Source: Clostridium sp. CX1 (GTDB lineage: Bacteria; Bacillota; Clostridia; Clostridiales; Clostridiaceae). From it: DNA of 64,000 nt. Below the pieces are notes generated by a model that was not told where the DNA came from, ran no database searches, and saw only the letters and a program-made list of their open reading frames with translations. How positions within the stretch are numbered: position 1 is the first letter of the stretch; the number at the start of each line of letters is the position of its first letter. Positions 1 to 64,000 of the stretch are shown piece after piece. Location: contig NZ_JAODOO010000017.1 in assembly GCF_025398335.1 (NCBI RefSeq), positions 28,224 through 92,223 on the forward strand. Direction: 5' to 3'. Both the position numbers and the translations under genes were made by a program.

Positions 1-51
1 TACTTCTGGATCATAAATATATCCACATGCAATACATAAATATTTTGTCAT
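1..51 (-). CDS. Rubredoxin, N-terminal fragment (runs off the window)
   Basis: The first 17 codons read MTKYLCIACGYIYDPEV, which matches the N-terminus of rubredoxin: the first CxxCGY iron-binding knuckle followed by the YDPE segment. Rubredoxins are one-iron electron carriers, in clostridia often tied to oxygen and peroxide detoxification. The ATG lies at 51-49, with AAGGAGAGA just upstream on the minus strand. The rest of the gene, including the second CxxC knuckle, lies beyond the left edge. It sits downstream of the manganese catalase on the same strand, which fits an oxidative-stress role, although cotranscription is not shown. Confidence 0.8.
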   Translation of the reverse strand, partial: MTKYLCIACGYIYDPEV

Positions 52-150
52 AAAAATCTCTCCTTTTAACATAGTTATTTTGATCTAAAAGTAATACTGT
101 AAAAGTTTATGTAATCGCCATTTATATTATTCAGAGATTAAAATAAACCC

Positions 151-825
151 TTAATTCCTCCTTGGCTCTGCAAAGCTTGGTGGTGTTGGATTTGGATTTT
201 CAAAGAATTTTCCTGGTGTTGATAAATCAAAGTATAGTCTTGAATCTTCTGTTACTCCAAAATCCTTATTTGATGCTTCATTTTTCATTTTATTTAAAGC
301 TTCTCTAAATAAAGCATTATGTGCTTCTTCACGATTTAGTAAGAAATCTATAGTTTTTCTTACTTCCTTATCATTTATCTGACGGTATAAGTACTCGTAA
401 ACCACCTTTGCTCTTTGTTCTGCTGCAATATCTGATAGTAAGTCTGCCGTGATATCTCCAGTTACATTTACGTAATGTGCTGTCCATGGATCACCGGATG
501 AGTTTATTAACATAGGTGATAAGCCACTAAGTACATGAGCTTCAATATTACCTGCGGATACTTGGCTAGCATTTACTTCATGCCCATTAAGAAGATTAAT
601 AGTTTGTGCTACCATCTCCATGTGGCTCATTTCCTCTGCAGCTATATCTAAGAATAAATCCTTTATAGCTGGGTCTTTTATTCTAAAGCTTTGAGACATA
701 TATTGAAGGGCAGCCTTTAATTCACCATTGGCACCGCCTAGTTGTTCCTGCAGTAATACTGCATATTGTGGGTTTACTCTTTCAACTTTAACATCTTGCA
801 ATAAGCTTTTATCGTGTTTAAACAT
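151..825 (-). CDS. Manganese catalase family protein (CotJC-like)
   Basis: A di-manganese catalase-like ferritin-fold protein that would dismutate hydrogen peroxide; the family includes the spore-coat protein CotJC. From the ATG at 825 the protein has 224 residues, and the expected dimetal ligands fall close to the family positions: E35, E65, H68, E136 and H169. An upstream in-frame start at 846 would read through the Shine-Dalgarno GGAGGTG at 834-840, so the ATG at 825, about eight bases from it, is preferred. A rubredoxin gene follows on the same strand. A role in spore coat or peroxide defence is inferred from the family; nothing here separates the two. Confidence 0.85.
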   Translation of the reverse strand: MFKHDKSLLQDVKVERVNPQYAVLLQEQLGGANGELKAALQYMSQSFRIKDPAIKDLFLDIAAEEMSHMEMVAQTINLLNGHEVNASQVSAGNIEAHVLSGLSPMLINSSGDPWTAHYVNVTGDITADLLSDIAAEQRAKVVYEYLYRQINDKEVRKTIDFLLNREEAHNALFREALNKMKNEASNKDFGVTEDSRLYFDLSTPGKFFENPNPTPPSFAEPRRN

Positions 826-999
826 TAATATAACACCTCCATACAAATATTATTTAAATAAGTCACCTTAATTATAGCTAGTAAAGATTTCCTAAACCTA
901 ATTAGTCTTATCTATTTATCTCTTGGTGATTACTGGAATAATTTTTCTAACTAATGGTAATACTGTGATTAGTGCTGTATTTAGAGGAGGTGTCTTGAT

Positions 1000-1644
1000 A
1001 TGAGAATTCCAAATCATATTGGAATTATACCAGACGGAAATAGACGTTGGGCCGTAAAAAATGGCTTAAATAAAGAACAGGGTTATGGCCCTGGATTAAA
1101 CCCCGGATTAGAACTTTTTAAAATTTGTAAAGGACTCGGCGTAAAGGAGTTAACCTATTATGGTTTTACTACTGACAATACTAAGCGTCCCTCAGTCCAA
1201 ACTAGAGCCTTTACAATAGCATGTATAGAGGCAGTTAAAATACTTGCAAAAGAGGATGCTTCTCTCTTAGTTGTTGGAAATACTGACTCACCTATGTTTC
1301 CTAAAGAACTACTGCCTTTCACCGAAAGAAAGACTTTTGGAGACGGATCTATGAAAGTAAACTTTTTAGTTAACTATGGCTGGGAGTGGGATTTAAGTGA
1401 TGTGATGGATTTAGAGACTACCAATAGAAAATATATAATGGGCACCTTAAAATCGTCGGATATAACCAGAGTAGACTTGATAGTAAGATGGGGAGGAAGA
1501 AGAAGACTTAGTGGTTTTCTACCAGTACAGTCTGTGTACTCTGATTTCTACATAATAGATGATTATTGGCCAGACTTTAAGCCTTCACATATATATGACG
1601 CTCTGAAATGGTATGATAAACAGGATGTTACATTAGGGGGTTAA
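1000..1644 (+). CDS. Divergent undecaprenyl-diphosphate-synthase-like cis-prenyltransferase
   Basis: A member of the cis-prenyltransferase (UppS) family, which condenses isopentenyl diphosphate units into long polyprenyl carriers. The N-terminus carries the HIGIIPDGNRRWA version of the usual HIAIIMDGNGRWA motif, with the catalytic aspartate kept, followed by NTKRP. The C-terminal motif reads RWGGRRRLSGF and then YSDFY, where typical enzymes have RTSGE-type and AE/SE residues, so two acidic active-site positions differ. At 214 residues it is shorter than normal UppS (about 250). GAGGAGGTG precedes the ATG and a terminator follows at 1672. The essential uppS normally sits near cdsA/frr, so this is probably a paralogue of altered or reduced activity. 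Confidence 0.8.
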   Translation: MRIPNHIGIIPDGNRRWAVKNGLNKEQGYGPGLNPGLELFKICKGLGVKELTYYGFTTDNTKRPSVQTRAFTIACIEAVKILAKEDASLLVVGNTDSPMFPKELLPFTERKTFGDGSMKVNFLVNYGWEWDLSDVMDLETTNRKYIMGTLKSSDITRVDLIVRWGGRRRLSGFLPVQSVYSDFYIIDDYWPDFKPSHIYDALKWYDKQDVTLGG

Positions 1645-1671
1645 TCCCTTACATAATTAAAGTAAGTTTTC

Positions 1672-1704
1672 AGCAGGTAGAATCAAAACCATACCTGCTT
1701 TTTC
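1672..1704 (+). terminator. Terminator of the cis-prenyltransferase paralogue
   Basis: Eight-pair stem AGCAGGTA/TACCTGCT around a short loop, followed by a T-rich run, 27 bases after the stop of the plus-strand gene. Confidence 0.7.
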
Positions 1705-1713
1705 TATCCTATA

Positions 1714-2175
1714 CTATTTGCCCTTTTTTATCGAGCTCTTTACTCCCTTAACTATTTCAGCAATACTGTTATAGGCTTTTAATGTTCCGTAGGTTACTAT
1801 AGGCCTTCCTATGCTTACTATACCCAATTTCCTAGAAGTAAAACCTCCAATCTTCATCCACATGTTTACCGTTGGGTGGGTATCAACTATTTTTAGTTCT
1901 TCTTCTCCTCCTGCTATATTAAAAATATCTTTTATAGCTGGTATCAATAGCTCAGGACTATATTTACGGCCTACAGTATATACCTTGCTCCCAAATTCAT
2001 CCTTTCCGATATATATCATGTGTCCTAGCTGATTCTTATGTATTTTATCAAAGGTCGGTAATGCTAATAGTTCACTCTTATTTGGTATTCTATCTACAGG
2101 TAAGTTGTTTATATGAATATTTGCTGCCGTGGCAGTAGAATGTGTTCCTCCAACATCATGGTAAATTACTATCAT
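1714..2175 (-). CDS. DUF3189 family protein
   Basis: A 153-residue protein of unknown function recognised as DUF3189 by its N-terminal IYHDVGGTHST segment, the following LPVDRIP and the LALPTFDKI stretch, all in the usual order near the N-terminus. There is no signal peptide or membrane segment, so it is probably cytoplasmic. The ATG at 2175 has AAGGGGGTC upstream. It is a single gene, convergent with the prenyltransferase paralogue. Family members are common in clostridia and other spore-formers, but I know of no demonstrated activity. Confidence 0.7.
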   Translation of the reverse strand: MIVIYHDVGGTHSTATAANIHINNLPVDRIPNKSELLALPTFDKIHKNQLGHMIYIGKDEFGSKVYTVGRKYSPELLIPAIKDIFNIAGGEEELKIVDTHPTVNMWMKIGGFTSRKLGIVSIGRPIVTYGTLKAYNSIAEIVKGVKSSIKKGK

Positions 2176-2346
2176 TTACAATGACCCCCTTAACTAAGAT
2201 TTAGTAATATTATTTTACAAAAATCAACTGTATATCTCATACAACTATTAAATATTATTAATTATTTTACTTATAGCTTTAGCAAACTTTGAAAATACTA
2301 TTAGATGAAAGATAAGTAAAAATAATGATAATAAGGAGTGTTATAA

Positions 2347-2514
2347 ATGACTAAAAAAACAATTAAAAGTTGTTCTTTTGAAACACCTATAGAAAGACAT
2401 GAAACTGCTTCTTGGGCAAATATTGAAGAAACAAAGCCTGTTTCAAATGTTACCATACCTAGTGATAACGAAGTGAGAAATGCAAAAGACTATGTTGATG
2501 ATAATCAAAAATAA
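2347..2514 (+). CDS. Small DUF3787-like clostridial protein (55 residues)
   Basis: A short gene with AAGGAGTG eight bases before the ATG and a strong terminator immediately after it. The product contains FETPIERHETASWANIE and VTIPSDNEV, which I recognise as the small DUF3787 family of clostridia; some members have been described as spore-surface proteins. It is hydrophilic, lacks a signal peptide, and has a single cysteine at position 9. It stands alone on the plus strand between two minus-strand genes. The family assignment is from memory of the motif; the spore association is family knowledge only. Confidence 0.75.
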   Translation: MTKKTIKSCSFETPIERHETASWANIEETKPVSNVTIPSDNEVRNAKDYVDDNQK

Positions 2515-2532
2515 ATCTTGTAGTGATTTTTT

Positions 2533-2564
2533 AAAAGTCCTTCTGTTCATTGAAGGACTTTTAT
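2533..2564 (+). terminator. Terminator of the small DUF3787-like gene
   Basis: An eleven-pair stem, AAAAGTCCTTC paired with GAAGGACTTTT, around an eight-base loop, starting 18 bases after the stop codon. Confidence 0.8.
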
Positions 2565-2618
2565 ATTTAAGCTTAAATTACCTACAAGATACTGAAACAT
2601 AATTGTATTGGTATAATT

Positions 2619-2663
2619 AAAATAAGCATTATATGATTTATTTTCTCACATAATGCTTATTTT
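2619..2663 (-). terminator. Terminator of the PFOR gene
   Basis: A long AT-rich hairpin (AAAATAAGCATTAT paired with ATAATGCTTATTTT) lies 25 bases beyond the PFOR stop. Because both arms end in A/T runs it may act in both directions. Confidence 0.7.
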
Positions 2664-2687
2664 TCTACATTTTATTAACTTTTAAAA

Positions 2688-5600
2688 CTAGTACTGCATA
2701 TCAGCCAATCTTCTATAAGTTTGATACTTATCCTTAGCGTGCTTTTCAGCAGTTGTAAACATTTCTTCTGCAATATCAGGGAATACAGTTGCTAATGAGC
2801 TGTATCTTATTTCACTATTTATAAACTCTCTAAATGGAGCAGTTGGCTCTTTAGAATCAAGGACAAATGGATTTTTTCCTTCCTCTTTTAGTACTGGATT
2901 ATACCTGTATAAATGCCAATATCCTGACTCTACAGCCTTCTTTTCTTGTCTTTGACTAGTTCCCATGCCTGATTTTATACCGTGACTGATACATGGAGCA
3001 TAAGCTATTATTAATGATGGTCCTTTGTACTTCTCTGCTTCAAGTATTGCCTTCATTGTATGATTCATATTTGCTCCCATAGCAATTTGAGCAACGTATA
3101 CATATCCATAAGTCATAGCCATAAGTCCTAAATCTTTCTTTCTTACCTTTTTACCTGAAGCTGCAAATTTTGCCACTGCTGCAGTTGGAGTAGCCTTAGA
3201 TGACTGTCCTCCAGTATTTGAGTATATCTCTGTATCCATTACAAAGATATTTACATCTTCACCAGAGGCAAGAACATGGTCTAGTCCGCCGTATCCTATA
3301 TCGTAAGCCCAACCATCTCCACCTATTAACCAGTGAGACTTTTTAATTAAGAAATCCTTTTTCTCCATTATTTCTTTTAATATTGGATTAACATTGTAGT
3401 TTTCAGATTGTAGAGCCTCTATAACTCTAGTAGAAGCTGATGCAGATGCCTCTCCATCTTCCTTACACTTAAGCCATTCATCAAAAGCTTCTCTAATGTT
3501 ATCCTTTGCGTCGCCATCCATGTACTGCCTCATTAAATCCGCTATTCTATTTCTCATTTGACCGACAGCTAAGTACATTCCATATCCAAACTCGGCATTA
3601 TCCTCGAATAGAGAGTTAGCCCAAGATGGTCCCTTTCCTTCAGCATTTACAGTATATGCTATTGATGGAGAACTTGCACCCCAGATAGAGGAGCATCCAG
3701 TAGCATTAGCTATCATCATTCTATCGCCAAATAGCTGAGTAAGTAATCTTATATAAGGTGTTTCACCGCATCCTGGACATGCTCCGTTGAACTCTAATAG
3801 AGGTCTAGCAAATTGACTTCCTTTTAAAGTCTTCTTATCCATTAAATTATCTTTATTGGTAACTTTGCTGCTTACATATTCCCAATTATCTGCCTGAGCT
3901 TCTATTTCCTGTTCTGCAGTCTGCATAACTAGAGCCTTTCCTGGAGCAGGACATACGTCTGCACAGTTTCCGCATCCTGTACAATCTAATGGAGCTACTT
4001 GAATACGGAAGCCTAAGCCCTCTAACCCCTTTCCTATAGCTTTCTTAGTTACAAATCCTTCCGGTGCATTTTTCATTTCTTCCTCATCTAATAAGAAGGC
4101 TCTTATAGTAGCATGTGGACATACGTAGGCGCATTGGTTACACTGAATACATTTTTCCGGTTGCCACTGAGGCAACATTACTGCAATACCTCTCTTTTCA
4201 TAAGCAGTAGTTCCCATTGGATGTCTTCCATCTTCCATTCCTTTGAAAGCACTTACTGGAAGCTCATCACCTTCAGCTCTAGCCATAGGTTTTTGAATAT
4301 TTCTAACGAATTCATTTTTGATTTCACCTACAACTTCCCTATCCTCAGCATTTTTCCATGAATCTGGCACTTTCACTTTTACAAGAGCCTCTATTGCCCT
4401 ATCTACTGCTGCCTTATTCATATCTACTATTTTTGGACCTTTCTTTCCATAGGTCTTTTCAATGGAATCCTTTAGATATCTAATAGCATCTTCAATAGGA
4501 ATTACATTTGCTAATTTAAAGAAGGCAGTTTGCATTATCATATTAATTCTTCCGCCTAAACCTATTTCACTAGCAATTTTCACAGCATCTACAGTATAGA
4601 AATTAATATTATTTTCAGCAATATATTTCTTAAAGGTTCCTGGAAGCTTTTCCTCTAATTCTTTTTCAGTCCATGGACAGTTTAATACAAATATTCCACC
4701 CTTTTTAAGTCCCTTTACTAAATCGAATTGATATACAAAAGATTTATTATGGCATGCCACATAGTCTGCATCATAAACTAAATAAGGAGATTTTATTGGC
4801 TGCTTTCCAAATCTTAAATGTGAAACAGTACTTCCTCCTGATTTTTTACTATCGTAGGAAAAATATGCTTGAGCATAGAGATTTGTGTTATCTCCAATTA
4901 TCTTAATAGCAGATTTATTAGCCCCTACTGTACCGTCAGAACCTAAGCCCCAGAATCTACAGCTTATTGTTCCTTCCGGTGTAGTATCTATAATTTCTTC
5001 TTCTTTCAGTGAAGTGTTTGTAACATCATCTACTATACCAATAGTAAACCCATTCTTAGGGTTATCTTTTTTCAAGTTATCAAATACTGAAAGTATTTGT
5101 GATGGTCTTGTATCCTTAGAACCTAATCCATATCTTCCGCCTACAATTACAGGCTTATCTTCTCTATTATAGAATAGGTTGGTTACATCAAGATATAATG
5201 GCTCTCCTACTGATCCCGGCTCCTTTGTTCTATCTAAAACAGATATTTTCTTTACACTTTTAGGCAAAACATCAAAGAAATATTTTGGTGAGAAAGGTCT
5301 GTATAAATGTACTTTAATACGTCCTACTTTCTCTCCCTTTTTCATAAGATAATCTATTGTTTCATCTATGGTATCACATACTGATCCCATTGCTACAATT
5401 ATGTATTCTGCATTCTCTGCTCCATAGTAGTCAAAAGGATGATATACTCTTCCTGTAATTTTTTCTATTTCTCTCATATAATTTTCTACTACATCAGGAA
5501 CAGCATCAAAAAATCTATTTGATGACTCTCTTCCTTGGAAGTATATATCTGGATTTTGTGCAGTTCCTGCTACAGTTGGGCGTTCTGGATTTAATGCTCT

Positions 5601-6215
5601 ATCCCTAAACTCCTTTATGGCATCATAATCTACTAACTTGCCTAAATCCTCATAATCTATAACCTCTATTTTTTGATATTCATGAGAAGTTCTAAATCCA
5701 TCGAAGAAATGTAAAAATGGTACTCTTGATTTAATAGCAGCAAGATGAGCTATAGGGGCAATATCCATAACCTCCTGCACACTTGATGAAGCTAATAATG
5801 CAAAACCAGTTTGCCTAGTAGCCATTACGTCTTGGTGATCTCCAAATATTGATAGTGCGTGGGTTGCAATAGCACGAGCACTTACGTGGAAAACTGCTGG
5901 AAGAAGTTCTCCAGCCATCTTATACATATTAGGAATCATTAATAGCAATCCTTGTGATGCTGTATAAGTGGTAGTTAGAGCTCCTGCTATAATAGAACCA
6001 TGCACTGCTCCAGAAGCACCTGCTTCTGACTGTAATTCTGAAACTCTAACTGTCTGCCCAAACAAATTCTTCTTGCCATGAGCGGACCAGTCATCAGCTA
6101 ATTCTCCCATTGGGGTTGATGGAGTAATGGGGAATATGGCTGCAACATCTGTAAATGCATAGGATGCATAGGTTGCTGCCTGATTTCCATCCATAGTTTT
6201 CATAACTTTAGCCAT
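2688..6215 (-). CDS. nifJ: Pyruvate:ferredoxin (flavodoxin) oxidoreductase
   Basis: A single-chain PFOR that oxidises pyruvate and CoA to acetyl-CoA and CO2 and reduces ferredoxin, the central step of clostridial fermentation. Its 1175 residues match the homodimeric enzyme. An N-terminal pyrimidine-binding/transketolase-like region is followed by the gamma and CoA-binding parts, a two-cluster ferredoxin domain (CIQCNQCAYVCP near residue 685, CTGCGNCADVCP near 743), the CPGCGE cysteines of the proximal cluster near 812, and the thiamine diphosphate site GDGWAYDIGYGG near 965 with DTEIYSNTGGQ. AGGAGGGTTAA precedes the ATG. It is monocistronic. If the inositol pathway at 13751-29110 ends in pyruvate, this enzyme would process the product. 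Confidence 0.97.
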   Translation of the reverse strand: MAKVMKTMDGNQAATYASYAFTDVAAIFPITPSTPMGELADDWSAHGKKNLFGQTVRVSELQSEAGASGAVHGSIIAGALTTTYTASQGLLLMIPNMYKMAGELLPAVFHVSARAIATHALSIFGDHQDVMATRQTGFALLASSSVQEVMDIAPIAHLAAIKSRVPFLHFFDGFRTSHEYQKIEVIDYEDLGKLVDYDAIKEFRDRALNPERPTVAGTAQNPDIYFQGRESSNRFFDAVPDVVENYMREIEKITGRVYHPFDYYGAENAEYIIVAMGSVCDTIDETIDYLMKKGEKVGRIKVHLYRPFSPKYFFDVLPKSVKKISVLDRTKEPGSVGEPLYLDVTNLFYNREDKPVIVGGRYGLGSKDTRPSQILSVFDNLKKDNPKNGFTIGIVDDVTNTSLKEEEIIDTTPEGTISCRFWGLGSDGTVGANKSAIKIIGDNTNLYAQAYFSYDSKKSGGSTVSHLRFGKQPIKSPYLVYDADYVACHNKSFVYQFDLVKGLKKGGIFVLNCPWTEKELEEKLPGTFKKYIAENNINFYTVDAVKIASEIGLGGRINMIMQTAFFKLANVIPIEDAIRYLKDSIEKTYGKKGPKIVDMNKAAVDRAIEALVKVKVPDSWKNAEDREVVGEIKNEFVRNIQKPMARAEGDELPVSAFKGMEDGRHPMGTTAYEKRGIAVMLPQWQPEKCIQCNQCAYVCPHATIRAFLLDEEEMKNAPEGFVTKKAIGKGLEGLGFRIQVAPLDCTGCGNCADVCPAPGKALVMQTAEQEIEAQADNWEYVSSKVTNKDNLMDKKTLKGSQFARPLLEFNGACPGCGETPYIRLLTQLFGDRMMIANATGCSSIWGASSPSIAYTVNAEGKGPSWANSLFEDNAEFGYGMYLAVGQMRNRIADLMRQYMDGDAKDNIREAFDEWLKCKEDGEASASASTRVIEALQSENYNVNPILKEIMEKKDFLIKKSHWLIGGDGWAYDIGYGGLDHVLASGEDVNIFVMDTEIYSNTGGQSSKATPTAAVAKFAASGKKVRKKDLGLMAMTYGYVYVAQIAMGANMNHTMKAILEAEKYKGPSLIIAYAPCISHGIKSGMGTSQRQEKKAVESGYWHLYRYNPVLKEEGKNPFVLDSKEPTAPFREFINSEIRYSSLATVFPDIAEEMFTTAEKHAKDKYQTYRRLADMQY

Positions 6216-6377
6216 AAGATTAACCCTCCTAGCGGTTACTAAATTTAAAGTTCAGATTTTTCTCTAACTTATTATTTGAAATAGAAAAATTATCATACAT
6301 AAAAACTAGAATTTTATTATTTTTATTACTTAACATTAAATTTGGGGTTAAATGCTTTCTGATAATACTTTTCATAA

Positions 6378-6428
6378 AAATAAGAATTGGGAGTGGTAAA
6401 AAGTTCACTTCACTCCCAATTCTTATTT
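6378..6428 (-). terminator. Terminator of the DUF362 gene
   Basis: An 18-pair perfect stem (left arm AAATAAGAATTGGGAGTG) with a 15-base loop just after the stop of the minus-strand gene, followed on that strand by a T-rich stretch. Confidence 0.85.
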
Positions 6429-6435
6429 GCTAAGA

Positions 6436-7557
6436 TTATATTTCTATTAAATTATATTCTCTGCTTCCTAATCCTAATTCTTCTCCATAAGATAGTTGAA
6501 TATCTCCACAGGTATTGCTTCTCATTGACTTAAACTTATCATGCTCACAATTTTCATCATGATGATGATGTTCATTTTCTAATAATGAGTTATTTAACGC
6601 CTTTGCCTTGTTTACTAAATCTAAGCATGCTTGATCAAGGGCTATAGGATCTTCAGATGCAAGAATCCCTATATCAGAAACTATAGGTGCGTCACTCCAT
6701 GGAACGCAATCACAGTCTGGTGTTATGTTTATAAGGAAATTAATATATCCTACCTTGCCCTCCTTGCCTTTCACCGCTCCATAAGCATACTCGGTAAGTT
6801 TCTCTGTGAACTCTTTCATTTCCACATCCCAGTTCAATTCAATAGCTTTTACAGAACATACTGTCATACACTCACCACAGCCTATGCACTTTTGTCTATC
6901 TATATAAGATTTTTTATTTTCAATAATTGCAGCTGCTTGAGGGCATACCTTTGCACACTTTTCACAACCTACACAATTATCAGCATTTACAAAAGGTCTT
7001 GTAGAGTGTTGTTCTCTTTTTCCTGACGCTGGAGCACAACCCATAGCTAAATTCTTAATTGAACCGCCAAAACCAGCCATTTCATGTCCTTTAAAGTGAG
7101 ACATAACAATCATACTGTCTGCAGCGGTTATTCCCCCTGCTATTTTAGCATTTTTAAAATGCTTTTTATTAATTTCTATCTCTTTAACATCTTCCCCTAA
7201 GATTCCATCAGCAATAACTACTGGAGCCCCTGTCACAGCGTAGTCAAAACCATGCATTACTGCAGTTTCTAAATGGTCTACTGCATTATGTCTGCTTCCA
7301 GAGTATAATGTGTTTGTATCTGTAAGGTATGGCTTAGCCTTACTTTCTTTTATTTTGTTAACAACTTGTCTAACATAAACAGGACTTATAAAAGAATCAT
7401 TTCCTAATTCCCCAAAGTGAATTTTAATCGCTGTTAAGTCCCCTTCATTTAAAAGCTTTGAAAATCCTGCTCTATCAAATAATCTTTGAATTTTAGTTAT
7501 TTTATTTTCTTTTTCACTTCTAGCTCTAAGATTAGCAAAGTATACATTACTTGTCAT
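6436..7557 (-). CDS. DUF362 protein with two [4Fe-4S] motifs and a histidine-rich loop
   Basis: A DUF362-type iron-sulfur protein of 373 residues. The DUF362 region surrounds a bacterial ferredoxin insert with CVGCEKCAKVCP near residue 190 and CIGCGECMTVC near 222. The cysteines should hold two [4Fe-4S] clusters, implying electron transfer, but the reaction is unknown for the family. Near residue 326 is ENEHHHHDENCEHD, a likely metal-binding loop not essential to the fold. AAGGGGATG lies a few bases before the ATG, and a strong terminator follows. It lies upstream of, and on the same strand as, PFOR, but a terminator separates the two, so it is probably transcribed on its own. Confidence 0.85.
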   Translation of the reverse strand: MTSNVYFANLRARSEKENKITKIQRLFDRAGFSKLLNEGDLTAIKIHFGELGNDSFISPVYVRQVVNKIKESKAKPYLTDTNTLYSGSRHNAVDHLETAVMHGFDYAVTGAPVVIADGILGEDVKEIEINKKHFKNAKIAGGITAADSMIVMSHFKGHEMAGFGGSIKNLAMGCAPASGKREQHSTRPFVNADNCVGCEKCAKVCPQAAAIIENKKSYIDRQKCIGCGECMTVCSVKAIELNWDVEMKEFTEKLTEYAYGAVKGKEGKVGYINFLINITPDCDCVPWSDAPIVSDIGILASEDPIALDQACLDLVNKAKALNNSLLENEHHHHDENCEHDKFKSMRSNTCGDIQLSYGEELGLGSREYNLIEI

Positions 7558-7728
7558 AGATAGTCATCCCCTTTATATTTTATAATAGCTTCTTTTATTT
7601 CTAGAAAATACCACAATTAAAATACTAAATATTAATGTAGTTATATTCAAGTAGTTACTTTTATGTAATATAGTAACAATGTGTAAACCAGTATGACTTT
7701 AAATGCAAAAAACTATAGAAATAAATAA

Positions 7729-7754
7729 AACCTCCATCAATAATAATGGAGGTT
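7729..7754 (-). terminator. Terminator of the DUF1858 gene
   Basis: Nine-pair stem AACCTCCAT/ATGGAGGTT, followed on the minus strand by a T-rich tract, 29 bases after the stop codon. Confidence 0.75.
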
Positions 7755-7782
7755 AGTACTCTTCTGAAATTAAATACTGTTA

Positions 7783-7974
7783 CTATAGTGCATTTAGAGC
7801 TCTTAATAAGTTATCTAACTCTAAACCATGAACTTGAGCAGCCTGCTCTAAAGTTTCAGCTTGAGATGCTGGGCATCCTACACATCCCATTCCAAATGTC
7901 ATTAGAACTTCTGCGTATCTAGGGTTCATTCTGATTATTTCTCCTATTGTCATGTCCTTTGTTACTTTTTCCAT
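7783..7974 (-). CDS. DUF1858 domain protein (63 residues)
   Basis: A small protein consisting only of a DUF1858 domain: VTKDMTIGEIIRMNP at the N-terminus and the CVGCPAS cysteine pair near residue 31. The family is often called a disulfide-oxidoreductase-like or hybrid-cluster-associated domain; the CxxC pair suggests redox or metal binding, but the function is not established. AGAGAGG precedes the ATG, and a terminator closes a single-gene unit. Small stand-alone members of this kind are common in anaerobes. Confidence 0.8.
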   Translation of the reverse strand: MEKVTKDMTIGEIIRMNPRYAEVLMTFGMGCVGCPASQAETLEQAAQVHGLELDNLLRALNAL

Positions 7975-8253
7975 AGCATATACCTCTCTTTACCATTTTT
8001 ATAAGAACATTTTTATTATATACTTTAACTATAAATTTATTATATTTTTATTTTATAATAAATTCAAGATAGCACTTTAAAGTCTATTAGTTACATTTTT
8101 GTTACCTAATATAAGTTTAATGTTAATTATTTTATATATCAAGCTTTATAACTTTTTTCTATAATTACCATATTTTCTATTGCCTAATTTTGATATTACA
8201 TTACTCTATAACTTTCGTCAAGGAATTAAAGTATTGGTGCTGGTAAAATATTA
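7975..8253. other. AT-rich divergent intergenic region
   Basis: Upstream of both the DUF1858 gene and the riboswitch-controlled importer operon. Very AT-rich; I see no ORF or hairpin. It should hold the DUF1858 promoter, but I could not pick a convincing hexamer pair for it. Confidence 0.5.
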
Positions 8254-8282
8254 TTGATAATTACTTAACCCAATGTTATAAT
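8254..8282 (+). promoter_or_regulatory. Promoter of the cobalamin importer operon
   Basis: TTGATA, a 17-base spacer, then TATAAT: a near-consensus sigma-A promoter placed about 30 bases upstream of the start of the cobalamin riboswitch. Confidence 0.8.
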
Positions 8283-8308
8283 TCAGTTAAAAGTAAATAA
8301 TATGGATT

Positions 8309-8464
8309 TAGGTACTTATGGAGCAAATCATAAGTTTAAAAGGGAAACGAGTTAAAGCCTCGTGCGGTCCCGCCACTGTAATGAGGAGTATATTGATATT
8401 ATGTCACTTGGTAACAGGGAAGGCATCAATATGCGATGAATCAGAGCCAGGAGACCTGCCTAAA
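8309..8464 (+). promoter_or_regulatory. Cobalamin riboswitch
   Basis: Shows the conserved cobalamin aptamer blocks in order: AGGTACTTATGG, AAAAGGGAAACG, the B12-box core GTGCGGTCCCGCCACTGTAA, and finally GAGCCAGGAGACCTGCC. It is followed by a terminator hairpin at 8521 and then an importer operon, so adenosylcobalamin should switch the operon off. An open reading frame crossing the aptamer is not a gene. Confidence 0.96.
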
Positions 8465-8520
8465 TTTTTCACTGAGCATGCTTACGTGGATAAGCTGGTG
8501 AACAAATAGTTTTGTTTGTA

Positions 8521-8549
8521 AACCGTTATCTAGCTGATAGCGGTTTTAT
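8521..8549 (+). terminator. Riboswitch terminator (expression platform)
   Basis: Ten-pair stem AACCGTTATC/GATAGCGGTT with a five-base loop and a following T run, located between the aptamer and the importer genes. It is the likely off-state structure of the cobalamin riboswitch. Confidence 0.8.
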
Positions 8550-8622
8550 TATTAAGATAATTATATTCAGGTAGTATATTTCTGTCTGATAGAATTTTTA
8601 ATTTATTTCAGGAGGATGACAT

Positions 8623-9588
8623 ATGATAAACTTTAAAAAGATTGTTACGTTTCTAATTTGCTCCATTTTTGTTATATCTCTAAGTGCTTGTTCAAATAAA
8701 AGTTCCTCTTCAGAAAATAGTAATGGTTCTAGTAATAACAACTCTAAAATTACCTCTTACCCACTAACCTTCAAAGACTTCTATGGAAGAGATGTAAAAA
8801 TAGACAAAGAACCTCAAAGGATAGTTTCAGGCGCACCTAATATTACAGAAATATTATTTGCTTTAGGTGAAAAGGATAAGCTAGTTGGAAGGACTGATTT
8901 TTGTAATTTTCCTCAAGAAACTAAAAGTATTCAATCTATCGGAGGAATTCAAAATCCTAATATAGAAAAAATAGTAGAGCTAAAGCCAGATATTCTTATC
9001 GCTTCATCAATCTTTCCAAAGGAAGCAGTAGAAAAATTAGAAGCTTTAAATGTTAAGGTTGTTATAATCCAAGGCGATGAAAGCTTTGAAGGAACTTATA
9101 CTACAATAAAAAAAGTAGGACAAATCGCAAATGCTAATGAAAAGGCAGCTGAAATTGTAACTAATATGGAAAAGAAGATTGCTGAAGTTAAAGAAAAAGT
9201 TACTGGTAAAAATACTCCTAGCGTATATTACGTTATATCCTATGGTAAAGATGGAGATTTTACTGCAGGAAAAAATACCTTTATCAGCAAAATGATAAGT
9301 ATGGCTGGCGGTAAAAATGCTGCTGATGATGCTGAAGGATGGGCTTACAGCCTGGAAAAACTCATAGAAAAAAATCCTGATATTTTAGTTTGCTCTACTT
9401 ATATCGCAGGAAGTCCTGATGATATTAAGACTGGAATTAAAAATACTAACGGATATAAAGACTTAACAGCTGTAAAAAATAATAAATTATTTGATATTAA
9501 CCCTGATATTTTAGAAAGACAAGGTCCTAGACTGGCAGAAGGCTTCGAGCAGCTAGCTAAGATAATACATCCAGAAGCATTTAAATAA
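8623..9588 (+). CDS. btuF: Corrinoid-binding lipoprotein of an ABC importer (BtuF-type)
   Basis: A class III periplasmic-binding-protein-type lipoprotein of 321 residues that would capture cobalamin or cobinamide outside the membrane and deliver it to the adjacent permease. A signal peptide ends in the lipobox LSAC at residue 23, followed by a serine/asparagine-rich linker. The TroA-like fold is indicated by DFYGRDVKIDKEPQRIVSGAPNITEILFALG and the GRTDFCNFP segment. AGGAGGATG precedes the ATG. The cobalamin riboswitch directly upstream argues for corrinoid rather than iron-siderophore, which closely related binding proteins carry. Confidence 0.88.
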   Translation: MINFKKIVTFLICSIFVISLSACSNKSSSSENSNGSSNNNSKITSYPLTFKDFYGRDVKIDKEPQRIVSGAPNITEILFALGEKDKLVGRTDFCNFPQETKSIQSIGGIQNPNIEKIVELKPDILIASSIFPKEAVEKLEALNVKVVIIQGDESFEGTYTTIKKVGQIANANEKAAEIVTNMEKKIAEVKEKVTGKNTPSVYYVISYGKDGDFTAGKNTFISKMISMAGGKNAADDAEGWAYSLEKLIEKNPDILVCSTYIAGSPDDIKTGIKNTNGYKDLTAVKNNKLFDINPDILERQGPRLAEGFEQLAKIIHPEAFK

Positions 9589-9611
9589 TTTTATCGATGA
9601 GAGGCTTTATT

Positions 9612-10661
9612 ATGGTATCATCAACAAATAATAAACACTACAAACTTTATCTTACATTATTAATTATTATACTTTTTGCTTCTTCAATTCTTTGCAGTAC
9701 CTTAGGTACTGCAAATATATCCTTTTTAGAATCTCTACAAATTATTTTACATAACATTCCCTTTATAAGTAACTTGATTTCAGTAGATAGCTTTTCATCT
9801 ACTCATACTGTAATAATACTTAACATAAGATTGCCCCGTATTATACTATCCGGTATTGTGGGCATGGGATTATCTATTGTAGGTGCGGCATTTCAGGCAA
9901 TGTTTAAAAACCCAATGGCAGATCCTTATGTATTAGGTGTATCCTCAGGCTCTGCTCTTGGTGCTGCATTAGCAATAGTTACAGGTATGGATAACTCTTT
10001 CAGCGGACTGGGCATTACTACCCTTCTGGCTTTTGCTGGTGCAATTATAACCACTATAATAGTATATAGCATTGCTAAAGTTGGTAATAAAGTTCCTATA
10101 AATACCTTATTGCTTTCTGGTATATCTGTAAGCTTTCTTTTGTCTTCGCTAATATCCTTACTAATGGTATTTAATCGTGAAAGCATTGAAAAAATAATAT
10201 TTTGGACTATGGGAAGTGTTTCAACTGCAAGTTGGAATCAAGTTATAATGCTCTCTATATTTGTAATTATAGGCTTATTAATTTTTATGATTTTTTCAAG
10301 AGACCTAAATATAATGCTCACTGGCGATGAAACTGCAAAAAGTTTAGGCATTGAAGTTGAAAACTTGAAGAAAATAACGCTAATTATATCTTCTTTAGTT
10401 GTTGCAGCCTGCGTATCTGTTAGCGGAGTTATAGGCTTTGTAGGTTTAATAATACCTCACATAATAAGAATACTCTTAGGACCTGATCATAGAATTCTAA
10501 TTCCATTTTCAGCTGTAGGTGGAGCTCTGTTTATGATACTATCAGATACTTTAGCTAGAACTTTAGCATCACCTGCTGAAATCCCCGTAGGAGCTATTAC
10601 CTCAGTAATTGGGGCCCCTTACTTTATCTATCTTTTAATAAAAAATAAAAGGAAGGTGTAA
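9612..10661 (+). CDS. btuC: FecCD-family corrinoid ABC permease (BtuC-type)
   Basis: A polytopic membrane protein of the FecCD/BtuC family forming the import channel. It has about ten hydrophobic segments, the family hallmarks LPRIILSGIVGMGLSIVGAA and FKNPMADPYVLGVSSG near the N-terminus, and GFVGLIIPHIIRILLGPDHR near the C-terminus, which contacts the ATPase. The upstream ATG at 9597 overlaps the ribosome binding site GAGAGG at 9599-9604, so the ATG at 9612 is preferred; it gives 349 residues. It lies 23 bases after btuF and three bases before the ATPase gene, so all three are one operon. Confidence 0.9.
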   Translation: MVSSTNNKHYKLYLTLLIIILFASSILCSTLGTANISFLESLQIILHNIPFISNLISVDSFSSTHTVIILNIRLPRIILSGIVGMGLSIVGAAFQAMFKNPMADPYVLGVSSGSALGAALAIVTGMDNSFSGLGITTLLAFAGAIITTIIVYSIAKVGNKVPINTLLLSGISVSFLLSSLISLLMVFNRESIEKIIFWTMGSVSTASWNQVIMLSIFVIIGLLIFMIFSRDLNIMLTGDETAKSLGIEVENLKKITLIISSLVVAACVSVSGVIGFVGLIIPHIIRILLGPDHRILIPFSAVGGALFMILSDTLARTLASPAEIPVGAITSVIGAPYFIYLLIKNKRKV

Positions 10662-10664
10662 TAG

Positions 10665-11486
10665 GTGACTAAACCTAAAGCTTATTCAGTACAGGTTCAA
10701 AATCTAGACTATAGCTATGAAGACAAGAAAATTCTTCAGGATATAAATATCAATTTTAAAGAAAATAAGTTTTATAGTATTATAGGTCCTAACGGCTCTG
10801 GTAAAACTACTTTTATAAAGAACTTATCTAAAATTTTAGAGCCTAAAAAGAATTCTATATTAATTGAGGACAAAGATATTATAAGTTACAAAAATAAAGA
10901 GTTAGCTAAAAAAGTCTCCACTGTTCCTCAAAATACTATTTTAGACTTTGACTTTTCTGCTTTGGATATAGTTTTAATGGGAAGATCACCATACATATCC
11001 AGACTTCAATCAGAAAATGACAAGGATATGGAATTAGTAAAAAATGCAATGGAGATGACCAATACCTGGCAGTTAAGAGAAAAAAATATTTCCTCCCTAA
11101 GTGGAGGCGAACAGCAGAGAGTTTTAATAGCTAGAGCACTTGCTCAAGATACAAAAATAATTCTGTTAGATGAACCAATTTCTCACCTTGATTTATATCA
11201 TCAGGTAGAATTGCTAGATACTATCAAGTTTCTAAATAGAGACATTACCATCATAACTGTACTTCATGATTTGAATCTAGCTGCTCAATACAGTGATGAA
11301 ATACTGTTAATGAGCAAAGGTAGAATTATTTCTCAAGGGTCTCCTGAAGAAGTAATAACTAAAAAAAATATAAAAGAAGTTTATAATATGGATGTACATT
11401 TATTAAAAAATCCTTCAAATGGAAGACCACATATTATCCCAATAAGCAAATCTTTAGAAAATAAGAAGGAGTTATACGCAACATAG
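10665..11486 (+). CDS. btuD: Corrinoid ABC transporter ATPase (BtuD/FhuC-type)
   Basis: The nucleotide-binding subunit, 273 residues. Walker A is GPNGSGKTT near residue 41, the signature is LSGGEQQRVLIARALAQ, Walker B is IILLDEPISHLDL, and the switch histidine is in TVLHDLNLAAQYSDE. Translation starts at a GTG at 10665 with GGAAGGTG upstream, three bases after the permease stop. The gene's final codons form one arm of a hairpin shared with the convergent cobU gene. Substrate specificity is inferred from the riboswitch and from the facing cobinamide-salvage genes. Confidence 0.9.
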   Translation: MTKPKAYSVQVQNLDYSYEDKKILQDININFKENKFYSIIGPNGSGKTTFIKNLSKILEPKKNSILIEDKDIISYKNKELAKKVSTVPQNTILDFDFSALDIVLMGRSPYISRLQSENDKDMELVKNAMEMTNTWQLREKNISSLSGGEQQRVLIARALAQDTKIILLDEPISHLDLYHQVELLDTIKFLNRDITIITVLHDLNLAAQYSDEILLMSKGRIISQGSPEEVITKKNIKEVYNMDVHLLKNPSNGRPHIIPISKSLENKKELYAT

Positions 11487-11503
11487 TATAACTCCTTCTT
11501 ATT
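11460..11503. terminator. Shared terminator of convergent btuD and cobU
   Basis: A 17-pair perfect inverted repeat (arm AATAAGAAGGAGTTATA) with a ten-base loop that contains the btuD stop codon; the far arm reaches the cobU stop. It would terminate transcription from both sides and overlaps coding sequence. Confidence 0.8.
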
Positions 11504-12050
11504 ACTTTAACTTTAAAGGAAACCCACAGGCCACCAAATACGCTTCATCACTGAAGCTTCCTATATATTGATTTACATGTCCTAAAATATCACTAAATAT
11601 TCTTCCAAGTCTATATTCAGGCACTAAACTCCAACCTACTTCGTTAGTAACAATAACTACTTCTTTGTCACTGTCCTTTGCCGCTAAAAGCAGTGTTTCT
11701 ACCTCTGATTTTATCTTCTTACTAAGCTCTGATATATCTTCCTGTGACATAGTATCAAAGTTGTACTCTTTGTCAAACATAAAGTTTGTTACCATAGTGC
11801 CTATACATTCAATCATTATATATTTATGGCTATCTTTTTTTATAACTTCCGCTAAATTTTTAAAGCCTTCATAGGTTGCCCATTTTTGATTTCTCTGTTT
11901 TTTGTGCTTTTCAATTCTTTTTTCCATTTCCTTGTCTGTTACTATAGCCGTTGCAATATATAACACATCATTTTTGTTCTCTAATAACTTTTCTGCAAAG
12001 GTACTTTTTCCACTTCTGCTGCCGCCAGTAACCAAGATTATCTTTCCCAT
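11502..12050 (-). CDS. cobU: Bifunctional adenosylcobinamide kinase / guanylyltransferase
   Basis: Phosphorylates adenosylcobinamide and transfers GMP to give adenosylcobinamide-GDP in corrinoid nucleotide-loop assembly. The P-loop GGSRSGKST is at residues 9-17, followed by FAEKLLENKNDVLYIATA; EVGWSLVPEYRLGRIFSD, the characteristic CobU stretch, is near residue 140. An ATG at 12056 is only two bases from the ribosome binding site AAGGAG, whereas the ATG at 12050 is at normal spacing, so the 182-residue form is preferred. It is downstream of cobS and cobC on the same strand. Confidence 0.92.
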   Translation of the reverse strand: MGKIILVTGGSRSGKSTFAEKLLENKNDVLYIATAIVTDKEMEKRIEKHKKQRNQKWATYEGFKNLAEVIKKDSHKYIMIECIGTMVTNFMFDKEYNFDTMSQEDISELSKKIKSEVETLLLAAKDSDKEVVIVTNEVGWSLVPEYRLGRIFSDILGHVNQYIGSFSDEAYLVACGFPLKLK

Positions 12051-12148
12051 GTCCATATCTCCTTATAATACTATTTAATAATTGCAAGACCATTTTATTA
12101 TATTTCTTAGTCTGCTTTTATCCTCTTAATTTTCTATTGAATATGTAA

Positions 12149-12898
12149 CTATCTTAAAATAACTGCTATTAAAATTAATGTTAGTATTTCCACCAATTCG
12201 TTATTTGCTCCTAAAATATCTCCTGTAATTCCCCCAATTTTACTCTTAGAAAACTCATTAAATATTGCAGTGAAAACCACTCCAGCAAATAGTAGTATTA
12301 TTACATGTATAGCATTCATCATTAAGATTAAAATTCCTGTAGTTAATAAAAAGCTGATAAAAAGTTGAAGCTTTCCAACATTCTCCACAAAAAGGTTGCC
12401 AGATCCCGTCTTTTTAGCATTTTTACCTATAGTAATTATAAAAACCGTGGTGAATCTTGATATAATAGGTACAACTATAATTCCTATAGGAAAACTTGGA
12501 GCTATTGATGAGAATAAAGCATACTTAAAGAGCAAGTCAAATATTACTGCAATACAAGCATAGCTTCCTATTCTACTGTCCTTCATTATCTCAATTATTC
12601 TATCATTGCCTTTAAAGGCGAAAAAACCATCACAGGTATCTCCTAACCCATCTAAATGTAGCGCTCCTGTTACTATGATTCCAGCTAACAGTATTATTAC
12701 AATAGTAGGTTCTAATGGTAAAATCCTTATAAAAAGCTCATATATACCCCATTGAATAGCTCCTATTATAAATCCAACTACAGGAAGAAATATAGCTCCT
12801 CTTTTAAAATCTTCTTTCTCACAAGGTAAATTTAGGTTAACTGGAATTCTGGTTAAAAATTGAACCATTAATAATAGATTTTGTATTATTCTTTTCAT
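12149..12898 (-). CDS. cobS: Adenosylcobinamide-GDP ribazoletransferase (cobalamin synthase)
   Basis: Joins adenosylcobinamide-GDP to alpha-ribazole (or its phosphate) in the membrane, completing the lower loop of the corrinoid. The 249-residue protein is strongly hydrophobic with several membrane segments. It contains the CobS metal-binding motif LDGLGDTCDGFFAF near residue 82 and begins LLLMVQFLTRIPV, typical for the family. GGGGGAAA precedes the ATG. It lies between cobC and cobU; the gap to cobU is about 100 bases without a clear terminator. Confidence 0.93.
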   Translation of the reverse strand: MKRIIQNLLLMVQFLTRIPVNLNLPCEKEDFKRGAIFLPVVGFIIGAIQWGIYELFIRILPLEPTIVIILLAGIIVTGALHLDGLGDTCDGFFAFKGNDRIIEIMKDSRIGSYACIAVIFDLLFKYALFSSIAPSFPIGIIVVPIISRFTTVFIITIGKNAKKTGSGNLFVENVGKLQLFISFLLTTGILILMMNAIHVIILLFAGVVFTAIFNEFSKSKIGGITGDILGANNELVEILTLILIAVILR

Positions 12899-12947
12899 TT
12901 TTTGTTTCCCCCATCATTTTTTAAGCTTGTCTTTTGATTTAAAAAAC

Positions 12948-13535
12948 TTAGACATGAGTTATACTATCTATAAATAGATTTCCATACTCATATTTTATTA
13001 AAGTTATATCACAATTCTTAGAGCCAAAACTCCAGAAGAAGTCTAAGTTGCCTCCTAATATGTAACAATAAATAGACCTTATAACTCCACCGTGGGTTAC
13101 GATTAGAATATTTTCTTCATCAAGCTTTAAAATGTCATCCATGAAGCTTTTAACTCTATCATAAACCTGTAAATAACTCTCTCCCCCTGGTGGTGCAAAG
13201 TCCCTCCAATTTTCACACCAGAGCCTCCATTCTGCAGGGTACAGCTCTTTTATTTTATCATAAGCTTTTCCTTCAAACTCTCCAAAGTTTGTTTCATTTA
13301 TTCTACTATCTCTGATTAAATTGCAATGTTTATTTTTCAATAAAATATCAGCTGTTTGCTCTGCTCTCTTTTTTTCACTGATATATACTGTTTTAAAGTT
13401 TATATCTCTTAGTATCTCTTCTGCCCTATGTGATTGTAATATACCTTGCTCTGTAAGTTCTACATCAAGGCTTCCATAGTAACTTCCGCCCTGATTTTCC
13501 TTAGTTTCCCCATGTCTTACAAAATATAAATTCAT
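12948..13535 (-). CDS. cobC: Alpha-ribazole phosphatase (histidine phosphatase family)
   Basis: A histidine phosphatase of 195 residues with the RHGE active site in YFVRHGETKENQGG, the family SYYGSLDVELTEQG, the catalytic acid region NETNFGEFEGK and the second histidine in VTHGGVIR. Alone it could be any phosphoglycerate-mutase-like phosphatase; its place beside cobS and cobU supports removal of the phosphate from alpha-ribazole-5'-phosphate or cobalamin-5'-phosphate. It is first in the minus-strand cobC-cobS-cobU unit, with GGGGGAGAAA before the ATG. Confidence 0.85.
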   Translation of the reverse strand: MNLYFVRHGETKENQGGSYYGSLDVELTEQGILQSHRAEEILRDINFKTVYISEKKRAEQTADILLKNKHCNLIRDSRINETNFGEFEGKAYDKIKELYPAEWRLWCENWRDFAPPGGESYLQVYDRVKSFMDDILKLDEENILIVTHGGVIRSIYCYILGGNLDFFWSFGSKNCDITLIKYEYGNLFIDSITHV

Positions 13536-13682
13536 TTAATTTCTCCCCCAATTATTTAATTTATTAAAACTAAATACTACTTCTACACCCCTTACATTAT
13601 AATACAATTAGTAAAATTTTTCACTTCATCCTAATCCTCTATAGTGTAAAATATCCTACTCTACAATAAATACTCTTAAAAT

Positions 13683-13722
13683 AAAAGTTACAGACTACAC
13701 TAACCTATAGTCTGTAACTTTT
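13683..13722 (-). terminator. Terminator downstream of the LarA-type racemase gene
   Basis: A 15-pair perfect stem (arm AAAAGTTACAGACTA) with a ten-base loop, 28 bases after the larA stop. It marks the downstream end of the inositol-linked cluster. Confidence 0.85.
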
Positions 13723-13750
13723 AAATTTCCTTAAACCTATCCTTTTCTAC

Positions 13751-14998
13751 TTAATCTAAATTTGGTAAGGTTGAGCCTCCGAAAGGCATGAGAATTACCT
13801 TAGAATCTTCCCCAGTTTCTTTGAAAGCAGCTTCCACAGCACTTTGTGCATCGCTAAAAGGCTCCATAAATATACTTCTTACAAATCCTTCTTCAAGTTC
13901 AGAAACTAGGTATACCTTACACCTTTTTAATATCATAGCAATTGCTGCTGCTTTATGACCTCCTAATTGAAAATTCTTTTTTACTTGTTCTATCATATCT
14001 TCAGGTTTTTCTGCTTCTAACATCCAGTTCTCAAATACCTTTTCTCCTAATCCTTCCCTGCAGGAGGCAACTAATATTATTATCCCACCTTCTTTTACCG
14101 CATGTTTGGAGTTGTCCAACGCTTTTTGGGCTTGATATAAGTTTAAATCCTTAGGGTATCCTCCCGGTGTTGTGATAACAATATCCGCTTTTTCTTTTAT
14201 TCTTATCTTATAAAAACTATCTAAAAACTTACAGCCTTCTCTATGAGCTTTTATATAGTGACCGGCTACCGCTTTAATTATTTGTTTGTTACTATCTAGT
14301 ACTACATTTACTATAAAGTCTATAGGTACAAACTTTTCTACAGTTTCTATATCCATTCTTACAGGATTATCTTTTACATTCCCCGTTGTTGCTTTTTCAT
14401 GCACCATTTTGCTATGATTTGCCTGAATAGCTGCCCTTGTTGAAACTCCCGGCATTATGGCCTTGGCACCTCCGCTGTATCCTGCAAAATAATGATATTC
14501 TATATTTCCTAAGCAAATTCTTCTGTCAGCTTTAACAACAATTTTACTAATGTCCACCGGCGTTCCCTCTGATGTTACTCCAAGATGCACAAACTCTGTT
14601 GAACTGCTGTCTATGCAGTTTATTTTTTCATATATCTCTTTACCAACTAAATATTTTTTTTCTTCCTCTGTGTGAGATCTATGACTACCAAGAGCAAATA
14701 CTATGGTAATATCCTGATCCTTAATTCCAGCACTATTTAGTTCTTCTATTACTACAGGTAGAACTATTTTACTTGGCATAGGTCTGGTTATATCACTAGT
14801 AACTATTACTACTTTCTCTCCTGGTTTTACTATGTCCTTTAATCTGCTGGACGCAATAGGGTTTTCCATCGCCCTTCTGACCTCATCTGCACCAGTTAGC
14901 TCTATTTTCACCTCGTTAGGCTCTAATATGCCCAAAATATTTTCACTATCTATGTCAAAGTTCATCTTTCCCTTTCCAAATCCAAAACTATATTCCAT
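13751..14998 (-). CDS. LarA-family nickel-dependent hydroxyacid racemase (proposed malate racemase)
   Basis: A 415-residue member of the LarA family, whose nickel-pincer (NPN) cofactor supports racemisation of 2-hydroxyacids such as lactate and, in characterised homologues, malate. From the ATG at 14998 the residues matching Lactobacillus LarA are all present: H106 in GSHRS, H169 and K179 in HYFAGYSGGAK (ten residues apart, as in LarA H174/K184), and H195 in QANHSKM (LarA H200). A TTG at 15004 is too close to the ribosome binding site. No larB, larC or larE maturation gene is in the window. The gene follows iolG after an intervening hairpin. I infer D-malate to L-malate; lactate racemisation is the main alternative. 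Confidence 0.88.
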   Translation of the reverse strand: MEYSFGFGKGKMNFDIDSENILGILEPNEVKIELTGADEVRRAMENPIASSRLKDIVKPGEKVVIVTSDITRPMPSKIVLPVVIEELNSAGIKDQDITIVFALGSHRSHTEEEKKYLVGKEIYEKINCIDSSSTEFVHLGVTSEGTPVDISKIVVKADRRICLGNIEYHYFAGYSGGAKAIMPGVSTRAAIQANHSKMVHEKATTGNVKDNPVRMDIETVEKFVPIDFIVNVVLDSNKQIIKAVAGHYIKAHREGCKFLDSFYKIRIKEKADIVITTPGGYPKDLNLYQAQKALDNSKHAVKEGGIIILVASCREGLGEKVFENWMLEAEKPEDMIEQVKKNFQLGGHKAAAIAMILKRCKVYLVSELEEGFVRSIFMEPFSDAQSAVEAAFKETGEDSKVILMPFGGSTLPNLD

Positions 14999-15025
14999 CC
15001 CCAATTTCCCCCTTATTTTTAAATA

Positions 15026-15072
15026 AAAACAGTAGAATTAGAATAAAGGACTTTATGCTAATCTACTGTTTT
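15026..15072 (-). terminator. Terminator or attenuator between iolG and the LarA-type gene
   Basis: A 15-pair stem with one bulged A, loop of about 16 bases, followed by a run of five Ts on the minus strand. Only about 20 bases separate it from the larA ribosome binding site, so larA is probably expressed by read-through at a lower level than iolG. Confidence 0.75.
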
Positions 15073-15086
15073 ATTTAACTTTTGAA

Positions 15087-16097
15087 TTACTCTATTATTT
15101 TTATTGGTCTTTTCTCTTCATAGGACTTTCTTGCAGCCATTGCAATTATAATTGGCTTTAATCCATCTATGCCTTCAACAGGAGTTTTGGTATCATTTTT
15201 GATTGCATTAAAGAACTGTCTTAGTTCCTCCACAAAGGAATCCTTATATCTTTCTAAGAAGAAATATTTAGGCTTATCAGCAAACACTCCTTCTGAAGTG
15301 CTAAGTACAGCTGAAGATGGAGTATCATTACTTACCGTTACCCCTCCCTTAGAACCGAATACTTCAACTCTTTGATCATATCCGTAGGCAGCTCTCCTGC
15401 TGTTATCTATAACACCTATAGCTCCATTTTTGAATTTTAGTGTAATTAAGGCTGTATCTACATCTCCAGCTTCTCCAATAGCAGGATCTACAAGCACTGC
15501 TGCATTTGTATATACCTCTTCTACCTCACTTCCAGATAGATATCGTACCATATCAAAATCGTGGATAGTCATATCCATGAACATTCCACCAGAAACCTTA
15601 ACATACTCAATTGGCGGCGGCTCTGGGTCTCTAGAAGTAACCTTAATGATATGAGGGTCACCTATTTTTCCTTCTTTTATAAGCTCATGTACCTTTCTAA
15701 AGTTGTGATCAAATCTCCTGTTAAAACCTACCTGAAACTTAACTCCTGCCTTTTTAACGGCATCGAGAGCAGCAACTATCTTTTCAAGATCAAAATCTAT
15801 AGGCTTTTCACAAAAAATATGCTTTCCTGCTTCAGCAGCTTCTATAGTTATAGTTGAATGGGTATTGGTTGAAGAACATATGAGAACTGTATTTATCTCA
15901 GGATCTTTTAATATATCCCTATAGTCTTCATAAACCTCTTCTATTCCTATTCCCTGTGCCCATTCAATTATCTTATCTGCGTATATATCGGCAATTGCCT
16001 TAAGTCTTATATCTGGAAAATTATTGACTATATTCTCCCCATGTAGTTTTCCTATTCTTCCTGCACCGATTATTCCAAGGACAATGTTATTTGACAT
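15087..16097 (-). CDS. iolG: Inositol 2-dehydrogenase
   Basis: NAD-dependent oxidation of myo-inositol to 2-keto-myo-inositol (scyllo-inosose). This GFO/IDH/MocA protein of 336 residues has the nucleotide-binding motif GAGRIGKLH at 11-19, the catalytic lysine in CEKPID (K98), and the catalytic pair D175/H179 in MDMTIHDFD. AGAGGTTAA precedes the ATG. It is the last of the inositol genes proper, after iolE. Related sugar dehydrogenases share the fold, but iolE, iolD and iolB next to it settle the pathway. It might also accept scyllo-inositol or D-chiro-inositol. Confidence 0.92.
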   Translation of the reverse strand: MSNNIVLGIIGAGRIGKLHGENIVNNFPDIRLKAIADIYADKIIEWAQGIGIEEVYEDYRDILKDPEINTVLICSSTNTHSTITIEAAEAGKHIFCEKPIDFDLEKIVAALDAVKKAGVKFQVGFNRRFDHNFRKVHELIKEGKIGDPHIIKVTSRDPEPPPIEYVKVSGGMFMDMTIHDFDMVRYLSGSEVEEVYTNAAVLVDPAIGEAGDVDTALITLKFKNGAIGVIDNSRRAAYGYDQRVEVFGSKGGVTVSNDTPSSAVLSTSEGVFADKPKYFFLERYKDSFVEELRQFFNAIKNDTKTPVEGIDGLKPIIIAMAARKSYEEKRPIKIIE

Positions 16098-16171
16098 TTT
16101 TAACCTCTCCCATCTAATGCTACTGGTATTTTTTATCAGATCTTTTTCGGATTAACTCCCAGTACTCCTAT

Positions 16172-17068
16172 CTATAAGCCAGTTTGCTCTTTTATAAATT
16201 TTCTTGCCTTAATTGCATATTCTAAAGGATTCGCTTTGGCTGGGTCTTGTTCAGCCTCAACAATAAACCATCCTTCATAATTATTTTTGTCTAAGATTTT
16301 GAAAAGAGGGGCATAATTAATCATCCCATCACCTGGAACAGTAAAGACTCCATGCTTAACTGCATTAAGAAAGCTCATCTGTTCCTTATAAACTTTATCT
16401 AATACTTCTTCTCTTATATCCTTTAAATGTACGTGTTTTATTCTATTTATATACTTATTTAAAACCACCTCTGGGTTTACCTGTGAAAAAGTAAGATGCC
16501 CTGTATCAAATAGTAAATAAACTAACTCTGGGTCTGTCATTGCCATCAGCTTATCTATTTCCTCTAGAGTCTGTACTCCCGTCCCCATATGATGGTGATA
16601 AACAATGTTCATATCTTGCTCTTTAGCAAGTTTTCCAAGCTCCTCTAAGCCTCTTGCAAGCTTAACCCATTCCTCCTCTGAAAAATGAGGCTTCCTACTT
16701 ATAACAGGCATATCTATCATTCCCTGAATGCTGTGGCCCTGTTCCGCTACAACAATCACCTCTGCTCCCATTTCCTTTAGAAAATCTCTATGCTTTATAA
16801 AGGCTTCAGCAGTTTCTTCAAAGGGTTTAGTAGTTAAAAAGGAACTAAACCAAGCGCTGGCTATACTTATACCCCTTAGTTCTAAAGCTTTTTTTAATAC
16901 TTGAATATCTCTAGGGTACTTATTCCCCACCTCACTTCCTGTAAATCCTGCAAGTGCCATTTCACTTATACATTGCTGAAAGGTATTTTCTCTCCCAAGC
17001 TCAGGCATATCATCATTTGTCCATGCTATAGGAGCTATCCCAAGTCTTACTTTATTTTTATCTAACAT
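16172..17068 (-). CDS. iolE: Inosose dehydratase
   Basis: Dehydrates 2-keto-myo-inositol to 3D-(3,5/4)-trihydroxycyclohexane-1,2-dione. A 298-residue TIM-barrel of the xylose-isomerase-like superfamily with the IolE start GIAPIAWTNDDMPELG, then the metal-site regions VYHHHMGTGVQT, LLFDTGHL and HVHLKDIR, and a final glutamate in WFIVEAEQD. The length is normal. GGAGGAATA precedes the ATG, and iolD ends 21 bases upstream. Neighbours iolD and iolG confirm the role. Confidence 0.94.
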   Translation of the reverse strand: MLDKNKVRLGIAPIAWTNDDMPELGRENTFQQCISEMALAGFTGSEVGNKYPRDIQVLKKALELRGISIASAWFSSFLTTKPFEETAEAFIKHRDFLKEMGAEVIVVAEQGHSIQGMIDMPVISRKPHFSEEEWVKLARGLEELGKLAKEQDMNIVYHHHMGTGVQTLEEIDKLMAMTDPELVYLLFDTGHLTFSQVNPEVVLNKYINRIKHVHLKDIREEVLDKVYKEQMSFLNAVKHGVFTVPGDGMINYAPLFKILDKNNYEGWFIVEAEQDPAKANPLEYAIKARKFIKEQTGL

Positions 17069-17089
17069 ACTATTCCTCCACCCATCTCC

Positions 17090-19024
17090 CTAATATTCTC
17101 TAGCTTTTTTCATTTCTTCTTCTAATTCTTCACGGGCTTTCCTTATACTTTCCTTATTGGATACCTCTGCAATGCCTACTCGCCACCAGGATTCATAATC
17201 ATGAGTCATAGTTTTTGGCAGTATCTTAATGTCAATTAAGGTGGATACAGTTTGTTTTTTAGAATCTTCAATGGCTGTCCTTAGTTCTCCTACAGTTTTA
17301 ACCCTATAGGTTTTACATCCATAGGCAGCGGCACTCATAGCAAAATCTATTGGAACTAAGCCACCATCCAGCTTGCCTGTTTCCTCATTTCTAAATCTAA
17401 ACTCAGTTCCAAAGCTTCCCATGCCCTTACCCATTTGCAAATTATTTATACATCCAAATGACATGTTGTCAAAGACTATAATATTTATTTTCTTTTTCTC
17501 CTGAATAGATGTTGGTAATTCTGAATGAAGCATCATATATGAACCATCCCCTAATAGTGAATACACTTCTTTTTCTGGAGCTGCAATCTTAACTCCTAAA
17601 GCTGCATTTACCTCATAGCCCATACAGGAATAGCCGTATTCCATATGGTAGCTGTTAACTGTCTTTGGTCTCCATCCCCTCTGCAGATCCCCTGGAAGAC
17701 TTCCTGAAGAACCTACCACTATTGCGTCATCATCCAGCATTTCATCTAGCATCCCTAATACTTTAGTTTGAGTAAGATAAGCTCCTGTTTTCTTTCCAAA
17801 CTCCTCTAGTACATGATCTAAGTGACCAGCCACTTCCGGCTTAAAAGTTTCACCGGTATATTCTAAATTAAATAATCTATCTAATTCAGCCTGCCACTTA
17901 TCTTTAGCTTCTTTTATTTCCTCTTTATAGCATGATTTATATCCAACCTTCTCCAATTCATCACCTATAGCTTCCAAGGCTGCTTTAGCATCTGCAGTAA
18001 CTTTAATTGCATCTAGTTTATAGGAATCAAATTCAGCTATGTTTATATTCAAAAATTCAACCTCTGGATTTTGAAATAACCACTTAGAGGAGGTTGTAAA
18101 ATCTGTATATCTAGTTCCAACACCTATTATAAGATCTGCCTCCTTGGCAATAGTGTTCGCTGCTAAGTTTCCTGTAGCTCCTATTCCTCCTAAATTTAAT
18201 TTGTGACTCCACAAAACAGCACTTTTTCCCGCCTGTGTTTCTCCAAAAGGAATATTAAATCTCTCCGCAAAACCTTTAAATACTTCCGCAGCTTCAGAAT
18301 ACCTTACCCCACCACCGCAGATTAGTATAGGCTTTTTCTTCCTAAGAATTAGCTCTGCTGCCTCTTTAACCATTTCCTTTGTTGCAGGCCTTCTTTCTAT
18401 TCTGTGAATTCTCTTTTTAAAGAAATACTCTGGATAATCATAGGCTTCACCCTGAACATCCTGTGGAAGTGCTAATGTAACAGCTCCTGTATCTGCAGGG
18501 TCTGTCAGTACCCTCATAGCATTTATAGCTGCTGTCATTAGCTGCTCCGGTCTGCTTATTCTATCCCAGTACTTACTTACTGCTTTAAAGGCATCATTTG
18601 TGCTTATATTTAAATTATGAAAATGCTCTACCTGCTGCAATACAGGGTCTGGCTGCCTTGCTGCATATACATCTCCTGGTAAGAAAAGTACAGGAATTCT
18701 GTTTGCAGTTGCAGTTGCTGCTGCTGTCACCATATTAGCTGCCCCTGGTCCTACAGAGGAGGTGCAGGCATATATCTGCTTTCTGTGCATTTGCTTTGCA
18801 AACCCCATAGCTGCATGAGCCATTCCCTGCTCATTTCTACCTTGATGAACTATTAAGTCTCCTGAATCTTCTTCTAGGGCTTGACCTAGTCCAAGTACAT
18901 TTCCATGTCCAAAGACTGTAAATATCCCCTTAACAAATTTAGTTACAGTGCCATCAAACTCTATATACTGGTTATCAAGAAACTTAACAAGAGCCTGAGC
19001 CATTGTAAGTCTTATAGTTTTCAT
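17090..19024 (-). CDS. iolD: 3D-(3,5/4)-trihydroxycyclohexane-1,2-dione hydrolase
   Basis: A thiamine-diphosphate enzyme that hydrolyses the cyclic dione to 5-deoxy-D-glucuronate, opening the inositol ring. Its 644 residues match IolD. The N-terminal domain has the cofactor-activating glutamate in [17 protein letters not shown] near residue 64; the C-terminal domain has [13 protein letters not shown] near 491 with the downstream asparagine in [10 protein letters not shown]. The middle domain carries the usual AGKSAV and GTRYTDFTT stretches. AGAGGTGAA precedes the ATG. It lies between iolB and iolE in a continuous minus-strand run. Confidence 0.96.
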
Positions 19025-19105
19025 ATTTTCACCTCTTAAAAACTCTTACGAGTATATTACTTAAGCTGATTTTTTTAAAATTCACTTTATATTATTAACT
19101 GAATT

Positions 19106-19900
19106 CTATTTATCCGGCCAAATTTTAGCATCCTTTTCTGTAACCCATAAATGTTCAGGAACAAAGGTTGGAGTTATATATGGATTTCCATCTAAGTGTC
19201 TTATAACCCAGATGTAGTACATTGCATATCCTGGTGCTGTAGTTTGAGGATGAGTAGCGTTATCTAATATTTTTACAGTATCATTATTTTTTATTTTTAC
19301 TACGTCCTCTCCTAGTTCAGAGAAGCCATATCCATTTTCAGGGTTAAACTTATAGAAGTATATCTCTGGCTGTGGATGATAGTGTGGAGGGTAGCTCGAC
19401 CATTTTCCTGGATAATCTACTACTTCCCCTACTACTAGGTTTGAATAATCTGCATTTGAATAATCAAAAACAGTTCTTACAATTCTTGTGGATGCCTCCT
19501 TCATTGTTCCAGCTCCACGATTTTCACTTCTACATTCTTTATTTGTATATAATTTAGATTGAAATACCTTGTCATTAGTGGTCTTCGTAACAGAGATTTC
19601 CGTATCTTCCGAAAGACCAGTAATTTTTACCTCTACATCCTTCGGTACATGAAGCACCCATGGATCCTCATCAAAACAAGATTTTCTTGCAGCTATTTCT
19701 TTTTTTTCTTCATATTCAAAAACCACTTCACCTTTTATTAAAAGAAATGCCCTTTCTTTACTGTCTTTATCTATTTCCACCTGCCCTTTAGCAATTCTCA
19801 ATATGCCAAAGTCCATCATAGTATTATGCTCTTTTTCATCAATTGCAGCTATAGAGTTATAGCCATAACTAAAAGCTTCCTTTTGTCTAATTCTCAACAC
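19106..19900 (-). CDS. iolB: 5-deoxy-glucuronate isomerase
   Basis: Isomerises 5-deoxy-D-glucuronate to 2-deoxy-5-keto-D-gluconate. A 264-residue bicupin with the metal-binding PPHYHPQPEIYFYKF near residue 170 and NATHPQTTAPGYAMYYIW further on. Translation starts at GTG (19900) with GAGAGGTG upstream. In the usual pathway its product is phosphorylated by IolC and cleaved by IolJ, but neither is in this window; instead it is directly preceded by transketolase subunits. Its product is therefore the likely branch-point metabolite of the alternative lower route. Confidence 0.94.
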   Translation of the reverse strand: MLRIRQKEAFSYGYNSIAAIDEKEHNTMMDFGILRIAKGQVEIDKDSKERAFLLIKGEVVFEYEEKKEIAARKSCFDEDPWVLHVPKDVEVKITGLSEDTEISVTKTTNDKVFQSKLYTNKECRSENRGAGTMKEASTRIVRTVFDYSNADYSNLVVGEVVDYPGKWSSYPPHYHPQPEIYFYKFNPENGYGFSELGEDVVKIKNNDTVKILDNATHPQTTAPGYAMYYIWVIRHLDGNPYITPTFVPEHLWVTEKDAKIWPDK

Positions 19901-19934
19901 CTTACGTCACCTCTCCATAAATTTTAAATATAAG

Positions 19935-20909
19935 CTATTTGCTACACTTTCTTTCTAACACTCTTTTAACCTTTGTAATTATGTGGTTGTAGGTAAGTCC
20001 ATACTCTTCTTTTAAATAATCTACCGGTCCAACTTGACCAAATCTATCTTCTACACCTACCCTTTCAACAGGTACTGGTACACTCTCTACAACAACCTCC
20101 GCCACTGCCGAACCTAATCCGTTAAGAATACTGTGATTTTCAGCAGTTACAATTGCTCCTGTCTCCTCAGCGCATTTTATTATTGCTTCTTTATCTATAG
20201 GCTTTAAGGTAAATACATTTTCAACTCTTACAGAAATTCCTTCTTTATCCAACTCTTCAGCCGCTTTAAGGGCCTCTTCCACCATTATGCCCGTAGCAAA
20301 GACTGTTACATCCTTGCCGTCTCTTAGTGGTATAGCCTTTCCGATTTCAAAGGTAGATCCTTCTGCATAAATCTTTGTGGCATTTTTCCTTAGAAGTCTT
20401 GTATAAAACACACCATATTTGTAAGCAATCTGTCCTATTATATCTTTAAGCATGGTACTATCTACAGGTTCAATAATGGTTATATTAGGAACATTTCTTA
20501 ATATTCCCATATCCTCAAAAGGCATATGAGTGCCTCCATTATAAGCAGCAGTTACTCCTGGATCACTACCGGTTATTTTCACATTTAACTTTCCATAACC
20601 ACAGGATAAAAATATTTGATCAAAGCACCTTCTTGTAGCAAAAGGACCAAAGCTGTGGGCAAAGGGAATCAGCCCTACTGCAGACATGCCTGCTGCTGTT
20701 CCCATCATATTAGCTTCCTGTATTCCAACATTAAAGGTTCTTTCAGGATATTTCTTCTGGAAAGACACCATTCCCATAGAACTCATTAAATCAGCATCAA
20801 GTACAACTACATTCTCATCTTTTTCAGCCAACTCCATAAGAGTCTCACAGTACATAGTTCTCATTTCTTTTTCTTCTTTTACTCTTTTTTCAGCTAATTT
20901 TACAACCAC
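19935..20909 (-). CDS. Transketolase, C-terminal subunit (inositol cluster)
   Basis: The pyrimidine-binding and C-terminal domains of a split transketolase, 324 residues. The catalytic glutamate is E65 in NVGIQEANM. Downstream, where ordinary transketolases read GSHAGLTVGEDGATHQ, this protein has GSDPG (114-118) and AAYNGGTHMP (121-130), so the substrate-side loop has changed while the cofactor residues remain. The start is a GTG sharing its G with the stop of the N-terminal subunit (TAGTG), implying translational coupling. I infer transfer of the two-carbon ketol unit from 2-deoxy-5-keto-gluconate to an aldose phosphate; a conventional pentose-phosphate role is the alternative. Confidence 0.9.
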   Translation of the reverse strand: MVVKLAEKRVKEEKEMRTMYCETLMELAEKDENVVVLDADLMSSMGMVSFQKKYPERTFNVGIQEANMMGTAAGMSAVGLIPFAHSFGPFATRRCFDQIFLSCGYGKLNVKITGSDPGVTAAYNGGTHMPFEDMGILRNVPNITIIEPVDSTMLKDIIGQIAYKYGVFYTRLLRKNATKIYAEGSTFEIGKAIPLRDGKDVTVFATGIMVEEALKAAEELDKEGISVRVENVFTLKPIDKEAIIKCAEETGAIVTAENHSILNGLGSAVAEVVVESVPVPVERVGVEDRFGQVGPVDYLKEEYGLTYNHIITKVKRVLERKCSK

Positions 20910-21754
20910 TATTTCTCCACCTCCTTCAGCTTATCTTCTAAAAGTCTTATAGCTTCTTTCATCTGTTCTTCGCTTACTGTAATATGGTGGTTACTTACAA
21001 TGCCTTCACCAAAACAATAACCTTTACTTTTTATAGTGTTAAGCACTATAACCGAAGGTTTTCCCTTGTTCTCCTTAGCTTTAATAACTGCATTATATAT
21101 CTCCTCAACATCATGGCCACAAACCTCTTGTGAAAACCATCCAAAGCTTTGGAATTTAGCCACTATATCCCCTAAATCATTTATATCCTTTGTAAATCCA
21201 TCTAATTGCTGCTTATTATAGTCAACAAAGGCTATAAGATGATCTGCCTTTTGTTGGGCAGCACACATAACCATTTCCCATACCTGACCTTCCTGAATTT
21301 CTCCATCGCCAAGAATTAGATAAATATAATTGCTTCTTCCTTTTAGTCTGTTTCCAATTGTTACTCCTAAAGCTGTTGATGCACCTTGACCTAGAGAGCC
21401 TGTAGTCATATCTATACCTGTAGTAAGATTTCTATCACAATGGCTTGGTAAATGAGTAGCTGGTTTGTTTAGGGTAAGTAGGTCTTCTTTAGGAAAATAG
21501 CCCTTTAATGCTAAGGTAGAGTATACCGCAGGGCCGGCATGTCCCTTTGAGCATACAAGCCAATCTCTTTCCTCCCAGCTTGGGTTTTTCGGATCTATAT
21601 TCATTACGTCACCATAAAGAACTGCTAATGTATCAACTACTGACATAGCTCCACCCATATGTCCAAAACCTAAGGTGCCAATAGTTCTTATAGTCTCAAT
21701 CCTTATTTTAAGAGCCAGTGCTTCTAGCTCCTTCTTTTTTTCTAAGCTTAACAT
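20909..21754 (-). CDS. Transketolase, N-terminal subunit (inositol cluster)
   Basis: The thiamine-diphosphate-binding half of a split transketolase, 281 residues. Conserved blocks are GFGHMGG near 30, CSKGHAGPA near 68, TGSLGQG 118-124, LGDGEIQEG 148-156 and DYN 178-180. The usual GHPDM/PGVE stretch is replaced by LPSHCDRN and TTGID near 102-115, close to where acceptor and donor sugars bind. It begins one base after the PGK-like gene stop, with GGAGG in that gene's end, and overlaps the C-terminal subunit by one base. The pair should form a heterotetramer. Confidence 0.92.
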   Translation of the reverse strand: MLSLEKKKELEALALKIRIETIRTIGTLGFGHMGGAMSVVDTLAVLYGDVMNIDPKNPSWEERDWLVCSKGHAGPAVYSTLALKGYFPKEDLLTLNKPATHLPSHCDRNLTTGIDMTTGSLGQGASTALGVTIGNRLKGRSNYIYLILGDGEIQEGQVWEMVMCAAQQKADHLIAFVDYNKQQLDGFTKDINDLGDIVAKFQSFGWFSQEVCGHDVEEIYNAVIKAKENKGKPSVIVLNTIKSKGYCFGEGIVSNHHITVSEEQMKEAIRLLEDKLKEVEK

Positions 21755-21755
21755 A

Positions 21756-23024
21756 CTATACCTCCACTTCCCGTGTATAAGCCTTTTTCATTGCTTCAAT
21801 TAAAGGTAATTTTACTCCAGATAAGAACCTAACCATAGCACCACCAGCAGTACAAACATAATTTATCCTTGACGTATCAATAAAACGCTGTGCGGCACTA
21901 ACAGTATCTCCTCCACCTATAACAGAATATCCTTTTGCTTCTGCTATAGAAGTCCATATTCCCTTAGTTCCATTTTCAAAAATTTTATTTTCATAAACTC
22001 CTGCTGGTCCATTGACAAATATAGTCCCTGCTTTAGAGAGTTCTTTCTTAAACAACTCTATAGTTTCACAACCTATATCCATGAACATATGGTTTAAAGG
22101 AAGTTTATCAATAGAAGTCTCTTTTCTCATACCACCTTCTTCATAGGCTAAATCTAGAGGATAAACTATCTTTTCACTATACTTTTCTAAATACTCCTTT
22201 GCAGAGCCTATAAATACATCTAGTTTTCTATCCTTAATAAATTTTTCGTTAACCTCTCCTATGTTATAGCCCTTAGCCATCAACATAATATTGCCTGTAA
22301 CTCCGCAGCATAATATTTTGTCTGCAGTTCCATTTTCTAATACTTGTTTCATCATTCCAAAGGCATCAGATATCTTAAGTCCACCAAGTACAAAAACAGA
22401 GGGTTTGCTCGGGCATTCCATAACCTTTGTAAGTGCACTTAACTCTTGAAACATAAGCAAACCTGCTGCCGTAGGAAGTAATTCCTGAAAGGCTACCATT
22501 GAAGGAGCATTTCTGTGAGCTGCTGCAAAGGCATCATTTACATAGAAGTCTACTATTGGAGCAAGACTTCTTACTAAATAGGTATTCAGCATATCCTTAG
22601 CCTCAAGTTTTACTGCATCCTCAAAGGTTGATATTTCTTCTGTTAGATATCTAAGATTTCCTAGGAGAACTACTTCTCCTGATTTTAAATTCTTAACTGC
22701 CTCCTGTGCTGCAGGACCACAAACATCGTCAATATATTTAACTTCTCTACCTAGCTTTTGTGATAACTTTTCTGCATGTTCTCCCATTGGTATTAAATTG
22801 TGATAGTCCAGCGTATCTCCCTGGTGGGCAATTATAGCTACTTTTGCTCCCCTGTCTATAAGATATTTAACTGTAGGAATACTCTTATTTATTCTATTTT
22901 CACTTACAATCTTTTTAGTTTCTATGTCTATAGGAGAGTTTATATCAAGCCTTAATAAAACTCTTTTATCCTTATAGTCAAACTCCTCCATAGACCTTAT
23001 TCCAACATCTACTTTGACATCCAT
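21756..23024 (-). CDS. Archaeal-type phosphoglycerate-kinase-like acyl-phosphate kinase
   Basis: A PGK-fold protein of 422 residues resembling archaeal rather than bacterial PGK: RLDINSP at 25-31, AHQGD at 66-70, VNDAFAAAHR at 162-171 and GGGDTVSA near the end. Of the five arginines that hold the 3-phosphate in yeast PGK, four have counterparts (R25, R44, R125, R171), but the one in SHLGRP is aspartate here (D70). Nucleotide-side residues GGLKISD and NGPAGVYE are kept. The start overlaps the GAPDH-like gene by 16 bases. I infer malyl-1-phosphate plus ADP to D-malate plus ATP; ordinary PGK activity cannot be excluded. Confidence 0.88.
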   Translation of the reverse strand: MDVKVDVGIRSMEEFDYKDKRVLLRLDINSPIDIETKKIVSENRINKSIPTVKYLIDRGAKVAIIAHQGDTLDYHNLIPMGEHAEKLSQKLGREVKYIDDVCGPAAQEAVKNLKSGEVVLLGNLRYLTEEISTFEDAVKLEAKDMLNTYLVRSLAPIVDFYVNDAFAAAHRNAPSMVAFQELLPTAAGLLMFQELSALTKVMECPSKPSVFVLGGLKISDAFGMMKQVLENGTADKILCCGVTGNIMLMAKGYNIGEVNEKFIKDRKLDVFIGSAKEYLEKYSEKIVYPLDLAYEEGGMRKETSIDKLPLNHMFMDIGCETIELFKKELSKAGTIFVNGPAGVYENKIFENGTKGIWTSIAEAKGYSVIGGGDTVSAAQRFIDTSRINYVCTAGGAMVRFLSGVKLPLIEAMKKAYTREVEV

Positions 23025-24037
23025 TTTCCCAACCCCAAATACTTATTTGTTTCTGTAACTGCTTCAATTCTGTCCCTTTGCATTTCCATAGCTGCTCTTA
23101 TCGCATCTATATTTTCTGGTATAACTACCGCTTCCTGTGGAATATTTATAGCAAACATTATATCCTTACCAGACTTAACAACAGACTCCTCAAATACAGC
23201 TATTTCATACATATCTCCTCTTGGGTTTCCAAGGTCCCTTGCATACCTGAATAAAGACGCATTTCCTAAGAATCCATCAACAAGTCTTACATTTCTTATT
23301 CTTGGATGCTGACTAAAAATATCTAATAGTTCTTCTTTTAATATATCTTCCTTAGGCGTAGCTACAACAGTAATTATATGGCCGTGAGTTACTGGTGTAT
23401 GAACAAGTATCCCTGTAGCATCTACATGAGGCATTATAGTCATAAGATCTAAGGCTTGATGGCTTGGAGCCTTATCTACCTGAAGTGCGTTAGTAAGCCC
23501 TCTGTGGTAATCTCCTGGATCTGCAACTCTTCTTATTATGGTAATTGCAACCTTTTCTACACCAACTTTTCTATCTATGCAGTCTACTGCTCTTATTAAT
23601 CCAGTAGTATTACAGGATGTTAGCTTTAAAAATTGCTTTCCTATACCTTTCTCATAGTTTGCATAGCCATGGAAAAACACATCTGCTACATCATTATTTT
23701 CTCCACCTTGGAATATTGCTTTTTTATTATATTTTTTATAAAGCTCCTTATTTTTAGCACCTATACCAGCACTGGTAGCATCAAGAATTACATCACATTT
23801 TTGAATCAAATCTTCTAGTGTTCCACTTATAGGTATTCCAGCTTCCTTGAATAATCCTTCATTTCCAGCCATCGCATTATATAAGTTATAAGGCATACCC
23901 TTTTCCTTTAAAGCTCTTACCGCTAAAGTAGGCGAAACATCAGCAACCCCTACAAGCTCCATATCTCCTTGCAGAGCAACTCCATCTGCCAATCTTTGTC
24001 CAATAACGCCGTATCCAACAACTCCTACTTTTATCAT
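23009..24037 (-). CDS. Archaeal-type (class II) GAPDH-like semialdehyde dehydrogenase
   Basis: A class II GAPDH-type protein of 342 residues, a form usual in archaea and rare in bacteria. It has the nucleotide-binding GYGVIGQR at 8-15, the catalytic cysteine C142 in LTSCNTTGL, and RRVADP at 169-174. After that, archaeal enzymes usually read a KKGPINAI-like stretch that contributes to phosphate binding; here it is HRGLTNAL (178-185). Overlapping the PGK-like gene by 16 bases, the two form an oxidation/ATP-generation couple. I infer phosphorylating oxidation of malate semialdehyde; glyceraldehyde-3-phosphate is the alternative. AGGAGGAATTAAGG precedes the ATG. Confidence 0.88.
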   Translation of the reverse strand: MIKVGVVGYGVIGQRLADGVALQGDMELVGVADVSPTLAVRALKEKGMPYNLYNAMAGNEGLFKEAGIPISGTLEDLIQKCDVILDATSAGIGAKNKELYKKYNKKAIFQGGENNDVADVFFHGYANYEKGIGKQFLKLTSCNTTGLIRAVDCIDRKVGVEKVAITIIRRVADPGDYHRGLTNALQVDKAPSHQALDLMTIMPHVDATGILVHTPVTHGHIITVVATPKEDILKEELLDIFSQHPRIRNVRLVDGFLGNASLFRYARDLGNPRGDMYEIAVFEESVVKSGKDIMFAINIPQEAVVIPENIDAIRAAMEMQRDRIEAVTETNKYLGLGKWMSK

Positions 24038-24095
24038 CCTTAATTCCTCCTAAAACTCAAATTATACTTATACTCTTTTTAGACAAATCTATCTC

Positions 24096-25331
24096 TTATA
24101 GACCTTGTCTAAGAAGTTCAATTGTATGCTCTTCAACCATTTCTGGAGTAATATCCTTTCTTCTTGCAACCCCTGTTTCAATAGCAGCCTTCGCCACATA
24201 TAAAGCAACCTTTGGTGCTATTCTCAAATCAAAGGCCTCTGGAATAACATAGTCTTCTCTTAACTGATCCTCATTTATAAGTTCTGCTATTGCATAGGCT
24301 GCTGCAATCTTCATCTCATCATTAATTTCGCTAGCACGAACATCTAATGCCCCTCTAAATATTCCTGGAAAAGCTAAGACATTGTTAACTTGATTTGGGT
24401 AATCAGATCTTCCAGTGCATACAACCCTAGCCCCTGCTTCCTTTGCTAAGTTAGGAAGTATTTCTGGGTTTGGGTTTGCCATCGCCATTATTATTGAGTC
24501 ACTATTCATTGATTTAACCATTTCCTGTGTTACACAGTTTGCTGCTGAAACTCCTAAAAATACATCTGCTCCCTTTAGCACCTTTTCAAGATTACCTTGT
24601 TCTTGGTCAGGATTTGTTATTTGAGCAATTTCCTCTTTATATTTGTTCATGCCCTCTGTTCTGCTTTTATATATAGCTCCCTTAGTATCACAAAGTATTA
24701 TATTTTTTGTTCCCATCTTTAACAGAAGCTTTGTTATAGCAATTCCAGCAGAACCAGCACCATTAATAACCACTTTTAAATCTTCAAATTTTTTATTAGT
24801 AATTTTTAGGGCATTAATTAGGCAGGCAGAAGACACCACTGCAGTTCCATGCTGATCGTCATGAAATATTGGTATATTACATATTTCCTTTAATTTATCT
24901 TCTATTTCAAAACACTCCGGTGCCTTAATATCCTCTAAGTTTATGCCGCCAAAAGCAGATTCCATAAGTTTTACCGTCTCTACAATCTTATTTATGTCTT
25001 TAGTTTCTAAGCATATTGGAAAAGCATCCACTCCTCCAAAGGATTTAAATAAAACAGCTTTACCCTCCATAACTGGAAGCCCTGCTGCTGCACCAATATC
25101 TCCAAGTCCCAGTACAGCTGTTCCATTAGTAACAACAGCTACCCAATTTCCCTTTGCTGTATAGTCATATATACAATCATAGTTTTTCTCAATCTCTAAG
25201 CAGGGTTCTGCTACCCCTGGAGTATATGCAAGAGTTAAGTCCTCCTTATTCTTTACCGGCACCTTGCACCTTAAGGCAATTTTTCCTTTGTTATCTTTAT
25301 GAAATTTTAATGCTCTTTCTCTTAATTCCAA
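24096..25331 (-). CDS. Malic enzyme (NAD(P)-dependent, decarboxylating)
   Basis: Oxidative decarboxylation of malate to pyruvate and CO2. A 411-residue bacterial small-type malic enzyme: YTPGVAEPCLEI near residue 32, GLGDIGAAAGLPVMEGKAVLF near 76, LEDIKAPECFEIE with metal-binding acids, FHDDQHGTAVV, and the nucleotide-binding GAGSAGIAI near 192. The start is TTG at 25331 with GGGAGGAA eight bases before. It lies between the transporter and the GAPDH-like gene, so it is part of the inositol cluster. Family members use L-malate, which would require the LarA-type racemase if the upstream enzymes yield D-malate. Confidence 0.93.
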   Translation of the reverse strand: MELRERALKFHKDNKGKIALRCKVPVKNKEDLTLAYTPGVAEPCLEIEKNYDCIYDYTAKGNWVAVVTNGTAVLGLGDIGAAAGLPVMEGKAVLFKSFGGVDAFPICLETKDINKIVETVKLMESAFGGINLEDIKAPECFEIEDKLKEICNIPIFHDDQHGTAVVSSACLINALKITNKKFEDLKVVINGAGSAGIAITKLLLKMGTKNIILCDTKGAIYKSRTEGMNKYKEEIAQITNPDQEQGNLEKVLKGADVFLGVSAANCVTQEMVKSMNSDSIIMAMANPNPEILPNLAKEAGARVVCTGRSDYPNQVNNVLAFPGIFRGALDVRASEINDEMKIAAAYAIAELINEDQLREDYVIPEAFDLRIAPKVALYVAKAAIETGVARRKDITPEMVEEHTIELLRQGL

Positions 25332-25405
25332 TGTTTTTTCCTCCCGTCCTTGCTATTTTCAATTTTAGATAGAAACTCTTTATTGTATGAATAATATTCC
25401 AATTT

Positions 25406-26452
25406 TTATGCTTTTACATTAACCGGTGTATTAGTATTTGTGTTGCTATTTGAATTTGTCTTAGCCTTCTTTTGAGCCTGAGTTCTTAAAACATCCACAT
25501 AAACAGCACCAATTATAACTAATCCTATAGCAACAGTCTGTACGTCTGCTGGTACTCCTAGAAGATTCAGTCCATTTCTAAGTACAGCCATAATCATAGA
25601 ACCTATTAGTGTACCCCATACTGTACCGGAACCACCCATGAAGGAAGCCCCTCCTATGATACAGGCTGCAATAGCATCCGCATCATAGTTTAATCCTGCC
25701 AGCGGAAAAGCAGCGTTAACTCTTCCTACTAAAACTATTCCACAAAGGGCTGCCATAAAACCGCTTAGAGAATAGACTAGAACTAGAGTTTTTGATACAT
25801 TAACTCCTGATAACTTTGCAGCTTCTGGATTACCTCCAACTGCATATATATATCTTCCTTGAGCAGTTCTATTCAAAAATATGTGAAATATAGCGTATAC
25901 AGCTATAACTAATATAAAACTAACTGGAATTAGACCTATTTTCTCTGAACCTAAGAATTGAACAGATTTAGAAAAACCTGATATCGGTGATGCTCCTGTA
26001 ACTATAAGTGCCAAGCCTGCTGCCACATTTTTCATAGCTAATGTAGATATAAATGGATGAGGTAATTTCAATTTTGTAAGCAGTATCCCATTGATAAACC
26101 CTAGAAAAGAGCCAACTACTAGACATAGTATAATTGCCATCATAGCATTAAGGTGCCATTTTGTTATTGCTACTGCCATTACGCAAATAGATAAAGCTAA
26201 TACAGAACCAACAGACAAGTCTATCCCTGCTGTTAATATAGTTAACAGCATACCTACTGAGATTAAACTATTTAGTGCTGATTGATTTGCTATGTTCATG
26301 ATATTTTTAAAAGTTAAAAATTGATCTGAAGCAAAAGTTAAAATAACACAGAGCAATAGTAATCCTAGTAAAGACCCAAATTTAGATAAAATTGCTCTTA
26401 AGGATTTATCTTCTGATACGTTAAACCTATCCTTTTTTCTCTCTTGTTCCAT
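25406..26452 (-). CDS. Sugar ABC transporter permease (RbsC-like), probable inositol importer
   Basis: A BPD-type permease of the ribose/xylose/inositol family, 348 residues, with about eight to ten hydrophobic segments and hallmarks DLSVGSVLAL near residue 79 and GGNPEAAKLSGVNV near 205. It ends in an unusual asparagine/threonine-rich tail. Three bases separate the ATPase stop from the start codon, and the ribosome binding site GGGGGG overlaps the end of the ATPase gene. Inositol as substrate is inferred from the iol genes downstream. Confidence 0.9.
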   Translation of the reverse strand: MEQERKKDRFNVSEDKSLRAILSKFGSLLGLLLLCVILTFASDQFLTFKNIMNIANQSALNSLISVGMLLTILTAGIDLSVGSVLALSICVMAVAITKWHLNAMMAIILCLVVGSFLGFINGILLTKLKLPHPFISTLAMKNVAAGLALIVTGASPISGFSKSVQFLGSEKIGLIPVSFILVIAVYAIFHIFLNRTAQGRYIYAVGGNPEAAKLSGVNVSKTLVLVYSLSGFMAALCGIVLVGRVNAAFPLAGLNYDADAIAACIIGGASFMGGSGTVWGTLIGSMIMAVLRNGLNLLGVPADVQTVAIGLVIIGAVYVDVLRTQAQKKAKTNSNSNTNTNTPVNVKA

Positions 26453-26455
26453 TAC

Positions 26456-27952
26456 TTACACCCCCCCTGAAGCTGCTTTCATAATATTTTCTTGGTTTGC
26501 ATTTTCTCTAGCAAATTCTCCAGTAATCCTTCCCTCATGCATAACAATAACTCTATCACTCATGCCTAGTATCTCTGGCATTTCAGAAGATATCATTATT
26601 ATTGCTGCACCATTAGAGACTAGCTCATTCATAACGTTGTAAACCTCTACCTTTGCCCCTACATCTATTCCTCTAGTAGGCTCATCAAAGATAAATATGT
26701 CTGCCTTTGTATTCAGCCACTTTGCTATAACAACCTTTTGCTGGTTTCCTCCACTTAACTGTCTTACTATAAACTTTTCTGACGGAGGATTTATATTTAG
26801 CTTTTTGATATTTTCTTTACATCTTTCTTTAGACTTTTTCATGTTCAATAGAAACCTAGATTTTATTTTATCGTATGAAGAAATGTTCATATTGAAGGAA
26901 ACAGTATTGCCAAGAATCAAACCTTGTCCCTTTCTGTCCTCCGTAAGAAATGCAATTCCTGATTTCATAGCATCCTCAGGAGACTTTATTCTTACTTTTC
27001 TACCATGAATATATACGTCACCTGAGTTTATCCGGTCTGCACCAAATATTGCTCTAGCAACCTCTGTTCTTCCTGCCCCTACAAGTCCTGCTAGACCTAA
27101 AATTTCCCCTCTTCTAACACTAAAGCTTATGCTCTCAAATACTCCTGTACTTTTCAAATTTTCAACTCTTAAAACTTCTTCTCCTAAGGTTGTGTTCACC
27201 TTTGGAAATTGATGCTCTAAATTTCTTCCAACCATTAGCTTAATTAACTCATCAGTAGTAACCTCACCAATAGGAAGAGTCTTTACCTTTTCTCCATCTC
27301 TCATTACGGTAACTCTATCGCATATCTCCATTATTTCATCAAGTCTATGGGATATAAATATTATAGCTATACCTTTACTTTTTAAATTTTTTACAGTTCT
27401 TAACAACTCTCTTACCTCTCTGTTACTTAAACTGGAGGTAGGCTCATCCATTATAAGAAGTTTTGTTTTAACACTAAGGGCTTTAGCAATTTCCACCATT
27501 TGCTGCTTTCCCATTCCCAATCTATCTATACCTATTCTAGGATCAATCTCCTGACCTAATTCTCTCAATAATTCTGAGGATCTTTTCCTCATTTCTTTTA
27601 TATTAAGCAATCCAGATCTACCATTATTCTTTAACTCTCTACCTAGAAATACGTTCTCTGCCACAGTAAGCTGTTTAACAATATTTAATTCTTGATAAAT
27701 AGCTGTTATACCTAATTCCATGGCATGCTTAGGTCCATTAATTTTAGTTTCTTTTCCCTCTATTAATATCTGTCCTTCATCATTTTTATGAGCTCCTGTT
27801 AAAATTTTAATTAATGTAGATTTACCTGCACCATTTTCCCCAACTAGTCCTAGTACCTCTCCTGGATATACATCTAAGTCTATGTCATTTAAGGCCCGTA
27901 CTCCCGGAAAAATCTTAGAAACACCTTTTAGCTCAATAAACGGTTTTTCCAT
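26456..27952 (-). CDS. Sugar ABC transporter ATPase (RbsA-like, two nucleotide-binding domains)
   Basis: A tandem ATPase of the RbsA/XylG type, 498 residues. The first domain has Walker A GENGAGKST near residue 36, a degenerate signature LGMGKQQMVEIAKAL near 145 and LLIMDEPTSSL. The second domain has a degenerate Walker A region GLVGAGRTEVARAIFG and signature LSGGNQQKVVIAKWL near 404 with FIFDEPTRGIDVGA. This asymmetry is normal for the family. It is the second gene of the importer set; a structured RNA lies between it and the binding protein gene upstream. Confidence 0.93.
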   Translation of the reverse strand: MEKPFIELKGVSKIFPGVRALNDIDLDVYPGEVLGLVGENGAGKSTLIKILTGAHKNDEGQILIEGKETKINGPKHAMELGITAIYQELNIVKQLTVAENVFLGRELKNNGRSGLLNIKEMRKRSSELLRELGQEIDPRIGIDRLGMGKQQMVEIAKALSVKTKLLIMDEPTSSLSNREVRELLRTVKNLKSKGIAIIFISHRLDEIMEICDRVTVMRDGEKVKTLPIGEVTTDELIKLMVGRNLEHQFPKVNTTLGEEVLRVENLKSTGVFESISFSVRRGEILGLAGLVGAGRTEVARAIFGADRINSGDVYIHGRKVRIKSPEDAMKSGIAFLTEDRKGQGLILGNTVSFNMNISSYDKIKSRFLLNMKKSKERCKENIKKLNINPPSEKFIVRQLSGGNQQKVVIAKWLNTKADIFIFDEPTRGIDVGAKVEVYNVMNELVSNGAAIIMISSEMPEILGMSDRVIVMHEGRITGEFARENANQENIMKAASGGV

Positions 27953-27997
27953 TATTCAAACCACCTCAATTTTTGTAAGCTATAAAACTTATTTGAT

Positions 27998-28065
27998 GGG
28001 CCCAACATAGTATTTTGATGCAATTTCATTTTGTAACTCCGTTGGAGTTTTTACTAGTTGGGCTC
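27998..28065 (-). promoter_or_regulatory. Intercistronic compound stem-loop between binding-protein and ATPase genes
   Basis: On the minus strand an outer stem (GAGCCCAACTAGTA with TACTATGTTGGGCCC, slight mismatches) encloses a smaller perfect hairpin AACTCC/GGAGTT. There is no strong U tract. It probably stabilises or caps the abundant binding-protein message and lowers expression of the genes downstream. Confidence 0.6.
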
Positions 28066-28120
28066 ATCTTTCAATTTAATTGCTTTGCTTTATAAAAGCT
28101 ATAATATGGCTATATTATTC

Positions 28121-29110
28121 TTATTTTTTCAAAATCTTATCTAAGTCTGCTTGAGCTTGGTCTACGTTTTCCTTTGATATTACACTTGTTCCAGTATCAA
28201 CTCTAACATCAACCTTTTCACCCTTTGCAGCCTTAACTGCAGTTTCAACACCTAGTTTTCCTATATTGTATGGACTTTGTGCAACTGATGCTGTAAGTTC
28301 TCCTGCTTTTATTGATTTTAAAGCATCTGGAGAACCGTCAAATCCTACTACAGCTACGTTAGCTTTATTAGCTTGCTTAAGAGCTCTTTCAGCACCTAAA
28401 GCCATCTCGTCATTTGAACAGAAAACGCCTTTTACATTAGGATGAGTTTGTAATAAGTTTTCCATTACGGACATAGCTTTGTTTCTATCACTATTTGCAG
28501 GTTGTACTTCTACTACTTTTACTCCAGCAGCTTCAAGTTCTGTCTTGGCACCGTTTACACGTTCATCATGAGTTGCATCACCTAATGCTCCCCTTATAAT
28601 AACTACTTCTGCTCCCTTTCCAATTTTATCAGCTAAGAATTTACCACCAAGTTTACCACCAGCTAAGTTTCCTGTTCCTACAAAAGATTTCTTCTTATCC
28701 CACTTTGCGTCAGTATCTATAAGTACAACAGGGATTTTAGCCTCATCAGCCTTATCAAAGGTAGCTAATGCTGCACTTGGTTGAGATGGTGCTACTACCA
28801 ATACGGATACTTTTTTAGTTATTTGGTCTTCCATAATAGATGTTTGTCCTGCTATATCCGTTTCATCATTTGGACCAAGCACCTTTACTTCTACTCCTAA
28901 AGCCTTACCAGCATCCATTGCTCCAGCCTGAACTATTTTCCAGTAGTCACTATTTAACGCTTTTAATACAACTGCTACATTAGTCTTTCCATCCTTACTG
29001 CCTGATGTCTGCTGACTGTTATCTGCTGCCTTATTTCCACAACCAGCAAAAGTTGATGATAATACCGCTGTAATAGCAAGTATTCCTAAAATTTTTCCAT
29101 ACCTCTTCAT
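28121..29110 (-). CDS. Sugar-binding lipoprotein (RbsB-like), probable inositol receptor
   Basis: Extracellular substrate receptor of the adjacent ABC importer, 329 residues. The signal peptide ends with the lipobox FAGC, giving a lipid-anchored cysteine near residue 23, followed by a polar linker. The type I periplasmic-binding fold is shown by VAVVLKALNSDYWKIVQAGA, DTDAKWDKK, FCSNDEMALGAERAL and VVGFDGSPDALKSI. It is first in the cluster, directly divergent from the AraC-type regulator. Ribose-type and inositol-type receptors look alike; inositol is inferred from context. Confidence 0.9.
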   Translation of the reverse strand: MKRYGKILGILAITAVLSSTFAGCGNKAADNSQQTSGSKDGKTNVAVVLKALNSDYWKIVQAGAMDAGKALGVEVKVLGPNDETDIAGQTSIMEDQITKKVSVLVVAPSQPSAALATFDKADEAKIPVVLIDTDAKWDKKKSFVGTGNLAGGKLGGKFLADKIGKGAEVVIIRGALGDATHDERVNGAKTELEAAGVKVVEVQPANSDRNKAMSVMENLLQTHPNVKGVFCSNDEMALGAERALKQANKANVAVVGFDGSPDALKSIKAGELTASVAQSPYNIGKLGVETAVKAAKGEKVDVRVDTGTSVISKENVDQAQADLDKILKK

Positions 29111-29560
29111 TAAAATTCCCCCTTATTTAATTAAGTTTCAATTTATAAATGCAATTTATAAGCTGTACTACCCTCCTCCTATCGAAACTATATATTAATT
29201 TATGTGAAAGATATTTAGTACAACCGTAGAAAAACGCCATTTTTTCCCTCTGCATGTTTATAATAATTCATTTTTTTAAAGCTTCAAACTTTTACTTTTA
29301 ATTTTTTCTTTGTTTTTTGAATAAAATAATAATACAAATACCGTTCCATTATTTAACTTTTCTGATATAATTATTCTATCAATGTATAGTTTATTATTAT
29401 TACTTTTATTTTTGAGACAGACATTCTTTAACTTTCCCAATTACTATGTACATAGATATAAATCTATTACTTTTATTTATGACTTTTTATTTAAAAATGA
29501 ATAGGGTATGTCTATAAATTAGTCCTAAATATAAATAATACTTAGGAAAGGAAAGAGATA
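29111..29560. other. Divergent regulatory region of the inositol cluster and its regulator
   Basis: About 450 AT-rich bases between the binding-protein gene and the AraC-type regulator. It must hold the two promoters and the regulator's binding sites. Two near-copies of TTACTTTTATTT occur near 29399 and 29468. I could not assign confident -35/-10 pairs. An internal G-rich stretch on the minus strand (AGGAGGAGGG near 29180) resembles a ribosome binding site but has no ORF after it. Confidence 0.5.
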
Positions 29561-31903
29561 ATGAAAGGTTTTTTAATAAATAAAAAGATTAATTTAAAAA
29601 GTACCTTTATAAAACTAATCCTATCTTACATAATACTTACTTCGCTGATACTTTCTATAACAACCACAGTTCTATATAATAGCTATAAAAATCAACTAAT
29701 AGAAAACTCCATAGGAAGTTCTGAAAAAACACTAAATCAAGCTATTTATTATACAGACTACATATTAAATTGGTCCAAGCTGTTTTTATATCAGTTATAC
29801 CTAAACGAAGATATATATAGCCTAATGTATTACGGTAAAAATAATTATTATAGTTCCAACGAAAATTCGAAGATACTTCAATTGAATTTTCCTTTACCAT
29901 CTATTCATTCAGTCTATGTCTACAATAATAATAGTGGAAAGGTCTATAGCTCTATAAGTGAAACTGTAGACATCAACAACTTTTATGATAAGGGTCTTTT
30001 ACCCCTTATCAGTGATTCTCCTGACGGCTTTAGTACAGGTTTAACTCCAAGAAAAGTAAGCTTTTTATCTAAGGACAACTTGAAATATGATAGAAATATT
30101 CTTTCTATCACATTTTCTAATACTAAGAATTCTAAAAATAACTTGCCGGATGGAGCTATAATTTTAAATTTATCTGTAGATGAAATTGAAAAATACTTTA
30201 AAACTATTTCTAAGGATAAGTGTGATATATTCGCTATTGATAACACTGGAAATATAATTTTCCACTCAAATTCAAGTATGTTTCTTAAAAATGTTTCATC
30301 CCTTGAATACGTAAAAACTATACTTAATGAACATAATTCTAAAGGTAGTTTTTTATCAGACATAAATGGTGAGCCTTGTGTAATATCTTATAATTCTTCA
30401 GATAAACTTGGTTTAAAGCTTATAGCAGTAGCTCCATATCATACGTTACTAGGAAGTATGGAGGAAATGAATCATCTAATGTTAATAATCTTTATAAGCT
30501 TGCTTTTTATAGGTATTATAGTTTCCTACTTCATATCTAAAAAAATATATTCGCCTATAGGGAGAATTGTAAAAGATGTTGAAAATAAAATTATAAAACA
30601 TAATCTGATAGGCGAAATACAATCAAATGAATTCGATTTTTTATCTTTAGCTATAGATTCAGTATTTAATGAGAATATTTCCTTAAAAAAACTTTCCTTT
30701 GAGGATAGAAAATTTTTAAGAAATCGGTTAATAGAAAGTCTCTTACTAAATAATTTAACAAATTTCAAAGACATAAAAGAAAGGTTAGATGAATTAAGTA
30801 TTAAAGTATCAGAAGGAACTAATTTAGTTATCTTATTTAAGATTGATCAAATTTCTGAGTTTTACTCTAAATATTCCCATGAAGACAGAAAACTTCTAAG
30901 GTTTGGAATATGCAACATATGTCAGGATGTTTCTTCAAAGGCTTATAATAGTGAATGTATATCCATAGGTAAAAAACATATTTCTCTTATTTTAAACACA
31001 TCAGACAGAGGAAGTCTTGACAATTTAGACTTAGTTGAAAATCTTATAAAAGAAATTCAGAACTACGTTATGTTGTTTTATAATATTTCTCTATCTGCTG
31101 CTATAGGATGTTGTGCTGATAATTTATACAAAATATCTACTTCTTATGAAGTTGCTATGAACTATTTAAATTACACATTAAAATTTGGCTCAGGCTCTAT
31201 ATTAAATTATGATAAAATCATCCTAAACTTAAATAGTGAGTATCAGTATCCAGATGAGATTGAAAACGCTTTATTTAGTGCAGTTAAGCTAGCAAATATA
31301 AAAAACATGGAAAAGGAACTGGACAGAATACTAGAAAAAATAAGTTCTTACTCTTACAGCAATATGCTCCTTGGAATATCTCAATTAGCATTACATTCAA
31401 AAAAACTAATTGATACTTTGTACAACATTAATAATGAGAGTTCAAACATTAACCTTAAAAGTTTCTTAAACAATTTAGATAAACTAGAAACCTTTACCGA
31501 GGTAAAAAGCTGGTTTATTGATTTATATACAAGTTCTATTACTCAATTAGATGAGAAAAAATCAAACAAAAAAAATGATATTATAAAAAATACCATAGCT
31601 TATATAAACGAAAATTATAATAACCCAAATTTATCTGTAGATATTATATCCGACTATGTAAATATCTCATCTAGCTATCTAAGAGCAATATTTAAGACTA
31701 CAGAGAATAAATCTTTATCTACTTATATATCTGAGTTGAGATTTAACAAGGCAAAGGTTTTACTTGAAACAACTAGCCTAACAGTTTCTGAAATATCTAC
31801 TGAAGTTGGTTTTAGTAATAGTAATTATTTTTATACTGCATTTAAGAAAAAATATGGTATTTCGCCTAATCAGTATAGAAACACCTTCAAAATCCGGGGC
31901 TAG
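29561..31903 (+). CDS. Membrane-anchored AraC-family regulator with extracellular sensor region
   Basis: A 780-residue transcription factor. A membrane segment near residues 15-36 is followed by a roughly 270-residue extracellular sensor region, a second membrane segment near 307-328, a cytoplasmic linker and GGDEF-like degenerate domain (around 400-560), and a C-terminal pair of helix-turn-helix motifs (LSVDIISDYVNISSSYLRAIF, then VSEISTEVGFSNSNYFYTAFKKKYG with the AraC signature). This YesN-type architecture links outside ligands directly to DNA binding. It diverges from the inositol importer, so it is the likely activator of that cluster. AGGAAAGGAAAGAG precedes the ATG. Confidence 0.88.
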   Translation: MKGFLINKKINLKSTFIKLILSYIILTSLILSITTTVLYNSYKNQLIENSIGSSEKTLNQAIYYTDYILNWSKLFLYQLYLNEDIYSLMYYGKNNYYSSNENSKILQLNFPLPSIHSVYVYNNNSGKVYSSISETVDINNFYDKGLLPLISDSPDGFSTGLTPRKVSFLSKDNLKYDRNILSITFSNTKNSKNNLPDGAIILNLSVDEIEKYFKTISKDKCDIFAIDNTGNIIFHSNSSMFLKNVSSLEYVKTILNEHNSKGSFLSDINGEPCVISYNSSDKLGLKLIAVAPYHTLLGSMEEMNHLMLIIFISLLFIGIIVSYFISKKIYSPIGRIVKDVENKIIKHNLIGEIQSNEFDFLSLAIDSVFNENISLKKLSFEDRKFLRNRLIESLLLNNLTNFKDIKERLDELSIKVSEGTNLVILFKIDQISEFYSKYSHEDRKLLRFGICNICQDVSSKAYNSECISIGKKHISLILNTSDRGSLDNLDLVENLIKEIQNYVMLFYNISLSAAIGCCADNLYKISTSYEVAMNYLNYTLKFGSGSILNYDKIILNLNSEYQYPDEIENALFSAVKLANIKNMEKELDRILEKISSYSYSNMLLGISQLALHSKKLIDTLYNINNESSNINLKSFLNNLDKLETFTEVKSWFIDLYTSSITQLDEKKSNKKNDIIKNTIAYINENYNNPNLSVDIISDYVNISSSYLRAIFKTTENKSLSTYISELRFNKAKVLLETTSLTVSEISTEVGFSNSNYFYTAFKKKYGISPNQYRNTFKIRG

Positions 31904-31997
31904 AAAACTTTTCGCACTAGCCATTTATTATATGTTATTTTTTCATTAATAATAAATAAAGGGTATATAGAACTTTTATACTATGGAGGGATAGTAA

Positions 31998-32960
31998 TTG
32001 AAAACTATAGGAGTTTTAACAAGTGGTGGAGATGCACCAGGAATGAATGCGGCTATAAGAGCCGTTGTAAAAGCTGCAGCTTACAATAACATTAAGGTAA
32101 TAGGTATAGAAAGGGGTTATAAGGGATTAATTAATGGGGAATTTAAACATTTAACTCCTTCAGTAGTTGAGGATATTATTGATAAAGGAGGAACTATCCT
32201 CAAAACGGCAAGGTCCCAGGAGTTTATGACAGATGACGGCCAAAAAAAGGCACTAAATGTTTTAGATATACTTGGAATAGAAGGTTTGATAGTTATAGGG
32301 GGCGAAGGCTCCTTCAAAGGCGCGTCAAAATTAAACAGATTAGGCGTTAAAATAGTAGCTATACCTGCAACAATAGATAACGACTTAGGTTATACAGACT
32401 ATTCAATTGGTTTTGATACCACATTAAATATAGTTATAGACTGTATAAGTAAAGTACGAGATACTACTATCTCCCATGAAAAGGCTACTATTATTGAAGT
32501 TATGGGAAGATATTGCGGAGATATAGCCCTATATGCTGGGATAGCAGGAGGCGCTAAAATTACACTTATACCAGAAAAGGGAATAGAAGTTAACTCAGTT
32601 TGCCAAAAACTCCTTGAGGATAAAGCTAAGGGAAATCTAAATAATATTATTATACTAGCTGAAAATTTGTATGATCCATTGCAACTAAAAAAAGAGATAG
32701 AGGAAAAAACAGGAATTAATACAAGAGTTACAATGCTCGGCTTTATACAAAGGGGTGGTAGCCCTTCTGCCTTTGATAGAATACTTGCTAGTAGAATGGG
32801 TGCAAAATCCATAACTTTATTAGTAAAAGAGAGCACCTCAAAGGCAATTGGTATCAGAGGAAATTTCATGATTGATGTAGATATTGATGATGCTATAGCT
32901 TCCAAAAAAGAATTAAATGTTGAGTGCTATGAACTTTTAAAGGAATTCTCTATAATTTAA
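31998..32960 (+). CDS. 6-phosphofructokinase paralogue with altered active-site residues
   Basis: An ATP-type PfkA-family kinase of 320 residues that aligns with E. coli PfkA without gaps at the key positions. Conserved: GGDAPGMN, T125/D127 in TIDND, E222, R243 and R252. Changed: D103 to E (GGEGS, magnesium/ATP site), R162 to K and H249 to F (both fructose-6-phosphate contacts). The start is TTG at 31998 with GGAGGG seven bases before. It follows the AraC regulator by 94 bases. It may recycle fructose-6-phosphate made by the transketolase route, or phosphorylate another ketose; both are inferences. Confidence 0.85.
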   Translation: MKTIGVLTSGGDAPGMNAAIRAVVKAAAYNNIKVIGIERGYKGLINGEFKHLTPSVVEDIIDKGGTILKTARSQEFMTDDGQKKALNVLDILGIEGLIVIGGEGSFKGASKLNRLGVKIVAIPATIDNDLGYTDYSIGFDTTLNIVIDCISKVRDTTISHEKATIIEVMGRYCGDIALYAGIAGGAKITLIPEKGIEVNSVCQKLLEDKAKGNLNNIIILAENLYDPLQLKKEIEEKTGINTRVTMLGFIQRGGSPSAFDRILASRMGAKSITLLVKESTSKAIGIRGNFMIDVDIDDAIASKKELNVECYELLKEFSII

Positions 32961-32980
32961 GATTTTTAATAGTAAAAAAA

Positions 32981-33019
32981 GCTGTAAGAAGAAATCTATC
33001 TAGATTATCTTCTTACAGC
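32981..33019 (-). terminator. Terminator of the amino-acid permease gene
   Basis: A 12-pair stem GCTGTAAGAAGA/TCTTCTTACAGC followed on the minus strand by seven Ts. It may also stop plus-strand transcription from the kinase gene, but that side lacks a T run. Confidence 0.85.
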
Positions 33020-33034
33020 CTCACTTATCTAAAA

Positions 33035-34372
33035 TTAAGCTATATCTTCATCAGACTTTATAAACTTATCTTTTCTTGATTTATAAACTGGGTATCCTAT
33101 TAAAGTAGCTACAAGTCCTAATCCTGCATTCATAGGTTGAGTGAATAGAGTGTTTAATATTATATATAAACCTCCTATTATAGCTATAGCTGGTATTACA
33201 GGATATAGAGGAACTTTATATGGTCTGTGTAATTCTGGTCTGTTCTTTCTAAGAGTAAATACAGCACAGAATGTCATAACATAGAATATCCAAATTACGA
33301 ATATTAATAAGTCTGTTAACTGGTCAAACTTACCTGAGAATATTAATAGTATTGAGATAACACCTATTAATATACCACTGTTTATTGGAGTTTTGAAAGT
33401 TGGGTGTAATTTTCCTAACCAGTTACTGAATGGTAGTTTATTTTCAACTGCCATAGCATATGGAATTCTCATTCCTGTCATTATATATCCGTTTAATGAT
33501 CCAAATATTGAGATTAGAATACCTATAGTAATAATCTTTCCACCACCTGGTCCGAATATTACTGATGCTACGTCTGCAGCTGGTGTCTTAGTTGCAGCTA
33601 GTGTTGTTGCTGGTAATACGAATAGATAAGCAACGTTTATTAATAGGTAAATTGCCATAACTACTGATATACCACCAATGATTGCCTTAGGTAAATCTTT
33701 ACCTGGGTTTTTCATTTCTCCTGCTATAGCTCCAACGTTTATCCATCCATCATAAGCGAACATTGTAGCTACAAGTGCTGATCCAAGACTTGTACCTATC
33801 GGATGATCAGCAGCAGTCATTGGGAATAATCTTACTACTCCACCATCACCTTTTGTTAAACCAACTAATATTATTGCAAATAAAGGTACTAACTTAGCAA
33901 CAGTTGCAACAGTTTGGATAGCTCCACCTGTTTTTGATCCTAATGAGTTCATGCATATTAAGAATATAGTAGTTATAATTGCTATTGGAATTATCATTCC
34001 GTCGCCTAATGCTAATAATGAAACTGCTTGTGTTGCAAATATTATTCCAAGAGCTGCGATATTTGCTGGGAAATATATTACTGTCTGAGCCCAACCTAAA
34101 AGATATCCCCAAACATCTCCGTATGTCTCATTTAAGTAAGCTACCATACCACCTGTTTTTGGAATTGCAGCAGATACTTCAGCTGCTGTAAGTCCACCAG
34201 CTACGGATATTATTCCGCCTAGAACCCACGCCATCATACCTAGTCCTGGTGCGCCTGTCGCAGTAAATACAGCTGTAGGCTTAAAGAATACTCCTCCACC
34301 TATAACCATACCGATAACGATTGCAAGGGCGGGTACGAGACCGATTTCTTTTTTTAATTCATTTTTGCTCAT
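33035..34372 (-). CDS. APC-family amino-acid permease (serine/threonine exchanger-like)
   Basis: A 12-segment membrane transporter of the amino acid-polyamine-organocation superfamily, 445 residues. The substrate-backbone motif IGMVIGGGVFF lies in the first helix, with PKTGGMVAYLNETYG and YDGWINVGAIAGEMKNPGKDLP further on, typical of LAT/SteT-type exchangers. An upstream in-frame start at 34438 lacks a ribosome binding site; the ATG at 34372 has GGGAGGTAA and begins with a polar MSKNELKKEIGL before the first helix. It is a single gene. The amino acid carried cannot be told from sequence. Confidence 0.9.
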   Translation of the reverse strand: MSKNELKKEIGLVPALAIVIGMVIGGGVFFKPTAVFTATGAPGLGMMAWVLGGIISVAGGLTAAEVSAAIPKTGGMVAYLNETYGDVWGYLLGWAQTVIYFPANIAALGIIFATQAVSLLALGDGMIIPIAIITTIFLICMNSLGSKTGGAIQTVATVAKLVPLFAIILVGLTKGDGGVVRLFPMTAADHPIGTSLGSALVATMFAYDGWINVGAIAGEMKNPGKDLPKAIIGGISVVMAIYLLINVAYLFVLPATTLAATKTPAADVASVIFGPGGGKIITIGILISIFGSLNGYIMTGMRIPYAMAVENKLPFSNWLGKLHPTFKTPINSGILIGVISILLIFSGKFDQLTDLLIFVIWIFYVMTFCAVFTLRKNRPELHRPYKVPLYPVIPAIAIIGGLYIILNTLFTQPMNAGLGLVATLIGYPVYKSRKDKFIKSDEDIA

Positions 34373-34973
34373 TATACGATTTACCTCCCTACAAAAATTT
34401 TTTATTAAATATATTTTATTTCGATAAAATCTTAACATGTTTTACAGTTTAAATCAAGTGTAATTTTCGCAATAATTTTATTTTTATACCTAATTGTTGT
34501 ATTAATCATCATAATTCTGATATCATAAGTATGAAATTACAAGTATAAAGTCGTTTTGCGAAGCGAAAAAACTCGAATATTGTAACTTTTTAAATATAAA
34601 ATTTAAACCAAACATTGTTTTTATTAAAACTATTTTTAAATATGAATTCAATTATTCACAACGGTTTTTGTATTGTAATATAGATTATTAAAGTTTCTCT
34701 TTAGAAAATCATTATTTTAACAAAGCTAGCATAATTTTATTAGGTTTTATTGAGATTTTGTAAAAAATTATTAGAATATTGCTTAGCTATTAATAGACTT
34801 TCCCTAATAACCTTATTGTTATGCCATATAAATATAATTTTATTTCTAAAAATTGAATTTATCACAATCTATTTTTTTCAGCACAATTATTTTTTTTAAT
34901 AAGCGTAAAATATTGAAGACTTTTTAGTCAAATATAGTTTCATTTATTTTAATAAACTTTTATTTATAAATTT
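34373..34973. other. 600-base AT-rich intergenic region
   Basis: Lies upstream of the permease and downstream of the DUF523 gene. It contains a small hairpin around 34550-34570 (TTTTGCG/CGAAAA). I see no small ORF with a ribosome binding site, T-box or riboswitch core. The permease promoter must lie here. Confidence 0.4.
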
Positions 34974-35942
34974 TTATGTTAATATTTTCCCAGAATCCCT
35001 CATTTCCACAAGGCTGTGAGGGTATGGTTCAAAAAAACTTTGATTAATAAAACTAAAAACTTCAAATCTTATTAAATATCCTTTTATTAAGTATAAAGGA
35101 ACTGAAAAAGGTATATTTCCACTTCTATATTTTTCTAAAGTATCTAATATAAATACGGTTTCTCTTTCTGAGATTTTATCCTGGAATACTTTTATAATGC
35201 TTAGCATTAAGCTAATATTTGATGTATATCTGGGCACCCTTGCCAAGACTAGTCCCAAATAATACTCATATTCCTTAATAATTCTTTCTGTGCTTTCCTC
35301 ACTTTCTTTCTTTATTATATCGGACAGCTTTCTAAATCCCTTTTTATTGTAGTACATGAATAGCAGCTCATTATATTTATGAAACTTCTTTAACTCTACA
35401 ATGGAATTTGTCTTTTTTAGTTCTCTAAATCTAGCCATTGTATACAATTTTGTTAAAAAGTGTTCTCTAATTTTATAATCTTTCAACCTCCCTTCATCTT
35501 CAACAGCTAGATTAGGATATCTTTTTGTTACCTCTCCCCCAAAAAAACCCTTTCCCTTTCTAACTGCTGCTCCCTTATCTATACTGCTATATATTTTTAC
35601 GTCTTTAATTCCACAAGAAGGAGACCTAGTTTTTAATAGAAACCCATCTACTTCTTCCAGGTTATTTAGAAATGTGTTAGAAAAATCATTCATCATTACT
35701 GATAAGTCCCTTCCTGTTTTAGTTTCAATAATTTTAAAATCTCCATCAATATTTACTACTCTTATGGAGTTCCTGGGTATTTCTAATCCTATTTCTATTT
35801 CCGGACATACTGGTACGAATCTAACATAGTCATTTAACTTATTTACAAACTCATCATTTTCAATTTGTCCGTTATATCTACATGCCTGAAACCCTAGACA
35901 TTTGCTTACTACTACAATGGGTTTGACCTCCAATAATTTCAT
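34974..35942 (-). CDS. DUF523-DUF1722 fusion protein
   Basis: A two-domain protein of 322 residues. The N-terminal DUF523 domain carries SKCLGFQACRYNG near residue 13 and KTRSPSCGIKDV near 104, with cysteines that could bind a metal or cluster. The C-terminal DUF1722 (YbgA-like) domain spans about residues 200-310, with the typical FHKYNELLFMYY. The fusion is widespread; DUF523 homologues have been linked to thiouracil breakdown, but this protein's role is unknown. The ribosome binding site AAGGAG abuts the ATG, so a TTG at 35933 nine bases downstream may be the true start. Confidence 0.8.
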   Translation of the reverse strand: MKLLEVKPIVVVSKCLGFQACRYNGQIENDEFVNKLNDYVRFVPVCPEIEIGLEIPRNSIRVVNIDGDFKIIETKTGRDLSVMMNDFSNTFLNNLEEVDGFLLKTRSPSCGIKDVKIYSSIDKGAAVRKGKGFFGGEVTKRYPNLAVEDEGRLKDYKIREHFLTKLYTMARFRELKKTNSIVELKKFHKYNELLFMYYNKKGFRKLSDIIKKESEESTERIIKEYEYYLGLVLARVPRYTSNISLMLSIIKVFQDKISERETVFILDTLEKYRSGNIPFSVPLYLIKGYLIRFEVFSFINQSFFEPYPHSLVEMRDSGKILT

Positions 35943-36046
35943 CTCCTTACTTTTCTAATATAAAACTGATGAATGTTACTCCTGTCTAATTATTTTCTGT
36001 AAAACTCTAAAAAATATGTTTATGAATTAATTCCAATAAAATACTT

Positions 36047-36075
36047 TTGACAATTAATAATTTCTATTATATGAT
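36047..36075 (+). promoter_or_regulatory. perR promoter
   Basis: TTGACA, a 17-base spacer, then TATGAT: a near-perfect sigma-A promoter about 30 bases before the perR ATG. Confidence 0.85.
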
Positions 36076-36089
36076 ATAATTAATTATAT
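36074..36089 (+). promoter_or_regulatory. Palindromic operator, probable PerR box
   Basis: The 16-base perfect palindrome ATATAATTAATTATAT overlaps the end of the -10 element and the transcription start. Its composition resembles the PerR/Fur AT-rich inverted-repeat box, so autoregulation is likely. Confidence 0.6.
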
Positions 36090-36105
36090 AGTAAGGATGG
36101 TGTAT

Positions 36106-36531
36106 ATGGATAACCTAGCTAATATCTTTAGAGAAAAAAAGTTAAAACTTACTCCTCAACGTATCGCTGTGTACAAATATTTACAATCTACAAATGAACA
36201 TCCATCTGCTGAAACAATATATAAAGCTCTACAACCAGAGTATCCTACAATGAGCTTAGCTACTGTTTATAAAGCTCTTAAAACCTTAGTTGAAGTAAAC
36301 CTGGTTCAAGAGTTAAATGTAGGTGAAGGTAACTTTAGATATGATGGAAATGTATGTCCTCATTCTCACATACAATGTCTAAATTGCGGAAAAGTAAATG
36401 ATGTAGAAGGTATTTGCTTTACTGACTTAAATGATAAAGTTCAAGATCTTACAGACTATGATATAATAGCTAATCAAATATATTTTTATGGTATTTGTAG
36501 TTCTTGCAAACAAGATGCTAAAGAAAACTAA
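36106..36531 (+). CDS. perR: Peroxide-responsive repressor PerR (Fur family)
   Basis: A Fur-family metalloregulator of 141 residues. Winged-helix motifs LTPQRIAVYKYL and SLATVYKALKTL come first. The regulatory site matches Bacillus PerR with a constant offset of five: H32, D80, H86, H88 and D99 against H37, D85, H91, H93 and D104. Structural zinc cysteines are C91/C94 and a C-terminal CSSC. Iron-loaded PerR is inactivated by peroxide, derepressing oxidative-stress genes; the manganese catalase here could be a target. The ATG at 36106 is preferred over 36097, which lies inside the ribosome binding site. Confidence 0.92.
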   Translation: MDNLANIFREKKLKLTPQRIAVYKYLQSTNEHPSAETIYKALQPEYPTMSLATVYKALKTLVEVNLVQELNVGEGNFRYDGNVCPHSHIQCLNCGKVNDVEGICFTDLNDKVQDLTDYDIIANQIYFYGICSSCKQDAKEN

Positions 36532-36546
36532 AAATATGTTTATATA

Positions 36547-36583
36547 GATAAAGAGCAGTTTAGTGTATAAACTGCTCTTTATC
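36547..36583. terminator. Shared terminator of perR and the convergent lipoprotein gene
   Basis: A 16-pair perfect inverted repeat (arm GATAAAGAGCAGTTTA) with a short loop. It overlaps the stop codon of the minus-strand gene at 36579 and serves both directions. Confidence 0.8.
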
Positions 36584-37811
36584 TATAAGCTTCATCTACT
36601 GCTTCTTCCCATTCCTTTTTGCTTTGTTTTCCTGATAATATTTCATCGACCTTAGAAGATATGCTGCCCTTTAACTTTTCTGGTATATTATATACAAATG
36701 CAACACCATCCTCAGTACTCTCCTGTAAGTGCTGTATGATACTACCTTTTACGCCTCCACCCTTAGAATTGTTAACCTTCTTATTTCCAGTTATAAACCC
36801 CTTTTCCACCAGTTTCTTTTGAGTATCATCACTTAGAGCAAACTTTATAAAATTAGTCACTTCTTCTCCATTCTTATGGTTTAGAGGAACAGCCATAATT
36901 GATTCTGTTACAACTGGTATATTGAAATTTATTGAGGAATCCCCCATATTCTCTCCTATTACCTTTATATTTTCATCCTTAAAGCTTTTAGCATAGTGGG
37001 ATGTAGCTACTATTAATGGCATATCTCCTTTCACAAATTTATCTACAGTACTATCATTTCCAATTTCAAAAGTATTCTTATTTATACCTCCAGCTTTACT
37101 TAAATCTGCTAATGTATCAAATGCTTGCTGCATCTCGTTTAAGGATTTATAGGCAGATGCTCCACTATCATATATACTCTCTAACTTTCTCATACTCACC
37201 TTATTATTTACTATTATAGAAAAGAGCCCATTATTTATATCTAAGTCTTCTGGTATTATAACTGGAATTCTTTTTCCTGATTCACCTAACTTTTTTAACA
37301 TACTTCCAAAATCAGTTATATTTGATGGCGGCTTAATATTTAACTTATCAAGTGCCTTTTGGTTATATAGAATTTCAATTGTATAAGGTATTAATGGTAC
37401 TCCATAGTATTTATCATTGAATCTTCCATATGCCTTTACAACAGTATAATATCTTTCACTTATTTTATTTTCATCATAATAGCTATCCATATCACTTAAA
37501 AGACCCTTTTTACTTAGCTTCATCATATTATTTCTAGAAGTGAAAACAATATCTGATTCTCCGCCTTTACTTATATCTTCTTCTATCTTTCCGCCAATAG
37601 GGTTGTTAACATTTACTTTCACCTTTCCATTATCCTTTTTATATTCTTCAGTAATGAATTTAAGGATATCTAAGGATCCTTTATCTTTAGTATCAATATA
37701 TATGTTCAATTGTTTTTCTTTGGCTGTCTCTTTTCCCTTACCACATCCACTAATATTGATTAATAATAATATTAGTAAAAGCATTGCTAATCCTCTTCTT
37801 CTAACAATCAT
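36579..37811 (-). CDS. Orphan extracellular solute-binding lipoprotein (family 1)
   Basis: A lipoprotein of 410 residues with a signal peptide ending NISGC (lipid-anchored cysteine near 23) and the fold of family 1 sugar/polyol-type binding proteins: NIYIDTKDKGSLDILKFITEEYKKDNG, SDIVFTSRNNMMKLSKKGLLSDMD, then YGVPLIPYTIEILYNQKALDKL. No permease or ATPase lies next to it, so it may work with a transporter elsewhere or serve as a sensor subunit. AAAGGAGGAAAA precedes the ATG. The ligand is unknown. Confidence 0.85.
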   Translation of the reverse strand: MIVRRRGLAMLLLILLLINISGCGKGKETAKEKQLNIYIDTKDKGSLDILKFITEEYKKDNGKVKVNVNNPIGGKIEEDISKGGESDIVFTSRNNMMKLSKKGLLSDMDSYYDENKISERYYTVVKAYGRFNDKYYGVPLIPYTIEILYNQKALDKLNIKPPSNITDFGSMLKKLGESGKRIPVIIPEDLDINNGLFSIIVNNKVSMRKLESIYDSGASAYKSLNEMQQAFDTLADLSKAGGINKNTFEIGNDSTVDKFVKGDMPLIVATSHYAKSFKDENIKVIGENMGDSSINFNIPVVTESIMAVPLNHKNGEEVTNFIKFALSDDTQKKLVEKGFITGNKKVNNSKGGGVKGSIIQHLQESTEDGVAFVYNIPEKLKGSISSKVDEILSGKQSKKEWEEAVDEAYR

Positions 37812-37943
37812 ATTTTCCTCCTTTCGCTTCTAGTAACTGTCAATTAAATTACTTATTTTTATCTTGATAAGTATTGTAAATTTATTTTGTGCATAATAAT
37901 TAAATATATAATAATTTCATATAATTAACTGGAGGTGAAATAT

Positions 37944-38882
37944 ATGAAATTTAGGGTAATTTTTCTAAAGAAAAAATATATCTATTTTTTACTATTAACA
38001 CTGATTATTTTGATACTGCTATTAATCTTGTTAGTTTCTAAAAACTATTCACCAACTTTCAATAAAATCTTAAACGACACAGCAATAAAAGCAGATCTTA
38101 ACGGTGATGGAAAAGAGGACATACTATCTGTAAAAAAAATTGGTGAAAAGTATGACCTTGAGGTAAAAACTAAAGATAAAAGTTTTTCTATTAAAACAGA
38201 CAAAAACTCTCCCCCAATCGGTCACTATTCTACCTATTGGCCAATGAGAGTTACCCTCATGGATGTTTCTAGAGATAAGATTCCTGAAATTTTTATTCAG
38301 TCGTCTAATAAGGATACTCCCATTCAACATATTTTTATTTGGAATGACGGTAAATTTGAAAACTTATTTTCAAACACAAATAACATACTGGGCTTTATAG
38401 ACTGTAAAAATAACAAAACGCCTAAAGTTATCTCTGGAAAACTCCAAAATGACGATATAACACTATCAAACTATATATTTCTTAATTATAAATTTAAGAA
38501 TTATAACTATGAAACTAATAACGTATTTATGGGTAAAGATACTATTTGTTCCTTTGTCAAATTTGTACAAGGTCTTCCCCATAATGAATCCTACAGGCCT
38601 AAAGATATATTTGTGCCAACACTAGATAAGTCAAGTTTGTCTGTAATTGATAAGTTAGCTGGTGATAACAATAGTTACGTATTTCAAGATGGCATTTTTA
38701 CAGAAAATAAGTGCAATCAAGATGGCGAAGTATCTGAAGTTCTCTGGACTCTAAGTTTTAAGGGTGTCTCTAACCTAAATAGTAACACAGTAAAAAATTA
38801 CACGATAAATCTCCTGCTAACTAAGGATGAAAATAGCAAAGATAATTTCTACTTTAAAATTACTTCCATGTACTTTAAATAA
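37944..38882 (+). CDS. Membrane-anchored protein with an FG-GAP/VCBS-like segment, function unknown
   Basis: I do not recognise the family. The 312-residue product has a single strongly hydrophobic segment at about residues 12-34 (LLLTLIILILLLILLV) after basic residues, so it is probably a membrane anchor with the rest outside. Next to it is DLNGDGKEDILSVKK, an FG-GAP/VCBS-type calcium-binding repeat; a second weaker DVSRDKIPEIFIQSS follows at the spacing expected of such repeats. Start: GGAGGTG at 37931 fits the ATG at 37944, not the GTG at 37935 within it. It diverges from the orphan binding protein. Confidence 0.7.
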   Translation: MKFRVIFLKKKYIYFLLLTLIILILLLILLVSKNYSPTFNKILNDTAIKADLNGDGKEDILSVKKIGEKYDLEVKTKDKSFSIKTDKNSPPIGHYSTYWPMRVTLMDVSRDKIPEIFIQSSNKDTPIQHIFIWNDGKFENLFSNTNNILGFIDCKNNKTPKVISGKLQNDDITLSNYIFLNYKFKNYNYETNNVFMGKDTICSFVKFVQGLPHNESYRPKDIFVPTLDKSSLSVIDKLAGDNNSYVFQDGIFTENKCNQDGEVSEVLWTLSFKGVSNLNSNTVKNYTINLLLTKDENSKDNFYFKITSMYFK

Positions 38883-38897
38883 TATAGAAAATAAAAA

Positions 38898-38916
38898 GGG
38901 ACCGTTTTACGGTCCC
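38898..38916 (-). terminator. Terminator of the WYL regulator gene
   Basis: Seven-pair stem GGGACCG/CGGTCCC followed on the minus strand by TTTTTATTTT. A second hairpin (ACATCAAATGA/TCATTTGATGT, 38937-38967) lies just upstream on that strand but lacks a T run. Confidence 0.75.
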
Positions 38917-39044
38917 AAGGGGGATGGGGGGTTATTACATCAAATGAAGATTTTTATCATTTGATGTTTATGGAGATTTTATCTCCAATTACATTTATTA
39001 TATTGTCCCGTTCCTTAAAAATTATTCACCTTCATACAAAAATT

Positions 39045-39998
39045 TTAATATTTTTTGCACATTTCTTCTAATTCTTCTCTTATTTCCTCTCTAAGATACT
39101 GAGGTTCTATAATTTCTGCATTTTTCCCAAAACCCATTATCCACTTTTTTAACTCATCAGTTTCATCTACATATAAATTAAATAGTATATCGTCCTCTTC
39201 TAAGGACTGTAGTTCTTCACTAACGTGCCAGCTTCCATTCTTTATAAATTCTGCAGCTTCCCTGTGAAATTTTACAGTTACCTTTATCTTTTCTCCCTTA
39301 AATAATTTTTCGTTATCTTTCAAATAGTCTTTTAATGAAAAATTGTAAGGTCTCATATATATTTCATTTGTTATTTCTATGCTCTTAATCCTTGACAGTC
39401 TAAAAGTTTCTACAGAATCTTTTTTATGGCAATATCCAATTACATGCCATCCTCCCTCTCTAAATATTAAATTATAACAATCTAACTTTTCAATGGTTAA
39501 ATTATTTTTGCTCATGGACAAATACTGAAGGCTTAAAGTACGTCCTCTACTCATTGCGTAATTAATCTTTGAAATTTTATCCTCAAGGCCCTGTAAACTT
39601 CCGATTTCGCTTATCTTAAAATCTCCACTATTATTTAAATGCTGTAAATTACTATCTTTATTTATACACAAATTCTTTATCTTGGCTACAGCACTTTTTA
39701 ACTGCTTTTCTCCTGTAAACCCATTTTCCTCTGTAAGTATTTCCGAAGCCATTAATAGACTTTGCAGTTCATCTTCACTAAGTTTTGACGGTTTCATATA
39801 AAATTCTTCATCTATGAAGAAGCCACCGTATCTTCCCTTTCTAGTATGAACAGGTATATTAGCCTTATTTAAGCTGCTTATATATCTATATATAGTCTTT
39901 TTATCTACTTCCAGAGTATCTGCTAATTCTGATGCAGTTGTAAGACCCTTATATTGAAGTGTAATTATCATTTCCATCAAATGAGATATCTTAGACAT
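39045..39998 (-). CDS. YafY-type transcriptional regulator (HTH plus WYL domain)
   Basis: A 317-residue DNA-binding regulator. An N-terminal winged helix (ASELADTLEVDKKTIYRYISSLNKANIPVHTR, shown here split by position 23-55) is followed by GRYGGFFIDEEFYM and a WYL domain around residues 135-215, whose GGWHVIGYC stretch is typical, and a C-terminal WCX extension. WYL domains often sense nucleic acids or nucleotides. It stands alone, upstream of and divergent from the tandem small-peptide genes, which it might control; that is only positional inference. Confidence 0.88.
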   Translation of the reverse strand: MSKISHLMEMIITLQYKGLTTASELADTLEVDKKTIYRYISSLNKANIPVHTRKGRYGGFFIDEEFYMKPSKLSEDELQSLLMASEILTEENGFTGEKQLKSAVAKIKNLCINKDSNLQHLNNSGDFKISEIGSLQGLEDKISKINYAMSRGRTLSLQYLSMSKNNLTIEKLDCYNLIFREGGWHVIGYCHKKDSVETFRLSRIKSIEITNEIYMRPYNFSLKDYLKDNEKLFKGEKIKVTVKFHREAAEFIKNGSWHVSEELQSLEEDDILFNLYVDETDELKKWIMGFGKNAEIIEPQYLREEIREELEEMCKKY

Positions 39999-40196
39999 AA
40001 TGCTTTACCCCCAGCGTAATTATTATACTAATCTATATTTATATCGTTTTATTTGTCGTTTTTTTTAGTATATTATTGTATAAATTTTAAGACACTTTTT
40101 ACTAGTTATTCAAAGTATAACCTGACGATATTTTTGATTCCAGCAATTGAAGAAAATATGATAAAAATTTTCAAGTGCAAATTCCATAATTATATG
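39999..40196. other. Intergenic region between WYL regulator and tandem peptide genes
   Basis: About 200 AT-rich bases upstream of both the regulator and the first peptide unit. No ORF or hairpin that I can support; likely holds the regulator promoter. Confidence 0.4.
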
Positions 40197-40224
40197 TGTC
40201 AAATTTCCTAAAACTGAATATTAT
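40197..40224 (+). promoter_or_regulatory. Probable promoter of small-peptide unit 1
   Basis: TGTCAA, 16 bases, TATTAT. The same pattern with the same spacing recurs upstream of unit 2, where flanking bases (TGTGTCAA and GATGAATA-type) are also alike, which supports it as a functional element. Confidence 0.5.
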
Positions 40225-40287
40225 GTACTATGAGCAAAGGACAAGCGATTACCTGTACCTTAAGCTAAAAAATTAATTAAAACTTAA

Positions 40288-40342
40288 GATGTAAAGTAAA
40301 AAGAGTTAAATAAAACCAATGCCCAGAAAGGGGGGTTAGAGC
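40288..40342 (+). promoter_or_regulatory. Conserved leader of small-peptide unit 1
   Basis: A 55-base leader starting GATGTAAAGTAAA and ending with AATGCCCAGAAAGGGGGGTTAGAGC before the ATG (read in two parts: AATGCCCAGAAAGG then GGGGTTAGAGC). It is almost identical upstream of units 2 and 3. CCC could pair with GGG across AGAAA, partly masking the strong ribosome binding site. Confidence 0.75.
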
Positions 40343-40483
40343 ATGCATGATCATCAATTACTAGCATTAGCTGCTTTAATAGCATTATTGCTATTAATAT
40401 TCTGTAGAAGAAAAGGAGCTTATCTTGCTCTATTAATTGTTCTTGCTATCTTGATCGTAGCTGGTACAACCGGAAGAAGATAA
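40343..40483 (+). CDS. Small cationic double-hydrophobic peptide, unit 1 (46 residues)
   Basis: Not a family I recognise. The peptide begins MHDHQLLALAALIALLLL, a hydrophobic helix, then a basic turn CRRKGAY, a second hydrophobic helix LALLIVLAILIVAGTT, and ends GRR. This is the shape of a short membrane hairpin. GGGGGG lies eight bases before the ATG. Two paralogues follow in tandem. Candidates are a type I toxin, a leaderless bacteriocin-like peptide, or a small membrane-stress or spore protein; the sequence alone does not decide. Confidence 0.75.
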   Translation: MHDHQLLALAALIALLLLIFCRRKGAYLALLIVLAILIVAGTTGRR

Positions 40484-40655
40484 CTAATCAATAATAAAGA
40501 ATTAATGTACCAATATACTTTATACCAGTTTTAAAACATTTTTTGTGTCAAGTATTACTAAACTTCATAATATATACTGTGAAGTAACTAAAGTACAGGT
40601 ATTTTATATACAAAAGATACAATAAATGTTTTAACACAAAATTTCATAGAATCTG

Positions 40656-40683
40656 TGTCAACTTTCTTAATGATGAATACTAT
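40656..40683 (+). promoter_or_regulatory. Probable promoter of small-peptide unit 2
   Basis: TGTCAA, 16 bases, TACTAT, matching the unit 1 promoter in both hexamers and spacing. A further TGTGTCAAG copy near 40541 has no downstream gene of its own. Confidence 0.5.
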
Positions 40684-40749
40684 GTAGTATAAGGCAAACA
40701 AAAGACAAGCAGGTACCTAAGCCTAAGATAAAAGATTAATCAAACCTAT

Positions 40750-40803
40750 GATGTAAAGTAAAGAGACTCAAATAAAACCAATGCCCAGAAAGGGGGGTAA
40801 AGT
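40750..40803 (+). promoter_or_regulatory. Conserved leader of small-peptide unit 2
   Basis: A 54-base near-copy of the unit 1 leader, starting GATGTAAAGTAAAGAGACT and including CCAATGCCCAGAAAGG with the poly-G ribosome binding site. Confidence 0.75.
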
Positions 40804-40962
40804 ATGCGTGATCAACAATTACTAGCATTAGCTGCTTTAATAGCATTACTTCTATTATTATTCGGTAGAAGAAGAGGAGCTTATCTTGCTCTATTAATCG
40901 TTCTTGCTATTTTAATTATTGCAGGTACAACTGGAGAAGGAAGAAGAAGAAGAAGATGTTAG
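40804..40962 (+). CDS. Small cationic double-hydrophobic peptide, unit 2 (52 residues)
   Basis: A close paralogue of unit 1: MRDQQLLALAALIALLLL, the basic turn GRRRGAY, LALLIVLAILIIAGTTG, and an extended tail EGRRRRRC with five arginines and a terminal cysteine. Most of the helices are identical to unit 1 at residue level, with silent changes in the DNA, which implies selection on the peptide. A strong GGGGGG ribosome binding site precedes the ATG. Function unknown. Confidence 0.75.
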   Translation: MRDQQLLALAALIALLLLLFGRRRGAYLALLIVLAILIIAGTTGEGRRRRRC

Positions 40963-41023
40963 GCTAAAAATATAAAATTAGTGTATGGATATAAACAAAG
41001 GTTCTAGAGTAATAAAAACAGAA

Positions 41024-41078
41024 GATATAAAGTAAAGAGACTTAAATAAAGCCAATGCCCAGAAAGGGGGGTTAGGAT
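41024..41078 (+). promoter_or_regulatory. Conserved leader of small-peptide unit 3
   Basis: Third near-copy of the leader (GATATAAAGTAAAGAGACTT, then GCCAATGCCCAGAAAGG). The more distal part and promoter seen in units 1 and 2 are missing, so unit 3 is probably read from the unit 2 transcript. Confidence 0.7.
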
Positions 41079-41228
41079 ATGCGTAGAAATCAATTATTAG
41101 CATTAGTTGCTATAATAGGCATAATACTATTAGCTTTCAGAAGAACTAGAGCTGCTCGTCTATCTATCTTAATAGTTCTTGCTGTTTTAATAGTAATAGG
41201 TGCTGCAGGAAGATTTGGATGGAGATAG
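41079..41228 (+). CDS. Small cationic double-hydrophobic peptide, unit 3 (49 residues)
   Basis: The most divergent paralogue: MRRNQLLALVAIIGIILLAF, basic turn RRTRAARL, second helix SILIVLAVLIVIGAAG, tail RFGWR. Architecture, length and leader are kept while much of the sequence differs from units 1 and 2, so it is an older duplicate. A 9-pair hairpin follows at 41243, then the 142-residue gene. Function unknown. Confidence 0.72.
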   Translation: MRRNQLLALVAIIGIILLAFRRTRAARLSILIVLAVLIVIGAAGRFGWR

Positions 41229-41242
41229 TATAATTACTTGAT

Positions 41243-41265
41243 AGGAGAGCTTAGATAGCTCTCCT
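41243..41265 (+). terminator. Hairpin after the third small-peptide gene
   Basis: Nine-pair stem AGGAGAGCT/AGCTCTCCT with a five-base loop but only a weak following TAATAT, so termination is probably partial. Confidence 0.5.
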
Positions 41266-41285
41266 TAATATAAAGGAGTGATAAA

Positions 41286-41714
41286 ATGGGAAAACATCGC
41301 AGCAAAAGCTTTGTTGACAACCTAAATCTTGGTGAACTATTAAAAAGCATAGATATAAATCAAATTATATCATTAGTTTCTACATTGGTAGGAGCAAATA
41401 ACATGAATGTAAATCAACTAAGTTCTATGCTCCGTAATTATGATTTAAATGACATAGCTAATGAAAATGGTGGAAATAAATTTGATGAAAATAAACTCAA
41501 ATCCCAACTTTCAGCTTTAGCAGATAAGCTTGATGAAGTAGATGGCGGAAAAAATGGAAACATCCAAGACGAATTACTAAAAGCTGTTAAAAACCTACAG
41601 TTATCTTCTGATGATAACGATGCAATATATGACTTCTTAAAATCTAACCTAGATAGTGCTAGAAATAATTCTGATGAAAAAGACCACAAAAGAGATAAGA
41701 AAAGTAAAAAATAA
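41286..41714 (+). CDS. Hydrophilic 142-residue protein next to the tandem peptides, function unknown
   Basis: No family recognised. The N-terminus is basic (MGKHRSKS), followed by an amphipathic stretch NLGELLKSIDINQIISLVSTLVG, a leucine-bearing helical middle, and a very basic C-terminal tail KDHKRDKKSKK. No signal peptide, membrane segment or cysteine. AAAGGAGTG precedes the ATG, and a terminator follows at 41745. It is downstream of the three small membrane-peptide genes, with 57 bases and a weak hairpin between, so it may be cotranscribed and act with them. Confidence 0.65.
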   Translation: MGKHRSKSFVDNLNLGELLKSIDINQIISLVSTLVGANNMNVNQLSSMLRNYDLNDIANENGGNKFDENKLKSQLSALADKLDEVDGGKNGNIQDELLKAVKNLQLSSDDNDAIYDFLKSNLDSARNNSDEKDHKRDKKSKK

Positions 41715-41744
41715 GTAGTGCACTATAGTTTTTATCCATAAATT

Positions 41745-41777
41745 AAAGACATGTCATAATAATATTGACATGTCTTT
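41745..41777 (+). terminator. Terminator of the tandem peptide region
   Basis: Twelve-pair stem AAAGACATGTCA/TGACATGTCTTT followed by a T-rich stretch on the plus strand; it also lies between convergent genes and could serve the minus-strand CPBP gene. Confidence 0.75.
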
Positions 41778-41794
41778 ACTCTTTTTAACTCTGT

Positions 41795-42595
41795 TTATAA
41801 ATTCATTGTTCCTAACTTTTCTAGTAACAGCATCGTGGTAGTTATAGCATTAAACACGAAATGGTTAAACACAGAGTACCAATATCCTTTTTTATGAATT
41901 AAATAACAGTTATATACTCCAATCCATATTAATAGTGGAAATGCCTTTAAGTTAAAATGAATAAATCCGAAAATTAGGCTGCTTAGTATTGCTGCAAAAT
42001 ATACTCCTATTCTTGGTCTAAATATCTTCTCAAAGAATAACCATCTAAAGACAAACTCTTCAAGAACTGGGGCAAATATTATGACAATAGGAACTATAAT
42101 TAAAAACTTTCCTAAAGGCATGTTTGCCATCCATGTAACTATTTCCTGCTGTTCTGCTTCAACCTTATAATTGGACAACATTATTGATTCAAAAATAGAT
42201 ATAAAAATTGTTATCAAGTATGAAATCGCTGTTAGTCTTATAGCTGAGAATAGTCTAAACTCCTTTAAACTAAACTTGAATCTTTCATAATCTTCTCTAA
42301 CTCTGCTGCTTATGCTCCTTCTACTATACTGAATATTATTTATGGACATATAATCATTTCTAAATACGTCCCACTCTCTATTGGAAGATTTCAAATACAT
42401 AATATTAAAAATTACAAGAATAAATGGAAGCAGGTTCTGAGTGAAAAATGAAAATATTATATATAAAAGACTTAACAGTACTGCTAATACCTTGCTCCTA
42501 TGTCTCTCTCTCCAAAATCTTATAAACAGAATAAGTGGAGGAATATAAACAAACAAAAATACAAGAGCATCCTTAACTAAACTAATTCCATTCAT
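41795..42595 (-). CDS. CPBP-family intramembrane metalloprotease
   Basis: A multi-spanning membrane protein of 266 residues in the CPBP (CAAX protease/Abi) family. The three catalytic motifs are present in order: LEEFVFRW (EExxxR), FGFIHFN, and NHFVFN near the C-terminus. Family members include prenyl-protein proteases and bacteriocin-immunity proteins. The start at 42595 follows AGGGAGAAA; an upstream in-frame start at 42625 would include that site. It is the last gene downstream of engB. Its closeness to the small cationic peptides (convergent) suggests immunity, but that is speculative. Confidence 0.85.
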   Translation of the reverse strand: MNGISLVKDALVFLFVYIPPLILFIRFWRERHRSKVLAVLLSLLYIIFSFFTQNLLPFILVIFNIMYLKSSNREWDVFRNDYMSINNIQYSRRSISSRVREDYERFKFSLKEFRLFSAIRLTAISYLITIFISIFESIMLSNYKVEAEQQEIVTWMANMPLGKFLIIVPIVIIFAPVLEEFVFRWLFFEKIFRPRIGVYFAAILSSLIFGFIHFNLKAFPLLIWIGVYNCYLIHKKGYWYSVFNHFVFNAITTTMLLLEKLGTMNL

Positions 42596-42647
42596 TTTAT
42601 TTTCTCCCTGCTTAAGTTGTAACACTTATTATAATATAGTCTTTATA

Positions 42648-43244
42648 TTATCTTGCACTTTTATCTAATGTCTCTTGAATAACTTCCAAAAGTTCTTCTT
42701 TCCCCTGCTTTTTTAGGGAAGAAAAAGTTAATAATTGATCATTATCCTTTAACTCCAATGTATCTTTTATTAATCTTAAATTTTTCTGTAGTTCAGTTCT
42801 TGTTAATTTGTCAATCTTTGTAGCAACAACAATAGTATCATAGTTATAATACTTTATCCATTTATACATTGTTATATCGTCTGCTGATGGTTTGTGTCTA
42901 CAATCCACAAGAAGTACTATCTTCTTTAGCTGTTCTCGCTGTACTAAGTATGTCTCGATTACCTTTCCCCAGCTTTCTTTTTCTGTCTTAGATACTTTCG
43001 CGTAACCATAGCCTGGTAAATCTACAAAGTAAAATTCGTTGTTTATTAGAAAGAAATTCACTAATCTTGTCTTACCTGGAGTTCCACTTACTTTAACCAA
43101 TTTTCTTCTATTAGTTAAGGTATTTATCAGTGAAGACTTCCCAACATTAGATCTTCCTACAAAGGCTATCTCCGCTCTACCATCTTCAGGGTATTGAGTT
43201 CTTACTACTGCTGAAGTTATAAATTCCGCTTGTTTTATCTCCAT
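42648..43244 (-). CDS. engB: Ribosome biogenesis GTPase EngB (YsxC)
   Basis: An essential GTPase for 50S ribosomal subunit assembly, 198 residues. G1 is GRSNVGKSS near residue 30, G2 region [14 protein letters not shown]3 [10 protein letters not shown] near 75, G4 TKID near 141, G5 FSSLKKQG. Length and start ([17 protein letters not shown]) are typical. It follows lonA at a gap of 57 bases, the standard clostridial arrangement. GGAGATG precedes the ATG. Confidence 0.96.
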
Positions 43245-43301
43245 ATATTCATCTCCGTCTACAAGTTTTACTTTAGTGTTAACTTGTTTTTAATAAAAAT
43301 C

Positions 43302-45623
43302 CTATTCATCTTTAACCAAAGCATTGTCTAGTACAATATCAATATTATCTGCAAGTATATATTTAAGTTTACTCTTAATAGTCTTTGGTACTTTTAGTAT
43401 ATCCTTCTCATTGTCTTTTGGTACTATTACAGTATCAATTCCAGCTCTATAAGCTGCAAGACTTTTCTCCTTAAGGCCTCCAATAGCCAGTACTCTACCT
43501 GTTAAAGTAATCTCACCAGTCATTGCAACATTATGTCTTACCTTTTTACCGCCAAGAGCAGATACCATAGCGGTAATCATTGTTACACCTGCTGAAGGGC
43601 CGTCTTTAGGAACAGCTCCCTCTGGAACATGTATATGTATATCTTTGCTCTTATAGAACTCTTCTTCTATTCCATATTTATGTCCATTAGCTCTAACATA
43701 ACTATAACCTGCCCTTGCTGATTCCTTCATTACATCACCAAGTTGGCCTGTTAACTCTAGCTTTCCCGTTCCTTTCATAACAGATACTTCTATCGGTAAA
43801 GTATCTCCACCGTATCCTGTCCATGCCATACCCATTACTACGCCTATTTTGTCCTCTTCCTCTGCCCTATCGTAGCTATATATCTCTGGTCCAAGATATG
43901 TCTTAACCTTATTTATAGTAATCATTATATTGTCTTTGTTTTTTTCTATCATTTCAGCCATGGATTTTCTTATTACAGTAGAACATTTTCTTTCAAGAGT
44001 TCTAACACCTGACTCTCTAGTGTAGCGATCAATAATATGATATATGGATGAATCCGAGAACTTAATTTTACTTTCATCTACTTCATGCTCTTTTAATCTT
44101 TTAGGTATTAAATGCTTTTTGCATATATGAAACTTTTCTTCACTTGTATACCCTGATACCTCTATAACTTCCATCCTATCAAGTAAAGGTCTTGGTATAG
44201 TATCTAAACTATTAGCTGTAGTAATAAATAATACATTAGACAGGTCAAAATCCAGTTCAAGATAATGATCCCTAAAAGTACTATTTTGCTCTGTATCTAA
44301 AACCTCTAAAAGAGCATCTGCTGGATTGCCTCTAAAGTCACTACTCATTTTATCTATTTCATCTAATAGAAATAATGGATTTTTAGACTTGGCTTGTTTC
44401 ATTCCATAAATAACTCTTCCTGGAATAGCCCCAACATAAGTTTTTCTATGACCTCTTATCTCAGCTTCATCTCTAACTCCACCTAGAGACATTCTTACGA
44501 AATTTCTATTTAAAGCATGTGCTATAGACTTAGCTATGGAAGTCTTACCTACTCCTGGCGGTCCTACAAGACATAGTATTGGTCCTCTTAAGGAGTTACT
44601 CATTTGCTTCACTGCTAAGTATTCAATTATCCTGTCTTTTACATCTTCCAATCCATAATGCTCTTCCTCTAGAACCTTTCTAGCATCCTTTATGTCTAAG
44701 TTATTTTTAGTAGTATTATTCCATGGTAAATCTAAAATCCAATCTAGATAAGTCCTTATAACTCCGCCTTCTGAAGAATAAGTTCCACTATTCTTTAGCC
44801 TATCAAGTTCATATAATGCCTTTTCTTTAACTGGTTTTGGAAGCTTTGCCTTATTAATTTTGCTCTTATATTTTGCTATTTCCTTTTTATCCTCGTCATC
44901 CTCACCTAGTTCTTCTTGTATGGCCTTAAGCTGCTCTCTCAAGTAATATTCCTTCTGAACCTTATCTAATTTAGTCTTAACCCTTAGTCCTAGCTTTCTC
45001 TCTAGCTTTAAAATATCCACTTCATTATTTAATATATCAAAAAGCATCTTAAGCCTTTCGCTTATAGTATATGCTTCTAAAAGTTCCTGCTTAGCTTCTT
45101 GCTTAAGCATTAAATAAGAACTGACTATGTCTGCCATTCTTCCAGGGTCCTCTAATTCATCCAATGTAATTATAGTCTCTACTGGTACATTTCCTGATAG
45201 CTTTACATATTCATCAAAGCTTTTTCTTATTGCTCGAATAAGTGCTTCATCCTCTTTATTCTCTACAATTAACTCATCTTTTAAAACTTCAATTTTAGCT
45301 TCAAAGAAAGGCTCCTTTTTAATATATTCTGCTAATCTTCCTCTGCTTTCACCTTCCACTAATATACGTACAGTGTCTCCCGGCAACTTTAATATCTGCT
45401 TTATATTACAAATGGTTCCGATTTTAAAAATATCATCTTCATTAGGTTCTTCTATTTTTGCTTGCTTTTGAGCCACTAGAAATATTTTTTGTTCTCTAAG
45501 CATTGCTTCCTCAAGGGCAAGTATAGATTTCTCTCTACCTACATCGAAATGCAAAACCATATGTGGAAATATAGTAATACCTCTTAGCGGAATTAGAGGA
45601 AGAACTTTTTCAACATTATCCAT
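43302..45623 (-). CDS. lon: ATP-dependent protease LonA
   Basis: Cytoplasmic AAA+ serine protease for misfolded and regulatory proteins, 773 residues. An N-terminal substrate-binding domain (PLIPLRGITIFPHMV) is followed by the AAA+ module with Walker A GPPGVGKT near residue 355 and Walker B LFLLDEIDKM, and the protease domain with catalytic serine in KDGPSAGVTM and lysine in GGLKEKSLAA. Length is normal. It is downstream of lonB and upstream of engB on the same strand. Confidence 0.97.
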   Translation of the reverse strand: MDNVEKVLPLIPLRGITIFPHMVLHFDVGREKSILALEEAMLREQKIFLVAQKQAKIEEPNEDDIFKIGTICNIKQILKLPGDTVRILVEGESRGRLAEYIKKEPFFEAKIEVLKDELIVENKEDEALIRAIRKSFDEYVKLSGNVPVETIITLDELEDPGRMADIVSSYLMLKQEAKQELLEAYTISERLKMLFDILNNEVDILKLERKLGLRVKTKLDKVQKEYYLREQLKAIQEELGEDDEDKKEIAKYKSKINKAKLPKPVKEKALYELDRLKNSGTYSSEGGVIRTYLDWILDLPWNNTTKNNLDIKDARKVLEEEHYGLEDVKDRIIEYLAVKQMSNSLRGPILCLVGPPGVGKTSIAKSIAHALNRNFVRMSLGGVRDEAEIRGHRKTYVGAIPGRVIYGMKQAKSKNPLFLLDEIDKMSSDFRGNPADALLEVLDTEQNSTFRDHYLELDFDLSNVLFITTANSLDTIPRPLLDRMEVIEVSGYTSEEKFHICKKHLIPKRLKEHEVDESKIKFSDSSIYHIIDRYTRESGVRTLERKCSTVIRKSMAEMIEKNKDNIMITINKVKTYLGPEIYSYDRAEEEDKIGVVMGMAWTGYGGDTLPIEVSVMKGTGKLELTGQLGDVMKESARAGYSYVRANGHKYGIEEEFYKSKDIHIHVPEGAVPKDGPSAGVTMITAMVSALGGKKVRHNVAMTGEITLTGRVLAIGGLKEKSLAAYRAGIDTVIVPKDNEKDILKVPKTIKSKLKYILADNIDIVLDNALVKDE

Positions 45624-45751
45624 ATTTCTCCCCTCACTTCAAATAATAATTTAATAAAAGTAAATTCATGTTCAGGATATAATTAGACTAATATATTATA
45701 ACCATAAAATGGACTTTTTTCAATTCTTCTATTAATTGATGTTAACTTTTT

Positions 45752-45791
45752 AAAGCAAGCTATTTTCTCGATATAGAAAACAGCTTACTTT
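45752..45791 (-). terminator. Terminator of lonB
   Basis: Sixteen-pair imperfect hairpin (AAAGTAAGCTGTTTTC with GAAAATAGCTTGCTTT) shortly after the lonB stop; the T run is short and mixed with A. Confidence 0.6.
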
Positions 45792-45808
45792 AAGTATAAC
45801 TATAAGAT

Positions 45809-47488
45809 TTATATATCTAAGGATTCAGCAGCTAAAACATCTAAATTTGTTTCTATCTGTATTGATGAACTATCCTTATTTTTTGATAATATTCCTAAAG
45901 TAAATACCTCATAAATAGTTTTAACTGGAATAACTTTCACATCTTGAATTTTTGAGAAACTCTCCTGCCAGTTTTCACTTGGTATTAAGATAGTTTTTGC
46001 ACCAGCCTTTTTGGCCGCTTGGACTTTTGCATTTACTCCACCAACAGGTTTAACATCTCCATGTATTGATAGTTCTCCAGTCATAGCTACCTCATTGTTA
46101 ACTGGAATATTTTTTATAGCACTATATACTGCAGTAGCTATACTTATTCCTGCTGAAGGACCATCTACTGGCACTCCTCCAGAAAAATTGATATGTATGT
46201 CATACTCATCACAATTTAAATTATATAACTTTTCAATTACAGTTATTACATTTTCCACTGAACACCTTGCGGTACTTTTTCTTATCATCTTCCTATTCTG
46301 ATTGCTTATCTCTTCTTCCTCTATTATACCTGTTATCCTTATATTGCCCTTTCTAGAACTGACCTTTTTTGCTGTAGCCTCTACTTCCATTACTGCTCCT
46401 ATATTAGCGCCATAGACTGCTAATCCGTTTACATACCCTATAGTTGGTTTTTCAATTATTTTCTTTTCAGGCCTTGGCGAGTATTGACCATTTTCGATAA
46501 CCCACTCTACATCGCTCAGTGTAATCTCATCTCTACCATCGTTTAGAGCTATTCCTGATGATAACTGAATTAAATTTACTACATCTCTACCATTTTGCGA
46601 GTACCGTCCTACCAATTCTTCTGCTTTTTCTTCTATTGTAAAACCTATTTTATCTACTGCATTCTTAGCTATAATCTGGATTTCTTCCGGAAGAAGGGCT
46701 CTGAAAAAAATTTCAACACATCTTGACCTCAAAGCAGGAGTAATTTCTTCTGGATTTCTAGTTGTAGCACCAACAAGCCTAAAATCTGCTGGAAGTCCAT
46801 TATCAAAAATGTCTTTTATATACGCCGGCATGTTATCATCAGATGAATTATAGTATGAACTATCTAAAAAAACCTTTCTATCTTCTAATACCTTTAACAA
46901 CTTATTCATCTCTATAGGATGAAGTTCTCCTATTTCGTCAATAAATAGAATTCCTCCATGAGCCTTTGTAACTGCTCCTGCTTTAGGCTGTGGGATACCT
47001 GCGACCCCTAGAGGTCCTGCCCCTTGGTATATAGGATCGTGCACTGAACCAATTAGTGGGTCTGCTATACCCCTATCATCAAATCTTATAGTAGTAGCAT
47101 CAATTTCAATAAACTTTGATTTATCATTAAAGGGTGAAAAGTCCTTTTGCTTTGCATAATTTAATACTAACCTAGCTGCAGCAGTTTTACCAATTCCAGG
47201 TGGTCCATATATTATAACATGCTGTGGATTAGGACCGCACAATGCTGCTTGAAGAGCTTTTATTCCCTTCTCCTGACCTATTATTTCACTGAAAGAAGAT
47301 GGTCTGCTTCTTTCTGTAAGGGGTTCTGTTAACTTTATTTCTCTTAATTTTTTTAGTTTCTCCATCTCTTTTTTATTTTCTTTATCTATTACTATCTTCT
47401 TAGATTGTTGACCTTTCAATGCATTAAAAAAGTATAGTCCCATAACAACAGTTACAACAAACTGGATAATCATCCAAGTATACATCAT
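45809..47488 (-). CDS. lonB: Membrane-anchored ATP-dependent protease LonB
   Basis: A Lon paralogue of spore-forming Firmicutes, 559 residues from the ATG at 47488. An N-terminal membrane segment (MIIQFVVTVVMGLYFF) precedes the AAA+ domain with Walker A YGPPGIGKTAA and Walker B ILFIDEIGEL, and a C-terminal Lon protease domain with catalytic serine in VDGPSAGISIA and lysine in GGVNAKVQAA. There is no Lon N-terminal substrate domain. In Bacillus, LonB acts in the forespore. An upstream in-frame start at 47575 would add a non-conserved stretch, and GGGAGG fits 47488. A 7-base tandem repeat lies just upstream. Confidence 0.94.
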   Translation of the reverse strand: MMYTWMIIQFVVTVVMGLYFFNALKGQQSKKIVIDKENKKEMEKLKKLREIKLTEPLTERSRPSSFSEIIGQEKGIKALQAALCGPNPQHVIIYGPPGIGKTAAARLVLNYAKQKDFSPFNDKSKFIEIDATTIRFDDRGIADPLIGSVHDPIYQGAGPLGVAGIPQPKAGAVTKAHGGILFIDEIGELHPIEMNKLLKVLEDRKVFLDSSYYNSSDDNMPAYIKDIFDNGLPADFRLVGATTRNPEEITPALRSRCVEIFFRALLPEEIQIIAKNAVDKIGFTIEEKAEELVGRYSQNGRDVVNLIQLSSGIALNDGRDEITLSDVEWVIENGQYSPRPEKKIIEKPTIGYVNGLAVYGANIGAVMEVEATAKKVSSRKGNIRITGIIEEEEISNQNRKMIRKSTARCSVENVITVIEKLYNLNCDEYDIHINFSGGVPVDGPSAGISIATAVYSAIKNIPVNNEVAMTGELSIHGDVKPVGGVNAKVQAAKKAGAKTILIPSENWQESFSKIQDVKVIPVKTIYEVFTLGILSKNKDSSSIQIETNLDVLAAESLDI

Positions 47489-47573
47489 GCTTGAAAACCT
47501 CCCTCCAAAATTCCCTTTATCACTTATCTGTTTAGTATTATGCACATCTTCTGGGCAACATATTCCAGTTATC

Positions 47574-47601
47574 AATTAAGAATTAGGAATTAAGGATTAA
47601 G
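47574..47601. repeat. Four tandem 7-base units upstream of lonB
   Basis: AATTAAG, AATTAGG, AATTAAG, GATTAAG in a row between clpX and lonB. Low-complexity intergenic sequence of a kind seen in clostridia; no function evident. Confidence 0.6.
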
Positions 47602-47642
47602 GCTAAGCATCAGTAATTATTTTCATATTAAAGTGTAAAAAA

Positions 47643-47664
47643 GAGTACCGATTTCCCGGTACCC
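47643..47664 (-). terminator. Terminator of clpX
   Basis: Eight-pair stem (GGGTACCG with CGGTACTC, one G-T pair) and a six-base loop, followed by six Ts on the minus strand, just after the clpX stop. Confidence 0.85.
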
Positions 47665-47670
47665 TTTTTT

Positions 47671-48960
47671 CTATGCTGATTCTGAGCCTTTTCTAGCTCT
47701 AGACTTTTTTACTTTTATAGGTGTTCTCTTTTCACCTTCAGCCTTAATAAGCTCTGGTTCCTTTGTAGTAATTGTTTCTTTATTTACAACTACTTTAGCT
47801 ATTTCTTCTCTTGAAGGAATTTCGAACATAATATCTTTCATAGTATCTTCAATAATTGCTCTAAGTCCTCTTGCACCTGTATTTCTTTTTAATGCCTCAT
47901 CAGCTATAGCTTCTAGAGCTTCCTCTGAGAAGTCAAGTTCAACATTATCAATTTCGAAAAGTTTTTTGTATTGTTTTACAAGGGCGTTTTTTGGCTCCTT
48001 TAATATGCTTATAAGTGCTTTTCTATCTAAAGCCTCAAGAGTAACTACTATAGGAAGTCTTCCAACAAACTCAGGAATAAGACCAAATTTCAAAAGATCT
48101 CCAGGCATTATATCCTTTAAAAGCCTACCTACATCTTTTTCTTTTTTAGACTGAATTTCAGCCCCAAATCCTAAAGTGCTTATTCTTGTTCTGCTTTCTA
48201 TTATTTTATCTATTCCATCAAAAGCACCACCACAAATAAATAGTATATTACTTGTATTTATTTGTATAAACTCTTGATGAGGATGTTTTCTTCCACCTTG
48301 AGGTGGCACTGAAGCTACTGTACCTTCAAGTATTTTTAACAATGCTTGCTGAACACCTTCTCCAGATACATCTCTTGTTATAGATGGATTTTCCGATTTT
48401 CTAGCTATTTTATCAATCTCATCTATATATACTATTCCTCTTTCAGCTCTTTCTATATCGTAATCAGCATTTTGTATTAATTTTAAAAGTATATTTTCAA
48501 CATCTTCTCCAACATAGCCTGCTTCAGTAAGAGTTGTAGCATCTGCAATAGCGAATGGAACATTTAAGAACTTAGCTAAAGTTTGAGCTAATAAAGTCTT
48601 TCCTGATCCAGTTGGACCAAGTAAAAGAATATTACTCTTTTGCAGCTCTACATCATCACTATTGGCATTAGAATTAATTCTTTTGTAATGATTATAAACT
48701 GCTACAGCTAGTGATTTTTTTGCTCCATCTTGACCTATTACATATTGGTCGAGATAAGTTTTTATCTCCATAGGCTTTGGAAGAGAACTCATATCTACCT
48801 GAACATCTTCTTCAAATTCATCAGTAATTATTTCAGAACAAAGTTCTATACATTCATCACAAATATACACACCTGGCCCTGCTATAAGTCTTCTAACCTG
48901 ATCCTGAGTTTTGCCGCAGAATGAACATTTTAATTGTTTTTTTTCATCAATTTTGGCCAT
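47671..48960 (-). CDS. clpX: ClpX ATPase subunit of the ClpXP protease
   Basis: AAA+ unfoldase that feeds substrates to ClpP, 429 residues. The N-terminal zinc-binding domain has CSFCGK and CDECIELC (four cysteines); Walker A is [12 protein letters not shown] near residue 115, Walker [10 protein letters not shown] near 177, and the ClpP-contacting IGF-type loop reads LGFGA. It lies 19 bases after clpP on the same strand, as is standard. Confidence 0.98.
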
Positions 48961-48979
48961 CTTTACACCTCTCTAAAGG

Positions 48980-49564
48980 TTATTTCTTTTTTATGACAAC
49001 TTCATCAATTAAACCATAGTTTTTAGCTTCCTCTGCTGACATAAAGTTATCTCTATCTGTATCTTTCTCAATTACTTCCATTGGTTGCCCTGTTCTTTCA
49101 CTTAATATAGTATTTAAGTTTTTCTTTATTTTTAGTATTCTTTCTGCATGGATTCCAATATCTGTTGCCTGGCCTTGGAATCCACCAAGTGGTTGATGTA
49201 TCATTATTTCTGCATTTGGAAGAGCAAATCTCTTTCCTTTTGCACCTGCTGCAAGTAAAAATGCACCCATAGAAGCAGCCATGCCTATGCATATAGTTGA
49301 TACATCTGGCTTAATATACTGCATTGTATCATAAATTGCCATTCCAGATGTTATAGATCCTCCTGGACTATTTATGTATAAATATATATCCTTATCTGGA
49401 TCCTCTGCCTCTAAAAATAACAGCTGAGCTACTACAAGACTCGCAGTAACATCGTTAACTTCCTCGCCTAACATTACTATTCTATCCTTTAAAAGTCTAG
49501 AATAGATATCATAGGATCTCTCTCCCCTGTTAGTTTGTTCAACGACTACTGGTACTAAACTCAT
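48980..49564 (-). CDS. clpP: ClpP protease subunit
   Basis: Serine peptidase forming the ClpXP chamber, 194 residues. The catalytic triad sits at canonical positions: S98 in MAASMGA, H123 in MIHQPLGG and D172 in TDRDNFMS. The N-terminus ([20 protein letters not shown]) is typical, with a short propeptide-like start. AGGAGGAGAG precedes the ATG. It is transcribed with clpX; a terminator separates it from trigger factor upstream. Confidence 0.98.
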
Positions 49565-49674
49565 AAATCTCTCTCCTCCTTTTTATGATCACATAAGTGA
49601 TTTTACCCATTTGAAAATTATTTATATCAACCTATATAAGGATGAAAACCCAATAAAGTATTAATTTTAAAATT

Positions 49675-49700
49675 AATTGCCAGAAAAACTCCTGGCAATT
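49675..49700 (-). terminator. Terminator of trigger factor
   Basis: Nine-pair stem AATTGCCAG/CTGGCAATT, 16 bases after the tig stop on the minus strand. Confidence 0.75.
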
Positions 49701-49715
49701 AACCCTTAATATATT

Positions 49716-51008
49716 CTATGCTGTTGCTTTGCTATTATCCACTAACATTTTTATTACTTTTTCATTAACTACATCTAGCTTTAAGTAATTCTTTTGGGAT
49801 TCAAGAACTAACTTAGCAGTCTTTTCAAGATCCTTACTTCCATATTGTTTAGCCATTTCTGTAGCCTTAGCTAAGAGCTCTTCTTCAGAAGCATCTATAT
49901 TTTCTACCTTAGCTATTTCTTCAAGTACTAAATCTGTTCTTACTCTCTTTTCAGCTGTTTCTTTCATGTAATCTCTAACTTTTTCCTCAGTGTTATTTGT
50001 GTATTGATAATATGTTTTTAGGTCTAATCCTTGATATTGTAATCTCATTTCTAAATCCTTAAGCATATTATCTATTTCTTTGTCTATCATAACAGCTGGG
50101 ATATCAATTTTTGCATTTGAAGAAACTGCATCAACAACTGCTTCTTCATATTCTCTCTTTGCTTTTAATTCATTTGCTTCTTCCATCTTCTTTTTCATAT
50201 CAGCTTTTAATTCTGCTAAAGTATCAAATTCTGAAACTTCTTTAGCAAACTCATCATCTAATGTTGGTAATTCTTTTTTCTTTATATCCTTAACAGCAAC
50301 TTTGAAAACAGCTTCTTTGCCGTTTAAGTCTTCTCTACCATATTCTTGTGGGAAAGTAACTACAACGTCTTTTTCGTCACCTTTATTTAAACCTACTAAT
50401 TGATCTTCAAAGTTATCTATGAAAGTACCTGATCCTATTTCTAATTGATAGTCAGTTCCTTCTCCGCCTTCGAAAGCTACATCGCCAACAAAACCTTTAA
50501 AATCTATTACTGCCATGTCGCCTTTTTCTATGCTTCCTTCTTCCTTAGTTTCCACTCTTGCATTCTTTTCTTGCATTGCTTTTAATTCATTTTCTATTTC
50601 TTCATCTTTTACTTCATATACAGGTTTCTTTACTTCTACAGCTTTATATTCTCCTAGTTGCACTTCTGGAAGAACTGTAACTGTAGCAGTGTAAACAAAG
50701 TCCTTACCTTCTCCTACTTCAACTATGTCAATTTGAGGATAATCAACTGGTTTTATGTTATGTTCTTTTAATGCTTCTGGATATGTATCATCGCAGCAGA
50801 AATTTATGGCATCTTCGTAAAATACTCCTTCGCCATAGTATTTCTTTATTATGTTCATTGGGGCTTTACCTTTTCTAAAGCCTGGTATATTGAATTGTTT
50901 TCCATTCTTAGCGAAGGCCTTTTTCATAGCCTCATTGAATTTGTCTGATCCTACTGTTATTTCTAGTTTAACAATATTATTTTCTATTTTTTCCATTTTA
51001 GTGTTCAT
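49716..51008 (-). CDS. tig: Trigger factor
   Basis: Ribosome-associated chaperone and peptidyl-prolyl isomerase, 430 residues. The ribosome-binding signature [12 protein letters not shown] is near residue 37; the FKBP-type isomerase domain ([20 protein letters not shown]) starts near 163, followed by the helical C-terminal domain with arms. AGGAGGAAAG lies six bases before the ATG at 51008. It is upstream of clpP, the conserved order. Confidence 0.97.
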
Positions 51009-51050
51009 TATACTTTCCTCCTAATCGTCCGTGCTTATGTTAACCATATT

Positions 51051-51059
51051 ATTATAACA
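51051..51059 (-). promoter_or_regulatory. Extended -10 element of tig
   Basis: TGTTATAAT, an extended -10 box about 40 bases upstream of the tig ATG on the minus strand; the -35 is poor. Confidence 0.5.
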
Positions 51060-51191
51060 TATATTTAAAAGTATTAACATATGCTACTTAATCTTATACA
51101 ATTTTTAGTATATGCGGCTTTTTTCAGTGTAAATTAAAATTTCTGTATTAATAATTATATACCAAAAAACATAATTTTTACAATTATTTTT

Positions 51192-51980
51192 TTATTTTAT
51201 AATGGATTGATGCAAAAAATTTTTCGCCGAAATTAGCTCATCATAACTAGAGTAATTATCGCTGTAAACCTCAATAATTCCTACTCTATTATAACCTATT
51301 TCCTTTAATTTACAACAGATTTTTTTGTAATCTACATCCCCTTTTCCAGGCAACAAACAAATGTTATCTTTATCCCTATCATTTATGTGGAAATTAATCA
51401 AATTCCCCCCCATAATTTCTAGGTATTTTTCAGGATTATTACCTGCTTTATATGCCTGCTTTATATCTAAAGTAAAATGAATCGGATACTTACAACTTTC
51501 TTTTATCCTATATAAAAAATCTAATTCTGAAGACATGCACCAAGAAACATTTTCCTGTGCAAGCTTAATTCCTTCCTCGTTAGCAGTGTATACTAGCTTA
51601 TTATATACTTCTGATATAAATTCCTTATTTATAAAATCAAACTTTTGCAGTCTCATGCCGTGGAAGGTATAACATTCTGCACCTAAAAGCCTTGCTGCCT
51701 TACATATCTTCTTAAAGTATACAAACATGTCATCTCGCCTTCTTTTATAACTATCAAAGAGGTAAGGTTCAAAAGAAGATGAAAATCCATGTACAGAATG
51801 AATATTAAAATTTTGTTCATTCTTTTCTTGCAAAAGCTGCTTTATAAAGTCCTCTTCATACTCACTAGGACTATTTAAAAATATTTCCCCACAATGAAAA
51901 CCTAAGTCCTTCATTAAATGTATACTATCTTCAGTTTTAACATTTGGATAAAAACTAGCTGATGATAAACCTATCTCCAT
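51192..51980 (-). CDS. Sugar phosphate isomerase/epimerase-like TIM-barrel protein
   Basis: A xylose-isomerase-like TIM-barrel of 262 residues with the scattered metal-site residues of the superfamily: IHSVHGFSSS, YTFHGMRL, LAQENVSW, FTLDIKQAYKAG, FHINDRD and a final glutamate in GIIEVYSD. Activity could be an isomerase, epimerase or endonuclease-IV-like reaction; the substrate is unknown. An ATG at 52013 directly follows the upstream stop but has no ribosome binding site; the ATG at 51980 has GGAGG five bases before it, so it is preferred. It is the second gene of a two-gene unit. Confidence 0.75.
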   Translation of the reverse strand: MEIGLSSASFYPNVKTEDSIHLMKDLGFHCGEIFLNSPSEYEEDFIKQLLQEKNEQNFNIHSVHGFSSSFEPYLFDSYKRRRDDMFVYFKKICKAARLLGAECYTFHGMRLQKFDFINKEFISEVYNKLVYTANEEGIKLAQENVSWCMSSELDFLYRIKESCKYPIHFTLDIKQAYKAGNNPEKYLEIMGGNLINFHINDRDKDNICLLPGKGDVDYKKICCKLKEIGYNRVGIIEVYSDNYSSYDELISAKNFLHQSIIK

Positions 51981-52013
51981 TAAATCCTCCAAGTCCCCTA
52001 AATATTTAGTCAT

Positions 52014-52808
52014 TTATTCACTTATATTCCCAGATGCATCTAAGAAAACTGTTCTCCCATCTGAAGTAACTGTTACTCCCTTATCTGTCAAATCACCTAG
52101 AGTGATATCCTCGCCCTCTATCCCCTGTACAAGAATATGACTTTTATCCTTTAAATTTTCAATCCAAATATATTTAGTAGTCTTTCCTAACCAAGGCAGT
52201 TGACTTATATATGCAATGTTATCTTCGTCTATGAATTTGGGCGAAGAACACCAAATGTAATCTGGTTGACTAGATAACTGAGAATCCTTTGATATTACCG
52301 TTCCACTAGTTGAAGTATATTGTGGATTCGCTACATCCTGCTTATTACCATTTACATCTATTAAAATAATACTTTGAACCTTGTTATCGAACACAACCAT
52401 CCTTTGTTTTGAGGGACTCATACTGTAACTAACATTATTCTCTGCTGGTGCTATTTCTTTAAATAGCTTGTTATTATCTTTAACCTCATATACTGCAGTT
52501 ATAGTCTTCCCATCACTTAGCTGTATATCATAGCCCTCTGGCTTCTTATCTTTACCATTTTCCTTTGTCTCTGTTTTTTTAGGCTCTTCCTTTTCGGAAT
52601 TCTTAGGGTCTATAGTTTTTACATCCTTTTTATCCGTTGTGGTTAAGTTCTTTGTCATATCTTTTCTTACCTCTTCAAATATGCCCTTCACAGACATAAC
52701 AGCAAAAACAATTATAATAATAGATAGACAGCCTATAAAAACTATTCTTCTTTTCCTTCTTTTCATCTGCTTTTCATAATCTTTACTAAATATACTTGGC
52801 TTCACCAC
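52014..52808 (-). CDS. Membrane-anchored protein of unknown function
   Basis: No family recognised. A basic N-terminal stretch (KQMKRRKRR) precedes one membrane segment at about residues 23-42 (VFIGCLSIIIIVFAVMSV), then a lysine/glutamate-rich, low-complexity linker (about 55-90) and a C-terminal region that looks like beta strands (SPSKQRMVVFDNKVQSIILIDVNG, PDYIWCSSPKFIDEDNIAYIS), reminiscent of WD40/TolB-like surfaces. It should face outside. The TIM-barrel gene follows directly. Confidence 0.65.
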   Translation of the reverse strand: MVKPSIFSKDYEKQMKRRKRRIVFIGCLSIIIIVFAVMSVKGIFEEVRKDMTKNLTTTDKKDVKTIDPKNSEKEEPKKTETKENGKDKKPEGYDIQLSDGKTITAVYEVKDNNKLFKEIAPAENNVSYSMSPSKQRMVVFDNKVQSIILIDVNGNKQDVANPQYTSTSGTVISKDSQLSSQPDYIWCSSPKFIDEDNIAYISQLPWLGKTTKYIWIENLKDKSHILVQGIEGEDITLGDLTDKGVTVTSDGRTVFLDASGNISE

Positions 52809-53024
52809 AACTAATTCCTCCTATATACATTTAAATATATTAATTCAACATAAGTTCTATATAAGAATTTACTTCTCTAACTTCTCTATATTAACACTAT
52901 TTCCAATAATTCATTATTTATTATAACTCAAAAAAATGAAAAATAATAATAAATTTTTCTAAATTCAGCTTTTTACTCATTTAGTGATTAAGTAAAAGTT
53001 GTTATTTCAAAAACATAAAAAAAT
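52809..53024. other. AT-rich intergenic region
   Basis: Upstream of the membrane-anchored gene and beyond the pyrE terminator. I see no ORF, hairpin or clear promoter hexamers. Confidence 0.4.
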
Positions 53025-53048
53025 GTCTCAAGTCCTAAGACTTGAGAC
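53025..53048 (-). terminator. Terminator of the pyr operon
   Basis: Ten-pair stem GTCTCAAGTC/GACTTGAGAC with a four-base loop and a T run on the minus strand, about 105 bases after the pyrE stop. Confidence 0.85.
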
Positions 53049-53070
53049 CAAAATAAAAATAAAATAAAAT

Positions 53071-53103
53071 ACAAATAAAACACAAATAAAACACAAATAA
53101 AAC
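53071..53103. repeat. Three perfect 11-base tandem repeats in the pyrE 3' region
   Basis: ACAAATAAAAC repeated three times without error, preceded by looser AAATAAAAT units. It lies between pyrE and its terminator, giving a U-rich untranslated tail. Confidence 0.85.
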
Positions 53104-53152
53104 TTTAAGAAAAATACTCAGCTATAAATCTATATAAAATTTGTAGCTAACA

Positions 53153-53734
53153 TTAATTAATTTTTCTGCTGCCTGGCTTAACGTATGGTATTCCCTCTTT
53201 ACATAGAGGACAATCTTCTTTATCATAGCTCTTTATATGAAGCTTCATTGCATCATATACAGGATAAGGAAGTTCATTTCCCTCTCCTCTTCTATCAACC
53301 AAACAACAGATCCCAACTACTTCTCCTCCCTGAGCTTCTATAACCTTAGCAACCTCTAGAGAAGACTTTCCTGTAGTTATAACATCCTCTGATATTATAA
53401 CCTTTTGTCCTTTTTTAATTTCAAAACCTCTTCTTATAGTCATTATGTTATCCTGTCTTTCAGCAAATATTCCAGGCTTTCCTGTTTGTCTTGCTAATTC
53501 ATAGGAAACAACTACCCCACCCATAGCAGGGCCAACTATTATGTCAAAATCTATATTTTTAAGCTTTTGTGCAACTATATTTAAAACTTTTTCAGCCTTG
53601 TCAGGATACTGTAAAAGCTTTGCACATTGGCAGTACATATCGCTGTGTCTTCCTGAGGACAGTAGAAAGTGACCTTCTAATAATGCCTCACATTCTTTAA
53701 AAATATCTATAATAAACTTTTGATTATTTTCCAT
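53153..53734 (-). CDS. pyrE: Orotate phosphoribosyltransferase
   Basis: Joins orotate and PRPP to give orotidine 5'-phosphate, fifth step of pyrimidine synthesis. 193 residues, with [19 protein letters not shown] at the N-terminus, [10 protein letters not shown], and the PRPP motif [16 protein letters not shown] near residue 113. The C-terminal CPLCKEG motif is common in clostridial members. It is the last gene of the pyrBICFKDE operon. Confidence 0.96.
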
Positions 53735-53814
53735 AATACTTACCTCCGAATTTTTCAGTTAACGACTTATTTAGGCCTTTTCCTTGTATTTCTACTAAAA
53801 GTGTACAAGTTAGC

Positions 53815-54711
53815 TTAAATTATCCCTCTAATTTCACTTATGTTGCTTACGCCTTCCTTTTCCATGTATCTCTCTATTCCCTGGATTATATCTACACATA
53901 TGTCTGGCTTAATAAAGTTTGCAGTACCAACTTGAACTGCATGGGCACCTGCCATTATAAATTCTATTGCATCCTGCCAAGAACATATTCCCCCTAGACC
54001 TATTACAGGAATATTTACAACCTTTGATACTTCATAAACCATTCTAAGTGCAATAGGTTTTATTGCGGGCCCTGAAAGTCCTGCTGTTATATTATTAAAT
54101 ATAGGTTGTCTTCTTTTTATATCTATGGCCATTCCCTTAAAAGTGTTTATAAGAGATATTCCATCTGCTCCTGCCTCGCAACAGCTATAAGCCATATCTA
54201 CAATATCCTCCGCATTAGGTGATAACTTAACAATTAGCGGCTTCCTACAAAACTTTTTTACTTCTTCTGTAACTTTATAGGCAACTTCAGATTTTATTCC
54301 AAAGGCTACCCCTCCTGATTTTACATTTGGACAAGATATATTAAGCTCTATTACATCAACCTCTGAAGAACTTAACTTTTCTGCCCCTTTTATGTAATCC
54401 TCAATAGTTCCTCCACCTAAGTTAGCTATAACAACAGTATCCAGTTCCTTCATTTTTGGGAGTTCATTTTGTATAAAATAGTCTATCCCTGGGTTTTGAA
54501 GTCCTACGCTATTTAACATTCCACCTCTTGTTTCGTAAACTCTAATGCCCTCATTTCCTTCCTTTGGATTTAAAGTAAGTCCCTTTGAGCTTATTCCCCC
54601 AAGCTTGGATACGTCATATAACTCCCTGTACTCTTGTCCAAATCCAAATGTGCCAGAAGCAGCAATAACTGGATTTTTAAACTTTACACCACATATATCA
54701 ACTTCAAGCAT
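53815..54711 (-). CDS. pyrD: Dihydroorotate dehydrogenase B, catalytic subunit
   Basis: FMN subunit of the NAD-dependent class 1B dihydroorotate dehydrogenase; oxidises dihydroorotate to orotate with PyrK. 298 residues with [13 protein letters not shown] near residue 13, the substrate-binding [22 protein letters not shown] carrying the catalytic cysteine, and [19 protein letters not shown] near the end. It directly follows pyrK, as expected for the 1B enzyme. Confidence 0.96.
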
Positions 54712-54782
54712 TAAATATGCCTCCTTCTTATGTGCTGAATAATGAAAATAATTCTATAATTATCAAACTTTAATATAAAATA

Positions 54783-55529
54783 TTAATCTATTTCTAAATC
54801 GCTTCCTAAGAATACTGGTCCATCCTTGCATGTTCTCTTATTTCCATTTCTAGTCTTACAGGTACAAACAAGGCAGGCTCCAATACCACAAGCCATATGT
54901 TTTTCCATGGAAACATACGAGGTTACATTTGCTTCATTACAGACCCTCACCACTTTATTCATCATAATTTCTGGTCCACAACATAGCACCATATCATAAT
55001 TTCCTGGGGAAAATACTTCTGTTATATACCCCCTATGTCCTTCTTTTCCATTCTCAGTAGATACCTGTATGCTTTTCACGTATTTCTTAAATTCCTGTAG
55101 ACCATAGGTCTCTTCTCTAAAACCAGCATAAAGGTCTATTTCACAATCCTCTAATCTCTCCGCTGCATATAACATAGGTGCAACTCCTATGCCTCCTGTA
55201 ACAATTGCAACTTTCCCCTTTATCTTTTCTATATCAAATCCATTTCCTAAAGGCCCCATTAACTGTATCTTATTCCCCTCTGTTACTTCACTTAAAAGTT
55301 TGGTACCTTCGCCATAAACCTGATATAAGAATGTTATCTTTTCTTCACTAATTTCATTTATACTTATTGGCCTACCTAGAAGCGGTTCATTTCCCCAGCT
55401 TCTTAACATATAAAATTGACCTGGATTTCCGTTAAAGTTTCCCTTCACTACTAATCTATATATTCCATCAGTTATTTGGACATTTTCATAAACTATTCCA
55501 TCTATATAATCAATCTTAAGTTTCTTCAT
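54783..55529 (-). CDS. pyrK: Dihydroorotate dehydrogenase B, electron transfer subunit
   Basis: FAD and [2Fe-2S] subunit passing electrons from PyrD to NAD. 248 residues: an FAD-binding GRPISINEI near residue 54, a nucleotide-binding VTGGIGVAPMLYAAE near 109, and the cluster cysteines in MACGIGACLVCTCKT plus a later cysteine in RTCKDGPVF. Adjacent to pyrD. Confidence 0.95.
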   Translation of the reverse strand: MKKLKIDYIDGIVYENVQITDGIYRLVVKGNFNGNPGQFYMLRSWGNEPLLGRPISINEISEEKITFLYQVYGEGTKLLSEVTEGNKIQLMGPLGNGFDIEKIKGKVAIVTGGIGVAPMLYAAERLEDCEIDLYAGFREETYGLQEFKKYVKSIQVSTENGKEGHRGYITEVFSPGNYDMVLCCGPEIMMNKVVRVCNEANVTSYVSMEKHMACGIGACLVCTCKTRNGNKRTCKDGPVFLGSDLEID

Positions 55530-55563
55530 AAACTCCTATCCACCCTTATATTGAGAGATTTTA

Positions 55564-56433
55564 TTAATACTTAGTAAGACTTTTTAGTATATCATCCTTC
55601 ATCCTTATAACTTCTTTTCTTGCGTAGTCTCCAAAATCTCTTTCTCCATTATCCTTATCTCTATAGGCAAGTAGTATTCCCCTAGATGAGTTAACTACGC
55701 CACCATTTCCATCTTTTAAATAGAGTGCTACATCTTCTGCTTTTCCTCCTTGAGCTCCATAACCAGGTATTAAGAAAAACATCTTATTTAATTTATTCCT
55801 TAACTCAATTGCCTCTTCAGTATTGGTACAACCTACTACTCCACCTAAGGAGCTGAACCCGCAGCTTCCCATATACTTATCTCCTAATTGCTGAATCTTT
55901 TCACCGACTACAGTGTATAACTTTTTGTTTTTATTAGTGTCTAAATACTGTATATCCTTTGCCCCTTCATTTGATGTTCTTACTAAGACAAATAATCCCT
56001 TTTCTTTATTATTAACATAAGGTAAATATGGTTCTAGTCCGTCAAGCCCCATATAGGGATTTAGCGTTACAAAGTCGCTTTCAAAGTCTCCTTCAAAATG
56101 TGCCTTTGCATACATTTCAGCTGTTTTAGCTATATCTCCTCTTTTTATGTCTGCTATAACGATGCCTTTCCTACTCTTTAAGTAATCTAGAGTTTTTTTA
56201 TAGGCTCTTAGACCTTCAAGCCCTAATGCTTCATAATATGCTATTTGAATTTTATAGCAGGCTGCTACATCTAAGGTAGCATCTACTATTGTTCTATTAT
56301 ATTCAAATACTCCATCCTCAATTGAAGTATATTTATTTAAAAATTCATTGGGTATATAATCTAAAGCAGTATCCAAACCAACACAGACATGCCCTTTTTC
56401 TTGCACACTTTCAAATAACTTATCTATAATCAT
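55564..56433 (-). CDS. pyrF: Orotidine 5'-phosphate decarboxylase (type 2)
   Basis: Decarboxylates OMP to UMP. 289 residues, the longer type 2 form, with HVCVGLDTALDYIP near the N-terminus and the catalytic lysine/aspartate motif IADIKRGDIAKTAEMYA near residue 90. The start at 56433 (MIIDKLFES) is preferred because the stretch upstream, up to 56466, contains the likely ribosome binding site TGGAGCTG. Confidence 0.93.
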   Translation of the reverse strand: MIIDKLFESVQEKGHVCVGLDTALDYIPNEFLNKYTSIEDGVFEYNRTIVDATLDVAACYKIQIAYYEALGLEGLRAYKKTLDYLKSRKGIVIADIKRGDIAKTAEMYAKAHFEGDFESDFVTLNPYMGLDGLEPYLPYVNNKEKGLFVLVRTSNEGAKDIQYLDTNKNKKLYTVVGEKIQQLGDKYMGSCGFSSLGGVVGCTNTEEAIELRNKLNKMFFLIPGYGAQGGKAEDVALYLKDGNGGVVNSSRGILLAYRDKDNGERDFGDYARKEVIRMKDDILKSLTKY

Positions 56434-56480
56434 AATCAAGGCAGCTCCATTCTTATTTATTTTCAAGTCCTGTTACAAGT

Positions 56481-57665
56481 TTACTCCTGTGAAAAAACAA
56501 CTTTCCCACCCTTAATTGTTTTTTTAATTCTTCCATAAACAGATGCTCCATCGAAAGGAGTATTTTTTCCTTTTGATTTAAATTCACTAGAACATATAGT
56601 GTAGCCTTTATCTGTGTCTACAAGAACTATATCTCCATCATAGCCAATTTTTATTTGTCCTTTGTTAACTCCCATTATATAAGCTGGATTTCTCGACATT
56701 AATTCCGAAAGTTTACTTAGTGTTATATGTCCTTTTTTCACTAAACTTGTATAGCATACAGCAAAAGCTGTTTCTATTCCTGATATACCAGGAGCTCCTC
56801 TTTTTTTATCCTCTATTGTGTGTGGTGCATGATCTGTAGCTATTGCATCTACCCAGCCTTCTTTTATTGACTTTATTAAAAAATCAACATCACTTTCTGT
56901 TCTAATTGGCGGGTTAACACTGTAGTCACTGTCTACAAGTGCTATATGATGGGGAGTAACTTCACAGCTTAAGTTATGTCCCTTATTCTTAGCCTGTATA
57001 ATATATTCCATAGTCTCTTTTGTACTAACATGTGCCATATGAACCGCACAGCCTGTAAACTGCGCTAGAGTAATATTTCTCCATGCCATTGTATTCTCTG
57101 CTAATCTAGTATCTACACTCGTAAGAGAATGCTCTTCAGAGTGACAGATTACTATTCTCCCGCTTTTTCCTGCCTTTACCATAGCTTCAAGCATTACTTT
57201 GCTGTTCATAATATCTCGTCCGTCATCAGATATCATTTTCACCTTTGAATCTAGCTTATCCAAGTGTGTTAAATCATCTCCAGCAAGGTTATTGGTAATA
57301 GAGGCAACCTGATGAGCATCTATAAGACCTACTTCTTTAACTTTGTCTAAAACATAATTTATAGTATCCATATCACTGCATACAGGATCAGTATTTGCCA
57401 TCAAGTTTACCATGGTATATCCACCTCGAACTGCTGCTCGACTTCCACTATATATATCTTCTTTATTAGTAAAACCAGGTTCTCTAAAATGACTATGGAG
57501 GTCTAGGAAGGATGGTAACACTATGGAACCTTTAGCATCTATAGTGCTGCAACTTTTATCTAAATTTTCTCCAATTTCAACTATTCTACCGTTATTTATA
57601 TAAATATCACCATTAAAGTCCTGTGACCAATCAACTATTCTTCCATTTTTTATTAGTAATTCCAT
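56481..57665 (-). CDS. pyrC: Dihydroorotase
   Basis: Cyclises carbamoyl-aspartate to dihydroorotate. A class I amidohydrolase of 394 residues with zinc ligands in LDLHSHFREPGF near residue 55, further histidines in CHSEEHS and VTPHHIAL, and the catalytic aspartate in ATDHAPHT. It lies between pyrI and pyrF. Confidence 0.95.
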   Translation of the reverse strand: MELLIKNGRIVDWSQDFNGDIYINNGRIVEIGENLDKSCSTIDAKGSIVLPSFLDLHSHFREPGFTNKEDIYSGSRAAVRGGYTMVNLMANTDPVCSDMDTINYVLDKVKEVGLIDAHQVASITNNLAGDDLTHLDKLDSKVKMISDDGRDIMNSKVMLEAMVKAGKSGRIVICHSEEHSLTSVDTRLAENTMAWRNITLAQFTGCAVHMAHVSTKETMEYIIQAKNKGHNLSCEVTPHHIALVDSDYSVNPPIRTESDVDFLIKSIKEGWVDAIATDHAPHTIEDKKRGAPGISGIETAFAVCYTSLVKKGHITLSKLSELMSRNPAYIMGVNKGQIKIGYDGDIVLVDTDKGYTICSSEFKSKGKNTPFDGASVYGRIKKTIKGGKVVFSQE

Positions 57666-57694
57666 AAATATATTTCCCCTCTCTTCTTGTAGGC

Positions 57695-58123
57695 TTATAA
57701 TGAAACTTTATATATTTCATCACAGTATATGCACCTATATTCTCCATTTTTGTCATCTACAAGATAGAATATATGGGATATATCCCTTTCCATAGAGGTA
57801 ATACATCTTGGATTTTTGCACTTTATAATATTTTCAACCTTATCAGGTAATTCTAACTTAATCTTCTTCTTTATATTTTCATTTTCTATTAAATTTATAG
57901 TTATATTAGGATCTATAAACCCTAATACATTAAACTCTAAATCTAAAATGTTATCTATCTTTATTATGTCTTTTCTTCCCATCTTTTTACTTTCCACATT
58001 CATGATAAGTGCAACGGAATACCCTACCTCATGAAGTCCTAAGTAATTAAAGAGCTTAATACCCTGTCCTGCTTTTATATGATCTATTACTATGCCATTC
58101 TTAATACTATTTATTGTTAACAC
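57695..58123 (-). CDS. pyrI: Aspartate carbamoyltransferase regulatory subunit
   Basis: Binds nucleotides and forms the regulated ATCase holoenzyme with PyrB. 142 residues: N-terminal allosteric domain with [20 protein letters not shown]-terminal zinc domain with four cysteines in CKNPRC and CIYCDE. Start is GTG at 58123 with GGGGGAAG upstream. It follows pyrB by about 20 bases. Having PyrI means the pathway is feedback-controlled at the enzyme as well as by the RNA leader. Confidence 0.95.
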
Positions 58124-58144
58124 TAGTTCTTCCCCCTTAACCTA

Positions 58145-59065
58145 TTATCTAAGTCCTAAAAGCTTAGCAATTAACGCCATCCTTACGTACATTCCATACT
58201 TAGCCTGTTTAAAATAACATGCTCTCGGATCCTCATCAATTTCGTAAGATATTTCATTAACCCTTGGCAGAGGGTGAAGAATCACTAGTTCACTAGTTCC
58301 CTTATTTATTTTATTTTTATCTAATATATAGCTATCCTTAAGTCTTATATAGTCTTCCTCATTAAAAAATCTTTCTCTTTGAACTCTTGTCATATATAGT
58401 ATATCCAGTTGCCCTATAACTTCTTCCAACTTTTCACATTCCATAAACTCAGAGTTACTTTTTACAAGATCTTTCCTTGTATATTCTGGTACTCTCAATT
58501 CATCCGGCGATACCAAAATGAATTTGTTATCTTCATATCTAGATAAAGCTTTTATAAGTGAATGTACAGTTCTTCCAAACTTTAAGTCTCCACAGAAACC
58601 CACTTTTAGATTAGATAACCTTCCCTTTATTCTTTTAATTGTCAGAAGATCCGTAAGGGTTTGAGTGGGATGTTGATGTCCACCATCTCCTGCATTTATT
58701 ATCGGTATGGAAGAATATATTGAAGCAACCTTTGGAGCACCCTCCTTTGGGTGTCTCATAGCTATTATATCTGCATAGCACGCTACTGTTCTTACAGTAT
58801 CTGCTACACTTTCTCCTTTTGAAACTGAACTGGAATTTGCTTCTGAAAAACCTATGACCTGTCCTCCAAGTCTTAGCATCGCAGCTTCAAAGCTAAGTCT
58901 TGTCCTAGTGCTAGGTTCATAAAATAGTGTGGCTAGTATTTTGCCATGGCACAGATTTGAAAACTCTTCTGGGTTTGCAATAATTTGATTTGATAACTGA
59001 AAAATTTCATCAAGTTCTTCTATGGAGTAGTCCATAGGATCTATTAAATGTGTTCCTTTTAACAT
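58145..59065 (-). CDS. pyrB: Aspartate carbamoyltransferase catalytic subunit
   Basis: Makes carbamoyl-aspartate, the committed step of pyrimidine synthesis. 306 residues with the carbamoyl-phosphate motif STRTRLSFE at 52-60, a second site in [20 protein letters not shown], and aspartate-binding LHPLPRVNE near the end. First gene of the operon. AAGGAGGAAG precedes the ATG, and a PyrR-type loop sits immediately upstream of that site. Confidence 0.97.
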
Positions 59066-59080
59066 ATAGCTTCCTCCTTC

Positions 59081-59098
59081 TTAGCCTCTCTGGGCTAA
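59081..59098 (-). promoter_or_regulatory. PyrR-type binding loop beside the pyrB ribosome binding site
   Basis: On the minus strand TTAGCC CAGAGA GGCTAA forms a six-pair stem with the CNGAGA-type loop of PyrR sites. The pyrB ribosome binding site follows within a few bases, so PyrR binding here could block translation. Confidence 0.65.
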
Positions 59099-59115
59099 AT
59101 TTAAAGGTATAAAAA

Positions 59116-59140
59116 ATGCCTTCCTTAAAAAGGAAGGCAT
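59116..59140 (-). terminator. Attenuator terminator in the pyr leader
   Basis: Stem ATGCCTTCCTT/AAGGAAGGCAT followed by six Ts on the minus strand, located between the pyr promoter and pyrB. It would stop transcription when PyrR or the alternative fold favours it. Confidence 0.85.
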
Positions 59141-59190
59141 GAATACACTAATAAATAGTATAAAATATATACTAACTCTCACTGCCTTCT

Positions 59191-59206
59191 TAGTCTCACA
59201 GGACTA
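59191..59206 (-). promoter_or_regulatory. PyrR-type binding loop upstream of the attenuator
   Basis: On the minus strand TAGTCC TGTGAG ACTA matches the PyrR loop consensus (AGUCC-N-G-N-GAG-ACU). It is a direct copy of the element at 59081 with surrounding ACCTTTAAA and AAGAAGG also repeated. Confidence 0.75.
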
Positions 59207-59249
59207 TTTTAAAGGTACAATACAAATTTATTTGATTTTTATTGTTTTA

Positions 59250-59278
59250 ATCATACCATGAGTTTTGTAATAAGTCAA
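59250..59278 (-). promoter_or_regulatory. pyr operon promoter
   Basis: On the minus strand TTGACT, a 17-base spacer ending TGG, then TATGAT: a near-consensus, extended -10 promoter. It starts right at the end of the double-cubane activator gene. Confidence 0.85.
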
Positions 59279-59281
59279 TAA

Positions 59282-60040
59282 TTATCTTACCCCTTTTGCC
59301 ATAATTGCTGCACCCATAGCTCCTGCATATCTGCCTAATGGACTGGTTTTTACCGTGGTGCCAAGCTTTTCAGATAGCTTTTCAATTATATAGTCATTCT
59401 CACTTAAACCGCCAGTTAGAAAATATCCAAAGCTATCTGAATGTTTTTGACATAAGGTTTTCACCTTACTTGTTATAGAGTCTACTACTCCATAAGCTAT
59501 ATCTTCTCGTTTTTTACCCTTTCCAATTAAGCTTATCACCTCTGATTCTGCGAATACAGTACACATAGAGCTTATAGTGGTTTCTTTCCCTTCTGTTGCC
59601 ATCCTACAAAGTTCAGTTATGTCTAGTCCTAGAGTATTAGCCATTAATTCCAAAAACCTTCCAGTGCCTGCCGCGCACTTATCATTCATTGTAAAATTAG
59701 TTACGTTACCATTCTGCACAGTAATAACTTTTGTGTCCTGCCCTCCTATATCTATGATTGTGCAGTCCTTGCCAAAAAGGTAATATGCACCCTTCCCATG
59801 ACAGGTTATCTCTGTTAGAGTTTTATCAGCATAAGGAACGGATACCCTACCGTATCCCGTAGCAACAACCTTAGAATTTGACACATTTATACCGAGTTCC
59901 TCTAATCTTTCTTTTATTTCCTCTGATGTTTTTACACTACTCCATCCTGTAGGCAGCACGAAAGTATCTGTTATTTCATCATTTTCCAAAATGCATACCT
60001 TTGAAGCAGTGGAACCTATATCTATTCCTACGTAAAACAT
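59282..60040 (-). CDS. Acyl-CoA dehydratase activator-type ATPase (double-cubane reductase activator)
   Basis: A BadF/HgdC-type ATPase of 252 residues that should use ATP to push electrons onto its partner enzyme. Nucleotide-binding motifs of the actin/ASKHA fold: YVGIDIGSTASKVCI at the N-terminus, IIDIGGQDTK near 94, TGGLSEN near 210. Cysteines holding the inter-subunit [4Fe-4S] cluster: NDKCAAGTGRF near 123 and SSMCTVFAESE near 158. Its partner at 60401 is a double-cubane protein rather than a dehydratase pair, so it is probably the DCCP reductase. Confidence 0.93.
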   Translation of the reverse strand: MFYVGIDIGSTASKVCILENDEITDTFVLPTGWSSVKTSEEIKERLEELGINVSNSKVVATGYGRVSVPYADKTLTEITCHGKGAYYLFGKDCTIIDIGGQDTKVITVQNGNVTNFTMNDKCAAGTGRFLELMANTLGLDITELCRMATEGKETTISSMCTVFAESEVISLIGKGKKREDIAYGVVDSITSKVKTLCQKHSDSFGYFLTGGLSENDYIIEKLSEKLGTTVKTSPLGRYAGAMGAAIMAKGVR

Positions 60041-60055
60041 AATAACACCACCTTG

Positions 60056-60310
60056 TTAACCTAAATATGGATTAGTAATTTTTTTATTCACAGAGTGAAG
60101 TCCCAAAGTATTCACACTGTTATTATTTATTATACACTTTATTTTTTCTTCATCTTGAATATCATACATTATTGATATGCCACAGGATGCTGAGAGCTCT
60201 CTTGGAGTTGGTACTATTGTATATTTTATTTTTCCCTTTTTAAGCAACCCTTCTAACTTCATACCTTCTGTATGAGAAGGAAAAAGTACATAGTGTCTGA
60301 CCTGTTCCAT
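60056..60310 (-). CDS. DUF3343 family protein
   Basis: A small protein of 84 residues of the DUF3343 type (putative Se/S-carrier-like), with YVLFPSHTEGMKLEGLLKKGKI and VPTPRELSASCGISIMYD, the latter carrying a conserved cysteine near residue 44. It sits between the double-cubane reductase and its activator, an arrangement that suggests sulfur or cluster delivery, but that is inferred. An in-frame GTG at 60319 lies within the ribosome binding region; the ATG at 60310 is preferred. Confidence 0.82.
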   Translation of the reverse strand: MEQVRHYVLFPSHTEGMKLEGLLKKGKIKYTIVPTPRELSASCGISIMYDIQDEEKIKCIINNNSVNTLGLHSVNKKITNPYLG

Positions 60311-60355
60311 TCTACTCACCCTTATTCCTTATTTTATTAAACAGTCCCATAAAAT

Positions 60356-60394
60356 AAGGCTGCTTACTAAGCACAGCTTAATAATTGCAGCCTT
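60356..60394 (-). terminator. Intra-operon hairpin after the double-cubane reductase
   Basis: Outer stem AAGGCTGC/GCAGCCTT with an inner TTAAGC-type stem, followed by ATTTT. It probably causes partial termination so that the reductase is made in excess over its activator. Confidence 0.65.
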
Positions 60395-60400
60395 TTCACT

Positions 60401-61660
60401 TTAAATCATTTCTAAAAATGCTTCTACTCTTGTCTTAATCTGCCCTGAATCCTCTGTTGAGTAGTCTGTTTCTATATGAATATTAGGTATATTTTTTTCC
60501 CTAAGTGCCTTTTCAACTTCATTATGTTCAATAGCATAAGTATGACAGAAAGATAGATTGCAATCTATTACTCCATCTGCATCATATTCCTTAGAATATC
60601 TAATTATATCATCTGTTCTTCCGTGATTTGGTGTAAAACAAGCACAGTTTATATTTAAATATCTATCTGCAAGATTTTTAATTAAATCTTCGATAGTATC
60701 TCCCTCTTCAGACACTTCATTTTCAAAATATCTTGTTCCAGTACATGTCTCTTCAACAACTACATCTGCATTTAAGCTTTCAATTATTGAATGAAGCTTC
60801 CAATTAGGTATTGCCATCGGAGTTCCTGTTATTAATATTCTCTTTTTATCACTAGTACTTGAATTTTTTACTCTTTCATCTAATTCATCGCAAAGTTCAT
60901 TTAGCTTCTCTGTAAATCTAATAGGATCATCATTAAAGGCAATTTGTGATATTAAAAGAACATCTAGTCCACTTATTGGTGATGGTTTATGTTTTCTTAA
61001 ATCAGATAACCTTTTTAATGCTCTTCTCTTAGCATTTGCAATTTTTATTCCTTCTTTTAATGATTCTACAGTAACTTTGTTTCCTGTTAACTCTTCCATC
61101 TTGCTAATGAAAATCTTTATTTCATCCATCCACATTTTATAGTCTTTTTCTCTCTTCATTTGTGGAAGGTCCATAACATGAACTGGTACATATTCATCTA
61201 GAATTTCCCAAGCCTTTTTCTTACCATCACAGGTTGTTTCTCCAATAACCATATCACAGGATTCGAAATAAGGGCATGTACCACTTAACTTAGCACCCAT
61301 AAATGCTTTTATCAGTGGACATAAATTTCTTGGAAGAACCTTTTCTCCATCTTCAACCCAAAACTGTGAACCAGCACAAAGTCCCACTGCAATAGCATTT
61401 ACAGCAAATATAACTTCATCTGGAACAAATACGCAGAAGGTACCTATTACCTTACCACCCTTTTTCTTATGTTCATCTAATTCTTGAATTCTTAAACCAT
61501 GTACCTCTGAAAACACAAAATTAAAATAGTTCATTCCATCTGGTCTATTTTCTTGATTTAAATATGTATCTGAAAATAGTCCTGGTAAAACTGCACATAA
61601 CTGATCATGTTTTTCTAAGTCCATTCCTAAATCTGACCATAACTTTCTATAATCTCCCAT
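60401..61660 (-). CDS. Double-cubane-cluster anaerobic reductase (2-hydroxyacyl-CoA dehydratase family)
   Basis: A single-gene member of the HgdB family (419 residues) that resembles double-cubane cluster proteins, in which a [Fe8S9] cluster enables ATP-dependent low-potential reduction of small molecules. Cysteines likely to ligate the cluster occur in GTFCVFVPDE, VGLCAGSQF, PRNLCPLIKAF, GTCPYFESCD and TTCDGKKKAWE, and a second set in TGTRYFE/NCACFTP and NLSFCHTY. The activator and a DUF3343 gene follow. The physiological substrate is not known for this group. Confidence 0.9.
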   Translation of the reverse strand: MGDYRKLWSDLGMDLEKHDQLCAVLPGLFSDTYLNQENRPDGMNYFNFVFSEVHGLRIQELDEHKKKGGKVIGTFCVFVPDEVIFAVNAIAVGLCAGSQFWVEDGEKVLPRNLCPLIKAFMGAKLSGTCPYFESCDMVIGETTCDGKKKAWEILDEYVPVHVMDLPQMKREKDYKMWMDEIKIFISKMEELTGNKVTVESLKEGIKIANAKRRALKRLSDLRKHKPSPISGLDVLLISQIAFNDDPIRFTEKLNELCDELDERVKNSSTSDKKRILITGTPMAIPNWKLHSIIESLNADVVVEETCTGTRYFENEVSEEGDTIEDLIKNLADRYLNINCACFTPNHGRTDDIIRYSKEYDADGVIDCNLSFCHTYAIEHNEVEKALREKNIPNIHIETDYSTEDSGQIKTRVEAFLEMI

Positions 61661-61775
61661 TGTTATCCCTCCATTGTTTTGTACAGTATAATTTTAACAT
61701 AAGAGGAACTGAACAGGTTATTTTAATATATTATTCTTTGAAGTTCATCTATAACTTAAACAAATAACGAAAAAA

Positions 61776-61809
61776 GATAGATGCCAGTGCAAAAGCACTG
61801 GCATCTATC
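61776..61809 (-). terminator. Terminator of the threonine dehydratase gene
   Basis: Fifteen-pair perfect stem (arm GATAGATGCCAGTGC) with loop AAAA, followed by six Ts on the minus strand. Confidence 0.9.
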
Positions 61810-61868
61810 CAATAATTTTATCATTCTATATAAACTATTTAATCTATATAGGAAGATACATGTAAAAA

Positions 61869-63083
61869 TTACTTATGAACCTCAACTAGGTATCCATTTT
61901 CTTTTAAATTCTTAATTATTTCTTCGCCATGTTCTTGAGACTGTACAGTAACCTCGAAACATACATCTGCAAAGTCTAATCCCTTTTTATTCCAGTTGTT
62001 GTTTTGTCTTGCAGTAACAACGTTTCCGCCCATGTTTCCTACTTCAGATATTAAAGCACCTAATGTTCCTGCTTTATCTTGAAGCTCAACTGTAAATCTT
62101 ATTCTTCTATTTAAAAGAACTAATTCTCTTTCTATTATTTTAGAAACAGTAGCTATATCTACATTTCCACCACTAATTAAAGCAACTACATTTTTGCCTT
62201 TAATTCCATCTATTTTACCAGCTAATAAAGCTGCCATAGTTGAAGCTCCTGCTCCCTCTGCTATTAATTTATTTCTTTCCATTAATGAGAACATACCTAA
62301 AGCAATTTCATCTTCACTTACAGTAACAACCTCATCTACGTATTTTTGTATATACTTGAAGCACTCATTTCCTGGTGTACTAACAGATATACCATCTGCT
62401 AATGATTTAGCTCCTGGTAATGTTACAACCTGTCCTTTTTCTAAAGAAGCTTTAGTTGATGCTACTATTTCTGGCTGAACACCTACTACTCTAATTGAAG
62501 GCTTTATAGATTTAACAGCAGTTGCAATACCAGCTATTAATCCGCCCCCGCCTATTGGAACTACTATAACATCTGCTTCTGGTAATTCTTCTAACATTTC
62601 AAGACCTGCTGTTCCTTGACCAGCCATTACATCTAAATCATTGAAAGGATGTAAGAAAGTTGCTCCTGTCTCTTTTTGTAATTCTACAGCTTTTGCATAG
62701 CACTCATCATATACTTGTCCAGCTTGTACTACTTCAGCGCCATATCCTTTAGTAGCGGTTACTTTAGCTTGTGGAGCTGTAACTGGCATAACAATTGTAG
62801 CCTTAACACCAAATGCTGTTGCAGCATAAGCAACTCCTTGTGCATGGTTTCCTGCTGAAGAAGCTATAACTCCTTTTTGCTTTTCTTCCTCTGTTAAGTT
62901 AACTAGTTTATTGTAAGCACCTCTTAATTTGAACGCTCCAGTTTTTTGCTTATTTTCGCACTTTAAGTATAAATTACAATCACATTGATTTGAGAAAGTA
63001 CTTGTATAGAATAAAGGTGTTTTTCTTGCCACTCCTTTGATGTTTTCTTGCGCTTTCTTAATTCTTTCTAAATTTAATTCCAT
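61869..63083 (-). CDS. ilvA: Threonine ammonia-lyase (catabolic/biosynthetic type with ACT domain)
   Basis: PLP-dependent deamination of threonine to 2-oxobutanoate, entry to isoleucine synthesis or threonine fermentation. 404 residues: catalytic lysine K52 in TGAFKLRGA, SAGNHAQGVA near 76, the phosphate-binding glycine loop PIGGGGLIAG near 178, and a C-terminal ACT regulatory domain from about residue 325 (IRFTVELQDKAGTLGAL). One ACT domain is the short form typical of clostridial/TdcB-like enzymes. No T-box leader was found upstream. AGGGGGAAA precedes the ATG. Confidence 0.93.
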   Translation of the reverse strand: MELNLERIKKAQENIKGVARKTPLFYTSTFSNQCDCNLYLKCENKQKTGAFKLRGAYNKLVNLTEEEKQKGVIASSAGNHAQGVAYAATAFGVKATIVMPVTAPQAKVTATKGYGAEVVQAGQVYDECYAKAVELQKETGATFLHPFNDLDVMAGQGTAGLEMLEELPEADVIVVPIGGGGLIAGIATAVKSIKPSIRVVGVQPEIVASTKASLEKGQVVTLPGAKSLADGISVSTPGNECFKYIQKYVDEVVTVSEDEIALGMFSLMERNKLIAEGAGASTMAALLAGKIDGIKGKNVVALISGGNVDIATVSKIIERELVLLNRRIRFTVELQDKAGTLGALISEVGNMGGNVVTARQNNNWNKKGLDFADVCFEVTVQSQEHGEEIIKNLKENGYLVEVHK

Positions 63084-63569
63084 AATTGTTTCCCCCTACT
63101 CATATTTATAATTATATACATTATTTGACCTTATTAATGTGTTTATTTAAAACATCATGAATTTAACATTACACACCTAAAAGCTGCCAATACTTATACG
63201 CTGATAAATTTCGACATAAAGAAACGTTTACAGGTGATGAAAAAAAATTCACAATTAAATTCATACATAATAATACATTAAACCCACAATTTATACCAAA
63301 TTATATAATAATATTATATAATTTCTTCAACTTTCGATTACATTTTAGCACATATATAAAATTTATACAATTCAATTTTGTGCTGAATTTGTTGTTTTTT
63401 TAACACTTTTTCGGGTATATTGACGTATTACATTCACTTTTCGCAATAATTATTGCAGAATAAAATTATAAAAGGCTATTTTCTTTGATACCAATATGTA
63501 TATTATCAGTACAGTAACCATTAATTAAAATATAATAAAACTATACAGAAAGTACCTACGCGCATAAAA
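63084..63569. other. Intergenic region between ilvA and the tRNA cluster
   Basis: About 480 AT-rich bases. I looked for a T-box, riboswitch core and small ORFs with ribosome binding sites and found none. TATATAAT near 63104-63111 on the minus strand may be the ilvA -10 element. Confidence 0.4.
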
Positions 63570-63600
63570 AAACAGCTTTTAGAAAATCCAAAAACTGTTT
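63570..63600 (-). terminator. Terminator of the tRNA cluster
   Basis: Stem AAACAGTTTTTGG with the complementary AAAAGCTGTTT, followed by seven Ts on the minus strand, 42 bases after the tRNA-Arg. Confidence 0.75.
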
Positions 63601-63641
63601 ACCTCTCCAAACAATTATATAGCAACATTTTAAATTAATTT

Positions 63642-63718
63642 TGGTGCGCCCAGCAGGAGTCGAACCTGCGGCCTCTGGATTCGAAGTCCATCACTCTATC
63701 CAACTGAGCTATGGGCGC
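63642..63718 (-). tRNA. tRNA-Arg (anticodon TCG)
   Basis: Acceptor stem GCGCCCA/TGGGCGC, D-loop TAGCTCAGTTGGATAGAG, anticodon loop CTTCGAA, TΨC GGTTCGACTCC, and an encoded CCA end. The anticodon stem has one unpaired outer pair. Confidence 0.93.
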
Positions 63719-63796
63719 TCACAGGATACTAGTACATTTCTATACTTCGAACTATTCTGCAACTAATACTGTATAAAATACTTTTAAAAATATAAA

Positions 63797-63870
63797 TGGA
63801 GCGGGTGAAGGGAATCGAACCCTCGTAACTAGCTTGGAAGGCTAGCACTCTACCATTGAGTTACACCCGC
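63797..63870 (-). tRNA. tRNA-Gly (anticodon TCC)
   Basis: Acceptor stem GCGGGTG/CACCCGC, anticodon stem CTAGC/GCTAG around CTTCCAA, TΨC loop GGTTCGATTCC and an encoded CCA end. Confidence 0.95.
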
Positions 63871-63877
63871 ATGTTAT

Positions 63878-63952
63878 TGGAGCGGAAGATGGGATTCGAA
63901 CCCACGACGTTCACCTTGGCAAGGTGACGCTCTACCACTGAGCCACTCCCGC
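63878..63952 (-). tRNA. tRNA-Gly (anticodon GCC)
   Basis: Acceptor stem starts GCGGGAG and pairs with the CTTCCGC end with a G-T pair; anticodon stem TCACC/GGTGA around TTGCCAA; TΨC loop GGTTCGAATCC; encoded CCA. It lies seven bases from the tRNA-Gly(TCC), in one transcript. Confidence 0.95.
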
Positions 63953-64000
63953 TTATTTACTACTATCTATATATGTAATGATAGACTAAATATCTATCAG

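Follow-up and report, generated by a model that had tools for sequence, protein, structure and literature searches.

A predicted transketolase-to-malate route for inositol breakdown in Clostridium sp. CX1 and other bacteria

How is the product of the inositol-degrading enzymes consumed in a bacterium whose iol genes stand without IolC, IolJ and IolA? The question is raised by the window analysed here, a stretch of 64,000 nucleotides from Clostridium sp. CX1, in which 13 co-directional genes on the minus strand (29110 to 13751) encode an importer, malic enzyme, glyceraldehyde-3-phosphate dehydrogenase (GAPDH), phosphoglycerate kinase (PGK), two transketolase (TK) halves, IolB, IolD, IolE, IolG and LarA. 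The original prediction had read this run as a transketolase/malate route replacing IolC, IolJ and IolA. Its genes, their order and their strand were all recovered, each gene as an intact open reading frame with its family matched by Pfam/NCBIfam, and none of IolC, IolJ and IolA is among the Pfam/NCBIfam matches of the run genes. A purine-rich stretch lies within 20 bases before the start codon of each run gene, and the intergenic gaps within the run measure -16 to 168 bases. Within the run, the terminator scan gave a single, weak match on the minus strand (20041-20024); over the whole scanned region it gave seven matches, where 9.4 are expected by chance. Since the arrangement is found again in genomes of several phyla, it is more than a chance assembly.

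The importer consists of an RbsB/AlsB-like sugar-binding protein (28121..29110; PF13407, 222.7 bits; best NCBIfam match RbsB at 202.6, below the cut-off of 337), a double ABC ATPase of the RbsA type (26456..27952; PF00005 in two stretches) and an RbsC-type permease (25406..26452; PF02653, 147 bits). Judging from the neighbouring genes, its ligand is probably inositol. Four enzymes of the upper pathway are encoded further along: IolB, 5-deoxyglucuronate isomerase (19106..19900; PF04962, 200.6 bits, over the cut-off); IolD, trihydroxycyclohexane-dione acylhydrolase (17090..19024; TIGR04377, 979.9 against a cut-off of 715); IolE, inosose dehydratase (16172..17068; TIGR04379, 436.5 against 290); and IolG, inositol 2-dehydrogenase (15087..16097; TIGR04380, 488.9 against 355). 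IolB reaches only 106.2 of the 205 set for TIGR04378, which does not count against its assignment because two IolC-linked IolB proteins in the sample score alike, at 110 and 105. On the plus strand, a divergent AraC-type regulator with a long N-terminal part (29561..31903; PF12833) is a candidate regulator of the run, and the six related open reading frames in its cluster are every one located in iol loci. Behind it stands an ATP-dependent 6-phosphofructokinase (31998..32960, plus strand; TIGR02482, 389.3 against 371.35).

The conversion of myo-inositol to 2-deoxy-5-keto-D-gluconate (DKG) by IolG, IolE, IolD and IolB is established chemistry of those families, and the same conversion would open the route here. 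TK would then transfer the two-carbon ketol unit of C5-C6 of DKG to glyceraldehyde-3-phosphate, yielding xylulose-5-phosphate and malate semialdehyde (3-hydroxy-4-oxobutanoate). The GAPDH-like enzyme, using NAD(P)+ and phosphate, would oxidise malate semialdehyde to 1-malyl phosphate, from which the PGK-like enzyme would form D-malate and, from ADP, ATP. LarA would turn D-malate into L-malate, and malic enzyme would release pyruvate, CO2 and NAD(P)H. From xylulose-5-phosphate, glyceraldehyde-3-phosphate would be regenerated through the pentose phosphate pathway and the neighbouring phosphofructokinase, which would bring pentose-phosphate carbon back to glycolysis, or by another route. The stereochemistry on which the original prediction leaned, namely the D-threo configuration at the two carbons adjacent to the ketone and D-malate as the product, was re-derived by hand with the same outcome. 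Taken as a whole, this transketolase-to-malate route for the inositol product is likely, its substrates and reactions from the TK step onward being those that we infer.

The enzymes assigned to the lower part carry features that bear on this reading. TK is split into an N-half with the thiamine diphosphate domain (20909..21754; PF00456, 158.1 bits) and a C-half with the pyrimidine-binding and C-terminal domains (19935..20909; PF02779 and PF02780), and loop comparison revealed an altered loop, GSDPGVTAAYNGGTH, in the latter. In rows chosen at an identity of at least 40% to the window's TK, comprising 37 distinct sequences besides the window's, all 41 of the operon type carry an NGGTH-type loop, and the two other TKs of the host have THDSIGVGEDGPTH and THAGITVGEDGASH. 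The GAPDH paralogue, of type II (archaeal type) and a predicted phosphorylating malate-semialdehyde dehydrogenase (23009..24037; NF003251, 418.9 against 185; TIGR01546, 315.7 against 232.9), has its catalytic Cys142 and His218 aligned with those of the archaeal enzymes, and both are kept in all of the best 80 of 416 loci with such a gene. The same 80 loci uniformly have the motifs GLTN and HQ, whereas the corresponding motifs in four archaeal structures are GP[IV]N and HH. The PGK paralogue, a predicted malyl-phosphate kinase (21756..23024; PF00162, 373.4 bits; best solved relative 2cun), has a gene that shares 16 bases with the GAPDH gene. An Asp of this PGK, at a position held by Arg in many PGKs, was considered as a signature and dropped, because the housekeeping PGK of the host is also non-Arg there. 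The malic enzyme is of the short bacterial type (24096..25331; PF00390 and PF03949), with NAD(P) malic enzymes as its closest solved structures. LarA (13751..15004), foreseen as a LarA-type racemase, falls into the curated LarAH6 family of nickel-pincer malate racemases (NF052593, 597.3 against 500), and its best solved match is the malate racemase Mar2 (6d6z), with 422 bits over residues 4-416, the next match scoring 273. It is therefore placed in the malate racemase family, and malate racemisation is its predicted activity.

The assembly of Clostridium sp. CX1 is 99.97% complete, and genome-wide it holds no IolC above the cut-off, the best of four sub-threshold IolC-like matches reaching 119.7 of 300 bits. 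The absence of iolC expected of the whole genome was thus borne out; that of iolA held for the run, but one CoA-acylating methylmalonate-semialdehyde dehydrogenase-type enzyme (MMSDH, IolA type) over the cut-off is encoded elsewhere (C1:256352-257779). Its neighbours, a class III aminotransferase, a PucR-type regulator and an amino acid permease, form an amino-acid gene setting. Outside the run the host has one full-length and one further split TK, two copies of GAPDH-I, and a glycolytic block of GAPDH-I, PGK, triose-phosphate isomerase, PGM and enolase, the second PGK of the genome being a housekeeping one at C23, so that the TK, GAPDH and PGK of the run constitute an extra set.

Co-occurrence was examined in 393 genomes of the same class, where IolD, IolC and LarAH6 were scored against their cut-offs and the run-type GAPDH was counted when strong. 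IolD is over its cut-off in 29 of the 393 and the GAPDH is strong in 18, both being present in 13. The 29 IolD genomes divide into 13 with IolC only, 13 with the run-type GAPDH only, none with both and three with neither; the LarAH6 racemase is over its cut-off in 13/13, 0/13 and 1/3 of the GAPDH, IolC and neither groups, respectively. Fisher tests, uncorrected for relatedness, gave p = 7e-13 for GAPDH with IolD, 1e-5 for GAPDH against IolC and 2e-7 for the racemase with GAPDH. Both types occur within three families of the sample. GAPDH-I is over its cut-off in 17 of the 18 genomes with the run-type GAPDH and present as two fragments in the eighteenth, so the run-type enzyme is an additional one in these genomes as well. 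The set thus tracks iolD and excludes iolC in this sample, as had been anticipated, and together with the lack of iolC above the cut-off in the host this lends genomic support to the transketolase/malate reading. The run-type GAPDH also occurs in five sample genomes without IolD; in another genome (G117) it lies 160 kb away from the iol genes and without TK.

A wider view is given by the best 80 of 416 loci with the run-type GAPDH in other genomes, some of the fetched stretches being short. PGK is found in 77 of these 80 (loci found through GAPDH), in 76 of them within 200 bases downstream of GAPDH. LarA at 28% identity or more is present in 42 and iolD/E in 38 of the same best 80, the split TK halves near GAPDH in 33 and 32 (not found near 47 and 48), malic enzyme in only 22 and the 6-phosphofructokinase in 5. 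One locus (L018) has a full-length TK in place of the split halves, and the LarA proteins of three spirochaete loci score 386-390, under the cut-off of 500. IolC over the cut-off accompanies the set in two of 37 genomes with GAPDH beside iol genes, one of them Clostridium ganghwense with two copies (L017, L051), and L050 is a possible third, where two IolC fragments at contig ends score 157 and 143 bits. No iolD/E is found in the fetched stretch of 42 loci (L027 and L034, which have iol genes, being left out); 23 of the 42 are in genomes with IolD over the cut-off elsewhere. These genomes include those of L064, L069, L070 and L078, where GAPDH-PGK stands alone with flanks of about 9 kb or longer on either side. 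The remaining 19 are in genomes without IolD over the cut-off, two of them with large IolD fragments, indicating that the GAPDH set has another use as well or is a remnant of one. In L054 and L073, a GABA-type transaminase lies directly upstream of the GAPDH-PGK pair, the two transaminases being 88.6% identical; that of L054 scores 528.7 of 506.65 for TIGR00700, and its locus also has malic enzyme and malate racemase. Such a transaminase might possibly supply a C4 semialdehyde without any sugar.

Several known systems resemble parts of the run. The canonical myo-inositol pathway (IolG-E-D-B-C-J-A) shares IolG, IolE, IolD and IolB up to DKG but continues with IolC, IolJ and IolA. In Anaerostipes, the keto acid is cut between C3 and C4 by the canonical route (PMC8355322), whereas the predicted route would cut between C4 and C5, yield malate semialdehyde rather than malonate semialdehyde, spend no ATP on DKG and gain one ATP. 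The analogous first step in sulfoquinovose breakdown is performed by SqwGH, a dedicated TK that cuts a six-carbon ketose with an anionic end and moves the ketol to glyceraldehyde-3-phosphate (PMC9594981), as predicted for the run. The substrate is different, and the C4 product there undergoes isomerisation and a second cleavage, whereas oxidation with phosphorylation to malate is predicted here. Neither sulfoquinovosidase nor SqvD isomerase is among the Pfam matches of the thirteen run genes; the run is sulfo-TK-like in its first step and not a member of the sulfo-TK pathway. A reconstituted route in L-carnitine breakdown leads from malic semialdehyde through D-malate to pyruvate (PMC11353897), like the proposed lower part of the run. 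There, however, a monooxygenase supplies the semialdehyde, an aldehyde dehydrogenase oxidises it without phosphorylation and a D-malate dehydrogenase follows, in the places that GAPDH/PGK, racemase and malic enzyme would take in the run. Finally, Mar2 of Thermoanaerobacterium thermosaccharolyticum, of the same curated family as the run's LarA, racemises malate with a kcat/KM of 185 per s per mM, its cellular role being left open in PMC7583248. Records of this species hold a run-type GAPDH (83% identity) and a run-type PGK (77%), each from contigs of 2,725,585 bases.

Could the GAPDH/PGK pair and TK simply be ordinary enzymes of central metabolism, co-regulated with the iol genes and feeding triose and pentose phosphates, with malate made and used otherwise? 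Their membership of glycolytic and pentose-phosphate families and the conserved catalytic Cys and His of GAPDH are consistent with this, but the host has separate GAPDH-I, PGK and TK genes, in the class sample the GAPDH goes together with IolD and the malate racemase but not with IolC, its active-site motifs depart from those of the four archaeal GAPDHs, the pair also adjoins a transaminase, and DKG would be left without a known consumer in the host genome. This explanation is therefore unlikely.

Alternatively, DKG may be phosphorylated by another kinase, either the neighbouring phosphofructokinase or a PfkB-type match, after which a class II aldolase would split it, as in the canonical route but with IolC replaced. 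A phosphofructokinase-family enzyme, SqiK, does phosphorylate sulfofructose in the sulfo-EMP2 route (PMC9594981), and the host has both such a gene beside the run and the sub-threshold IolC-like matches and MMSDH; yet that phosphofructokinase passes the cut-off of the ordinary ATP-dependent family, lies on the opposite strand and recurs near so few loci. Moreover, the run is without an aldolase, while a class II aldolase stands beside IolC in a comparison locus (L145), and replacement of the kinase would give no role to the racemase found in all 13 such genomes, which makes this quite improbable. A third alternative, very improbable, retains the TK step but has a different dehydrogenase convert malate semialdehyde straight to malate, with no action of GAPDH/PGK on it. 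Acinetobacter has a non-phosphorylating malic semialdehyde dehydrogenase (PMC11353897), but the run encodes no member of that aldehyde dehydrogenase family, and the GAPDH-PGK pair is the least variable part of the set, though GAPDH itself served to find the loci.

The transketolase-to-malate route may have a wider setting. In the iol loci of four genomes (G031, G057, G072 and G117), a transaldolase variant is observed that looks like a third route. We lean slightly towards the view that the lower half of inositol catabolism comes in three interchangeable versions, kinase-aldolase (IolC-IolJ), transketolase and transaldolase, matching the EMP, TK and TAL forms of sulfoglycolysis, and that GAPDH/PGK act as a dedicated malate-semialdehyde dehydrogenase and malyl-phosphate kinase that serve other sources of malate semialdehyde as well. 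No earlier description of substrate-level phosphorylation through malate semialdehyde and malyl phosphate was found in literature searches.

Soil and gut are rich in inositol and phytate. If the proposed mechanism is right, the run represents a new way of living on inositol. Since 13 of the 29 IolD genomes in the class sample have the run-type GAPDH and no IolC over the cut-off, the inositol end products predicted for close to half of such genomes may be wrong. Under the proposed mechanism, an ATP-yielding step with a new substrate would also be added to two textbook families of glycolytic enzymes, and the LarAH6 malate racemases would gain the role left open for them in PMC7583248.

The gene run originally described on the minus strand was confirmed: from 29110 down to 13751, thirteen genes follow one another with intergenic gaps of -16 to 168 bases, in the order RbsABC-type importer (binding protein, ABC ATPase and permease), malic enzyme, type II GAPDH, PGK, N-half and C-half of a split transketolase (TK), IolB, IolD, IolE, IolG, and LarA. 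The GAPDH gene shares 16 bases with that of PGK, and the TK genes and PGK adjoin or share one base. Divergently upstream lies an AraC-type regulator, followed by an ATP-dependent phosphofructokinase gene (31998-32960). Downstream on the same strand as the run are cobU, cobS, and a histidine-phosphatase (cobC-like) gene (11502-13535), cobalamin genes that are probably not related to it. The IolB of the run scores weakly, and the idea that it is a different isomerase was dropped because two IolC-linked IolB proteins give similar scores.

The host assembly (4.24 Mb in 71 contigs, 99.97% complete) has a second PGK in an ordinary glycolytic block with GAPDH-I, TPI, PGM, and enolase, and also holds further GAPDH-I, one full-length TK, and another split TK; therefore, the three central-metabolism enzymes of the run are extra copies. 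No IolC above the cut-off was found in the whole assembly (best match 119.7 against 300 bits). One MMSDH, of the IolA family, is encoded on the host contig C1 (256352-257779). Its neighbors are a class III aminotransferase, a PucR regulator, and an amino acid permease, and we read it as belonging to amino-acid catabolism.

Taken with the genomic tests described below, these features make it probable that the host degrades inositol by a transketolase-malate route, the enzymatic steps of which are predicted. By hand derivation, 2-deoxy-5-keto-D-gluconate (DKG) viewed from C6 is a ketose with the D-threo hydroxyls of xylulose and fructose, as transketolase requires. The aldehyde remaining after the TK reaction would then be D-configured malate semialdehyde, and its oxidation would yield D-malate; this derivation agrees with the stereochemistry first claimed for DKG and for the D-malate product. 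By hand arithmetic, no ATP would be spent on DKG and one would be gained per malate, whereas the canonical route spends one ATP in IolC. The putative first TK step resembles the SqwGH reaction of sulfo-TK sulfoglycolysis (PMC9594981), and the sequence from malic semialdehyde through D-malate to pyruvate has been reconstituted for carnitine breakdown, using other enzymes (PMC11353897).

The LarA of the run reaches 597.3 bits against a cut-off of 500 with the NCBI model for LarAH6 nickel-dependent malate racemase. Its closest solved structure is the malate racemase Mar2 (6d6z; 422 bits over residues 4-416, with the runner-up at 273). Mar2 of Thermoanaerobacterium thermosaccharolyticum racemizes malate with a kcat/KM for L-malate of 185 per s per mM, is negative for all six other activities in the paper's table, and has a cellular role that its describers left open (PMC7583248); a later paper mentions a promiscuous tartrate activity (PMC11770544). 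The protein records of T. thermosaccharolyticum include counterparts of this GAPDH and PGK at 83% and 77% identity, respectively, each from 2,725,585-base contigs. Separately, an Asp/Glu racemase family protein (PF01177, from a profile run on the L057 member) is encoded near GAPDH-PGK at L057:9309-9971, one of the loci that carry this GAPDH in other genomes, and the ORF cluster to which it belongs spans seven loci, including L029, L048, L075, L076, and L077. L029 and L076 have such a protein near GAPDH-PGK and no LarA in the fetched stretch, and it is a possible stand-in malate racemase.

The predicted pairing of this GAPDH and its partners with iol genes, and their avoidance of iolC, was tested in 393 evenly sampled genomes of the class, taken as Clostridia from the nearest named relatives. 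IolD was above the cut-off in 29 of them. The GAPDH profile matched 18 genomes at 397 bits or more, with no score falling between 28 and 397 bits (26 genomes were found at E <= 0.001, eight of which, with 18.8-27.5 bits over short stretches, were discarded as noise). Both were present together in 13 of the 393 genomes, GAPDH alone in 5, and IolD alone in 16. Among the 29 IolD genomes, 13 had IolC above the cut-off, none of these had this GAPDH, and three had neither. LarAH6 racemase was above the cut-off in 13/13 genomes with IolD and GAPDH, 0/13 with IolC, 1/3 with neither, and 4/5 with GAPDH only. Fisher p-values, uncorrected for relatedness, were 7e-13 for GAPDH with IolD, 1e-5 for GAPDH against IolC, and 2e-7 for racemase with GAPDH. 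Ten of the 13 genomes with both have GAPDH next to the iol genes (G000, G021, G026, G086, G094, G182, G216, G298, G329, and G339). In G294, the iol part and the GAPDH part lie at two contig ends, each broken within the racemase gene; in G279, they are on separate short contigs that make placement impossible; and in G117, 160 kb separates them. The TK halves stand next to a GAPDH copy in 11/13, the exceptions being G117 and the short G279 contig. Each of the families f1, f18, and f35 of the sample holds both the IolC and the GAPDH type, which argues for repeated exchange.

A search of GTDB genomes with this GAPDH gave 416 loci. The best 80 of these, short ones included, were used further. Among them are L002, L006, L015, and L012, in which the set stands beside iol genes in the culturable relatives Clostridium magnum, Fonticella tunisiensis, Caloramator quimbayensis, and Carboxydocella thermautotrophica. 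The 80 loci come from clostridia, spirochaetes, Anaerolineae, Thermotogae, Atribacteria, and others. Gene presence was scored by tblastn, requiring a match to at least 40% of the query and identity thresholds of 28-60% by gene chosen by the analyst, as ORF-based maps and clusters undercount by sometimes choosing an antisense ORF over GAPDH or PGK. Among these best 80 of 416, PGK was found at 77 loci (76 of them at most 200 bases downstream), iolD or iolE at 38, the TK halves at 33 and 32, LarA at 42, and malic enzyme at 22; for the 35 flanked by 8 kb or more on each side, the numbers were 35, 22, 19 and 18, 22, and 13, respectively. The IolD check covered 44 loci, two of which proved to have iol genes and were removed; for 23 of the remaining 42, whose stretches lack iolD and iolE, the genome has IolD above the cut-off elsewhere. 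IolC was above the cut-off in 2/37 genomes with GAPDH beside iol genes, representing 38 loci. These two (L017 and L051), together with L050, which has two IolC fragments, both at contig ends, are among the exceptions to an interpretation that the genomic tests otherwise support. At L028, L047, L057, L059-L061, and L080, the PGK behind the same GAPDH belongs to a second subgroup, which shows 43-48% identity to the PGK of the window and has the motif IHQG[SN]D or AHQGSD. The protein P0096 (543 residues) carries GAPDH-II and PGK domains, as assigned by the database, in a single chain, a hint that both activities work together.

The enzymes themselves fit an altered specificity. GAPDH of the best 80 of 416 loci is 73-88% identical to that of the window and retains the catalytic Cys and His in 80/80; GLTN and HQ are each found in 80/80 where four solved archaeal GAPDHs read GP[IV]N and HH. 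A loop in the C-half of TK, for which the two further TKs of the host have THDSIGVGEDGPTH and THAGITVGEDGASH, is of the GSDPGVTAAYNGGTH type in 41/41 operon-type rows (at least 40% identity to the window's; 37 distinct sequences besides it, the 41 including genes fetched twice), after removal of rows with stops or unknown letters, coverage under 75%, or identity under 40%. His461 and Asp469, two residues that influence substrate preference in E. coli TK, belong to this loop. All rows retain the Arg of the RLLRKN motif, and that of MRTMYCE is replaced or missing in 7. The TK tree separates operon-type rows from the split TK elsewhere in the host (support 99/96), weak evidence given outgroups of one split and one long-branched full-length TK. 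Judged from sequence, the GAPDH and TK changes are consistent with altered specificity without naming the substrate. PGK gives no usable sign, because the Arg whose change to Asp (SHxGRP to AHQGDT) was considered a mark of lost phosphate binding is absent also from the host's housekeeping PGK (SHKGEP).

It could be supposed that DKG is phosphorylated by another kinase and then split by a class II aldolase. Relatives of the phosphofructokinase behind the divergent regulator occur near the set in 5/80 loci (L001, L002, L003, L009, and L012), and a class II aldolase with an iron alcohol dehydrogenase takes the place of the set in the IolC locus L145 used for comparison; we regard this alternative as very improbable. 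That the GAPDH is a glycolytic replacement where iol genes are absent was mostly rejected, as GAPDH-I is above the cut-off in 12/17 such genomes, all named records of unstated completeness; among the other five, one has a GAPDH-I fragment and four have none. For the transketolase-malate route, no precedent with inositol was found among the matches listed in the open-access literature (titles and abstract openings). A 2025 review of gut inositol metabolism lacks the terms transketolase, iolC, IolJ, and malate (PMC12482443), and another paper mentions iol genes and transketolase separately (PMC12130570).

The iol clusters without IolC of G031, G057, G072, and G117 contain a transaldolase-family protein of 358-359 residues (L143:6910-7986, L144:7074-8150, L141:7862-8941, and L125:7994-9070), assigned by Pfam for G031 and G117 and by NCBIfam for G031 and G072, with 64-97% identity among the four. 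Its partner is MMSDH in G031 and G057; in the other two it is an acylating aldehyde dehydrogenase of 463 aa, which for G072 just passes the SauS model (602.6 of 600 bits) and for G117 is Aldedh by Pfam. The top four transaldolase matches in the 393 genomes (762-778 bits) are all in these loci. After them come a second G117 copy at 724 bits and, in the IolC genome G116, two copies at 660 and 645 bits on contigs other than those with its IolD genes. Matches of 474-518 bits occur in five genomes without IolD above the cut-off, and lower matches come after. Transaldolase would transfer three carbons from DKG to glyceraldehyde-3-phosphate, giving fructose-6-phosphate and malonate semialdehyde, so that these clusters likely represent a third inositol route. 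With G117 placed under transaldolase and G116 under IolC, one type can be assigned to each of the 29 IolD genomes: IolC to 13, this GAPDH to 12, and transaldolase to 4.

The set also occurs in other company. At L136:4051-12657 (G142, without IolD above the cut-off), TK, GAPDH, PGK, racemase, and malic enzyme are accompanied by a short-chain and a zinc dehydrogenase replacing the iol genes, and the set may be supplied there by a different deoxy-keto acid. A GABA-type transaminase is encoded directly upstream of GAPDH-PGK at L054:8638-9987, where it is over the TIGR00700 cut-off, and at L073:8618-9985 (88.6% identical to the L054 protein). In L054, GAPDH-PGK is followed by malic enzyme and by a LarAH6 racemase scoring 557.3 bits against a cut-off of 500, and the L073 contig stops shortly after GAPDH-PGK. 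IolD is elsewhere in the L054 genome, and none is above the cut-off in that of L073. Such a transaminase could yield malate semialdehyde from 4-amino-3-hydroxybutyrate, or succinate semialdehyde from GABA. The set thus stands behind two unrelated suppliers that possibly share a C4 semialdehyde, with the malate enzymes behind it.
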